Positions 1-43,362 of a stretch of 43,362 nucleotides of DNA are shown piece by piece. Every line of letters begins with the position of its first letter. Position 1 is the first letter of the stretch. The stretch comes from Porticoccaceae bacterium (GTDB lineage: Bacteria; Pseudomonadota; Gammaproteobacteria; Pseudomonadales; Porticoccaceae): assembly GCA_028822155.1 (NCBI GenBank), contig JAPKEJ010000014.1, forward strand, positions 1 through 43,362, written 5' to 3'. Position numbers and translations under genes: made by a program. Below the pieces are notes generated by a model. The model ran no database searches and had not been told where the DNA came from. It saw nothing but the letters and a program-made list of their open reading frames with translations.

Positions 1-1
1 T

Positions 2-580
2 GGTGACAATACAGATCCGGATATTGATGGTGATGGTGTGCTTAATGGTGATGATCTGTTTCCAAAGCAAGCTGAGTACAGTCTCGATTCAGACGGTGAT
101 GGTATGCCAGATGCTTGGGAAACTCGGTTTGATCTTGATCCAAATGACGCCTCCGATGCGGCTCTAGATGAAGATGGAGATGGCATAACTAATCTCGAGG
201 AGTTTCTTGCTGGAACACCACCCTCTGGTTCAATTGATATTGATGGTAATGGAAAATATGATGCTCTAACGGACGGTCTTTTATTACTTAGGGGAATGTT
301 TGGATTGGACGGCAGTGCGCTGGTAACGGGCACGATAGCCGCTGATGCGGCTTATACCGCTTCAGTAGATATTGAGTCTCGTATAGCCATTCTAGGTGAT
401 CTTGCTGATATCGATGGTAACGGCACGATAGACGCGCTTACAGATGGCTTGCTGACATTGAGGTATTTATTTGGCCTAGAGGGCGACATTTTGATTGCTG
501 GAGTAGTGGCCGATGATGCAACTAGAAAAACTGCGGCTGAGATTGAGGCTCATCTAGATGCATTAACGCCTGTGCTATAG
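2..580 (+). CDS. C-terminal part of a calcium-binding surface protein with dockerin-like repeats (5' partial)
   Basis: The frame is open at the left edge of the window, so the N-terminus, including any signal peptide, is missing. The visible 192 residues begin with thrombospondin type 3-like Asp/Gly/Asn repeats (DPDIDGDG, DSDGDGMPDAWE, DEDGDGITNLEE), which are typical calcium-binding loops of secreted proteins. They end with two 57-residue units, each starting DIDGNG and containing ALTDGLL and an LR..FGL segment. These resemble type I dockerin or EF-hand loops and recur at the C-termini of surface proteins of marine bacteria. The likely role is extracellular, with calcium-stabilised display, anchoring or protein contact; the enzymatic or adhesive part lies outside the window. 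A strong terminator follows 114 bases downstream, so this is the last gene of its unit and is unrelated to the nuo operon. The domain type is fairly sure; the function is unknown. Confidence 0.8.
   Translation, partial: GDNTDPDIDGDGVLNGDDLFPKQAEYSLDSDGDGMPDAWETRFDLDPNDASDAALDEDGDGITNLEEFLAGTPPSGSIDIDGNGKYDALTDGLLLLRGMFGLDGSALVTGTIAADAAYTASVDIESRIAILGDLADIDGNGTIDALTDGLLTLRYLFGLEGDILIAGVVADDATRKTAAEIEAHLDALTPVL
236..577 (+). repeat. Two tandem 171-bp (57-codon) dockerin-like repeat units
   Basis: Unit 1 is 236-406 and unit 2 is 407-577. Both are exactly 57 codons, start with the codons for DIDGNG, and the second ends immediately before the stop codon. The protein copies share the DIDGNG, DALTDGLL, LR..FGL and A.DA blocks, while the DNA has diverged at third positions. 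That indicates an old duplication kept by selection on the protein. Confidence 0.85.
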
Positions 581-693
581 GGCGTCTAAGTTTCTGGGCA
601 CATCAAAGTCGGCACATGTATTGGATAATGGTGAGTCTCTTAATGGTTCGATACCGAGGGTTACAGAAAAAATAATCTGGTTTCAAACGTTAC

Positions 694-725
694 AAAAAAG
701 CTGCCCTAGGGTGGCTTTTTTGTTT
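694..725 (+). terminator. Rho-independent terminator
   Basis: An A-tract and GCTGCC pair with GGTGGC and a T-tract around a CTAG loop, making a 12-bp stem with two G-T pairs, followed by further T residues. It ends transcription of the surface-protein gene. Because of the flanking A6/T6 it could also work in the opposite direction. Confidence 0.85.
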
Positions 726-1117
726 TAGAGAGGCTTCTAAATATTCCCTTAGATAAACGCTTTTGTGTTTGTTAACTGATGCGATTTAATAATAAAGACT
801 CTGCCTATTACTTAAAGTCTAGATACACGAAAAAAAAGACTCTATTTGCGTGCAGGGCTCTTGCCAAAATCGGACAATTTAGGTACCTTAAAAGAGCTAG
901 ATCTAATAACAAAAAAGGTTCTTCCCTAGATATTATTATTAGGCGAAAGAAACCCGATACGTTTGGGGTGTTTTATGCCACGAAAACTGTACAAGGATTA
1001 TTCTTTTTACAGACCACTTTATCGTCTGTCTCAGATGGTAGAACACTCCTTTGATTTAATGATTATTCACGCTGCCAGTAATTCTCGATCTCAATATTGC
1101 AGTGATGGAGAGTCTTA
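726..1117 (+). other. Long non-coding leader and promoter region of the nuo operon
   Basis: About 390 AT-rich bases separate the terminator from nuoA. A 91-codon open frame at 779-1054 lies here, but it has no ribosome binding site, is Lys/Arg-rich and resembles no family I know. I found no convincing sigma-70 -35/-10 pair. The nuo promoter must lie here or in the bases just before nuoA, and the length leaves room for an untranslated leader. No tRNA or recognised riboswitch was seen. Confidence 0.5.
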
Positions 1118-1537
1118 GTGGTTAATTCCTACGCTAATGAAATTTGGCCGCTGGCCGTTTATTTTGTCATGGTGATTCTTCTAGTAATCACTATGCTGGT
1201 ACTTTCTTGGTTGCTCGGACAAAGACGCCGTGAAGCAGCGACCAACGATCCTTTTGAGTCAGGTATTGTTTCTGTCGGAGGTTCGCAAATACGTATTTCG
1301 GTGGAATTCTATCTGGTAGCCATTTTCTTTGTTATTTTCGATTTGGAAACCGTCTTTATCTTTGCCTGGGCCATAGCCTTTTTTGAACTCGGTTGGCAGG
1401 GTTATCTATCGATGGTGGTATTTATCGCGATACTGGGTTTGGCACTAGTTTATGAGTGGCGGTCCGGTGCGTTGGATTGGGGTAATAAAACTCGCGTTGG
1501 ATTAAAAGAAGCGCAAAAATCGGCTGAGGTGAAATAA
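1118..1537 (+). CDS. nuoA: NADH-quinone oxidoreductase subunit A
   Basis: NuoA is a small membrane subunit of respiratory complex I at the junction of the peripheral and membrane arms. The 139-residue protein shows three hydrophobic helices (about residues 10-33, 62-82 and 96-113), the conserved NDPFESG loop (43-49) and FDLE (74-77) that help shape the quinone entry region. The start is GTG at 1118, with GGAG seven bases upstream. It opens a nuoA-N operon, and its stop codon overlaps the nuoB start (TAATG). Confidence 0.97.
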
Positions 1538-2175
1538 TGGATTGGAGTTTAACGAGCCCCGAACAGGGCAATGTGGTTGGCCAGAGCGATGACTTCATTG
1601 AAGAACAAGTTAAGCGTAATGTAGCGTTTGCCAAACTTGAAGACCTAGTTGCTTGGGGTCGTGCCCATTCCTTATGGCCGTTCAATTTTGGTTTATCTTG
1701 CTGCTATGTGGAGATGGCGACTTCTTTTACGAGTCGACATGATATAGCGCGCTTTGGCTCTGAGGTTATCCGGGCCACGCCGCGCCAAGCGGATTTGATG
1801 GTTATTTCAGGCACCTGTTTTTTAAAAATGGCACCCGTGATTCAGCGCCTTTATGAGCAATTGCTAGAGCCTCGATGGATTATCTCTATGGGATCATGTG
1901 CTAACTCTGGTGGCATGTACGATATTTATTCCGTGGTGCAGGGTGTGGACAAGTTTATTCCGGTAGATGTTTATGTCCCCGGCTGTCCTCCGCGACCAGA
2001 AGCTCTCATGCAGGGCTTGATAATGCTTCAAGAATCGATTGGCAAGGAGCGGCGCCCTATTACTTGGGCCGCAGGGGATCAAACGATCGTTAAGCCGGCC
2101 AAAATCAGCAAGCGTGATGAACTTACCGCGCAACGCATTCAGGCAACAGAATTAAGGGAACCTAAAAACAGCTAG
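1537..2175 (+). CDS. nuoB: NADH-quinone oxidoreductase subunit B
   Basis: NuoB carries cluster N2, the last iron-sulfur cluster before ubiquinone. The four ligands are visible: the tandem Cys55-Cys56 in [10 protein letters not shown], Cys121 in [10 protein letters not shown] and Cys150 in [11 protein letters not shown]. The length of 212 residues is normal. The gene starts within the nuoA stop codon, which implies translational coupling. It contacts the NuoD part of NuoCD, and together they form the quinone-binding pocket. Confidence 0.98.
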
Positions 2176-2203
2176 GGTACCAACAACAAACTGAGAGGGT
2201 TAA

Positions 2204-3955
2204 ATGCAGACGGCTGAATCAATGGTTCATAGCCAAGTAGAAGAAACCTTGTATCGCCAGTTTGGGCAGGAGCAGTTTATTGTCCAATCAACGGCCGACT
2301 CCATTCTGACACTGTGGGTGCCTAGATCCCTTTTGTCTGACGTTTTAAGATTCCTCAAGCCACAGTTTTCTATGCTCTACGACCTGTTTGCGATCGATGA
2401 GCGCACGCGTCAAAATCGTTCTGGCCAGCCATCGTCAGATTTCACTGTTGTTTATCAGCTGCTTTCTATGGAGCGCAATGATGATATTCGCATCAAGGTG
2501 GCCTTATCGGAACCTGACTTAAACTTGCCCACGATTATTAGTATTTGGCCTAACGCGAATTGGTACGAGCGAGAGGCTTGGGATATGTTTGGTGTGGTCT
2601 TTGATGGCCATCCGAACCTCTATCGTATTCTTCTTCCGCCGACCTGGGAGGGCCATGCGTTACGCAAAGACCATCCAGCACGAGCTACCGAGATGGCACC
2701 GTTTGAAATGGGCCCTGAACGGGTTGCTAAAGAACAAGAGGCGCTGCGGTTTCGTCCTGAAGAGTGGGGGATGGAAAAGGCCAGTGAAGATAGCGAATAT
2801 ATGTTTCTCAATTTGGGTCCTAATCATCCCAGTGTTCACGGTGTGTTTCGGGTTGCCCTTCAGTTAGATGGTGAGGTAATTGTTGATTCGGTGCCCGACA
2901 TTGGTTACCACCATCGCGGTGCCGAAAAGATGGGTGAACGCCAAACTTGGCATACCTATATTCCCTATACAGACCGAATTGATTATCTTGGTGGGGTGAT
3001 GAATAACCTAGCCTATATTCAGTCGGTGGAAATGTTGGGTGGTATTGTGGTGCCCGAACGAGCCAAAATTATTCGTATTATGCTGGCCGAACTATTCAGA
3101 ATTTCCAGTCACCTAGTGTTTTATGGGACTTTTGTCCAAGACGTGGGTCAGATGTCGCCAGTATTTTATATGTTCGCTGATCGTGAGCGATTATTCGGTA
3201 TTATCGAGGCGATTACCGGTGGGCGTATGCACCCCGCATGGTTCCGCATTGGCGGTGTTGCTCAGGACCTACCAGAGGGCTGGGACACACTAATTCGCGA
3301 TTTTATTGATTTTTTGCCTGCCCGCCTAGATCACTACGACAGGATGGCAATGCAAAACAAAATGCTGAAAGAGCGTACTGTAGGCATTGGCGTCTACACC
3401 CAGCAAGAGGCGATTGATTGGGGCATTACTGGGCCTGGGTTGCGTGCTACGGGCTGTGATTGGGATGTGCGTAAAAAACGTCCCTACGGTGGCTATGATC
3501 AGTTCGACTTTGATGTTCCCGTTTCTCATAACGGTGACTGCTACGATCGTGCTGAATTGCGTATTGAAGAAATGCGCCAGAGCCTGCGCATTATTCGCCA
3601 GTGCCTAGATAATATGCCCGGTGGAGCCTACAAGAGTGACCACAGGCTTACGACGCCGCCGCCGAAAGAAAAAACGATGGAAGATATAGAGACTCTTATT
3701 CACCACTTTCTCAATGTTAGCTGGGGGCCGGTGGTGCCAGCGGGGGAGGCATCGGTGATGATTGAGGCTACTAAAGGGATAAATAGTTACCACTTAATTA
3801 GTGATGGTGGGACTAACTCTTATAGGACTCGCATACGCACTCCTTCTTTCCCTCACTTACAGCAAATACCTTTAATTAGTAACGGCCTAATGATCCCAGA
3901 TTTGATAGCCATTATTGCCAGTATCGATTTTGTTATGGCGGATGTTGACCGATGA
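2204..3955 (+). CDS. nuoC: NADH-quinone oxidoreductase subunits C and D (fused)
   Basis: A single 583-residue protein joins NuoC (about residues 1-175, with the [12 protein letters not shown] and [18 protein letters not shown] motifs) to NuoD (about 195-583, beginning near [13 protein letters not shown]). The NuoD half is the quinone-site subunit related to [NiFe]-hydrogenase large subunits, but it has lost the nickel ligands. The NuoCD fusion is typical of Gammaproteobacteria and some relatives, which supports the taxonomic call. GAGAGGG lies just upstream of the ATG. The TGA overlaps the nuoE ATG. Confidence 0.97.
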
Positions 3956-4470
3956 GTAATGCAAAGATGATTCAAAGTGACATCAGTTCAGTACTTACGC
4001 GACAAGAGATGGCGGAGATAGATCATGAGCTTGAACATATTCCTTATAAATCTGGGGCTGCGATTGACGCTTTAAAAATAGTTCAGGCTGGCCGCGGTTG
4101 GGTATCTGATGAAAGTCTTCAAGCCATCGCCAAATATCTAGATATGTCGTCTGAAGAACTAGAGGGAGTGGCCACTTTTTATAACTTGATTTATCGCCGC
4201 CCGGTGGGCGAAAAAGTCATTTTATTTTGTGACAGCGTAAGTTGCTGGATAGGTGGTTGCGACAGTATTAAGCAAACTATTTCTGACACCCTGGGTGTCG
4301 ATTACGGTGAGACTACTGACGATAATCGTTACACGCTTCTGCCTGTTCCCTGTTTGGGCGCTTGTGACAGGGCACCTGTGATGATGGTCGGCGATGATTT
4401 GATCACCCATCTTGATGATAATAAAATTAGTGAGATTTTTTCTAGTAATAAATCGGGAGTTCAGTCTTGA
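3952..4470 (+). CDS. nuoE: NADH-quinone oxidoreductase subunit E
   Basis: NuoE is the thioredoxin-fold subunit of the NADH dehydrogenase module and carries [2Fe-2S] cluster N1a. The ligands are visible as two cysteines in [11 protein letters not shown] and two in [10 protein letters not shown]. It is 172 residues long, with an ATGA overlap to nuoCD upstream and a TGATG overlap to nuoF downstream. It pairs with NuoF at the NADH entry site on the cytoplasmic side. Confidence 0.97.
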
Positions 4471-5765
4471 TGGAAAAAGTACTGACTCGCAATATTGAGC
4501 CCGGTAAAGCACCCACTGATATGGCGGCCTACGAGGCGAATGGTGGTTATCAAGGTCTGCGTAAAGCTATGTTGGGCATGTCTCCCCTAGAGTGTCGGGA
4601 GGTTGTCAGTGCATCTAATTTGCGCGGGCGTGGCGGCGCTGGATTTCCCACCGGTATGAAGTGGAGCTTTGTGCCGATGGATGATAAATGCACGCCGGGC
4701 CACAAATATTTGGTGTGTAATGCCGATGAAATGGAGCCGGGTGCCTTTAAAGATCGCCTGTTGATGGAGTACGACCCTCATCAACTCATCGAAGGGATGA
4801 TTTTGTCGGCATATTGTATTGGCGCTGACCTTTCTTACATCTTTATTCGGGGTGAGTATGTGGTGGCCATTGAGCGCCTTCGCGAAGCCTTGGACGAGTG
4901 TTATGCCAAAGGTTATCTTGGCGACAATATTCTCGGTAGTGGCTTCAAACTTGACATGTATGTCCACCCCAGTGCAGGTCGCTATATCTGCGGTGAAGAA
5001 ACGGCCCTCATTAATGCACTTGAAGGCAAGCGAGCAAACCCTAGAGCCAAGCCACCATTTCCTCAGGTGAGCGGTCTGTGGGGTCGGCCGACTATCGTTA
5101 ACAATGTCGAAACGCTGTGTAATATTCCTCATATTATTGACCGTGGGGCCGACTGGTTTAAGAGTCTCGGGGTCGGGGAGGACGCGGGTACCAAAATGTT
5201 TGGTGTTAGTGGGCGAGTTAAAACTCCCGGGTGTTGGGAGCTTCCAATGGGTACCCCAATCCGTGAAATCCTGGAAAACCATGCTGGAGGTATGCAGGAC
5301 GGCTTGCAGCTTAAAGGTTTTTTGCCCGGCGGTGGTTCAACCGATTTTTTAACGCAGGACCATCTCGATTTAGCCATGGACTATAACGTCATTGGTAAAG
5401 CTGGCAGTCGTATGGGTACTGGCACCATGATTATTCTTGATGACCAGACTTGCCCGGTGGGCATGGTGTTAAATTTGATTCGCTTTTTCGCCCATGAATC
5501 CTGTGGGTTTTGCACGCCTTGTCGTGATGGTCTGCCTTGGACGAGACAGGTACTGGAAGACATAGAACAGGGTCGCGGTAAAACTGAAGATTTGGATACG
5601 CTTGAATACCAAATTAACTATATAGGTGCTATCGGTAATACACATTGTGCTCTGGCGCCAGGAGCTATGGAGCCACTGCAAAGTGCACTTAAATACTTCC
5701 GTGAGGATTTTGAACGACATATTAGTGGTGGCTGCTGTCCTTACCACTCAGGAAAGGGAGCCTAA
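4470..5765 (+). CDS. nuoF: NADH-quinone oxidoreductase subunit F
   Basis: NuoF binds NADH, FMN and the [4Fe-4S] cluster N3. The sequence shows the glycine-rich FMN/NADH site (RGRGGAGFPTGMKW), the CGEETALINALEG segment and cluster N3 ligands in SCGFCTPC with the last cysteine in NTHCAL. I chose ATG 4470, which overlaps the nuoE stop, over the in-frame TTG one codon earlier. The length is 431 residues. Electrons enter complex I here and pass to NuoE and NuoG. Confidence 0.97.
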   Translation: MEKVLTRNIEPGKAPTDMAAYEANGGYQGLRKAMLGMSPLECREVVSASNLRGRGGAGFPTGMKWSFVPMDDKCTPGHKYLVCNADEMEPGAFKDRLLMEYDPHQLIEGMILSAYCIGADLSYIFIRGEYVVAIERLREALDECYAKGYLGDNILGSGFKLDMYVHPSAGRYICGEETALINALEGKRANPRAKPPFPQVSGLWGRPTIVNNVETLCNIPHIIDRGADWFKSLGVGEDAGTKMFGVSGRVKTPGCWELPMGTPIREILENHAGGMQDGLQLKGFLPGGGSTDFLTQDHLDLAMDYNVIGKAGSRMGTGTMIILDDQTCPVGMVLNLIRFFAHESCGFCTPCRDGLPWTRQVLEDIEQGRGKTEDLDTLEYQINYIGAIGNTHCALAPGAMEPLQSALKYFREDFERHISGGCCPYHSGKGA

Positions 5766-5768
5766 ACT

Positions 5769-8534
5769 ATGCCAATGATCTATGTTGATGGTCAGGAAAT
5801 TGAGGTCAAAAAAGGCGAAAATATACTCGAAGCCTGCCTTAATGCTGGACTGGACTTACCGTATTTTTGCTGGCATCCGGCCATGGGTTCTATCGGTTCT
5901 TGCCGCCAATGCGCATTAGTCCAATACCAGAACGAGGAAGATACCCGAGGCCGAATAGTGATGGGCTGCATGACCCCAGTAAGTGAAGGGGCAAGATTCT
6001 CGCTTAAGGCTGAAAATGCGACACAGTTTCGCGAAGCGGTTGTTGAGAGCCTCATGCTTAATCACCCGCATGACTGTCCCGTATGCGCTGAAGGTGGAGA
6101 ATGTCATCTGCAAGACATGACCGTTATGGTCGGGCATCGTGATCGCCGATATACCGGTAAAAAGAATACCTACCGCAACCAATATTTGGGTCCTCTGATT
6201 CATCATGAGATGAATCGTTGCATTGCGTGTTACAGATGTGAACGCTACTACCGAGATTACGCTGGTGGTAAAGATCTAGGTGCCCAGGCCTCCCATGACC
6301 ACCTGTATTTTGGTCGTCACGAGGAGGGTGTTTTAGAGAGTGAGTTTTCGGGCAACTTGGTTGAAGTATGCCCCACTGGGGTTTTCACCGACAAGCCGTT
6401 TCTAAAGCAATACAGCCGTAAGTGGGATTTACAGTCTGCACCTTCTATATGCCAGGGCTGTGCTGTGGGCTGTAATATTGCCCCAGGGGAACGTTATGGC
6501 AAGGTTAAACGTGTCCATAATCGCTATAACGACGAGGTTAATGGCTACTTTTTATGTGATCGAGGTCGCTTCGGTAGCGGCTATTTAAACAGTGACTTGC
6601 GTCTTGATTATGCAGGCATTAAGAATCCCGATGGTAGTTTCTTTGCCGTACACCAGCAACAAGCGTTAGACACCGCGGCTGGATGGATGACAGGTAAAAA
6701 AGTTGTGGCGATTGGTTCGCCCCGAGCTTCACTGGAGGCGAATTATCTGTTGCGAGAGCTGGTTGGACCGAAAAACTTTGCGCCAGGGTTTTCAGACCAC
6801 GAAGCTGATTTGATTGGCGGTATTGCTACCATTTTGCAGTCAACTAAGTCGATCAATCCATCGATTAAGCAGATAGAGACTGCCGACGCGGTACTTATTC
6901 TTGGTGAAGATGTTACTAATACCGCCCCGCGTGTGGCGCTTGCACTTCGTCAGTCTGTACGTAACAAAGCCTTTGAATTAGCTGAACAGATGGGTCTTCC
7001 GGCGTGGCAAGACGCAGCGGTTCGCAATCTTGCTCAAGACCAACGTTCGCCGATGACTATCGTGTCGGCCATGGACACGCGGCTAGACGATGTTGCTAGC
7101 ACCTGTGTTTCTTTGGCGCCTGATGATATAGCCGCATTTGGCCATGCTGTAGCGGCAGCCCTTGCCGGTGAAACGACAGATAATGCTGAGGCAGATGCTG
7201 CGGCACAGATGCTTAAAGCGGCGAAAAACCCGCTAATAGTCAGCGGTTCAAGTATGGCTCATCAGGGTGTTATTAATAGTGCGGCTGCAGTGGCGGATGC
7301 TTTGAGCCAGGCGAAAACCATGCTGAGCTTCTGCGTGCCCGAGTGCAATAGCTTAGGCCTGGCACTGATGGTGGCCGATGGTTCTAGTAGTAGTTTAAAG
7401 GCCTTAGCTAAACGAGCAGTTAAAGTAGATGCATTGATCGTATTAGAAAATGATTTGTACCGCCGTGGTGATAAAGAGCTAATCGACCAGCTGTTGGCTA
7501 GTGGTACTAAAGTTATTACTTTGGATATGTATGAGAATGGCACGCTTGATCAGTCTGACTTGGTCATGGCGGCGGCTTCCTATGCGGAGTCTCAAGGCAC
7601 TTTGGTTAGCAGTGAGGGCCGTGCTCAGCGGTTCTATCCAGTTCATTCTCCAGCGGCTGAAAGACTACCTAGCTGGCAGTGGTTACTGCGTTTGGCTAAG
7701 GTTGTCGAACACAAAAAGTTATCGAAGCTGGAGCATTTTGATCAGATAGTTGCTGCCTGCGCCAAGAGCAGTCCGCTATTTGCTGGTCTTGTAGATGTGG
7801 CGCCACTGAATAGTTTCAGGGATCGCGGTTCAAAGATACCTCGCCAGACCCATCGTTATAGTGGCCGTACAGCAATGAATTCCGGTGTTTCGGTGCATGA
7901 ACCGCAGCAACCCAAAGATCATGAGAGTCCATTATCTTATAGCATGGAAGGCCTAAATCGAGATCAACCAGCATCATTGACGCCCTTTGTTTGGGCGCCA
8001 GGTTGGAATTCCAATCAGTCTTTGCAAAAGTTTCAGTCTGAGGTGGATGGCCCGCTAAAAGGTGGCTCTTCAGGGGTACGGCTAATTAGTTCATCTCAAA
8101 CGGGCGCTGAGATCTCTTCGCAGGTTAATGAAGTTACATTGAAGCCCCATCAGTGGCATCTGGTGCCCATGGAACAGATCCACGGTAGTGACGAATTATC
8201 TGCTCATACAGACGAAATCGCTGAGTTGGCTGGGCGCGGATTTATCGCTATTGGTGAAAAAGTAGCTGAAAAGCTTGCCGTCACCGAGGGCGATGGTTTG
8301 TTGGTTAAGCAGGGTGATGTGCAATCTTCCCTGGAGGTCAGGATTCTATCTAGAGTGGCGAAGAACTGTATTGGCTACAGCGCTGGGTACTCAGAGACGC
8401 GAGAGCTCACGGCTGGAAGTTTGGTTAGCTTGGAGGTCGATAAAGCATGGCAGCGCTCTGGCCCTGAGATGATTGCCTCAGATAAAGCGGCCTTTCAGCA
8501 GGTGATTGGTGATGGAGGAGCGAGCAATGTCTGA
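5769..8534 (+). CDS. nuoG: NADH-quinone oxidoreductase subunit G
   Basis: NuoG is the large iron-sulfur subunit of the NADH module, here 921 residues. The N-terminal [2Fe-2S] ferredoxin domain has Cys ligands around residues 34-48 (CWHPAMGSIGSCRQC), followed by CPVCAEGGECHLQDM and HHEMNRCIACYRCERYY for the next clusters. A CQGCAVGC...CDRGR set around residue 228 provides the ligands of the off-pathway cluster N7 seen in E. coli-type NuoG. The rest is a degenerate molybdopterin-oxidoreductase fold. A GGGAG ribosome binding site precedes the ATG. Confidence 0.97.
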   Translation: MPMIYVDGQEIEVKKGENILEACLNAGLDLPYFCWHPAMGSIGSCRQCALVQYQNEEDTRGRIVMGCMTPVSEGARFSLKAENATQFREAVVESLMLNHPHDCPVCAEGGECHLQDMTVMVGHRDRRYTGKKNTYRNQYLGPLIHHEMNRCIACYRCERYYRDYAGGKDLGAQASHDHLYFGRHEEGVLESEFSGNLVEVCPTGVFTDKPFLKQYSRKWDLQSAPSICQGCAVGCNIAPGERYGKVKRVHNRYNDEVNGYFLCDRGRFGSGYLNSDLRLDYAGIKNPDGSFFAVHQQQALDTAAGWMTGKKVVAIGSPRASLEANYLLRELVGPKNFAPGFSDHEADLIGGIATILQSTKSINPSIKQIETADAVLILGEDVTNTAPRVALALRQSVRNKAFELAEQMGLPAWQDAAVRNLAQDQRSPMTIVSAMDTRLDDVASTCVSLAPDDIAAFGHAVAAALAGETTDNAEADAAAQMLKAAKNPLIVSGSSMAHQGVINSAAAVADALSQAKTMLSFCVPECNSLGLALMVADGSSSSLKALAKRAVKVDALIVLENDLYRRGDKELIDQLLASGTKVITLDMYENGTLDQSDLVMAAASYAESQGTLVSSEGRAQRFYPVHSPAAERLPSWQWLLRLAKVVEHKKLSKLEHFDQIVAACAKSSPLFAGLVDVAPLNSFRDRGSKIPRQTHRYSGRTAMNSGVSVHEPQQPKDHESPLSYSMEGLNRDQPASLTPFVWAPGWNSNQSLQKFQSEVDGPLKGGSSGVRLISSSQTGAEISSQVNEVTLKPHQWHLVPMEQIHGSDELSAHTDEIAELAGRGFIAIGEKVAEKLAVTEGDGLLVKQGDVQSSLEVRILSRVAKNCIGYSAGYSETRELTAGSLVSLEVDKAWQRSGPEMIASDKAAFQQVIGDGGASNV

Positions 8535-9501
8535 GTTGATGCCTGTAATTCTCGCTCTCACGATCTTAATTGGTGGTGTTGCTGGAGCGGCGGTCTTGAC
8601 TTGGTTTGAAAGACGCTTACTGGGTGTTTGGCAAGACCGCTATGGTCCTAACCGACTGGGGCCCTTCGGTATTGGTCAGGTGGCGGCAGACATGATTAAA
8701 CTATTGTTTAAAGATGACTGGGTCCCACCGTTTGCGGATCGGCTGGTATTTATCTTTGCTCCTACAGCTATTGTTGTGGCTATGATGATGGGTTTTGCCG
8801 TGGTGCCCTTTGCACCTGGCATGATGATTATCGACGTTAATATTGGTTTGTTATTTTTTCTCGGTATGACATCTCTTGCGGTCTACAGTGTACTTCTTGG
8901 TGGCTTGGCCTCTAATAATAAATATGCGCTTTTGGGGGGCTTGAGGTCGGCGGCACAAATGGTCAGTTATGAAGTCTTTATGGGGCTCTCATTGATTGGC
9001 GTAGTAATGATGTCCGGTAGCTTTAGTTTGGTAGACATTGTCGAAGCCCAGACCGACGTTTGGTTTTGTTTCTCTCAGATACTCGGTTTGATCGTGTTTA
9101 TTATTGCCGGCATCGCTGAGAGCCATCGCCTGCCTTTCGATTTACCTGAGGCGGAGCACGAGCTTACTGCTGGTTTTCATACTGAATATGGCGGTATGAA
9201 GTTTGCTATGTTTATGCTCGGAGAATACCTCGGGCTGATGCTCATTTCTTGCATGATTGTGACCCTATTCTTCGGTGGTTGGCATGGGCCAATGTTGATT
9301 GGTGATTGGTTGCCTCCGTTCTTCTGGTTTAGTCTAAAAGTATTTGTGGTTATTTGCTTCTTTGTTTTATTGCGGGCAGCAATACCTCGACCACGTTACG
9401 ATCAGTTGATGTCACTTGGCTGGAAGGTAATGTTACCGATCACTTTGGTGAATATTATAGTGACTGGTGCAGTGCTGTTATGGATGGAGGGAGTCGCCTA
9501 A
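8527..9501 (+). CDS. nuoH: NADH-quinone oxidoreductase subunit H
   Basis: NuoH is the multi-helix membrane subunit that forms part of the quinone chamber and couples it to the proton channels. Conserved loops are visible ([19 protein letters not shown], the [16 protein letters not shown] segment, [13 protein letters not shown]). The frame is open further upstream, but ATG 8527 is the better start because GGAGGAG lies 6-7 bases before it. It gives 324 residues and an 8-base overlap with nuoG. Confidence 0.97.
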
Positions 9502-10016
9502 TGCTAAGTGAACTAAGAACTATGTGGGAGGTGCTTAAACACACCTTTACCAAAGCCGAAACCGTTCAATATCCTGAAGAAATGCCATATCTGTCCCCCC
9601 GTTATCGAGGCCGGATTGTGCTGACTCGTGATCCTGATGGTGAAGAACGCTGTGTTGCTTGTAATCTTTGTGCAGCTGTCTGTCCCGTTGATTGTATTGC
9701 CTTGCAAAAAGACACCCGCGAAGACGGTACCTGGTACCCAGAATTTTTCCGCATCAACTTCTCCCGCTGCATTATGTGCGGTATGTGTGAAGAGGCTTGC
9801 CCGACCTATGCCATCCAGCTGACGCCTGATTTTGAAATGTGTGAGTACGATCGCCAAAATATGGTCTATGAGAAAGAACATTTGCTGATTAACGGTGTGG
9901 GTAAATACCCGGATTACAATTTTTACCGAGTTTCTGGCATGAAAACAGCCACTAAAGACAAAGGTGAAGCGCTCAACGAAGCTAGGCCTATCGACACTAA
10001 GAGTTTATTGCCATGA
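9501..10016 (+). CDS. nuoI: NADH-quinone oxidoreductase subunit I
   Basis: NuoI is an 8Fe-8S ferredoxin-type subunit carrying clusters N6a and N6b, which wire the NADH module to cluster N2. The two motifs are [12 protein letters not shown] (Cys51, 54, 57, 61) and [12 protein letters not shown] (Cys90, 93, 96, 100). The frame remains open far upstream inside nuoH, but the correct start is ATG 9501, overlapping the nuoH stop (TAATG) behind a GGAGGGAG site. This gives 171 residues. Confidence 0.97.
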
Positions 10017-10052
10017 GCCTACTGAATGGAACAACAAACCTGAGGGCCGTCC

Positions 10053-10580
10053 ATGCTTGAAATTGTACTTTTTTACATAGCGGCAACGGTTGCATTAGTG
10101 GCAACGGTGATGGCCATGACCAGAGCTAATGCTATTCATGCCCTAATTTATCTGATCGTTTCACTGCTCGCGGTTGCCGTTATCTTTTTCTTGATTGGCG
10201 CTCCATTTGCAGCAGCTCTAGAAATTGTTATTTATGCTGGGGCCATTATGGTGCTATTTGTCTTTGTCATCATGATGCTTAACTTAGGTGAGAAGGGCGA
10301 TAAGCAGGAACGGCAATGGCTACAGCCATCAATATGGGCAGGGCCTGCGATTTTATCGGTTGTATTACTCATTGAACTAGTCATGGTGATTAGTCAAACC
10401 AGCGGCCCAGTGTCTATTACCGCCGTCTCGGCAAAAGAGGTGGGTTTGTCTCTATTTGGCCCCTATGTGTTAGCGGTAGAGATTGCCTCTATGTTATTGC
10501 TGGCAGGTTTGGTTGGTTCTTTCCACCTTGGTCGTCGTTATCTTGAGCGAGACAACTTAGAAAAGCAGGGTGGTCAATAA
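10053..10580 (+). CDS. nuoJ: NADH-quinone oxidoreductase subunit J
   Basis: NuoJ is a hydrophobic membrane subunit of about five helices, 175 residues here, with the typical [17 protein letters not shown] and [15 protein letters not shown] helices. The latter surrounds the pi-bulge helix that rearranges during coupling. A GAGG site precedes the ATG by about five bases. A 36-base gap separates it from nuoI, and its stop overlaps the nuoK start. Confidence 0.96.
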
Positions 10581-10894
10581 TGGACGGCCTAAATATACCA
10601 CTTAACCACATCCTTCTAGTCTCCTCGCTCCTGTTTGCCATTGGCATGCTCGGCCTAATGATTAGGCGCAACATTATTTTTATATTGATGTCACTGGAAG
10701 TCATGCTCAATGCCGCGGCCTTGGCTTTTGTCGCTGCGGGAGCTCATTGGGGACAACCTGACGGACAGATAGTATTTATGCTTATCCTCACTGTGGCTGC
10801 AGCCGAGGTGGCCGTGGGTCTGGGTTTGGTACTTCAAGTTCAGAAACGCTTTAAAACATTGGATATGGATCATGCCAACCGGATGCAGGGTTAA
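10580..10894 (+). CDS. nuoK: NADH-quinone oxidoreductase subunit K
   Basis: NuoK is the smallest antiporter-like membrane subunit, with three helices and 104 residues. The conserved membrane glutamates are seen in [10 protein letters not shown] and [11 protein letters not shown] and serve in the lateral proton path. The start overlaps the nuoJ stop (TAATG), and nuoL begins two bases after its stop. Confidence 0.97.
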
Positions 10895-10896
10895 TT

Positions 10897-12744
10897 ATGA
10901 GTGAGACTATTTGGCTAATACCGCTGATTCCCTTGCTTAGCTCAGTGACCTTGATGCTGTTTGGTAGTCGTTTTAAGGCATTGCAAATTGGGGCTCTGGG
11001 CGTTGGGTCAGTGGGCATAGCGGCTTTACTAACGCTACTGTTGGCTGCCGAATTTATGCAGAATCAGCAGGTTATTCAACTTTCCCTGTGGACCTGGATG
11101 GAAGTGGCAGGATTTGCTCCAGGCATTTCGTTTTATTTTGATGGGCTGACTCTAGTGATGATGTCGGTAATTACCGGCGTTGGTTTTTTAATTCACCTGT
11201 TCTCTACTGAATTTATGGAGAAAGATCCAAGTTATGCGCGATACTTCGCCTACCTGAATATGTTTGTTGCCGCCATGTTGGTTTTGGTTATGGCCGATAA
11301 CCTCTTGTTGTTGTATCTGGGGTGGGAAGGCGTAGGGGTTTGTAGTTACCTGTTAGTCGGGTTCTGGTACCAGCACAACGCCAATGGGCATGCCGCGCGT
11401 AAGGCCTTTATCGTAACGCGTATCGGCGATACGGCCATGGCTTTGGGTTTATTACTGTTATTCACTGAGCTAGGCACTTTAGATATTCAGACTATGGTGG
11501 GGGAGGCCAACCAAACTTGGCAGGTTGGTGATACTGTCCCCTTAATAGCCTGTCTCCTATTAGTCTGCGGTGCTGTTGGAAAATCAGCCCAGTTGCCATT
11601 ACATACTTGGTTGCCAGACGCTATGGCCGGCCCGACGCCCGTTAGTGCTCTGATTCATGCGGCGACAATGGTTACTGCAGGGGTTTATTTGATAGCGCGC
11701 ACTCATGGATTGTTCTTGTTGGCACCGACAGCCATGACAGTGGTTGCAGTCATTGGCATAACCACGTCGCTGATGGCGGCCTTTACTGCGCTGATGCAAA
11801 CCGATATCAAACGTATTTTGGCTTACTCGACGATTAGTCAGATCGGCTATATGTTTCTTGCTTTGGGTGTAGGGGCTTGGAGTGCAGGCATTTTTCACCT
11901 AATGACACATGCTTTTTTCAAAGCGTTATTGTTTTTGGGGTCAGGTGCCATTATCCACTGCCTACATCACGAACATAACATTTTCAAAATGGGCGGCTTA
12001 AGAACTAAAATGCCGGTCACATTTTGGAGTTTCATGATTGGTTCAGCGGCATTGGCCGCGCTACCAATGACGTCAGGATTCTTCAGTAAAGACCAGATTT
12101 TACTGCAGGCTTATCAACTTCCTGATATCGGGCCGGGGCTCTGGATGGCCGGCCTTTTAGGCGCATTGCTAACTGCCATCTATAGCTTTCGATTAGTTTT
12201 TGTGGTGTTTTTTGGTAAGGCCAACACCGAACCTGATAAAGACACTGGCTGGCGCATGGCGGTGCCGCTCTCGGTGTTGTGTTTCTTGGCCATGGTGGGT
12301 GGGTGGTTCATGATTCCCGTCACTGAGGTTTTCCCTGCTGGTGATGGCAGTCACCCGGCACATTGGGTTGAATATGTGTCTATATCGGTGCCTATTTTTG
12401 GTGTATTAATAGCCTACCTGATCTTTTATAGCGGACGATTAAAAATTGACGGCCTTGCTAACTCAGCCCTAGGTAAGAGTCTGGGACAGTTCTGGCTCAG
12501 TGGTTGGGGTATCGATTGGCTGTATGATCGACTTTTTGTAAGACCTTATTATGGCTTGGCTAATTTACTTAAAGGAGAGCCTGTGGATGCGATATATGGC
12601 TTCATCGTCGCCCTCAATCAAACCTTTAACCACTGGCTGAGTGTTGCTCAGTCAGGCCGTATGCGCTGGTACTTGGCAAGCATGGTAGCAGGGCTGATTT
12701 TAGTGATTACGCTGGCCGCTAATCTTTCAGTGGGAGTGCTCTAA
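10897..12744 (+). CDS. nuoL: NADH-quinone oxidoreductase subunit L
   Basis: NuoL is the distal Mrp-antiporter-like proton-pumping subunit (615 residues, about 16 helices, with a long lateral helix at the C-terminus). Visible landmarks are GWEGVGVCSYLLVGFW, GKSAQLPLHTWLPDAMAGPTPVSALIHAATMV and a MTHAFFKALLFLGSGAIIH segment carrying the channel lysine. It overlaps nuoM by one base. Confidence 0.97.
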   Translation: MSETIWLIPLIPLLSSVTLMLFGSRFKALQIGALGVGSVGIAALLTLLLAAEFMQNQQVIQLSLWTWMEVAGFAPGISFYFDGLTLVMMSVITGVGFLIHLFSTEFMEKDPSYARYFAYLNMFVAAMLVLVMADNLLLLYLGWEGVGVCSYLLVGFWYQHNANGHAARKAFIVTRIGDTAMALGLLLLFTELGTLDIQTMVGEANQTWQVGDTVPLIACLLLVCGAVGKSAQLPLHTWLPDAMAGPTPVSALIHAATMVTAGVYLIARTHGLFLLAPTAMTVVAVIGITTSLMAAFTALMQTDIKRILAYSTISQIGYMFLALGVGAWSAGIFHLMTHAFFKALLFLGSGAIIHCLHHEHNIFKMGGLRTKMPVTFWSFMIGSAALAALPMTSGFFSKDQILLQAYQLPDIGPGLWMAGLLGALLTAIYSFRLVFVVFFGKANTEPDKDTGWRMAVPLSVLCFLAMVGGWFMIPVTEVFPAGDGSHPAHWVEYVSISVPIFGVLIAYLIFYSGRLKIDGLANSALGKSLGQFWLSGWGIDWLYDRLFVRPYYGLANLLKGEPVDAIYGFIVALNQTFNHWLSVAQSGRMRWYLASMVAGLILVITLAANLSVGVL

Positions 12745-14279
12745 TGGTGATGATTAACCTTATAGTGATACTCCTGGCCGGCGGCTTATTGGCTATTTTA
12801 TCTGAGCGCATTAGTGACACCATGCCTCGGAAAGTGGCTATGGCTGTGGTCCTAGCTGACTTGTTGTATCTTCTTGTTTGCCTATCTGGGATGCCTGAGA
12901 TTACCCAACTACAAGCACCTGTGGCCAATGACCCATCGACGTGGTTAATGCACTTTAAGGCTGACTGGATCCCTGCTTTTGGTATTAGTATCGAGCTAGC
13001 ATTAGATGGTATTAGTTTGCTGATGGTATTGCTAACACTGGTTCTTGGCGCGATTGCTATCAGTGCTTCTTGGACCGATATCGTGGTGCGCAAAGGCTTC
13101 TTCGAAGCCAACTTATTGTGGTCTCTAGCAGGCGTATTAGGTGTGTTCATGGCCCTAGACCTGATGCTATTTTTCTTGTTTTGGGAAGTCATGCTAATCC
13201 CAATGTATTTCATGATTGCTATCTGGGGTCATGAAAATCGCGGCTATGCGGCTATGAAGTTCTTTATATTTACCCAAGCCAGTGGCTTGTTGATGCTGAT
13301 GTCTATACTGGCACTGGTGGCGGTTAACCATAGTGGCACAGGGGTTTGGACCTTTAGTTACTTTGATTTGCTGAATACCGAGATGGCCGAGCGAACTGCG
13401 CATTGGATCATGCTGGGTTTCTTTATTGCCTTTGTGGTCAAGTTGCCTGGGTTTCCTTTTCATACTTGGTTGCCCGATGCACATACGCAGGCGCCTACAG
13501 CTGGTAGCGTTATTCTGGCCGGCATCCTCCTTAAAACAGGTGCTTATGGACTCATTCGGTTTGCGGTACCGCTATTTCCTGAGGCAGCGTTGAATTTTTC
13601 CTATCCAGCTATGTTGTTGGGTGCTGCGGGCGTGGTCTATGGTGCGGTGCTGGCCTTTGGACAAACAGACTTTAAGCGCCTCATTGCCTATAGCAGTGTC
13701 AGTCATATGGGTTTTGTACTTCTTGGCATCTATGCGTGGAATGAATTAGCACTGCAGGGTGCAGTGATGCAAATGGTGGCTCATGGGTTTAGCACCGCGG
13801 CTCTGTTTATGATCGCTGGATCATTACAAGAGCGGTTGCATACGCGAGACATGCGAGAGATGAGTGGTCTGTGGCAGCAAATGCCGCGGATGGGCGCAGT
13901 AGCGATGTTTTTTGTAGTGGCATCATTAGGCCTGCCAGGGTTGGGTAATTTTGTTGCTGAATTCTTGGTGTTACTGGGGCTATTCCAGGTCAACGTTTGG
14001 ATTACTGTTGTTGCTGCTACGGGCCTTATAACCGGTGCAGCCTATTCTCTACTTCTTATGCAACGATCTTTTCAGGGTGAGGTCAATAAAAAGTGGGCTG
14101 AATATGGTCTTATTGATTTTGGGTCTCGCGAGATGCTGACCATGACGGTAATGATAATCGCTCTAATAGTATTGGGGGTTTATCCGCAACCCGTATTAGA
14201 TGCGGCACAACCGGTATTGCAAAGTTTACTTGAACTCACCGCCACACCGGCGGTTGCCGCAGTGGAGTTGGCGCAATGA
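12744..14279 (+). CDS. nuoM: NADH-quinone oxidoreductase subunit M
   Basis: NuoM is the second antiporter-like proton-pumping subunit, 511 residues and about 14 helices. Diagnostic segments are FWEVMLIPMYFMI with the channel glutamate, KLPGFPFHTWLPDAHTQAP, and the AYSSVSHMGFVLLG and MVAHGFSTAALFMIAG helices. It starts in the nuoL stop codon and ends in an ATGA overlap with nuoN. Confidence 0.97.
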   Translation: MVMINLIVILLAGGLLAILSERISDTMPRKVAMAVVLADLLYLLVCLSGMPEITQLQAPVANDPSTWLMHFKADWIPAFGISIELALDGISLLMVLLTLVLGAIAISASWTDIVVRKGFFEANLLWSLAGVLGVFMALDLMLFFLFWEVMLIPMYFMIAIWGHENRGYAAMKFFIFTQASGLLMLMSILALVAVNHSGTGVWTFSYFDLLNTEMAERTAHWIMLGFFIAFVVKLPGFPFHTWLPDAHTQAPTAGSVILAGILLKTGAYGLIRFAVPLFPEAALNFSYPAMLLGAAGVVYGAVLAFGQTDFKRLIAYSSVSHMGFVLLGIYAWNELALQGAVMQMVAHGFSTAALFMIAGSLQERLHTRDMREMSGLWQQMPRMGAVAMFFVVASLGLPGLGNFVAEFLVLLGLFQVNVWITVVAATGLITGAAYSLLLMQRSFQGEVNKKWAEYGLIDFGSREMLTMTVMIIALIVLGVYPQPVLDAAQPVLQSLLELTATPAVAAVELAQ

Positions 14280-15697
14280 ACGCGACTATGTTTTCTGCCT
14301 TAGCGCCCATTTTGATGCTATCTCTTACCGCTATTGTACTGATGATTCAGGCCTCAATAAAAAGGGATCAGTCCGTTGCATGGGTGATTACTGCTATTGG
14401 TTTCACACTGACTCTGTGGGGCGCTAGTTATGCTCGAGACTTCACCCAACCGGTAACGATTCTTTTACAAGTCGACCACTGGAGCCTGTTTTTCACTAGC
14501 CTGATTCTGCTCGCCTCTTTGGTGATTCTGGTACTCTCTCGAGAGACATTCTCCCCTGAGGGTGAGCGAAAAGAAGAATATTATTTACTGCTAGTGCTGT
14601 CTGTATTAGGGGCGGTGGTATTAATTCAGTCCAGTCACATGGTTTCTTTATTGCTGGGTATGGAGTTAATGGGCGTCGCTCTTTACGCCATGATAGCCTT
14701 TCCAGAGCGCGGTCAGTTGCCTCTTGAGGGCGCTATTAAATACTTGGTTCTGTCGGCCTGTGCTTCGGCAATGCTGCTCTATGGTTTTGCTCTGATTTAC
14801 GCGGCTACTGGTGAATTAAGTTTCGCAGGTATTGGTGCTAAAGGCGCCGCCGCCTATGCTGAAAACCCTATGCTGATAATGGCTGGCAGTGCGATGGTTT
14901 TGGCGGGTATTGGCTTTAAGCTATCCGTTGCACCATTCCATATGTGGACTCCGGATGTATACCAGGGTGCGCCCACACCGGTTACCGGTTTTCTTGCGAC
15001 CGTTTCTAAGGGCGCCGTTTTTATTGCCCTTAGCCGTTTCTATATAGATGGAGCCCTCCATCAATACAGCGGTTTAAACACAGCGTTAGTGGTGTTGGCG
15101 GTTGCGTCTATGTTAGTTGGAAATTGGCTGGCCTTACGCCAAGAAAACATCAAACGTCTATTAGCGTATTCGTCTATTGCTCATTTTGGTTATTTACTCG
15201 TAGTGTTGATCGCTTTGACGCATTTGGATACCGGACTCATTAGCCAGAGTATTACCTTTTATCTGACGGCCTATATATTGACTACGCTAGCTGCTTTTGC
15301 AGTCGTCTCAACGGTAGCCGGTGAAGATCCAGCTAAACAAGATATTGGTGCCTTTGAGGGTCTGTTTTGGCATCGTCCACTAGAGGCCTCTGCCCTAACT
15401 GTGGCCATGTTATCACTAGCGGGTATACCTTTGACCGCTGGGTTTATGGCCAAGTTCTTCGTCATTACGGTTGGTATTCAGTCAGGTCTATGGGGATTGC
15501 TGGCGGTGTTAGTCGTGGGTAGTGCCGTAGGTATCTATTACTATCTGAGGGTTATTTTTGCTATGAGTAAGTCTACCGATGGTGATGGCGAAAGCGCTAA
15601 TCTCCTCGAGAATATACTTGCGCTGGCCTTATTGGTGTCCATTTTAGTGCTTGGCTCATGGCCACAACCTTTTATTGCCTATGCAGGGGGCCTATAA
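14276..15697 (+). CDS. nuoN: NADH-quinone oxidoreductase subunit N
   Basis: NuoN is the third antiporter-like subunit, 473 residues with about 14 helices. Landmarks are LLGMELMGVALYAMIAF with the conserved glutamate, KLSVAPFHMWTPDVYQGAPTP and LLAYSSIAHFGYLL. It closes the complete nuo operon; no subunit is missing or duplicated. No clear terminator follows, and a CBS-domain gene begins 43 bases downstream on the same strand. Confidence 0.97.
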   Translation: MNATMFSALAPILMLSLTAIVLMIQASIKRDQSVAWVITAIGFTLTLWGASYARDFTQPVTILLQVDHWSLFFTSLILLASLVILVLSRETFSPEGERKEEYYLLLVLSVLGAVVLIQSSHMVSLLLGMELMGVALYAMIAFPERGQLPLEGAIKYLVLSACASAMLLYGFALIYAATGELSFAGIGAKGAAAYAENPMLIMAGSAMVLAGIGFKLSVAPFHMWTPDVYQGAPTPVTGFLATVSKGAVFIALSRFYIDGALHQYSGLNTALVVLAVASMLVGNWLALRQENIKRLLAYSSIAHFGYLLVVLIALTHLDTGLISQSITFYLTAYILTTLAAFAVVSTVAGEDPAKQDIGAFEGLFWHRPLEASALTVAMLSLAGIPLTAGFMAKFFVITVGIQSGLWGLLAVLVVGSAVGIYYYLRVIFAMSKSTDGDGESANLLENILALALLVSILVLGSWPQPFIAYAGGL

Positions 15698-15739
15698 AAC
15701 CTGCTGTTGTAAACAGTTAATCAAAGTGCGGAGGTGTTT

Positions 15740-16156
15740 ATGCTACATTCGGTTGACCTTAGCGATTATATGGTTCAAGGACCCATAAAGATCCTGGCGG
15801 ATGCTGATCTTTTTGATGCGATTCATATGATTATTGACAATAGGATATCTGGGATATGCGTGGTTGATGAGCATGATGATCTAGTGGGCTTGTTATCTGA
15901 AATTGACTGTCTGCGAGCTATCTTGGCGGTAACCTACAACGAGCATGGCGATGTTGGAAAGGTCAAAGATTATATGACAGAAGAAGTCGATTACTGTGAG
16001 TTACATGCTGATTTAGTTGATATTGCCGATGATATGGTGAAAAAGGGCCATCGTCGTCGCCCAGTCTTAGATCATGGGAAATTAGTGGGCCAGATCACTT
16101 GTCGACAGCTCTTGAGAGTTGTCAGCGAATTCAATCAAAATGCCGTGGTGGTATAA
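15740..16156 (+). CDS. Two-CBS-domain protein
   Basis: This is a 138-residue stand-alone pair of CBS domains. The first covers about residues 8-65 (DYMVQGPIKILADADLFDAIHMI...ISGICVVD) and the second about 78-136 (VKDYMTEEV...HRRRPVLDHGKLVGQITCRQLL). Such Bateman modules bind adenine nucleotides or S-adenosyl compounds and act as sensors, but stand-alone versions mostly have no known target. ATG 15740 is preferred over an in-frame GTG two codons earlier because GCGGAGG lies 5-6 bases upstream of it. It sits 43 bases after nuoN on the same strand, so it may be co-transcribed with complex I. It converges with the kinase gene, with nine bases between the stops. Confidence 0.88.
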   Translation: MLHSVDLSDYMVQGPIKILADADLFDAIHMIIDNRISGICVVDEHDDLVGLLSEIDCLRAILAVTYNEHGDVGKVKDYMTEEVDYCELHADLVDIADDMVKKGHRRRPVLDHGKLVGQITCRQLLRVVSEFNQNAVVV

Positions 16157-16165
16157 AGTAATAGG

Positions 16166-17071
16166 CTAGCTGCTTGAATTTAAACGATTGTGGTGGGTAA
16201 TGGCACGGCTCTCATTCAATTGATATAAGTGATCGACTTGCTCCGGCATGCTAAAAAGGCAATGCTCAGTTATGCGCTGAAAGTAGTTAATAAAGTGTCT
16301 AATATCATCTTCGCCCATAATGTTTGAAAGAGCTTGCTCTGCATCACTAAGTTTTAACCTCTCGGCCAACTTCTGCTCTTGTTCTAGTCGCCACTGAAAA
16401 ACCCTATCAAAAGAAGGCGCTTTAAGCATCACGCGGCGATCAGCCACATTAAATAAGGATTGATAATCTCCAGCCAAAGCATCATTAACAAAATGACGCC
16501 AAAGACCCTCGGCATCAGACTGCCGTTCTAATTCGTTAATCGACACGGTTAGCTTTTCTTCAGGTTCTGGTGTGGCGCCAAAGCACCAGCCCTCAACTAC
16601 TATAAGTCCAATAGGACCTTCTATCATTGAACATTTTTCAATTGCAACTCTGTCGTCAGTACTCTTATCAAACCGAGGAAGAAAGGTTTTTTCACCAGCC
16701 TTTAGGCTATTAATAGTGTTAATAGCTAGTTTAATATCGTGAGTGCCAGGCACGCCACGGACGGCTAATAGAGGATGCACGTCACGTGCAAGGGCGCTAC
16801 GCTCTGCCCTAGTTAGATAAAAATCATCCAGTGATAAGGCTACGGTGGTGACGTCATATTGCAGCTTTACTTGGGTGCAAAGGTAATCTGCTAGTGTTGA
16901 CTTACCTGAGCCCTGGCAGCCGTTAATACCTATTATCTGAATACTTTGGTCGCGCTCATAATGTTCGCCAAACTCCGAGATGATAGGAGAAAACCATTGC
17001 TCAGCCATCGACAGATAAGATTCTGGCAATTTATGACGGTTAATAAAGCTTTGCAATGCAGGCGTAATCAT
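16166..17071 (-). CDS. D-glycerate 3-kinase (GLYK-type P-loop kinase)
   Basis: The protein belongs to the P-loop kinase family related to phosphoribulokinase and uridine kinase. Walker A is GCQGSGKST at residues 51-59. SLDDFYLTRAER and RGVPGTHD are hallmarks of the GLYK-type D-glycerate 3-kinases of plants and fungi and their bacterial homologues. It would phosphorylate D-glycerate to 3-phosphoglycerate in the cytoplasm. The ATG at 17071 gives 301 residues and has GGAG about ten bases upstream. An in-frame ATG 35 codons earlier would add a low-complexity Ile/Phe/Lys-rich stretch unlike the family and is rejected. It is divergent from the alkaline phosphatase gene. A link to glycine or serine carbon use is possible but only inferred. 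Confidence 0.8.
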   Translation of the reverse strand: MITPALQSFINRHKLPESYLSMAEQWFSPIISEFGEHYERDQSIQIIGINGCQGSGKSTLADYLCTQVKLQYDVTTVALSLDDFYLTRAERSALARDVHPLLAVRGVPGTHDIKLAINTINSLKAGEKTFLPRFDKSTDDRVAIEKCSMIEGPIGLIVVEGWCFGATPEPEEKLTVSINELERQSDAEGLWRHFVNDALAGDYQSLFNVADRRVMLKAPSFDRVFQWRLEQEQKLAERLKLSDAEQALSNIMGEDDIRHFINYFQRITEHCLFSMPEQVDHLYQLNESRAITHHNRLNSSS

Positions 17072-17119
17072 AAAATCGAAGCTCCAAAAAATATTTTTAA
17101 AGTAAAATTTTAGTATATT

Positions 17120-17125
17120 TATAAT
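17120..17125 (+). promoter_or_regulatory. Candidate -10 box upstream of the alkaline phosphatase gene
   Basis: A perfect TATAAT lies in the AT-rich divergent region between the kinase and phosphatase genes. A weak TTAAAG matches the -35 position with a 17-base spacer. I saw no clear Pho box, so phosphate control is not supported by what I can read. This is a guess from sequence only. Confidence 0.35.
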
Positions 17126-17226
17126 ATAGGAGGAAATCGCTAATCTAAAGCACCGTTTGTTATAAATTACTGGCATAATCTATTAGAAATTCAAATCGGG
17201 CACCATTTTTAATTGGAATAAATTCT

Positions 17227-18627
17227 ATGAACTATCACTGTGGTAAGAGCGCGAAAACAATCTTCGCCGCACTTTTATTTGTCGCCCTGTGTTCAATTTC
17301 TTTGACCAGTACCGCAGGAAACGTCATCTTGATTATTGGTGATGGTATGGACGATCATCAAATTACTATCGCTCGAAACTATCTTGTCGGCAGCCGCGGC
17401 AAGCTTACGCTTGATAAATTGCCATTGAGAAGTACTGCTCAGGTATTGACGGTTGATGATGCAAATCCAAATCGACCAATTTATGTCGCTGATTCTGCAA
17501 ACAGTGCCACCTCTATGGCGAGTGGTGTTGCAACGAGTATTGGACGGGTAGGCACGAGTGCCGGCGATGATAGAGATTTAGTTAATATCGTCGAACTAGC
17601 CCAGCAGCAGGGCATTAAATCGGGGATAGTTAGTACGGCCAGTATTACCGATGCCACACCGTCCGCCTTTTACGCGCATGTCAATACACGCGACTGTGAA
17701 AACCCAGAGATGATGGTTCAAGCAGAAACTTACTATAAAACTATTGCTGATTGCTCTCCAGACCTTAAAAGTAATGGTGGCCTCGGTTCTATTTCAGAAC
17801 AGTTAGTTGATTCTGGCCTCCATGTAGCCCTTGGCGGTGGCATGCAACACTTTGTTCAAGTGGCAGAGGGCTCAGGCCAAAGCGTCCTGCAGCTGGCAAA
17901 AAAGGCAGGTTATCAGGTCGTGACGCGGGCAACAGAGTTAAATAACAACGGCTCGGATAAACTGCTCGGATTGTTTTCACCCAGCACTATGCCGGTTATG
18001 TGGCGTGGTGAAGATGACCGAGTGGCGGAAAAGCCCATACCCAGCCTACTGAACCGCTTACACTGGGCGCTTGGTTCAGTTACTTACCCTGAGCCCATGG
18101 ACTGTGAAGATAATCCTGAGTATGTAGGTATGCCAAGTCTTGCATTGATGACTGAGACAGCCTTGTCGCGATTGGCTGGAGGGGACTCTGGCGCTGATAG
18201 CTTTTTCTTGATGATCGAATCAGCATCAATAGATAAACAATCACATGAGCGTAAGGCCTGTGGCAGCATTGGAGAGTTACAACAACTTGATGAAACACTT
18301 GATTTGGCGTTAGCATTTGCCAAAACCCACCCCGACACACTGGTCCTAGTCACTGCTGATCATGGTCAAGCGGCGCAGTTGGTAGCTGAGCGAACTCTTT
18401 TTGTTGACATTCCAGTGCCCGTCTATAGTCCTGGACACGTGGCCCGTATCAATACACGAGAAGGCGAGATTATGGGCGTGAACTACGCCACCAATGATTT
18501 CTTTAGTGAAGAACATACCGGTGTTAATGTGCCCTTGCTCAGCAATGATGTGGGCCAAGGCCTAGTGCCAGCTATGGTCACTCAACCTGAAATTTTCGAT
18601 ATTATTAAAAGCCATCTATTAAAATAA
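17227..18627 (+). CDS. Exported alkaline phosphatase (PhoA superfamily)
   Basis: This is a 466-residue phosphomonoesterase for the periplasm. A Sec signal peptide is visible (Lys7/Lys10, hydrophobic stretch 12-27, likely cleavage near residue 30 after TSTA). The alkaline phosphatase fold is marked by IIGDGM (metal-binding Asp39), the nucleophile Ser90 in ADSANSATSMASG, and the metal ligands in TADHGQ and EEHTGVNVPL. The Ser nucleophile means it does not need formylglycine, although a formylglycine-generating enzyme is encoded two genes downstream. It is followed at 40 bases by a GST gene, likely in one transcription unit. The substrate is unknown. Confidence 0.9.
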   Translation: MNYHCGKSAKTIFAALLFVALCSISLTSTAGNVILIIGDGMDDHQITIARNYLVGSRGKLTLDKLPLRSTAQVLTVDDANPNRPIYVADSANSATSMASGVATSIGRVGTSAGDDRDLVNIVELAQQQGIKSGIVSTASITDATPSAFYAHVNTRDCENPEMMVQAETYYKTIADCSPDLKSNGGLGSISEQLVDSGLHVALGGGMQHFVQVAEGSGQSVLQLAKKAGYQVVTRATELNNNGSDKLLGLFSPSTMPVMWRGEDDRVAEKPIPSLLNRLHWALGSVTYPEPMDCEDNPEYVGMPSLALMTETALSRLAGGDSGADSFFLMIESASIDKQSHERKACGSIGELQQLDETLDLALAFAKTHPDTLVLVTADHGQAAQLVAERTLFVDIPVPVYSPGHVARINTREGEIMGVNYATNDFFSEEHTGVNVPLLSNDVGQGLVPAMVTQPEIFDIIKSHLLK

Positions 18628-18667
18628 AAACAATCACAACCAGGCCCAACAAATAGGATCTAGACAC

Positions 18668-19297
18668 ATGTTGACAGTACATCACCTTAATAACTCACGC
18701 TCTCAGCGTATTATATGGTTACTTGAAGAGCTGGGTGTTGACTACCAGATTAAGAGCTACCAACGTGATCCAGTCACGAGCTTAGCTCCACCAGAGCTTG
18801 AGGCAGTGCATCCCTTGGGGAAATCACCGGTGCTAAGTGATGGAGATGTTACCGTCATTGAATCTGGTGCTATTATCGACTATCTGTTGCGTCATTACGG
18901 TGATGGCCAACTTTTACCCTCGACAGGTAGCCAAGAACATGAGCAATACCTTCAATGGCTGCACTACGGGGAGAGTGGCGCTGTGTTGCCATTAATGCTC
19001 AAACTTTACACATCTAAGTTGCCCGATGGTGGCGAGGCCTTGAAGCCGCGTATTAGCGACGAGTTAACACGACACTTGGGTTATATAGAACAATCCTTAG
19101 AAGGCGTTAGCTGGTTTGTCGGGGATACCTTTAGCGGTGCAGATATTCAGTTGTCCTTTATTGCCGAAATTGCCCCCATGATGTATTCCGCGGATAAACT
19201 CCCTAACCTAATGGCATTTCGTGATCGATGTCATGAGCGCCCTGGCTACCAGCGCGGTATAGCTAAAACGGACTTTTATGCCTACGGCCCAAAATAA
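18668..19297 (+). CDS. Glutathione S-transferase
   Basis: This is a 209-residue cytosolic GST. The N-terminal thioredoxin-like domain (about 1-80) contains LNNSRSQRIIWLLEELG, and the glutathione-binding motif shows in KSPVLSDGDVTVIESGAIIDYL. The all-helical C-terminal domain follows (about 90-205). GSTs conjugate glutathione to electrophiles or act in isomerisation; the substrate cannot be inferred. An AGGA site precedes the ATG. It lies between the phosphatase and the FGE-like lipoprotein gene, with 12 bases to the latter. Confidence 0.88.
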   Translation: MLTVHHLNNSRSQRIIWLLEELGVDYQIKSYQRDPVTSLAPPELEAVHPLGKSPVLSDGDVTVIESGAIIDYLLRHYGDGQLLPSTGSQEHEQYLQWLHYGESGAVLPLMLKLYTSKLPDGGEALKPRISDELTRHLGYIEQSLEGVSWFVGDTFSGADIQLSFIAEIAPMMYSADKLPNLMAFRDRCHERPGYQRGIAKTDFYAYGPK

Positions 19298-19309
19298 TAG
19301 AGAGAAAAC

Positions 19310-20293
19310 ATGGATAAAAGTTCGATTAAAATCGGCTTAATTATTTTATGCCTAGGCCTTTTAGTAGCCTGTAGTGAAGATCAGTTACCTCTTGAGTGTC
19401 TATCGGGCAGTGAGGCCAATCAAACTATTAACGTTAGTGGTGGCGACTTTAAATTTGGCGATAATCGTTATTATCCTGACGAAGGGCCTGTTAAGATCGT
19501 CCAAGTTGCTGATTTCAATATTGATAAAACTGAAGTTACCAATGGTCAGTTTAAAGCCTTTGTCGATGCTACCGGTTATGTCACTGCTGCCGAGCGTGGT
19601 CTGTCAGAGCTAGAGTTTCCGCAGATTCCATCAGAGTTTAGAGTGCCAGGTTCTATGGTGTTTGTAGCTCCTGATTTAGACAAACCAAGTTCGCCAGCAA
19701 CCTGGTGGCGGTTCATTCCAGGTGCTAATTGGCAGCATCCTGAGGGCCCTGCCAGTTCCCTTGAGGGCAAAGAAGCCTATCCTGTGGTTCAGATTATCCA
19801 TGCCGATGCTATAGCTTATGCTCAGTGGCTGGGACGACGATTACCCACTGAGGCAGAGTGGGAATATGCCTCTCGAGGTGGACTAGATGGCGCGTCTTTT
19901 TCGTGGGGAGAAGAGAGCCCCAATACGGGTAAACCAAAGGCCAATACTTGGCAGGGACGCTTTCCCTACAACAATATGAACGAAGACGGTTTTGTTGGTA
20001 GCTCCCCTGTAGGCTGCTTTGCAGCCAATGGACTTGGGTTGTACGATACCACTGGCAATGTCTGGGAGTGGACTGATACGGCATACGGACCTGACCGCAA
20101 ACGAGATTACGGCATTGAAGGCTATGATCCACAGCAACCTGGGGTGACTGTTAAGACTCTCAAAGGCGGTTCCTTTTTGTGCTCAGATAACTACTGCCAG
20201 CGCTTTCGACCCGCTGCGAGACAGGCTCAAGATACAACTTTGGCATCATCCCATATTGGTTTCCGCACAGCGGCAGATATTCCAGCTTACTAG
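19310..20293 (+). CDS. Lipoprotein with formylglycine-generating enzyme (sulfatase-modifying factor) domain
   Basis: The protein has a lipoprotein signal with lipobox LVAC (Cys21), then Ser22, so no Asp+2 inner-membrane retention signal; it is probably anchored in the outer membrane facing the periplasm. The rest of the 327 residues is the FGE-sulfatase fold (KTEVTNGQFKAFV, RRLPTEAEWEYASRGG, GNVWEWT). The C-terminal segment GGSFLC...C...GFRTAAD has both active-site cysteines, Cys291 and Cys296. Their five-residue spacing matches the copper-binding pair of true FGEs (human Cys336/Cys341). FGE oxidises a CxPxR cysteine in sulfatases to formylglycine. No sulfatase lies in the window and the neighbouring phosphatase uses serine, so its client is elsewhere or it has another role, such as other nonheme-type oxidation. 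Confidence 0.85.
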   Translation: MDKSSIKIGLIILCLGLLVACSEDQLPLECLSGSEANQTINVSGGDFKFGDNRYYPDEGPVKIVQVADFNIDKTEVTNGQFKAFVDATGYVTAAERGLSELEFPQIPSEFRVPGSMVFVAPDLDKPSSPATWWRFIPGANWQHPEGPASSLEGKEAYPVVQIIHADAIAYAQWLGRRLPTEAEWEYASRGGLDGASFSWGEESPNTGKPKANTWQGRFPYNNMNEDGFVGSSPVGCFAANGLGLYDTTGNVWEWTDTAYGPDRKRDYGIEGYDPQQPGVTVKTLKGGSFLCSDNYCQRFRPAARQAQDTTLASSHIGFRTAADIPAY

Positions 20294-20319
20294 TTTGATT
20301 TAAGACTGAGACTTACTGT

Positions 20320-21195
20320 TCAAAAAGATGTGCGCTGATAAATTCGCAGAGAAAAATGTACTGGTGTAGTCAGAAGAGTAAGGGCCGCTACTTGTTCTTG
20401 CTGCTCAGCACTGGTATGCCAGTAATATGGAGTCATGGTCAATAGGTCAAGAATGTCAGGCCCCTTCACGGTGATACTGGTCTTAACGTCTATCTGTTCC
20501 TTAAGATCAAAGGCCGGGTGTTCATCCAACACGTTAAAGTTGCCGCCATGAGGTTGATGTTGTTCATAAATGTGCGCGGTAAGGCCTGTGAGATGTTCCT
20601 CTCCTGGGCCCACCATCATTAGCAAACCATCAGCGCTTAAAACCCGTGCGGTCTCGTCTGGGCATATCGGTGAGAAGACTGATAGCGCTGTATCTATACT
20701 ATTGTCAAATAGGGGTATCTTGTAGGCACTGTCTACAACCAGTTGAGCGCCCAGCTTACGGTTGGCTGCTAGTCGCACACCGGCTTTAGAAATATCTAAG
20801 CCAACTAGCTTTAAGTTGGTGTTGGAACTCTTGGCTGCATTTGCCAATTGTTGCAGGTAATAGCCTTCACCACAGCCAATATCTAGCAATCTTTGCTCAA
20901 AACCAAGAGGACAATTATTGACTGCAGTAATGAGGGCATCAGCTAGAGGCTGATAATAGCCACCATTTAAAAACCGTTGCCGACTTTTAATCATTTGGCT
21001 ACTGTCACCTGGCATTTTACTTCGCTTGTGCTGGGATAGATGCAGGTTGAGGTAGCCCTCGCGGGCAAGATCAAAATTATGGTTGTTGGCACAGCGATAG
21101 ACTCGTGACGCATTGCCTGCGACGGCAATTAGTTCACCATCGCAGTTGGGGCATTTAAGCGCAGTGGCTTTGCCCAGGTCTGTATCTAAAATAAT
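20320..21195 (-). CDS. rlmA: 23S rRNA (guanine-N1)-methyltransferase RlmA, probable non-canonical start
   Basis: RlmA methylates 23S rRNA in the helix 35 loop region (G745 in E. coli) with SAM. The first in-frame ATG (21015) would give 231 residues but would cut off the family's zinc-ribbon. The frame is open up to 21204 and encodes CPNC, then C..NH, then [22 protein letters not shown], matching the RlmA N-terminus. No ATG, GTG or TTG lies in that stretch. An ATT at 21195 has GAGG exactly seven bases upstream and gives 291 residues; CTG at 21177 (285 residues) is the alternative. The SAM site is [14 protein letters not shown]. The gene begins inside the 3' end of ftfL, suggesting coupled translation. 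It converges with the FGE-like gene. The start is uncertain; the identity is firm. Confidence 0.82.
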
Positions 21196-22853
21196 CCGAC
21201 TACCTCACCATTCGCGTCAACATCAATATTGTTCGCAGCGGGTACTCTTGGCAGGCCAGGCATGGTCATAATATCGCCACAGACCACTACAATAAAGCCA
21301 GCACCGGCAGACAATCGAACTTCACGGATTGCTACTACATGATTGTTCGGCGCCCCTTTAAGATTCATGTCTGTCGAGAAGCTATATTGAGTTTTGGCAA
21401 TGCACACCGGGAAATGGCCATAACCAGCCTCTTGGAAGCTGTTAATCTGGTCCCTAATTTTTTGGTCGGCAATAATATCATCGGCACGATAAAGGCGCGT
21501 AGCAACCGTTTTAATCTTGTCCCAAATTGGCATTTCATCGGTATACAGTGGCGCAAAGTTAGCATGGCCGCCATCGACTAAAGCAACCACTTCATGTGCT
21601 AAGGCTTCACTACCCGCGCCACCATCGGCCCAATGAGTACATTCAATAGCTTTCACGCCATTTAATTCAGTTACCTGCTTAATCATAGCGATTTCGGCAT
21701 CGGTATCGGTTGTAAATCGGTTGATCGCAACCACGACTGGCACACCAAATGATTTAACGTTCTCGATGTGTCTTACTAGGTTGCTACAACCCTCATGTAA
21801 GGCCTCTACATTTTCTTCACCCAGGTTGTCTTTACTTACGTGACCGTGCATCTTAAGCGCTCTAACCGTGGCAACGATGACTGCGGCGTCGGGGCTTAAG
21901 TTGGCGCTGCGGCATTTGATATTAAAGAATTTCTCCGCCCCCAAATCTGCTCCAAAGCCGGCTTCTGTTACCACATAATCGGCTAGTTTTAGGCCCGCTT
22001 TGGTGGCTATAACCGAGTTGCAACCATGAGCAATATTGGCAAAAGGACCACCGTGAATAATCGCCGGATTGTTTTCTAAAGTCTGTACCAAATTCGGTGC
22101 AAGCGCGTCTTTCAGCAACACAGCCATGGCGCCAATACCTTTAATCTCACTGGCTAAAATTGGCTTATGATCGCGGGTGTACGCCACAACGATTTTGTTT
22201 AGCCGGGCTTTGAGATCCTCAAGATCGTTAGCTAGACAGAATATGGCCATAATTTCTGAGGCCACGGTAATGTCATAGCCGTCTTGGCGAGGAAAACCAT
22301 TGCCGGGGCCACCAAGTCCACAATTAATACTGCGAAGGGCGCGATCGTTCATGTCAATCACCCGCTTCCACTGAATACGTCGAGCATCTATTTCTAAACT
22401 GTTGCCCCAATGAATATGATTGTCGAGCAGAGCAGAGAGTAGATTGTGGGCCGCACCTATTGCGTGGAAGTCCCCTGTAAAGTGCAGGTTAATATCTTCC
22501 ATAGGTACTACCTGAGCATAACCTCCCCCAGCCGCGCCACCCTTCATTCCAAAACAGGGTCCAAGGCTTGGTTCGCGCAGACAAACAATCGATTTTTTAC
22601 CTATTTTATTTAGACTGTCATTAAGCCCGACAGAGGTCGTAGTTTTACCTTCGCCAGCTGGAGTTGGACTAATAGCAGTCACCAAAATCAGCTTTCCATC
22701 TGGGCGGTCTTTTAGCGAGGTCAAATAGTCAGGGTCGATTTTTGCTTTAGTTTTGCCATAGGGTACAAGCGCCGACTCTGGTATACCGATACCTGCGGCT
22801 ACGTCAGTGATCGCTTTCATCTTGCTGTTGCGGGCGATTTCAATGTCACTCAT
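21186..22853 (-). CDS. ftfL: Formate-tetrahydrofolate ligase
   Basis: The enzyme catalyses ATP-dependent formation of 10-formyl-H4folate from formate, or the reverse with ATP synthesis. The 555-residue length is standard. The nucleotide-binding motif [14 protein letters not shown] is near residue 65, with further hallmarks [32 protein letters not shown] and [13 protein letters not shown]. Homologues without the extra insertions of eukaryotic C1-synthases are typical in bacteria. It is transcribed away from the dimethylglycine dehydrogenase gene, sharing a 229-base intergenic region. That position suggests it serves the C1 units released by the neighbouring demethylation genes. Confidence 0.96.
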
Positions 22854-22984
22854 TGCTGTAGCTCTCTCTTTTAATGGACGTTAATTTTTAGGTGCCTCAT
22901 CTTCCGTAAAGCCTATGTTAAAGGGATTTCTAAGACCGTCAATGGTTGTCTCAAAAGCGACTCTAAGTGTTTGGCGTTTTCAGG

Positions 22985-22990
22985 TATAAT
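22985..22990 (+). promoter_or_regulatory. Candidate -10 box and dyad between ftfL and the DMGDH-like gene
   Basis: A perfect TATAAT reads toward the DMGDH-like gene, about 92 bases before its ATG. The -35 match at a 17-base spacing is poor (TCTAAG), as expected for an activator-dependent promoter. A perfect inverted repeat, GCGACT at 22957-22962 and AGTCGC at 22993-22998, brackets the box and could be an operator for one of the GlxA/AraC-type regulators downstream. This is inference only. Confidence 0.4.
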
Positions 22991-23082
22991 TCAGTCGCAA
23001 CTGTGGGCTATCTGCGTTGTGTTGCCAGCTACACTTCGCAATTATTAAAGCCCTAAATAAAAGACAAAATTGAGAAGTTGCT

Positions 23083-25596
23083 ATGAAGAAAAGTGCACAG
23101 GTGGTAGTGGTTGGTGGGGGTGTTGTGGGCGTTAGCACGCTCTATCATCTGGCCAAGAAAGGCTGGACTGACGTCGTTTTAGTTGAACGTAAAGAGCTAA
23201 CGTCTGGTTCTACATGGCACGCTGCAGGGTTGCTTCCTTTGTTTAACATGAGTTATTCGGTGGGTAAGTTACATCAGTACTCGGTCGATTTTTATCACGA
23301 ATTACAGGAAGAAACCGGTCAAAATGTTGGGTTTAGTGTGGTCTCTAACATACGGTTGGCGGCCACTGAAGACCGAATGGATGAGTATAAATATTACTCG
23401 GGCATTGCCCAAACAGTAGGCGTAGAGGTTAACTTCTTAACGCCGGAAGAAGTTAAAGAGGTCTGGCCGCTGTGCAATACTGATGGAATTATCGGTGCTA
23501 TTCAGCACCCGGATGATGGCTATATTCAACCAGCTGATCTTACTCAGGCACTAGCCAAGGGTGCTCGCGCTCGCGGTGCAGAGATCTATCGTAATACGAC
23601 TGTTTTGGATCTTGAACAACAGACAGATGATAGCTGGATAGTCAAAACCGACAAAGGCGACATTCACTGTGAACATGTCGTTGCTTGTACCGGCAATTTC
23701 GCGCGTAAAACCGGGGAGATGGTGGGGCTTGATATCCCTGTCATCCCAGTAGAGCACCAGTATATTGTGACTGACCCACACCCCGACATCCTAGCCCGAA
23801 AAGCAGCGGGTTTGCCAGAGCAGGCGGTATTGCGTGAATCTGACGCAGGTTACTACCTGAGGGAAGAGGCTGGTGGATTTATCTTGGGGCCTTATGAAGA
23901 GGGCGCGCCCTGTTGTTATATGGACGGTCCTAGCGATCAGTCCGAATATGAATTATTTAACGGTGATCTTGATCGACTAATGCCTCATATTGAAGCATGC
24001 ATGAGCCGGGTTCCTGCCTTCGCAGAGGTAGGTGTCAAAACCATTTATAACGGGGCTATTGCCTACACCCCAGATGGCAACCCTATAGTGGGCCCAGCCT
24101 GGGGGTTAAAGAACTTCTGGCTTAATGAGGGGCACAGTTTTGGTATCACCGCAGCCGGTGGTGCTGGTTGGCAGTTAGCAGAATGGATCGTAGACGGTGA
24201 GCCTACAGTGGATATGATGGGCGTTGATCCGAGGCGTTTTGGACCTTACGCGACTCGCGGTTATCTGCGCACCAAAAACGAAGAGGCCTACGATCATGTC
24301 TTTAAAAATCACTATCCAGATGAAGAGCGTGGTGGCGCGCGTCCTTTAAAAACTACACCTTGCTATGATCGCATGAAAAATCTAGGTGCGGTATTTGGTT
24401 CAGTGTATGGCTGGGAGCGACCCAATTGGTTTGCACCTCCTGGTTATTCATTATCAGAGGATGATCTCGATAAAGCGGATACATTGTGGAATAAAAACCA
24501 TTCTACAGCGCTAGTTGACGGTCGTATTGTCGAGAAGAATTCTTTTCGCCGCTCTAATTACTTTGATTTTGTCGGTCAGGAATGTCGCCATGTGAATGAG
24601 CATGTTGGCGTCTTGGACATGTCTGCCTTTTCTAAGTGCACAGTGACTGGCCATGGGTCTGAAGGCTGGCTGAACAGTATTGTAGCTAACAATGTGCCTA
24701 AAGCGATTGGCCGCATCGGGCTTTGCCATATGCTGTCGAAAAACGGAGGTGTTCGAGCAGAATTTACTATTTATAAGCGAGCAAAAAATAGCTATTACCT
24801 AGTGTTTGCCGGCAGCCAAGAACGCCATGACTGGGACTATCTTACCAAGCTTGCGCCTCGTGATGGTTCGGTTAATCTTCAGAAAATCACTACTCAAATG
24901 GGCGTACTGGTGCTAGCGGGACCAAAATCTCGTGATGTGCTCCAAAAGCTTACTGATACGGATCTATCCAATGATAACTTCAAATGGCTAACCGGAAAGT
25001 CGATTAATGTTGGCTATGCGCAAGCAGAGGCGCTGCGTGTTAACTTCGTAGGCGAACTGGGTTGGGAGCTACACCACCCTATTGAGATGCAAAACTATAT
25101 CTTTGATCAATTAATGAACGCCGGTGCCGAGTTTGAAATCAAGCCCTTTGGCATACGTGCAATGGACTCTATGCGCCTCGAAAAATCATATCGATTAATT
25201 CCTCGTGAGATGTCTATTGAGTACTCAGCCCTTGAGTCTGGTTTGGATCGTTTTGTGAAATTGGATAAGGATTGTGATTTCGTCGGCAAGCAAGGCCTTA
25301 TTGATTGGCAGCAGCGCGGGTTTGAGAACTGCTTTGCAACTCTTGAGGTTCATGGGGTTGTTGATGCTGATGCCCGAGGCTCTGAGGGGTTGTATAAAGA
25401 TGGTCAGTTAGTGGGTCGAGCGACTTCAGGTGGGTTTGGGTTTCGCGTCGAAAAATCTCTAGCGTTAGGATTGGTAAAAATAGCCTACGGAGCTATTGGC
25501 ACTGAATTAGAGATTGAAATTTTAGGTGAACGTTACCGCGCTACGGTGATTGAAGAATCGCCGTTTGATGGCGACAACGTGGCCCTTAGAAGCTAG
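23083..25596 (+). CDS. Dimethylglycine dehydrogenase-like FAD/folate flavoprotein
   Basis: This is an 837-residue two-part protein of the DMGDH/sarcosine dehydrogenase family. The N-terminal DAO-type FAD domain (about 1-400) has the dinucleotide motif VVVGGGVVGVSTLYHL and SGSTWHAAGLL, whose His46 corresponds to the histidine that binds FAD covalently in mitochondrial DMGDH and SARDH. A linker domain and a GcvT-like C-terminal domain (about 440-830) follow, where H4folate accepts the formaldehyde-level carbon as methylene-H4folate. The likely reaction is dimethylglycine to sarcosine. Sarcosine is less likely as substrate because a full soxBDAG lies downstream. It precedes the MttB-family gene by 156 bases. 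The family is sure; the exact substrate is inferred from context. Confidence 0.87.
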   Translation: MKKSAQVVVVGGGVVGVSTLYHLAKKGWTDVVLVERKELTSGSTWHAAGLLPLFNMSYSVGKLHQYSVDFYHELQEETGQNVGFSVVSNIRLAATEDRMDEYKYYSGIAQTVGVEVNFLTPEEVKEVWPLCNTDGIIGAIQHPDDGYIQPADLTQALAKGARARGAEIYRNTTVLDLEQQTDDSWIVKTDKGDIHCEHVVACTGNFARKTGEMVGLDIPVIPVEHQYIVTDPHPDILARKAAGLPEQAVLRESDAGYYLREEAGGFILGPYEEGAPCCYMDGPSDQSEYELFNGDLDRLMPHIEACMSRVPAFAEVGVKTIYNGAIAYTPDGNPIVGPAWGLKNFWLNEGHSFGITAAGGAGWQLAEWIVDGEPTVDMMGVDPRRFGPYATRGYLRTKNEEAYDHVFKNHYPDEERGGARPLKTTPCYDRMKNLGAVFGSVYGWERPNWFAPPGYSLSEDDLDKADTLWNKNHSTALVDGRIVEKNSFRRSNYFDFVGQECRHVNEHVGVLDMSAFSKCTVTGHGSEGWLNSIVANNVPKAIGRIGLCHMLSKNGGVRAEFTIYKRAKNSYYLVFAGSQERHDWDYLTKLAPRDGSVNLQKITTQMGVLVLAGPKSRDVLQKLTDTDLSNDNFKWLTGKSINVGYAQAEALRVNFVGELGWELHHPIEMQNYIFDQLMNAGAEFEIKPFGIRAMDSMRLEKSYRLIPREMSIEYSALESGLDRFVKLDKDCDFVGKQGLIDWQQRGFENCFATLEVHGVVDADARGSEGLYKDGQLVGRATSGGFGFRVEKSLALGLVKIAYGAIGTELEIEILGERYRATVIEESPFDGDNVALRS

Positions 25597-25752
25597 GTAA
25601 AAAAAGGCGTTAAAAGATACTTTTAAGTAGCGTCGCATACGGATATTACCGTGTCGCATCGCCATATGCGGACTGCCCTAAACAGGAACAGACTGCGGAC
25701 GATAGCAGATCGATTAATTGAGAGAACTAAGCTCTCCAACGGAAGCGTTATT
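25597..25752 (+). promoter_or_regulatory. Structured leader between the DMGDH-like and MttB-family genes
   Basis: The 156 bases contain an AT-rich hairpin (TTAAAA 25610-25615 with TTTTAA 25621-25626), a direct repeat GTCGCAT (near 25631 and 25652), and a hairpin GAGAG 25720-25724 with CTCTC 25732-25736 just before the ribosome binding site region of the methyltransferase gene. I did not see a B12 box, so a cobalamin riboswitch is not supported. A second promoter or an mRNA-processing site is possible. Confidence 0.3.
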
Positions 25753-27306
25753 ATGACTGAACGAGCAGGGCGTAGAAGAGCAGGAAGAGAGAGCGGTGGC
25801 CGTGAAGGGCGTCGCGAAGCTCGTGCCAATGCGGTGGTTGAAACTACTCCGTTTATCGAGCGGAAAATTCCGTATCTTGAATACCTTACCGAAGAGAATT
25901 TGCAGCTCATAGAAGATAACGCTGATATCCTTTTAGAAGAGATCGGCATTGATTTTCTGGATGATCCAGAGGCTCTGGAAATGTGGAAAGAAGCGGGAGC
26001 CGATGTTCAGGGCTCTCGGGTACACTTTCCCAAAGGCCTGTGCCGGTCATTGATTCAAGCGACGGCGCCACGCGAATATGTGCAACACGCGCGTAATCCA
26101 GCGCGTAACGTTATTATCGGCGGCAAACGCACTGTCTTAGTGCCCGCTTACGGCTCGCCGTTTGTACATGATATTGATAAAGGTCGTCGGTACGCGACTA
26201 TTAATGACTTTGAAAACTTTGTTAAATTGGCCTATATGGCGCCAGATATCCATCACTCCGGTGGCACTATTTGTGAGCCTGTTGATTTACCAGTGAACAA
26301 ACGTCACTTCGATATGGTGTACACCCATTTCAAACTAAGCGACAAGCCATTGATGGGGTCAGTAACTCATCACGAGCGTGCCCAAGATACAGTGGACATG
26401 GCTAAGTTGGTTTTTGGCGAAGAATTTGTTGATCAAAATTGTGTGCTGACTAGTCTTATCAACGTCAATTCGCCAATGACCTATGACGCTACCATGCTTG
26501 GCTCATTGAAAGTGTATGCGCGCAATAATCAGGCGACAGTGATATCACCGTTTATTCTTGCTGGCGCTATGTCTCCTGTCACCACAGCTGGCACGGTCAC
26601 TCAGATTTTGGCCGAAGCGCTGGCGGGCATTGCCTTTACTCAATTATGTCGACCAGGAGCGCCTGTTGTCTTTGGGACATTTGCTGCGGCTGTATCTATG
26701 GCAACCGGTGCACCTACTTTTGGTACGCCAGAACCCAGTCAGGTTATGTATGCTGCGGCATCATTGGCTCGACGTCTTGGTGTCCCTTTTCGCAGTGGTG
26801 GTGGCCTTTGTGGTTCTAAATTGCCCGATGCTCAGGCGGCCTATGAGGCGGCCAATACTCTGCAGACATCTGCTTTGGCCGGAGTTAACTTTATGTTACA
26901 CACTGCCGGTTGGTTGGAAGGTGGCTTGGCGATGGGTTATGAGAAATTTATTATGGATTCTGATCAGGCCAGTATGATCGCGGTATTACTCGGCGGTATG
27001 GATATGTCTGAGAACGGCCAGGCACTTGATGCCGTGCGAGAGGTTGGACCCGGCAAGCATTACTTGGGTTCTGCCCACACGCTGAAAAACTTTGAAACTG
27101 CTTTCTATCGTTCAACGGTTGCTGATAACAACAGCTATGAGCAATGGACTGCAGATGGTTCTCTGGATACAGCCCAGCGCGCCAATATTATATGGAAGAA
27201 AATGCTTAATGAATATCAGGCGCCAGCGCTGGACTCGGCGATTGATGAAGCACTGCTGGACTTTATGGCGCGACGCAAAGGGTCGTTTGCCGATCGAGAT
27301 TATTAA
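25753..27306 (+). CDS. MttB-family (non-pyrrolysine) quaternary amine:corrinoid methyltransferase
   Basis: The 517-residue protein belongs to the trimethylamine methyltransferase superfamily. There is no in-frame amber codon, so it is a non-pyrrolysine member like MtgB (glycine betaine), MtpB (proline betaine) and MtcB (carnitine). It would transfer one methyl from a quaternary amine to the corrinoid protein encoded 26 bases downstream. Glycine betaine is the likely substrate because dimethylglycine and sarcosine oxidising genes flank it. The frame continues to a GTG at 25651, but ATG 25753 is preferred because a GGAAG site lies upstream and the product length fits the family. The N-terminus (residues 3-24) is Arg-rich, with nine Arg. 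The TIM-barrel part includes SGGTICEP, VTTAGTVTQILAEALAGIA and AGWLEGGLAMGYEK. The substrate call is inference. Confidence 0.88.
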   Translation: MTERAGRRRAGRESGGREGRREARANAVVETTPFIERKIPYLEYLTEENLQLIEDNADILLEEIGIDFLDDPEALEMWKEAGADVQGSRVHFPKGLCRSLIQATAPREYVQHARNPARNVIIGGKRTVLVPAYGSPFVHDIDKGRRYATINDFENFVKLAYMAPDIHHSGGTICEPVDLPVNKRHFDMVYTHFKLSDKPLMGSVTHHERAQDTVDMAKLVFGEEFVDQNCVLTSLINVNSPMTYDATMLGSLKVYARNNQATVISPFILAGAMSPVTTAGTVTQILAEALAGIAFTQLCRPGAPVVFGTFAAAVSMATGAPTFGTPEPSQVMYAAASLARRLGVPFRSGGGLCGSKLPDAQAAYEAANTLQTSALAGVNFMLHTAGWLEGGLAMGYEKFIMDSDQASMIAVLLGGMDMSENGQALDAVREVGPGKHYLGSAHTLKNFETAFYRSTVADNNSYEQWTADGSLDTAQRANIIWKKMLNEYQAPALDSAIDEALLDFMARRKGSFADRDY

Positions 27307-27331
27307 GAAACCTAGTTGAGGGTTACAGAAA

Positions 27332-28030
27332 ATGTCTGATGAAGATGATATCGTATTGGCAGAGCTATCCGATGAAGATTTAGTTCTCCAGATGCATGAC
27401 GATCTGTACGACGGATTAAAAGAAGAAATTATGGAAGGAACTGACATCCTTCTCGCTCGAGGTTGGGGTCCTGAAAAACTCTTGGGCGAAGCCTTGGTTG
27501 CTGGCATGACTATCGTTGGTATTGATTTCCGTGATGGTATTCTATTTGTGCCCGAAGTTCTGTTATCTGCCAATGCTATGAAAGGCGGTATGTCGATTTT
27601 AAAGCCATTGTTGGCTGAGACAGGCGCCAAGCCCGTAGGCACAGTGGTTATCGGCACTGTTAAGGGCGATATCCACGATATCGGCAAGAACCTAGTGGGA
27701 ATGATGATGGAGGGAGCTGGGTTTGAGGTTTACGATATCGGCATCAACAACTCTGTTGAAGATTACTTTGCCGCGCTGGAGCGCCACACACCAGATATTC
27801 TCGGCATGTCGGCTCTTTTAACGACTACCATGCCTTACATGAAGGTAGTGGTCGATGCTTTAAAACAACAGAATTTACGAGATAAATACATTGTTATGGT
27901 TGGCGGTGCGCCACTTAATGAAGAATTCGGTCTGGCGGTTGGTGCCGATGCCTATTGCCGCGATGCTGCAGATGCATCGACTACGGCCATTCGATTGGTG
28001 GCCGAGAGTCGTGCGTTAGAGTCTGCTTAA
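27332..28030 (+). CDS. Corrinoid (cobalamin-binding) methyl-carrier protein
   Basis: This is a 232-residue MtgC/MttC-type protein. A helical cap domain (about 15-95, with the GPEKLLGEALVAGM and FVPEVLLSANAM motifs) precedes the B12 domain (about 100-225). The base-off motif DIHDIG puts His115 as the lower cobalt ligand; SALLTTTM and VGGAPLN contact the nucleotide tail. It carries the methyl group between the MttB-family enzyme and the pterin methyltransferase, and it is the target of the RACE activase. The first 28 residues carry eleven Asp/Glu and no Lys/Arg, complementary to the basic tails of its three partner enzymes. Its stop overlaps the next gene's start (TAATG). Confidence 0.93.
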   Translation: MSDEDDIVLAELSDEDLVLQMHDDLYDGLKEEIMEGTDILLARGWGPEKLLGEALVAGMTIVGIDFRDGILFVPEVLLSANAMKGGMSILKPLLAETGAKPVGTVVIGTVKGDIHDIGKNLVGMMMEGAGFEVYDIGINNSVEDYFAALERHTPDILGMSALLTTTMPYMKVVVDALKQQNLRDKYIVMVGGAPLNEEFGLAVGADAYCRDAADASTTAIRLVAESRALESA

Positions 28031-28650
28031 TGAAAGGGGCGAGTGAACTGGCAAAGGCAAAGCTATTAGTGATTGCCTGCGGTGCACTAGCCCATGAAAT
28101 AGTTTGGTTGCAGAAGCTAAATCACTGGAACCAAATCGATTTGCAATGTTTGGATGCAGAGCTACATAACCGACCAAAATTAATTCCTCAAAAATTACGC
28201 GATAAGATCAAACAGAACCGTGATCAGTACCAGAGCATCTTTGTTGCCTACGCTGACTGTGGTACTGGTGGTGAGATTGATCGGGTGTTACAGGAAGAGA
28301 ATATAGAGCGCCTGCCAGGCGCCCACTGTTATTCGGTTTATGCCACTGAAGAACGTTTTTCTCAATTGGCAGAACAGGAGTTGGGGACTTTTTATCTAAC
28401 AGACTTTTTGGTTGAGCATTTTGACCGCATTATGATTAAAGGCTTAAAGCTCGACAGGCATCCCGAGTTACGTGACCAGTACTTTGCTAATTATACCCGT
28501 GTGGTTTATCTGTCGCAGCGACAAGATAGTGACCTAGTGGCTAAGGCAAAAATAGCGTCAGAATTTTTAGGTTTAGGGTTTCGCCATTTGCATACGGGGT
28601 ATGGCGATCTGAATAACAGCCTGCAGCAGCAGATTTTAAAATTTAAATGA
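28030..28650 (+). CDS. DUF1638 family protein
   Basis: This is a 206-residue cytoplasmic protein of unknown function (DUF1638, PF07796). It is recognised by VIACGALAHEIVWL at the N-terminus and ADCGTGGEIDRVLQEENIERLPGAHCY in the middle. The frame is open upstream, but ATG 28030 overlaps the corrinoid-protein stop codon, giving tight coupling. The family is found next to corrinoid methyltransferase genes in methanogens and in other bacteria, so a role in cobalamin-protein loading, repair or methyl transfer is plausible but unproven. Conserved Cys and His residues (ACGA, DCGTGG, GAHCY) could bind a metal or cobalt. Confidence 0.82.
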   Translation: MKGASELAKAKLLVIACGALAHEIVWLQKLNHWNQIDLQCLDAELHNRPKLIPQKLRDKIKQNRDQYQSIFVAYADCGTGGEIDRVLQEENIERLPGAHCYSVYATEERFSQLAEQELGTFYLTDFLVEHFDRIMIKGLKLDRHPELRDQYFANYTRVVYLSQRQDSDLVAKAKIASEFLGLGFRHLHTGYGDLNNSLQQQILKFK

Positions 28651-28676
28651 TATGCGTTTAGATAAAGGGGAATGGT

Positions 28677-28985
28677 ATGCAAAAAATTGAAGTGTTTTGG
28701 CGTGATATACCAGCTCAGATATTGGTTAAAAGCGGTCGTGTGCGCGGTAAAGCCATGCTTAGTCATCGTTTCCAGGCGGCGATTGACCGCGCGGCTATGA
28801 AAGCGGGTAAAGGTGGTAGTGCAGAGTATTTAGACGACTGGCGCCGAGTAACCAGTTCACTGGAAGCCCAGGGTACACCACAAGAGTTGGCCCAACAGTT
28901 TGCCGATGCTATCGAAACTGAATTTTCTAACGCTGATATTGCAGCCTTAGTAGCTAACAAGGGCCTTAAGGTAGAGTCTGCATGA
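28677..28985 (+). CDS. Small PF13769-type ('virulence factor') protein
   Basis: This is a 102-residue protein beginning with a vFWRDIPAQILVKSGR segment and continuing with a helical, Ala-rich part. The same family occurs beside methylenetetrahydrofolate reductase genes in Rhodobacteraceae and is labelled 'virulence factor' in databases without functional proof; that label is misleading here. It has no signal peptide, membrane segment or cysteines. An AAAGGGG site lies upstream, and its stop overlaps the MetV-like gene start (ATGA). From its place, it probably assists the methyl-H4folate oxidation step or the MetV-MetF complex; this is inference. Confidence 0.75.
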   Translation: MQKIEVFWRDIPAQILVKSGRVRGKAMLSHRFQAAIDRAAMKAGKGGSAEYLDDWRRVTSSLEAQGTPQELAQQFADAIETEFSNADIAALVANKGLKVESA

Positions 28986-29443
28986 AGAGGGTACGCTACT
29001 GGTCGGTTAAAAATGCCCGGTGGTTACGCCTAATTTATCAAGGCCTCGAGAACTGTTTGGTAGCTTTGCATCCAATTTTTATACGGTTGGGCTACTCCCG
29101 ATTAGATCGAGTATTTGCCGCAGTAGAGAAGTTGTTCAAGGGTTTTCTGTTTGATTCTAAATCATGTGGTCAATGTACGTTAAGTGAAACCGGCATGGCC
29201 TGCCCGATGAATTGTCCCAAAAGTTTACGTAATGGCCCCTGCGGAGGTGTGCGAGCGAATGGTAACTGCGAAGTTGAGCCTAATATGGTTTGTGTCTGGG
29301 TCACTTCGTGGCAAGGTCATCAGCGGATAGGCAATCCAGTAGCATCAATTCAGGTCATTCAGGCGCCGGTCGATTTGCGGCTTAAAGGTTCTAGTGCCTG
29401 GTTGCGCGCAGTGAGAAAAAGAATCGGGGCTAGCGACGCATGA
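28982..29443 (+). CDS. MetV-like cysteine-rich protein (methylenetetrahydrofolate reductase C-terminal domain, PF12225)
   Basis: The 153-residue protein has a cysteine cluster at residues 62, 65, 74, 78, 87, 96 and 104 (SCGQC, CPMNCPK, NGPCGGV, NCEV, CVW). This is the pattern of the PF12225 domain of MetV, the iron-sulfur partner of MetF in acetogens. MetV lets MetF exchange electrons with carriers other than NADH. Residues 1-57 are basic and partly amphipathic. The overlaps with both neighbours (ATGA on each side) support a fixed MetV:MetF stoichiometry. In this pathway direction it would take electrons from methyl-H4folate oxidation; the acceptor is unknown. Confidence 0.83.
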   Translation: MKRVRYWSVKNARWLRLIYQGLENCLVALHPIFIRLGYSRLDRVFAAVEKLFKGFLFDSKSCGQCTLSETGMACPMNCPKSLRNGPCGGVRANGNCEVEPNMVCVWVTSWQGHQRIGNPVASIQVIQAPVDLRLKGSSAWLRAVRKRIGASDA

Positions 29444-30426
29444 TCTTTGAAGATGAGCCTTTAGCTGGAGAGAATTTACCCATACTGCCGGGTCATTATT
29501 CTCCCGGTCGATTTGAGAGAATACTGCGTGCGGGGCACTTTGCAGTTACTGCTGAAATAGCACCGCCAGATTCTGCTGATCCGCATGAGGTTTACCAGCG
29601 GGCAGCTTTGTTTGATGGCTGTGTGGACGCTATTAATGCTACCGACGGCTCAGGTGGTAACTGTCATATGTCCAGCGTTGGTTTGTGTGCGCTGCTGACT
29701 CGGCGTGGCTATTCGATGATTATGCAAATCTCTTGCCGCGATAAGAACCGTATTGCCATGCAGGGTGACGTGTTAGGCGCGTCCGCCATGGGTGTATCTA
29801 ATATACTCTGCCTCACTGGTGATGGCGTGCAGTCGGGTGACCATCCGCAAGCTAAGCCGGTATTTGATATGGACTGCATGACTAGCCTACAAATGATTGG
29901 CGGAATGCGGGATGACGGTCAGTTTATGAGTGGTCGCAAAATCAGTTCGCCACCTCAGGTTTTTTTAGGTGCAGCCGCCAATCCTTTTGCACCACCCATG
30001 GATTATCGACCACTGCGGTTAGCCAAAAAAGTGGCTGCTGGCGCCCAGTTTGTCCAGACTCAGTATTGTTTTGATATAGACAGATTAAAAGACTACATGT
30101 CTGAAGTAAGAGACATGAACTTAGATAAAAAAGTATTTATTTTGGCGGGGGTTGGTCCATTGGCATCAGCTAAATCGGCCGAATGGATTCGCAATAATGT
30201 TGCTGGCGTGCATATACCTGACGAAATTATTACGCGTCTTGCTGGAGCGAAGGATCAGCGTCAGGAAGGGGTCAATATCTGTATTGATATGGTTAATCAG
30301 GTTAAAGAGATAGAGGGCGTGAGCGGCGTCCACATTATGGCTTATCGCCAAGAAGAGCGCATAGCTGAAATTGTAGAAAAAACCAAGGTGCTAGGTGATA
30401 GAACGCCTTGGCACCCGAATCGTTAA
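29440..30426 (+). CDS. metF: Methylenetetrahydrofolate reductase (MetF family), probably working as methyl-H4folate oxidase
   Basis: This is a 328-residue TIM-barrel flavoprotein of the MetF family. Family marks are FAVTAEIAPPDSADP near residue 35, the LTGDG segment in the FAD-binding region, FLGAAANPFA, and AGAQFVQTQYCFDIDRL. It interconverts 5,10-methylene- and 5-methyl-H4folate. Beside corrinoid methyltransferases it is expected to run in the oxidative direction, as MetF2 does in the chloromethane pathway of Methylobacterium. It is encoded in an ATGA overlap with the MetV-like gene and 15 bases before the methyl-H4folate methyltransferase. It is likely distinct from the MetF of methionine synthesis, which would be elsewhere. 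Confidence 0.9.
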   Translation: MIFEDEPLAGENLPILPGHYSPGRFERILRAGHFAVTAEIAPPDSADPHEVYQRAALFDGCVDAINATDGSGGNCHMSSVGLCALLTRRGYSMIMQISCRDKNRIAMQGDVLGASAMGVSNILCLTGDGVQSGDHPQAKPVFDMDCMTSLQMIGGMRDDGQFMSGRKISSPPQVFLGAAANPFAPPMDYRPLRLAKKVAAGAQFVQTQYCFDIDRLKDYMSEVRDMNLDKKVFILAGVGPLASAKSAEWIRNNVAGVHIPDEIITRLAGAKDQRQEGVNICIDMVNQVKEIEGVSGVHIMAYRQEERIAEIVEKTKVLGDRTPWHPNR

Positions 30427-30441
30427 TTTTAGGAGAATAAT

Positions 30442-31335
30442 ATGACTGTAACCACCATCAGCTCAGCCACCAAAGAAGTCAAAATAGGCTTTAACCAACC
30501 CTTTGTGATTATTGGCGAACGGATTAATCCCACGGGCCGTAAAATCTTAGCTGAAGAAATGAAAGTGGGTGATTACAGCCGTGTCGAATCTGATGCGCTT
30601 GCTCAGGTTCTGGCAGGTGCGCACATGCTGGATGTTAATGCGGGTATACCTTTGGCCGATGAGCCGCGCATTCTGGCTGAGGCGATTCAGTTGGTACAAT
30701 CAATTACCGATGTTCCTCTGAGTATCGATTCTTCTATTATTGCGGCATTGGAAGCGGGTCTATCTGTTTATCAGGGCAAAGCTCTGGTTAATTCGGTTAC
30801 GGGTGAAGATGAAGTCTTAGAGAGAGTCCTTCCGTTGGTAAAAAAATATGGCGCCGCTGTCGTCGCCATATCCAATGATGAAACCGGAATTTCAGAAGAT
30901 CCTGATGAACGTTTCGCCGTGGCTAAGAAAATTGTCGAGCGGGCGGCTGATTACGGCATTCATTATAGTGATGTTATTGTTGACCCCTTAGTGATGCCTA
31001 TTGGCGCGATTAATACCGCTGGTTTGCAGGTAATGCATGTGGTCCGTCGTCTACGAGATGAATTAAAAGTTAATACCACCTGTGGTGCTTCCAATGTAAG
31101 CTTTGGGTTGCCTAATCGAAATGGTATCAATAGTGCGTTTTTAACTATGGCAATGGGGGCGGGAATGACCTCAGCCATTACTAGCCCATTGCACCCAGAG
31201 GTTATGCAAGCCGTGCGGGGTGGTGATGTAATGATGGGTAATGATCCTAACTGTGCCAATTGGATCAAGGCTTATCGAGAACCTCAGGCTCCAGGTACCG
31301 AACGAGTGCGCGGTGGTCGCCGCCAGCGAGCTTAA
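30442..31335 (+). CDS. Methyl-H4folate:corrinoid protein methyltransferase (pterin-binding, MtgA/AcsE-like)
   Basis: This is a 297-residue pterin-binding TIM barrel. Motifs GERINPTGR, LDVNAGIPLADEP, LSIDSS and NSVTGE are those of AcsE, MtgA and the folate domain of MetH. It would move the methyl from the corrinoid protein to H4folate, giving 5-methyl-H4folate for the MetF step. The ribosome binding site TAGGAGAA is strong. The C-terminal tail after residue 280 is Arg/Gly-rich (six Arg in the last 19 residues) and lies outside the barrel. That is unusual for the family and parallels the basic tails of the other two partners of the corrinoid protein. Confidence 0.9.
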   Translation: MTVTTISSATKEVKIGFNQPFVIIGERINPTGRKILAEEMKVGDYSRVESDALAQVLAGAHMLDVNAGIPLADEPRILAEAIQLVQSITDVPLSIDSSIIAALEAGLSVYQGKALVNSVTGEDEVLERVLPLVKKYGAAVVAISNDETGISEDPDERFAVAKKIVERAADYGIHYSDVIVDPLVMPIGAINTAGLQVMHVVRRLRDELKVNTTCGASNVSFGLPNRNGINSAFLTMAMGAGMTSAITSPLHPEVMQAVRGGDVMMGNDPNCANWIKAYREPQAPGTERVRGGRRQRA

Positions 31336-31386
31336 ATGTCCTGTAGTGTTTAAATGGAACGTAGTAAAAGTAGGAAGGTAGGTCTA

Positions 31387-33396
31387 ATGGCAGATAAGCA
31401 GGTTAAAGTTGTTTTTACGCCTTCCGGTCGGCGTGGTAGCTTTCCGGTAAACACGCCTTTGCTGCATGCGGCGAGGGTTTTGGGAGTGGATATCGACTCT
31501 GTTTGCGGGGGTCGAGGTCTTTGTGGTCGTTGCCAAATCACCTGTGCCGAAGGCACCTTTCCAAAGCACCAAATTAACTCTGATAGTACTCATCTCTCAG
31601 CGCTCTGTGCTACAGAGATTAAATATGGCGAGCGAAAACCCCCTTTAGCCAATGGCCGCCGTCTAAGTTGCCACACACTGTTGTTGGATGATGTGGTAAT
31701 AGATGTGCCACCTGAAAGTCAGGTGCATCGACAAATTGTGCGTAAAGATGCTGAGTACCGTGATATTAGTCTAGACCCCTCAACTAGACTTTATTATGTC
31801 CAAGTAGAAGAGCCAGACATGCATGTGCCGAAAGGGGATCTGCAGCGGCTTATAGAGACGTTAGAGCAAGAATGGCAGTTGTCCGGTCTCCGCTGTGATA
31901 ATCGCTTACTGAAGAGCTTACAGCCGCTGCTGGCGGCGGGTAAGAGAGCAATCACCGTTGCCGTGCACAAAAATCATCAGATTATTGCTCTCTGGGCTGG
32001 ATTCTACGATAAGGCGTACGGTGTTGCGGTGGATGTGGGTTCGACTACCATTGCTGCGCATCTGTGCGACTTAGCAAGTGGCCAAGTACTGGCCAGTGCT
32101 AGCACCATGAACCCGCAAATACGCTTTGGCGAAGACCTAATGAGCCGTGTGTCCTATGTGATGATGCACCCTGAAGGCGCCAATGAGATGACCGTTGTCA
32201 TTCGCCAGGCGCTTAATCAACTCTTTGTCGAGGTGGCCGAAGAGTTAGGCGTCGGTATAGAGGATATTTTGGAGATTGCTTTAGTCGCTAACCCGATCAT
32301 GCACCATATTTTACTCGGTATTAGCCCTGTAGAGCTTGGTGGCGCGCCGTTTGCCTTGACCACAGATGCTGCTGTGGAAATGCCAGCGACTGAGTTAGAT
32401 TTAGCAATTAATGAGGGTGGTCGCATCTATATATTACCTTGCATTGCCGGCCATGTTGGCGCTGACACTGCCGGTATGATTTTGTCTGAAGAGCCTCAGT
32501 TACAAGACAGGATGACATTGTTGGTCGATGTGGGCACCAATGCAGAGATAGTTTTAGGTAATAGCCAACGCCTGTTGGCGTGCTCTAGCCCCACCGGCCC
32601 GGCGTTTGAGGGAGCGCAGATTAGTTGCGGACAGAGGGCCGCGACTGGCGCCATAGAGCGAGTTCGAATTAATCCAGAAACTCTGGAGCCGCGATTTAAA
32701 GTGATTGGGTCAGAGCTTTGGTCTGATGAGGATGGTTTTATAGAGGCCGTTGCTAGCCATGGTGTTACAGGTATCTGCGGCTCTGGAATTATTGAAGTGG
32801 TCGCTGAAATGTACCTGTCGGGCATAGTGACTGTGGACGGAGTCGTTGATGGCGACTTGATTGATCGAAGCTCTAGAATTATCAAGAATGACCGAACCTG
32901 GTCTTATGTTTTACATACCCCAGATGCAGATGAGATGCAGATTGTAGTGACACAAAATGATATTCGCCAAATTCAGCTGGCTAAGGCTGCGCTCTATGCT
33001 GGGGTGAAATTGCTAATGGACCATATAGGTACTGACCACATTGAGCGCATTCGGTTGGCTGGCGCCTTTGGGAGCCATATTAGCGTGCAGCACGCTATGG
33101 TCTTAGGCTTGATTCCTGACTGTGTTCTTGAGCAGGTTTCCTCTGCAGGCAATGCGGCTGGTACAGGCGCTCGTATCGCGCTGTTAAATGCTGAGTCTCG
33201 AGATGTTATTGAGACACTCGTTAAAAACATAGAGAAGATTGAGACGGCTATGGAGCCAAAATTTCAGGGTTATTTTGTTGATGCTATGGCTTTTCCTAAC
33301 AAAAAAGATCCTTTCCCAAATCTCTTTTCAGTGGTTGATAAACCCCCGCAAAAAGCCGGCCAAGATTCTTCTGTCGGTAGAAAACGCAGACGATGA
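31387..33396 (+). CDS. Corrinoid-protein reductive activase (RACE/RamA-type, 2Fe-2S plus ASKHA domain)
   Basis: The 669-residue protein restores the inactive cob(II)alamin form of corrinoid proteins to cob(I)alamin using ATP and low-potential electrons. The N-terminal plant-type [2Fe-2S] ferredoxin domain has Cys40, Cys46 and Cys49, with the fourth ligand in GRRLSC. After a middle domain, the ASKHA ATPase part has VAVDVGSTTIAAHL (about 212), LLVDVGTNAEIVLG (about 378), SPTGPAFEGAQISCG and GICGSGIIE. It lacks the C-terminal two-[4Fe-4S] domain of methanogen RamA and so resembles bacterial RACo-type activators. ATG 31387 is preferred over ATG 31354 because of a nearby AGGAAGG site. The C-terminus ends in a basic GRKRRR tail. 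Confidence 0.92.
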   Translation: MADKQVKVVFTPSGRRGSFPVNTPLLHAARVLGVDIDSVCGGRGLCGRCQITCAEGTFPKHQINSDSTHLSALCATEIKYGERKPPLANGRRLSCHTLLLDDVVIDVPPESQVHRQIVRKDAEYRDISLDPSTRLYYVQVEEPDMHVPKGDLQRLIETLEQEWQLSGLRCDNRLLKSLQPLLAAGKRAITVAVHKNHQIIALWAGFYDKAYGVAVDVGSTTIAAHLCDLASGQVLASASTMNPQIRFGEDLMSRVSYVMMHPEGANEMTVVIRQALNQLFVEVAEELGVGIEDILEIALVANPIMHHILLGISPVELGGAPFALTTDAAVEMPATELDLAINEGGRIYILPCIAGHVGADTAGMILSEEPQLQDRMTLLVDVGTNAEIVLGNSQRLLACSSPTGPAFEGAQISCGQRAATGAIERVRINPETLEPRFKVIGSELWSDEDGFIEAVASHGVTGICGSGIIEVVAEMYLSGIVTVDGVVDGDLIDRSSRIIKNDRTWSYVLHTPDADEMQIVVTQNDIRQIQLAKAALYAGVKLLMDHIGTDHIERIRLAGAFGSHISVQHAMVLGLIPDCVLEQVSSAGNAAGTGARIALLNAESRDVIETLVKNIEKIETAMEPKFQGYFVDAMAFPNKKDPFPNLFSVVDKPPQKAGQDSSVGRKRRR

Positions 33397-33453
33397 TAAA
33401 AAGTCTATAGCAAAACCTATTTTGTAGCCTATACTCGGGAAAAGAGCCTTGGT

Positions 33454-33479
33454 AAAAAGGCCGTTATGCATGGCTTTTT
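33454..33479 (+). terminator. Probable terminator after the corrinoid operon
   Basis: AAAAAGGCC pairs with GGCTTTTT around a nine-base loop with one bulged G, ending in a run of T. It lies between the activase gene and the GbdR-like regulator gene and probably ends or attenuates the methyl-transfer operon. Confidence 0.6.
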
Positions 33480-33515
33480 ATTAAAGGGCCTGCAGCCGAA
33501 AGGTAGGGGTAAAAA

Positions 33516-34496
33516 ATGTCTGACGATATTGAAGCTAGTGAAGTTGAAGCAGTAACTCTGCATGTTGGGTTTGTCATGCTTCCCGAATATACTCTGAGTA
33601 CCTTTTCAAATGCGGTGGGCATATTGCGCATGGCTAATAGGCTGTCGGGTAAAGAATTATACCGCTGGTCGCTGCATAGTGTTGGCGGTCAGCCCGCAGT
33701 GTCAAGTGCTGGACTGGAGCTTACCTTAGACGGTGGGCTCGATGATGCAAGTGAAGCCAATGTAATACTGGTCTGTGGAGGTTACTCAGTGAAGAGCCAC
33801 TGTGATAAGCCTCTTTTGGACGGTCTGCGAAAGATGGCAAAGCGTAAGATTCCTATGGGAGGTATTTGCACTGGAAGCTATGCGCTAGCGGCGGCCGGTC
33901 TCTTAGACGGATATCGCTGTACCATTCATTGGGAAAATTTAGCCAGTCTACGAGAAGAATTCCCTAAGCTTGAAATATCCTCTAGTTTGTTTGTAATTGA
34001 TCGGGATCGATACACCTGTTCGGGAGGCATAAGTTCAATTGATCTAATGCTTAATTTGGTGGCTAGCATTCATGGACATCAGTTAGTGCAACAGATATCT
34101 GAACAATTCACCTGTGATCGAGTACGCACAGAAAAAGATGCGCAACGGGCTCCTTTAAAATATCTCATTGGAGCCAGTCAGCCACGCCTTGTTGAGGCTG
34201 TCGTGCTCATGGAGAACAACATTGAAGAGCCGCTAACGCTAGATGAGATATCAAATTTTGTTGGCATTTCTCGTCGTCAGTTGGAGCGGTTGTTTAATCG
34301 CTACTTGCACTGTGCACCCTCACGCTATTATCTCGAGTTGCGGCTTTATCGAGCACGATTGCTTCTTTTACAGACATCTATCCCAGTGATTGACGTAGCG
34401 ATTAGCTGTGGCTTTTCTACTGCGCCCCATTTCAGTAAGTGCTACAGCGATCTTTACAGTAAACCACCGAGTAGTGAGCGAAGAGCTCTGATCTAG
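33516..34496 (+). CDS. GbdR-like GlxA-family transcriptional activator
   Basis: The 326-residue regulator has a DJ-1/PfpI-like N-terminal domain (about 15-190, with GGICTGSYALAAAGLLDG and a TIHWE segment) and an AraC-type double helix-turn-helix at the C-terminus (about 220-320, with ISRRQLERLFNRYLHCAPSRYYLELRL and FSTAPHFSKCY). The sequence, including SGKELYRW and the HWEN/FPKLE region, looks much like Pseudomonas GbdR, the activator of glycine betaine catabolism that responds to betaine and dimethylglycine. From its position between the corrinoid operon and soxBDAG, it is the best candidate regulator for both. Its TAG overlaps the TAG of the convergent regulator gene within one CTAG. Confidence 0.88.
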   Translation: MSDDIEASEVEAVTLHVGFVMLPEYTLSTFSNAVGILRMANRLSGKELYRWSLHSVGGQPAVSSAGLELTLDGGLDDASEANVILVCGGYSVKSHCDKPLLDGLRKMAKRKIPMGGICTGSYALAAAGLLDGYRCTIHWENLASLREEFPKLEISSSLFVIDRDRYTCSGGISSIDLMLNLVASIHGHQLVQQISEQFTCDRVRTEKDAQRAPLKYLIGASQPRLVEAVVLMENNIEEPLTLDEISNFVGISRRQLERLFNRYLHCAPSRYYLELRLYRARLLLLQTSIPVIDVAISCGFSTAPHFSKCYSDLYSKPPSSERRALI

Positions 34497-35485
34497 GTTC
34501 GGTAATCCGTTGGCTTCTTATCAAAAGCGGCGCGGAACGCCCGAGAAAAATGTGCGGTGTCGGCAAAACCGCATTCCTGAGCGATATCGGTAATCAATCG
34601 TTTAGTGTTTTGCAATAACCAAAGCCCATAGCGCAAACGAATCTTACGGTAGAACTTCTGCAGACTGTCGTTGGTTTCATTGGCAAATAGTCTTTCCAGT
34701 TGACGCTTGGAAATATCCACTCGAGTGGCTATTTGGTCAGTTGATAATGGTCTACTCAAGTTCTGCTCCATCAACAGCAGAGCTCGCCCTACCAATCGAT
34801 TATTAACATGATAGTCACTGCCAGGCTGTGGTTGAGGAGCATTAGCTGGACGCGGGCTGTCCATCACTAGTATGCGTAGGCTCTTGCGCGCCCAGTTTTG
34901 ACCTAGATGACGTTCAATGATGTAGGCCGCCAAGTCTGCCGCCACTGCGCCACCGGCGCAGGTAATGCGGTCGCCGTCGTCAACAAAAAGCTGGTCAGCT
35001 ATGGGTGTGACATTGGTGTAGCGATCGGTTAGATCCTTGTAGTGAAACCAGCTAACGCAACAGCGTCGTTGCTCCATCAATCCAGCTCGAATCATCACAA
35101 AAGAGCCGGTGCAAAGCCCGATAATTGGAACGTGAGCTGCGTCTACTTGTTGTAGATAATCAACCACATGCTGGCTACCTTGCAGAGTGTTGTTCAGAAG
35201 CCCACCGACCACTACAACGTAGTCAAAATCTGCTGGATTGCGATAGATCTCCCAAGGCTGAACAGTGACGCCAGAGCTGGACGCGATGGCCTCCAGCGTG
35301 GGTCCCATTACCGTCCACTGACAGTTAATTTGCCGGCTCTGATCACCTTCATCGGCAGCCAAACGAAGAGCGTCCACAAAGGCCGAAAAGGGCAGAAGGG
35401 TAAAGCTTGGCATGAGCACAAAGCCAACAGACAAGTGAGTTGAATTATTGGCTATTTTGGATTGCTCAGTGGTGTTTTTTTTCAT
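34493..35485 (-). CDS. GlxA-family AraC-type transcriptional regulator
   Basis: This is a 330-residue second member of the same family, with a DJ-1/PfpI-like domain (IIGLCTGSFVMIRAGLMEQRRCC, and ITCAGGAVAADLAAYII) followed by an AraC DNA-binding domain (ISKRQLERLFANETNDSLQKFYRKIRLRYG broken over two helices, then CGFADTAHFSRAF). It differs clearly from the GbdR-like neighbour, so it is not a recent duplicate. It is divergent from soxB across 213 bases, which suggests control of the sarcosine oxidase operon, comparable to SouR or CdhR-type regulators. An AAGGTG site lies eight bases before the ATG. The effector is unknown. Confidence 0.85.
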   Translation of the reverse strand: MKKNTTEQSKIANNSTHLSVGFVLMPSFTLLPFSAFVDALRLAADEGDQSRQINCQWTVMGPTLEAIASSSGVTVQPWEIYRNPADFDYVVVVGGLLNNTLQGSQHVVDYLQQVDAAHVPIIGLCTGSFVMIRAGLMEQRRCCVSWFHYKDLTDRYTNVTPIADQLFVDDGDRITCAGGAVAADLAAYIIERHLGQNWARKSLRILVMDSPRPANAPQPQPGSDYHVNNRLVGRALLLMEQNLSRPLSTDQIATRVDISKRQLERLFANETNDSLQKFYRKIRLRYGLWLLQNTKRLITDIAQECGFADTAHFSRAFRAAFDKKPTDYRT

Positions 35486-35698
35486 TCAAAATCACCTTAT
35501 ATTGGTCGTTTTCATACGGGTATTTGTTACTATTTTACATAACGATAACGACATTTTAGCGTTAAAACCGGCATTATTGTGTTTAATTACTTTGGCTGTC
35601 GTTTTTCCGCTCTCAATTGACGTTTTTGTTCTAGCACCTAGAGGGTAAAAACTGGTCCAATGATGGTTGTCTAAGCTCTTATAAACGCAGTGGTCATC

Positions 35699-36949
35699 AT
35701 GAAACGATATTCTGGTTTTAGCTTGTTAAAAAATGCTCTTAGCTACCATGAAAACTGGCAGAAAGTGTGGCGCAATCCAACGCCGAAAAAAGACTACGAT
35801 GTAATTATTGTGGGCGGTGGTGGGCATGGTCTTGCAACAGCTTATTATTTGGCGAAGATCCACGGAATTACCAATGTTGCGGTGGTCGAAAAAGGTTATT
35901 TAGGAGGCGGTAACACAGCCAGAAATACCACTATTATTCGCTCTAACTACCTGTGGGACGAAGCAGCTCAACTTTATGAGCTATCGCTGAAGTTGTGGGA
36001 AGGGTTGAGTCAAGAGCTTAACTATAATGTGATGTTTAGCCAGCGCGGCGTGCTTAATTTAGGGCATAACTTACAGGATATGCGCGATATTGAGCGCAGA
36101 GTTAACGCCAATCGTCTGAATGGTATTGACGGCGAAGTAGTTACTCCACAGCGGATCAAAGAGATCGCACCACTGATTAATATTTCGCCTGACAGTCGCT
36201 ACCCTATTTTAGGCGCTTCCTGGCAACCACGGGGTGGCACAGCGCGACATGATGCCGTTGCTTGGGGTTATGCGAGGGGTGCAGATGCTTTAGGGGTCGA
36301 CATGATCCAACAAACGGAAGTAACCGGTATTCGCCGTAAAGACGGTGCCGTAGTCGGTGTTGAGACCTCTAATGGTTTTATTGGTGCTCGCAAAGTGGCC
36401 TGTGTGACTGCGGGTAATTCTGGCGTAGTCGCGGCCATGGCTGGATTGAGATTGCCGGTAGAGTCTCGGCCGCTACAAGCTTTAGTATCAGAGCCGATAA
36501 AACCCTGCTTAGATACGGTGGTTATGTCTAACGCGGTACACGGATACATTAGCCAATCAGATAAAGGCGACCTCGTTATTGGTGCCGGTGTAGACAGTTA
36601 TAACGGCTATGGTCAACGCGGTTCTTTTCATGTCGTAGAACACACCGTGCAGGCAATTTGTGAACTATTCCCGGCCTTTAGTCGGGTTAGTATGAATCGT
36701 CAATGGGGCGGTATTGTTGATACCTGTCCGGACGCTTGCCCAATTATCAGTAAAACGTCAGTTGACGGCCTCTATTTCAACTGTGGCTGGGGAACCGGTG
36801 GATTTAAAGCGACACCGGGTTCTGGGTATGTGTTCGCCGATACAGTAGCGAATGATCGTCCTCATCCTTTGGCAGAAGCCTTTAACTTAGATCGGTTCAA
36901 TACTGGAGCTTTGATCGATGAACATGGTGCTGCTGGTGTTGCCCACTAG
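35699..36949 (+). CDS. soxB: Sarcosine oxidase subunit beta
   Basis: SoxB is the catalytic flavin subunit of heterotetrameric sarcosine oxidase, which oxidises sarcosine to glycine. The protein has 416 residues. The start motif [10 protein letters not shown] is typical of SoxB, and ATG 35699 is chosen over GTG 35690. The FAD-binding motif [18 protein letters not shown] spans residues 34-51. His184 in [12 protein letters not shown] corresponds to the histidine that binds FMN covalently. It is first in a soxB-D-A-G operon. No strong ribosome binding site is seen. Confidence 0.96.
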
Positions 36950-36982
36950 CGCTTGTCGAAATAATAAGTCGAGAGAATAGAG

Positions 36983-37273
36983 ATGTTATTAATATATTGC
37001 CCAAATTGCTTAGAGTACCGGGAAGAAGAAGAGTTTAGCTATGGTGGCGAAGCTCATATCGCCAGGCCATTAAACCCTGAAACGCTTTCTGATGCCCAGT
37101 GGGCTGATTATCTTTTTTTTCGGACGAATCCTCGCGGAATTCACCATGAAATGTGGTATCACGCGACCGGGTGTCGGCGTTACTTTAATGCAACCCGAAA
37201 TACAGTAACCTACGAAATTCTAGAAACCTATCAAGTCGGCACGCAGCCACAGATTACTGGAACCGAGGCATGA
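36983..37273 (+). CDS. soxD: Sarcosine oxidase subunit delta
   Basis: SoxD is the small zinc-binding subunit of heterotetrameric sarcosine oxidase (96 residues). The zinc ligands are visible: Cys6 and Cys9 in YCPNCLEY, the histidine in GGEAHIARP and the cysteine in HATGCRRYF. It has a GAGAGAA ribosome binding site and an ATGA overlap with soxA. Confidence 0.95.
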   Translation: MLLIYCPNCLEYREEEEFSYGGEAHIARPLNPETLSDAQWADYLFFRTNPRGIHHEMWYHATGCRRYFNATRNTVTYEILETYQVGTQPQITGTEA

Positions 37274-40200
37274 GACAATTAAATCGTTTGTTAGCAGCGG
37301 GCCGCACTGACCAAAATAAAGTCCTTAACTTCACCTTTAACGGTAAAGACTATCAAGGTGTCGCTGGAGATACTCTAGCCTCAGCATTACTTGCTAATGG
37401 GATTGACGTGGTTGGCCGTAGTTTTAAATATGCTCGCCCTCGAGGTATTTTTGGCCATGGGCCTGAAGAGCCTAACGCGATCATGCAGATAGGTTCAGGT
37501 GCTTCTACCATCCCTAACCTAAAGGCCACTCAGGTTGAGCTGTACGAGGGTCTTGAAGCCGCTAGTGTCAATGGTTGGCCTAGTGTTAATTTCGACATCA
37601 TGGGCCTGATAGGGGCCTTTGGGCGCCTAATGCCGCCGGGATTTTATTACAAAACCTTTATGTACCCGAAAAAACTATGGATGACCTATGAGCACTTTAT
37701 CCGCAAGGCGGCAGGCTTGGGTTCATCTCCGGTAGAGAGTGACCCGGATAGCTACGAAAAACTGAATCAGCACTGCGATGTTTTAGTCGTTGGGGCTGGC
37801 CCGGCTGGTTTAGTTGCTGCTCGGGAAGCGGCACGAACCGGTGCGCGCGTTATCATTGCCGATGAACAGTCTGAGTTTGGTGGTAGCCTGCTGGCATCCA
37901 CTCAGCTGATCGACGGTTTGTCCGCCACGCAGTGGGTTGCTGATATAACCAAAGAGCTTGGTGCATTTAGTAATGTACAGCGGTTGCCTCGTAGTACCGT
38001 ATTTGGTTACTACGATCATAACTTCTTAGCGATTTTAGAAAGGCGTACTGACCATTTAGGTATCAGTGCCCCGTCGGGCCCACGGCAGTGTATGCACCGA
38101 GTTCGTGCCGCTCAGGTCGTCTTGGCGACAGGAGCCTTTGAGAGACCATTAGTATTTGCGCATAACGACATTCCTGGTGTCATGCTGGCATCCTCAGTAT
38201 CAACTTATGTTAACCGTTACGGTGTCGCGCCAGGCAACAGGCTGGTTTTGGCGGTTACCAATGACAATGCCTATCAAACGGCTATCGACTGGTATCACAC
38301 TGGAAGAACGGTGGTTGCTGTTGTGGATTCACGCACCGCACCAAATGGTGTGTTGGTCGAACAGGTTAGGGCCTTGGGTATTCAGATCTTAGAGGGTCAT
38401 GGTCTTATTGAAGCTGTGGGGAGTAAACGAGTACGTAAAGCTCTGGTGGCCCCCATCAATGAAGCAGGGTCAGAAGTCACAGGGTCTGTGCAGAGTCTAG
38501 TTTGTGATCTTATTGCCAGTTCTGGGGGTTGGAGCGCGGCGATTCACCTTAGCTCTCACACTGGGGCTAAACCGGTTTGGGATGCATCTGTTGTTAGTTT
38601 TAGGCCTGGAGAGTCCAAGCAGCAGGAGCGTTCAGCGGGTGCTTGCAAGGGCACATTTGGTGTTTTAGATGGTCTAATAGAGGGTGCTAACGCGGGGGCC
38701 GAAGCGGCTAAGTTAGCAGGCTTTGGTGAGGGTCAAGTACAATTTCCTACCCCTTTGATTGATCAAATAATCGAGCAGCCACAACAGGCATTATTTTTAG
38801 TGCCTCATAGTAAAACTACCAGTCGTGCCCCAAGCCAGTTTGTAGATTTTCAGTTAGATGTCAGCGCAGCAGGGATTGAACTAGCGGTTCTCGAGGGTTT
38901 TGAGTCCGTTGAGCACGTCAAGCGTTACACCGCGCTAGGGTTTGGTACTGATCAAGGTAAGCTGGGTAATATCAACGGTATGGCTATCTTAGCGAAGGCT
39001 TTGGGCCAGGGTATTGCTGAAACAGGCACCACTATTTTTCGGCCGTCGTACACACCAACAACGTTTGGCGCTATTGCCGGCCGTGATATTAACCATTTAT
39101 TTGATCCTGAGCGTTATACGGCCATGCACCGTTGGCACGTTGACAGCGGCGCTGAATTTGAAAACGTAGGTCAGTGGAAGCGCCCATGGTACTTCCCTCA
39201 AGTCAATGAAACAATGCAACAGGCAGTTGATCGAGAAGGCTTGGCGGTTCGTAACAGCGTCGGCATTCTGGATGCTACTACCTTGGGGAAAATTGACATA
39301 CAGGGCCCAGATGCAGCGGAGTTTATTACTCGCATGTATACCAATTCTTATCTTAAGTTAGCGCCGGGCAAATGCCGTTATGGGGTGATGCTTAAAGAAG
39401 ACGGTATGATCTTTGATGACGGCGTTTGCGCTTGCTTGTCTGAAAATCATTATCTCATGTTCACCACAACTGGCGGCGCGGCGGGTGTTTTGTCGTGGCT
39501 AGAACTATGGCAACAGACTGAATGGCCCGAATTACAGGTGTATTTCACGTCTGTTACAGATCATTGGGCTACGGCCACGGTGACCGGCCCAAATGCCCGG
39601 AAGGTGATTGCTAAGGTCTGCCAGGATATTGATTTGGCCTCTGAATCATTTGGGTTTATGGATTGGCGTGAGGGCACGGTGTCTGGCGTTGCCGCGCGCG
39701 TGTTCCGCATTAGTTTTACCGGAGAGCTGTCATACGAGGTTAATGTGCCTGCTCATTATGGCCGATATATCTGGGAGCAGCTTATAGAGGCTGGAGCAGA
39801 GTTTAATATTACCCCTTACGGCACCGAAACTATGCACGTTTTACGCGCAGAAAAGGGCTTTATCATTGTCGGTCAAGACACCGACGGGTCTATGACCCCA
39901 GCTGATATGAACATGGATTGGGTGGTCGGTAAAAATAAAGCATTTAGCTTTATAGGCAAGCGATCTTTGGAACGTAGCGATTCAGTTCGTGAGAATCGTA
40001 AGCAACTCGTTGGCTTAAAAACTCTCGACCCAAGTGCCGTGTTGCCTGAGGGCGCACAAGTCGTGAATGACCCTAACCAGCCAATACCTATGTCGATGCA
40101 AGGACATGTAACCTCCAGTTACTACAGTGCATCTTTAGGCCATTCCATTGCGTTAGCGGTTATTAAAGGCGGCCTGAGTCGTATGGGTGACACTATTCAT

Positions 40201-40287
40201 TGCCCAGCAGCCGATGGAAGTTCGATCGCTGCTGAAATTGTCAGTTCTGTTTTTTATGACCCAACAGGGGCGCGCCAAAATGACTAA
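37270..40287 (+). CDS. soxA: Sarcosine oxidase subunit alpha
   Basis: SoxA (1005 residues) binds NAD and H4folate. An N-terminal ferredoxin-like fold without cluster cysteines (about 15-110, GRSFKYARPRGIFGHGPEEP) is followed by a pyridine nucleotide domain (CDVLVVGAGPAGLVAAREAA, about residue 170). The C-terminal GcvT-like folate domain (about 620-1000) takes the formaldehyde-level carbon from the SoxB/SoxA channel to make 5,10-methylene-H4folate. It lies between soxD and soxG with overlaps on both sides. Confidence 0.96.
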   Translation: MRQLNRLLAAGRTDQNKVLNFTFNGKDYQGVAGDTLASALLANGIDVVGRSFKYARPRGIFGHGPEEPNAIMQIGSGASTIPNLKATQVELYEGLEAASVNGWPSVNFDIMGLIGAFGRLMPPGFYYKTFMYPKKLWMTYEHFIRKAAGLGSSPVESDPDSYEKLNQHCDVLVVGAGPAGLVAAREAARTGARVIIADEQSEFGGSLLASTQLIDGLSATQWVADITKELGAFSNVQRLPRSTVFGYYDHNFLAILERRTDHLGISAPSGPRQCMHRVRAAQVVLATGAFERPLVFAHNDIPGVMLASSVSTYVNRYGVAPGNRLVLAVTNDNAYQTAIDWYHTGRTVVAVVDSRTAPNGVLVEQVRALGIQILEGHGLIEAVGSKRVRKALVAPINEAGSEVTGSVQSLVCDLIASSGGWSAAIHLSSHTGAKPVWDASVVSFRPGESKQQERSAGACKGTFGVLDGLIEGANAGAEAAKLAGFGEGQVQFPTPLIDQIIEQPQQALFLVPHSKTTSRAPSQFVDFQLDVSAAGIELAVLEGFESVEHVKRYTALGFGTDQGKLGNINGMAILAKALGQGIAETGTTIFRPSYTPTTFGAIAGRDINHLFDPERYTAMHRWHVDSGAEFENVGQWKRPWYFPQVNETMQQAVDREGLAVRNSVGILDATTLGKIDIQGPDAAEFITRMYTNSYLKLAPGKCRYGVMLKEDGMIFDDGVCACLSENHYLMFTTTGGAAGVLSWLELWQQTEWPELQVYFTSVTDHWATATVTGPNARKVIAKVCQDIDLASESFGFMDWREGTVSGVAARVFRISFTGELSYEVNVPAHYGRYIWEQLIEAGAEFNITPYGTETMHVLRAEKGFIIVGQDTDGSMTPADMNMDWVVGKNKAFSFIGKRSLERSDSVRENRKQLVGLKTLDPSAVLPEGAQVVNDPNQPIPMSMQGHVTSSYYSASLGHSIALAVIKGGLSRMGDTIHCPAADGSSIAAEIVSSVFYDPTGARQND

Positions 40288-40924
40288 ACTAGATGCTCAA
40301 GATGTTATTTTAGAATCGCCATTGCATTATTTTAGTAAAATCTCTAGCCACCCAGTCAGCTCAAATCAGTTATTTAATGGTGATTTGGAGTTTGGTGTGG
40401 TCGCCAAAGAAATTAGGCTTGGCTGCCAGCTTAATCTTCGTGGTGATGCTAGTGACGAACATTTTGTGACTGGTGCCGAGTCGGTATTGGGTATTGCACT
40501 GCCAACTGTACCCGGTACTTATCAATATAATAGCGATACCGCCGTCTATTGGCTTGGGCCCAATGAATGGCTAATTACTAGTGCTACAGATGCCCTAGAG
40601 TTGGAAGCATTGCTGCGCTCAAAGTTTGAGGGTCATATAGCGATTATTGATGTGAGCGGCGGCCAAACCCTGGTCAATCTGCGCGGTCATGGGGTTCTTA
40701 CTTTACTTAAGAAAGCTAGCGTCTATGATTTTTATAGTTGGTCCGATGCCGTCCCTGGTGCTGGTCGCTGTGTACAAACCACCTTTGCTAAAGCAACAGC
40801 GATTGTTGCCAATCGAACCGACGGTAGCTTCGATATAATTATCCGTCGCAGCTTTAGTGATTATATTGCCCAATGGTTGTTAGATGCAGGTCAAGAGTAT
40901 GGCTGTCGCATTGAATCTTGTTAA
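40280..40924 (+). CDS. soxG: Sarcosine oxidase subunit gamma
   Basis: SoxG is the structural fourth subunit, 214 residues, with a GcvT-like fold (GLGPNEWLI-type segment around residue 95, and SVYDFYSWSDAVPGAGRCVQTTFAKATAIV broken by the fold core). The frame is open further upstream in soxA, but ATG 40280, eight bases inside the soxA end, is the natural start. It ends the sox operon; no glyA or other C1 gene follows it here, unlike many sox operons. Confidence 0.93.
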   Translation: MTKLDAQDVILESPLHYFSKISSHPVSSNQLFNGDLEFGVVAKEIRLGCQLNLRGDASDEHFVTGAESVLGIALPTVPGTYQYNSDTAVYWLGPNEWLITSATDALELEALLRSKFEGHIAIIDVSGGQTLVNLRGHGVLTLLKKASVYDFYSWSDAVPGAGRCVQTTFAKATAIVANRTDGSFDIIIRRSFSDYIAQWLLDAGQEYGCRIESC

Positions 40925-40928
40925 TCCC

Positions 40929-40950
40929 AGGGTTCAGTTACCACAACCCT
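40929..40950 (+). terminator. Weak hairpin after the sox operon
   Basis: AGGGTT pairs with AACCCT around a ten-base loop five bases after soxG. No T-run follows, so it is at best a weak or Rho-assisted end signal. Confidence 0.3.
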
Positions 40951-40975
40951 CACTCTAATTCCGCATTACCGATGT

Positions 40976-41021
40976 AGAATATCTATTGAATTGATTATTA
41001 ATAGATTCTGTTTCTGATAAT
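40976..41021 (+). promoter_or_regulatory. Imperfect dyad and candidate promoter upstream of fumC
   Basis: AGAAT(AT)CTATT at 40976-40987 and AATAGATTCT at 41000-41009 form a ten-base-pair inverted repeat with a two-base bulge. TTGATT (40991-40996) and GATAAT (41016-41021) could serve as -35 and -10, though the 19-base spacer is long. The dyad overlaps this -35, so it may be an operator. Evidence is from sequence only. Confidence 0.3.
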
Positions 41022-41145
41022 ATATCGATCTTGGTCGTTCACCGTCGCTACTCTAGTTTAGGGTTACCATAAAGGGATTCAGAATGTATGGCGGGACGAT
41101 TAAACACAAACAATCTATAATTTAATCAGTGGTAAAGGAGCAGTA

Positions 41146-42525
41146 ATGAAGACTCGTATTGAACGCGACAGCATGGGTGAGCTAGAGGTCCCTGAAGCGG
41201 CGCTCTATGGGGCGCAAACACAACGTGCCATTAATAACTTCCCGGTCAGCGGTAAAACTATGCCGGAGGCGTTTATTCGTGCACTGCTGGTGGCCAAGTC
41301 GGCGGCAGCTCAAGCCAATGCCAAGCTGGACCTGTTGCCTAAAGATGTGGCCAACGCGATTAGCGATGTAGCTGCTGAGCTATTAGCCAGTCCTGATCTA
41401 ATGGTACATTTTCCTGTTGATATATATCAAACTGGCTCAGGTACTAGCTCCAACATGAATGCTAATGAAGTTTTGGCGACGTTGGCGTCAGCGCGATTGA
41501 AGCAAGCCGTTGGTGCCAATGATCATATTAACTATGGTCAAAGTAGTAACGATATTATCCCTAGTTGCATCCATATAAGTGCCGTTATAGAGGTCACTGA
41601 GAGACTATTGCCGGCCTTAGATCATTTGCATCATACGATCACCGCTAAAGCTGCACAGGTCGATCACCATATTAAAACTGGCCGCACGCACCTTATGGAT
41701 GCCATGCCAGTGCGTCTCAGCCAGAGTTTACTGAGTTGGGCGACACAAATTGAGCAAAATATATATTTCTTGAATGCGATTTTACCTAAGCTACAGACGT
41801 TGGCCCAGGGTGGCACCGCCGTAGGCACAGGCATTAATGCACATCCGGACTTTGCTGCCGAATTTAATCAGCAATTGAGTGACGCGACTGGGATTGATTT
41901 CTCTCCAGCGGATAATCTCTTTACCCATATTAATACACAAGACGTGGTCGTATCGCTGTCTGGCCAGCTAAAGACGACAGCTGTGTCGATTATGAAAATC
42001 GCTAATGACTTACGTTGGATGAACTCTGGACCATTGGCAGGACTTGGAGAAATTGCTCTTGAGGCGCTTCAGCCTGGGTCGTCAATTATGCCAGGCAAAG
42101 TTAATCCGGTCATACCTGAGGCTGCGACCATGGTTGCAGCCCAAGTGATCGGTAATGATATGGCGATTACTGTTGGTGGTCAGGCGGGTAATTTTGAATT
42201 AAATGTGATGTTGCCTATGATTGCTGACAATATTTTGTCGAGTATCAATTTACTTGCCAATGTCAGTCGATTATTGGCAGACAAAGCGATTGCCACCTTT
42301 ACGGTGAATGAAGATCAGCTAAAGTTGGCTTTAGGGCGGAATCCTATTTTAGTGACGGCTCTAAATCCGATTATTGGTTATCTTAAGGCCGCTGAGATAG
42401 CGAAAATGGCCTATAAGGAAGGTCGTGCCGTATTAGATGTGGCCGAGGAAGAAACTGACATCCCTCGAGAGGAATTGGAAAAGCTTCTTGATCCAGCCAA
42501 ACTCACCGAGGGTGGGCTGGGTTAG
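41146..42525 (+). CDS. fumC: Class II fumarate hydratase
   Basis: FumC is an oxygen-stable, iron-free fumarase that interconverts fumarate and malate in the TCA cycle (459 residues, homotetramer). Family marks are TGSGTSSNMNANEV, the HINYGQSSNDIIPS segment, KTGRTHLMDAMPV, and the signature GSSIMPGKVNPVIPEA with the catalytic loop serine. Aspartase is less likely given its length and this signature region. A strong AAAGGAG site precedes the ATG. A 221-base gap from soxG and its own promoter candidate suggest separate expression. Confidence 0.95.
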   Translation: MKTRIERDSMGELEVPEAALYGAQTQRAINNFPVSGKTMPEAFIRALLVAKSAAAQANAKLDLLPKDVANAISDVAAELLASPDLMVHFPVDIYQTGSGTSSNMNANEVLATLASARLKQAVGANDHINYGQSSNDIIPSCIHISAVIEVTERLLPALDHLHHTITAKAAQVDHHIKTGRTHLMDAMPVRLSQSLLSWATQIEQNIYFLNAILPKLQTLAQGGTAVGTGINAHPDFAAEFNQQLSDATGIDFSPADNLFTHINTQDVVVSLSGQLKTTAVSIMKIANDLRWMNSGPLAGLGEIALEALQPGSSIMPGKVNPVIPEAATMVAAQVIGNDMAITVGGQAGNFELNVMLPMIADNILSSINLLANVSRLLADKAIATFTVNEDQLKLALGRNPILVTALNPIIGYLKAAEIAKMAYKEGRAVLDVAEEETDIPREELEKLLDPAKLTEGGLG

Positions 42526-42573
42526 GTTGAATTTCCATTAAATAAAAAAACATAATTATTAAGAGATTAAATA

Positions 42574-43362
42574 ATGGCAGATTTATCTGGTAAGACTTTA
42601 TTCATTAGTGGCGCCAGCAGAGGTATTGGCTTGGCCATTGCCAAGCGCGCAGCAGCAGACGGGGCTAATATCGCTATAGCGGCTAAGACCGCTGAACCCC
42701 ACCCAAAACTCAGTGGTACTATTTATACTGCAGCTGAAGAGATCCGTAAGGCCGGCGGTCAAGCATTGCCCTTGTTAGTGGATGTGCGCTATGAGGATCA
42801 GGTTGAATCTGCAATGGAAAAGACTGCAGCTGAGTTTGGTGGCATCGACATTCTTGTCAATAACGCTAGTGCGATAAACCTATCGAGCACAGAGTCAGTG
42901 TCTATGAAGGCTTACGACCTGATGCACAATGTTAATACTCGTGGTACTTTTTTGTGTTCACAAAAGGCAGTCCCTTATCTGCGCAAAGCTGAGAATCCTC
43001 ATGTGTTAAATCTGTCGCCTCCACTCAACATGGAAATTCGGTGGTTTCAAAATCACGTTGCCTACAGCATGGCAAAGTACGGTATGAGTATGTGTGTATT
43101 GGGAATGAGTTCTGAATTTAAGCGCGATGGCATTGCTTTTAATGCACTTTGGCCGAGAACAGCGATAGCGACAGCGGCGGTGGCAAATCATCTAGGTGGT
43201 GACATGATGATGGTTCGATCGAGAACGGCTGAGATTATGGCTGACGCGGCACACATTATCCTTACTCGTGATAGTCGCGAATTTACCGGTAATTTTTGTG
43301 TTGATGATGATACTTTGGCCTCTGAAGGAATCACTGATCTTAATCACTATCAGGTAGACCCT
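42574..43362 (+). CDS. HSDL2-like short-chain dehydrogenase/reductase (3' partial)
   Basis: The frame runs from ATG 42574 off the right edge (263 codons seen). The Rossmann motif is ISGASRGIGLAIA (about residues 11-23), followed by NNAS and by Tyr and Lys in AYSMAKYGM as the catalytic pair. Segments such as NLSPPLNM, YGMSMCVLGM and FNALWPRTAIATAAV are typical of the HSDL2 (hydroxysteroid dehydrogenase-like 2) subgroup, which is often annotated in lipid or acyl-chain metabolism. Usual members are about 270-290 residues without the SCP2 domain, so little is probably missing. The substrate is unknown. It is 48 bases after fumC and may share its transcript. Confidence 0.9.
   Translation, partial: MADLSGKTLFISGASRGIGLAIAKRAAADGANIAIAAKTAEPHPKLSGTIYTAAEEIRKAGGQALPLLVDVRYEDQVESAMEKTAAEFGGIDILVNNASAINLSSTESVSMKAYDLMHNVNTRGTFLCSQKAVPYLRKAENPHVLNLSPPLNMEIRWFQNHVAYSMAKYGMSMCVLGMSSEFKRDGIAFNALWPRTAIATAAVANHLGGDMMMVRSRTAEIMADAAHIILTRDSREFTGNFCVDDDTLASEGITDLNHYQVDP

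What the first reader, a model, noticed from the sequence alone, without database searches (positions are those of the whole stretch)
21186..40924. Complete corrinoid-dependent quaternary-amine demethylation pathway in a respiring gammaproteobacterium
Seen: an MttB-family enzyme, corrinoid protein, pterin methyltransferase, RACE activase, MetF and MetV-like protein in one tight run, flanked by a DMGDH-like enzyme, soxBDAG and ftfL, about 6 kb after a full complex I operon. Established: MtgB/MtgA-type systems are characterised in anaerobes such as Desulfitobacterium and acetogens, while aerobic betaine loss normally starts with BHMT or GbcAB. Inference: here the anaerobe-type first step feeds the aerobic oxidative steps, so all three methyls of glycine betaine end up on H4folate and glycine is released. 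How cob(I)alamin chemistry is kept working under oxygen is the open question.
Basis: partly seen in the sequence, partly recalled or inferred. Interest (0 to 1): 0.85.

Follow-up and report, generated by a model that had tools for sequence, protein, structure and literature searches.

The report
Vitamin-B12 betaine demethylation operon, marine bacterium
This marine SAR92-type bacterium carries a gene set that probably strips methyl groups from the algal osmolyte glycine betaine with vitamin-B12 chemistry; such a route was published for aerobic marine bacteria in 2025, but the set also holds a small protein mislabelled "virulence factor" that looks like an overlooked part of the machinery.

Summary
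Window 21186-40924 holds ftfL, a DMGDH-like enzyme, a non-pyrrolysine MttB, a corrinoid protein, DUF1638, a PF13769 protein, MetV, MetF, an MtgD-type H4folate methyltransferase, a RACo-type activase, two GbdR-like regulators and soxBDAG. Nearest relatives are Porticoccaceae/SAR92.

MtgBCD demethylation of glycine betaine in aerobic marine bacteria, Gammaproteobacteria included, was published in 2025 (PMC12478193); helper genes for cobalamin reactivation in an aerobe in 2018 (PMC5764234). The genome also keeps MetH and a BHMT-like gene; none of eight Rieske oxygenases passes the GbcA cut-off.

Two things not found in my paper searches. (1) PF13769 ("Virulence_fact") tracks MtgD: of 398 genomes of the phylum 41 have PF13769 and 42 have MtgD, 41 shared; in 39 of 41 it lies upstream of mtgD on the same strand within 3.5 kb. 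It is probably an unrecognised MtgD/MetF partner. (2) The methyl-H4folate oxidation module is swapped in place, apparently repeatedly, between MetV-MetF and a divergent MetF2-like gene, with other operon members kept.

The parts
21186..22853 (-). ftfL, formate--tetrahydrofolate ligase (C1 oxidation/assimilation end)
   Evidence: NF010030 921.3 bits, cut-off 652
23083..25596 (+). DMGDH-like: DAO + FAO_M + GCV_T/GCV_T_C, probable dimethylglycine dehydrogenase
   Evidence: Pfam; kept before mttB in many Porticoccaceae loci
25651..27306 (+). MttB/MtgB-type non-pyrrolysine methyltransferase; true start probably ATG 25753
   Evidence: PF06253 753.8 bits; Leu at the Pyl site; Y/N/R/H of the proposed betaine site kept
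27332..28030 (+). MtgC corrinoid-binding protein with DxHxxG (residue 113)
   Evidence: PF02310, PF02607; motif; below glycine-betaine MtgC model cut-offs
28030..28650 (+). DUF1638 protein, cobalamin-reactivation accessory; invariant C17, C40, H46, C77, C100 in 35 sequences
   Evidence: PF07796 100 bits; alignment A2; genetics of the P. inhibens DUF1638 protein in PMC5764234
28677..28985 (+). PF13769 'Virulence_fact' protein, proposed MtgD/MetF partner
   Evidence: PF13769 64.8 bits; co-occurrence with MtgD; model pLDDT 91
28982..29443 (+). MetV-like (DUF5981), eight Cys
   Evidence: PF12225 86.7 bits; Cys positions
29440..30426 (+). MetF (methylene-H4folate reductase family), inferred to run as methyl-H4folate oxidase
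   Evidence: PF02219 127 bits
30442..31335 (+). MtgD, methyl-H4folate:corrinoid methyltransferase
   Evidence: NF005719 364.6 bits, cut-off 259
31354..33396 (+). RACo/RamA-like reductive activase (2Fe-2S, linker, middle, ASKHA)
   Evidence: PF14574, PF17651, PF17650, PF00111
33516..34496 (+). GbdR-like AraC regulator
   Evidence: NF052371 425.6 bits, cut-off 480
34493..35485 (-). second GbdR-related AraC regulator
   Evidence: NF052371 186.7 bits, cut-off 480
35690..36949 (+). soxB, sarcosine oxidase beta
   Evidence: TIGR01373 721 bits
36983..37273 (+). soxD, sarcosine oxidase delta
   Evidence: TIGR01374 123.9 bits
37270..40287 (+). soxA, sarcosine oxidase alpha
   Evidence: TIGR01372 1441 bits
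40187..40924 (+). soxG, sarcosine oxidase gamma (true start probably further in; match covers residues 84-237)
   Evidence: PF04268 86 bits; TIGR01375 below cut-off

Best explanation
An operon of the published aerobic MtgBCD kind. MtgB (MttB family) moves one methyl of glycine betaine to cob(I)alamin on MtgC, giving dimethylglycine; MtgD moves it to H4folate; MetF with MetV oxidises methyl-H4folate to methylene-H4folate; the RACo-type activase with DUF1638 re-reduces cob(II)alamin that has slipped. The DMGDH-like enzyme and SoxBDAG oxidise dimethylglycine to sarcosine to glycine, also loading H4folate, and FtfL closes the C1 end. GbdR-like regulators sense betaine/dimethylglycine. MetH elsewhere makes methionine, so here the Mtg set is probably catabolic. 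Shown here: gene content, conservation, motifs, co-occurrence. Shown by others in R. pomeroyi: need for MtgC and MtgD. Inferred: substrate, direction of MetF, fate of the second and third methyl, regulation.
For: Domain calls (5, 6, 7, 11). R. pomeroyi mtgC and mtgD mutants do not grow on betaine even with methionine, and co-location of mtgBCD with later betaine demethylation genes in marine Alpha-, Gamma- and Deltaproteobacteria is reported. RamA-like and DUF1638 needed for split methionine synthase in aerobic P. inhibens. Residues matching DhMtgB Y94, N199, R309, H345 kept in 87 of 87 rows; the C14 paralogue keeps 1 of 4. GbdR-like regulator. Two full-length BCCT transporters plus one partial match in the genome. 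In Azoarcus KH32C the corrinoid-DUF1638-PF13769-MetV-MetF-MtgD-ASKHA run sits among glycine-betaine ABC transporter genes (no mttB in the stretch shown). MetH in genome.
Against: No activity data for this organism. One proposed aromatic contact (F353 of DhMtgB) is Gly in 87 of 87 rows, so the pocket differs from the anaerobe enzyme. MttB paralogues act on several quaternary amines, so another substrate is possible. MtgC is below the curated MtgC cut-offs and the regulators below the GbdR cut-off. A BHMT-like gene could carry some betaine. No CobS gene found in the 89%-complete genome, so corrinoid may have to be imported.
Confidence: 0.83

Rival explanations
1. Betaine is mainly demethylated by the BHMT-like enzyme on contig C35, and the Mtg operon serves methionine synthesis or is secondary.
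For: C35 protein passes NF005718 (439.9 vs 338 bits); recombinant P. inhibens Bmt makes methionine from betaine without cobalamin (PMC12366255, passages).
Against: The C35 gene sits beside recQ, away from DMG/sarcosine genes. MetH is present, so a split synthase is not needed for methionine. The Mtg operon is joined to DMGDH and soxBDAG. In R. pomeroyi, which has the homologue MtgE, mtgC loss abolishes growth on betaine even with methionine. Against PDB sequences the C35 protein scores higher to a bacterial MetH N-terminal part (141.5 bits) than to human BHMT (47.4 bits).
Confidence: 0.08
2. The operon demethylates a different quaternary amine (for example proline betaine, carnitine or gamma-butyrobetaine) and not mainly glycine betaine.
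For: MttB-family members of Eubacterium differ in substrate (stated in PMC12478193); the pocket differs from DhMtgB at the F353 site.
Against: DMGDH and sarcosine oxidase genes in the same run imply N-methylglycines as products; GbdR-like regulators; four proposed betaine residues kept.
Confidence: 0.12
3. A GbcAB-type Rieske monooxygenase does the first step in this genome.
For: Eight Ring_hydroxyl_A proteins are present; the best scores 278 bits to the GbcA model.
Against: 0 of 8 reach the GbcA cut-off of 670; the best lies in a run with glutamine-synthetase-like, DAO, GATase and class-III aminotransferase genes, which looks like another pathway.
Confidence: 0.03
4. PF13769 is a passenger gene with an unrelated function, kept near mtgD by operon inertia.
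For: No biochemical data. B. subtilis, a control genome, has a PF13769 match but no MtgD match at E <= 1e-75, so the domain is not tied to MtgD outside this phylum. The genomes are not independent. Two of 64 gammaproteobacterial mtgD loci (L077, L100) show no PF13769.
Against: 41 of 41 PF13769 genomes of 398 have MtgD, across nine families; in five f38 genomes it stays next to a MetF2-like gene and MtgD while MttB, MtgC, DUF1638 and RACo were not found in the 10-kb region fetched, and in G047 it precedes MtgD without MetF; 19 invariant columns in 39 gammaproteobacterial sequences.
Confidence: 0.3

Closest known systems
MtgBCD(E) glycine betaine demethylase / split methionine synthase of Ruegeria pomeroyi DSS-3 (PMC12478193)
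   Same: PF06253 MtgB, MtgC, MtgD, RamA-like activase, DUF1638, a dedicated MetF; aerobic marine host; DMG and sarcosine steps downstream
   Different: Here one operon; MetV with MetF (R. pomeroyi MetF2 itself was not compared); full MetH kept; the words 'virulence' and 'SAR92' do not occur in that paper's main text
Sinorhizobium meliloti Ak57 pSymB cluster
   Same: MttB, corrinoid protein, DUF1638, PF13769, MetV, MetF, MtgD, ASKHA activase in the same order apart from inserted genes and the divergently placed mttB
   Different: No DMGDH/sox genes in the 18 kb shown; several inserted small genes
MtgB/MtgA/MtgC of Desulfitobacterium hafniense (PDB 2QNE, 9YCE for MtgB)
   Same: Non-pyrrolysine MttB with the same four proposed betaine residues
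   Different: Anaerobe; corrinoid protein of another subfamily; pocket residue F353 replaced by Gly here; no oxidative DMG steps (last point recalled)
Split methionine synthase of Phaeobacter inhibens (PMC5764234)
   Same: Pterin and corrinoid modules, RamA-like and DUF1638 helpers
   Different: Runs toward methionine; here MetH does that
MetVF of acetogens (recalled)
   Same: MetF with a separate MetV-like cysteine-rich partner
   Different: Presumed reverse direction (oxidation); no Rnf/Hdr partner genes were seen among the operon's genes

Membership tests
Aerobic MtgBCD betaine demethylase | PF06253 MtgB-type protein without pyrrolysine | tested here: met
   753.8 bits; below Pyl-MttB model TIGR02369 (263.8 vs 525); Leu at Pyl site
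Aerobic MtgBCD betaine demethylase | Corrinoid-binding MtgC with DxHxxG beside MtgB | tested here: met
Aerobic MtgBCD betaine demethylase | MtgD pterin methyltransferase | tested here: met
   364.6 vs 259 bits
Aerobic MtgBCD betaine demethylase | RamA-like activase and DUF1638 | tested here: met
   (Pfam domains)
Aerobic MtgBCD betaine demethylase | Betaine-dependent methyl transfer and growth | not testable with these tools
   Needs enzyme assay or mutants
Aerobic MtgBCD betaine demethylase | Dual use in methionine synthesis (MtgE present, usually no MetH) | tested here: inconclusive
   MetH present (2144 vs 1497 bits) and an MtgE/BHMT-like gene also present
Glycine-betaine MtgC corrinoid protein (curated models) | NF047996 / NF047995 curated cut-off | tested here: not met
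   195 vs 370; 172 vs 310 bits
AcsV / methylamine RamA curated activases | NF040756 / TIGR04270 cut-off | tested here: not met
   373.6 vs 800; 100.8 vs 500 bits; Pfam RACo domains all met
GbcA glycine betaine monooxygenase | NF058607 cut-off 670, any of 8 Rieske alphas in the genome | tested here: not met
   0 of 8; best 278
Betaine--homocysteine methyltransferase | NF005718 cut-off 338, C35 protein | tested here: met
   439.9 bits; activity not testable
Heterotetrameric sarcosine oxidase | Four subunits A, B, D, G together | tested here: met
   soxG under NCBIfam but over Pfam cut-off
GbdR | NF052371 cut-off 480 | tested here: not met
   425.6 and 186.7 bits

The most novel reading that the evidence does not exclude
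The small PF13769 protein, annotated 'virulence factor', is an obligatory and so far unrecognised subunit or folate/methyl-transfer partner of MtgD (with MetF or a MetF2-like enzyme) in proteobacterial corrinoid demethylation of osmolytes, and the methyl-H4folate oxidase around it is a swappable module. Its invariant residues include basic and aromatic ones (R9, R21, K25, R31, R38, R57, W8, W55) and no Cys or His, which suits binding of an anionic ligand such as polyglutamyl-folate or a protein surface, not a metal. In the 150-genome sample the only MtgD genome without it (G103) also lacks MttB, a single case that ties it to demethylation and not to methionine synthesis.
Probability: 0.6. Interest if true: 0.6.

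Novelty: new member of a known kind. Interest (0 to 1): 0.45.

Why it matters
[quoted passage not shown] The operon places them among probable vitamin-B12-dependent betaine degraders. It is present in records of HTCC2207, H921 and MOLA455, which are not marked as MAGs, so the pathway should be testable in culture. If the PF13769 link holds, a gene mis-named 'virulence factor' in marine and soil bacteria becomes a part of, and a genome marker for, corrinoid osmolyte demethylation.

Tried and rejected
GbcAB as the first step: rejected, 0 of 8 Rieske proteins pass the cut-off. Pyrrolysine MttB: rejected, Leu at the Pyl site and no in-frame stop. Fold-based function for PF13769: Foldseek against PDB gave no match with E <= 0.001, best 0.21 with TM about 0.2, meaningless. 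Fold-based function for DUF1638: none with E <= 0.001, best 0.0026 to a carbamoyltransferase with TM 0.25, generic alpha/beta similarity, not used. Sequence profiles of both against PDB: nothing below E 0.02. The idea that MetV-MetF feeds electrons to RACo was considered and left as speculation.

Papers: no paper in the library holds 'PF13769' or 'pfam13769' (0 papers); 'virulence factor' with methylenetetrahydrofolate reductase, corrinoid and trimethylamine methyltransferase: 0 papers; other searches were (40 of 88 listed). The library holds open-licence papers only and no preprints; supplements were not read, so a gene shown in a figure or data set of PMC12478193 could escape me. What I saw: PMC12478193 parts 1-4 of 6 and a passage search; PMC5764234, PMC6855144, PMC9842639, PMC12366255 and PMC11306105 as passages only; all others as listings. 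No search was made for the methyl-H4folate oxidase swap by name.

Limits of the counts: the 80 relatives are the best 80 of 339 hits, so they are biased toward close kin; 16 have no mtgD in the DNA held (several are contig ends) and were left out of the counts over 64. L062 was labelled MetF2 in the tree although its MetF2-like hit lies elsewhere in the locus, and L065 has only a partial MetF and no MetV. The tree is of MtgD alone, many forks are weak, and recombination could inflate the number of swaps.
Full report
WHAT IS THERE. The window lies on contig C48 of a 2.44-Mb, 108-contig, 89%-complete genome. Its nearest named relatives are Porticoccaceae/SAR92: MttB is 98% identical in Porticoccaceae bacterium SI054_bin69, 90% in HTCC2207, 89% in SAR92 strain H921 and 88% in MOLA455. 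From 21186 to 40924 the genes are ftfL (minus strand), a DMGDH-like gene, mttB, mtgC, a DUF1638 gene, a PF13769 gene, metV, metF, mtgD, a RACo-type activase, a GbdR-like regulator, a second regulator on the minus strand, and soxB-D-A-G. mtgC/DUF1638 overlap by one base and PF13769/metV and metV/metF by four. The complex I operon is real, but nothing ties it to this pathway beyond nearness.

CHEMISTRY. The MttB protein is of the non-pyrrolysine kind: Leu at the pyrrolysine site and closest in PDB to 4YYC (749 bits), then MtgB of D. hafniense (2QNE, 9YCE, about 429 bits), far from Pyl-MttB (121 bits). A docking study of DhMtgB and its Methanolobus relative proposed Y94, N199, R309 and H345 as betaine contacts (PMC6855144, passages read). 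I mapped these by the alignment (published number = chain index minus one, my inference). All four are kept in the window protein and in 87 of 87 rows (window, 80 loci, 6 operon-linked proteins of other genomes), while the C14 paralogue keeps only N199. The aromatic F353 is Gly in all 87, with a Trp four residues before it, so the pocket is not the same as in the anaerobe. MtgC carries DxHxxG. RACo has its Pfam domains; MetV has eight Cys.

KNOWN ALREADY. PMC12478193 (parts 1-4 of 6 read) shows that R. pomeroyi needs MtgC and MtgD for growth on glycine betaine and for methionine synthesis, names MetF2 as the likely methyl-H4folate oxidase, reports mtgBCD in marine Alpha-, Gamma- and Deltaproteobacteria often beside DMG/sarcosine genes, and finds high expression across the ocean. 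PMC5764234 (passages) shows that a RamA-like protein and a DUF1638 protein are needed for cobalamin-dependent methionine synthesis in aerobic P. inhibens, with no specific proposal for DUF1638.

REST OF THE GENOME. Full-length MetH is on C69 (2144 vs 1497 bits) and a BHMT/MtgE-like gene beside recQ on C35 (439.9 vs 338 bits). Holding both MetH and MtgBCD is the minority state in that paper (28 of 239 metH genomes); here it implies that the Mtg set is not needed for methionine. The paper argues that the S. meliloti-type BHMT lacks betaine-binding residues; against this, recombinant P. inhibens Bmt used betaine and DMSP in vitro (PMC12366255, passages), so the C35 enzyme stays a rival. Eight Rieske alpha subunits are present, none near the GbcA cut-off. 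Two full BCCT transporters and one partial match. No CobS. A second MttB on C14 is followed by two DMGDH-like genes.

THE SMALL PROTEIN. In 398 genomes drawn evenly from the phylum, PF13769 occurs in 41 and MtgD (NF005719, E <= 1e-75, all over cut-off) in 42; the overlap is 41, the odd one being G103. In 39 of 41 it lies upstream of mtgD on the same strand, with 141-3477 bases between the matched stretches; the exceptions are G280 (26 kb, opposite strand) and G315 (another contig). The naive hypergeometric value of 3e-55 ignores kinship; the 41 genomes fall in nine families. Among the 14 control genomes, B. subtilis has PF13769 without such an MtgD, so the link is claimed for this phylum only. 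In an earlier 150-genome sample, whose 13 PF13769 genomes recur in the 398, all 13 have full-length MttB, MtgD and DUF1638 matches; the only other MttB match is a 73-position fragment in G088, and G103 has MtgD and DUF1638 but neither MttB nor PF13769; DUF1638 is wider, 27 of 150. In five f38 genomes the 10-kb stretches fetched show only PF13769, a MetF2-like gene and MtgD of the operon, and in G047 PF13769 directly precedes MtgD. Among the gammaproteobacterial loci, PF13769 is found in 62 of 64 with mtgD (not in L077, L100), against DUF1638 55, RACo 53, MtgC 60 and MetF 41 (contig ends lower some counts). S. meliloti pSymB and Azoarcus KH32C show PF13769-MetV-MetF-MtgD in a row, where the product is annotated 'virulence factor'. 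The AlphaFold2 model is confident (best model mean pLDDT 91, the five models 69-91) but matches no solved fold. I infer a partner of MtgD/MetF; the biochemical role is unknown.

MODULE SWAP. Of the 64 loci with mtgD, 40 carry the window type of MetF (39 of them with MetV), 15 a divergent MTHFR relative of about 310-340 aa (17.6 and 18.1 bits in the two tested, under the Pfam cut-off of 24), 5 a MetF relative of about 280 aa (42.7 and 34.8 bits in the two tested) and 4 none. The gene lies between PF13769 and mtgD in 38, 14 and 5 of these; L062 has it elsewhere and L077 and L100 lack PF13769. 0 of the 20 loci with a MetF2-like gene have MetV, 20 of 20 have PF13769. The divergent kind matches the gene in the same slot of the five f38 genomes at 36-39% identity; that it equals R. 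pomeroyi MetF2 is inferred. On an MtgD tree of 72 rows the labels need 10 changes in all; the MetF2 label alone needs 6, at least 4 forced by well-supported branches, one of them owed to the mislabelled L062, and the sister of the window's own MetVF clade is a MetF2 clade (100/97). The oxidase module has therefore probably been replaced more than once with other operon genes kept.

VERDICT. A good member of a recently described kind, in an oligotroph group with isolates, with two observations that I did not find in print and that could be tested quickly.

Noticed in passing
28677-28985: PF13769 'virulence factor' gene co-occurs with MtgD in 41 of 41 PF13769 genomes of 398 sampled from the phylum.
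   Followed up: yes
L031, L036, L042, L046, L048, L049, L051, L052, L055, L056, L058-L061 between PF13769 and mtgD: MetV-MetF replaced by a divergent MTHFR relative (MetF2-like) in the same slot.
   Followed up: yes
L018 5147-11572 (own genome C14): Second, divergent MttB followed by two DMGDH-like genes: perhaps a system for another N-methylated amine; it lacks three of the four proposed betaine residues.
   Followed up: partly
28030-28650: DUF1638 has invariant C17, C40, H46, C77, C100 in 35 aligned sequences, which suggests a metal or cluster site; fold search gave nothing useful.
   Followed up: partly
own genome: No CobS gene found in the 89%-complete genome, so a corrinoid importer is likely needed for MetH and Mtg.
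   Followed up: partly
L024 3833-5092 (own genome C53): GbcA-like Rieske oxygenase (278 of 670 bits) in a run with a glutamine-synthetase-like, DAO, GATase and class-III aminotransferase gene; may open another amine pathway.
   Followed up: no
17227-20293: Alkaline phosphatase family, GST and FGE-sulfatase-domain genes between complex I and ftfL.
   Followed up: no
L164 255-1946 (Azoarcus KH32C): An annotated ETF beta gene, a FAD-binding protein gene and betaine ABC transporter genes lie next to the mtg-type run, suggesting ETF as an electron acceptor there.
   Followed up: no
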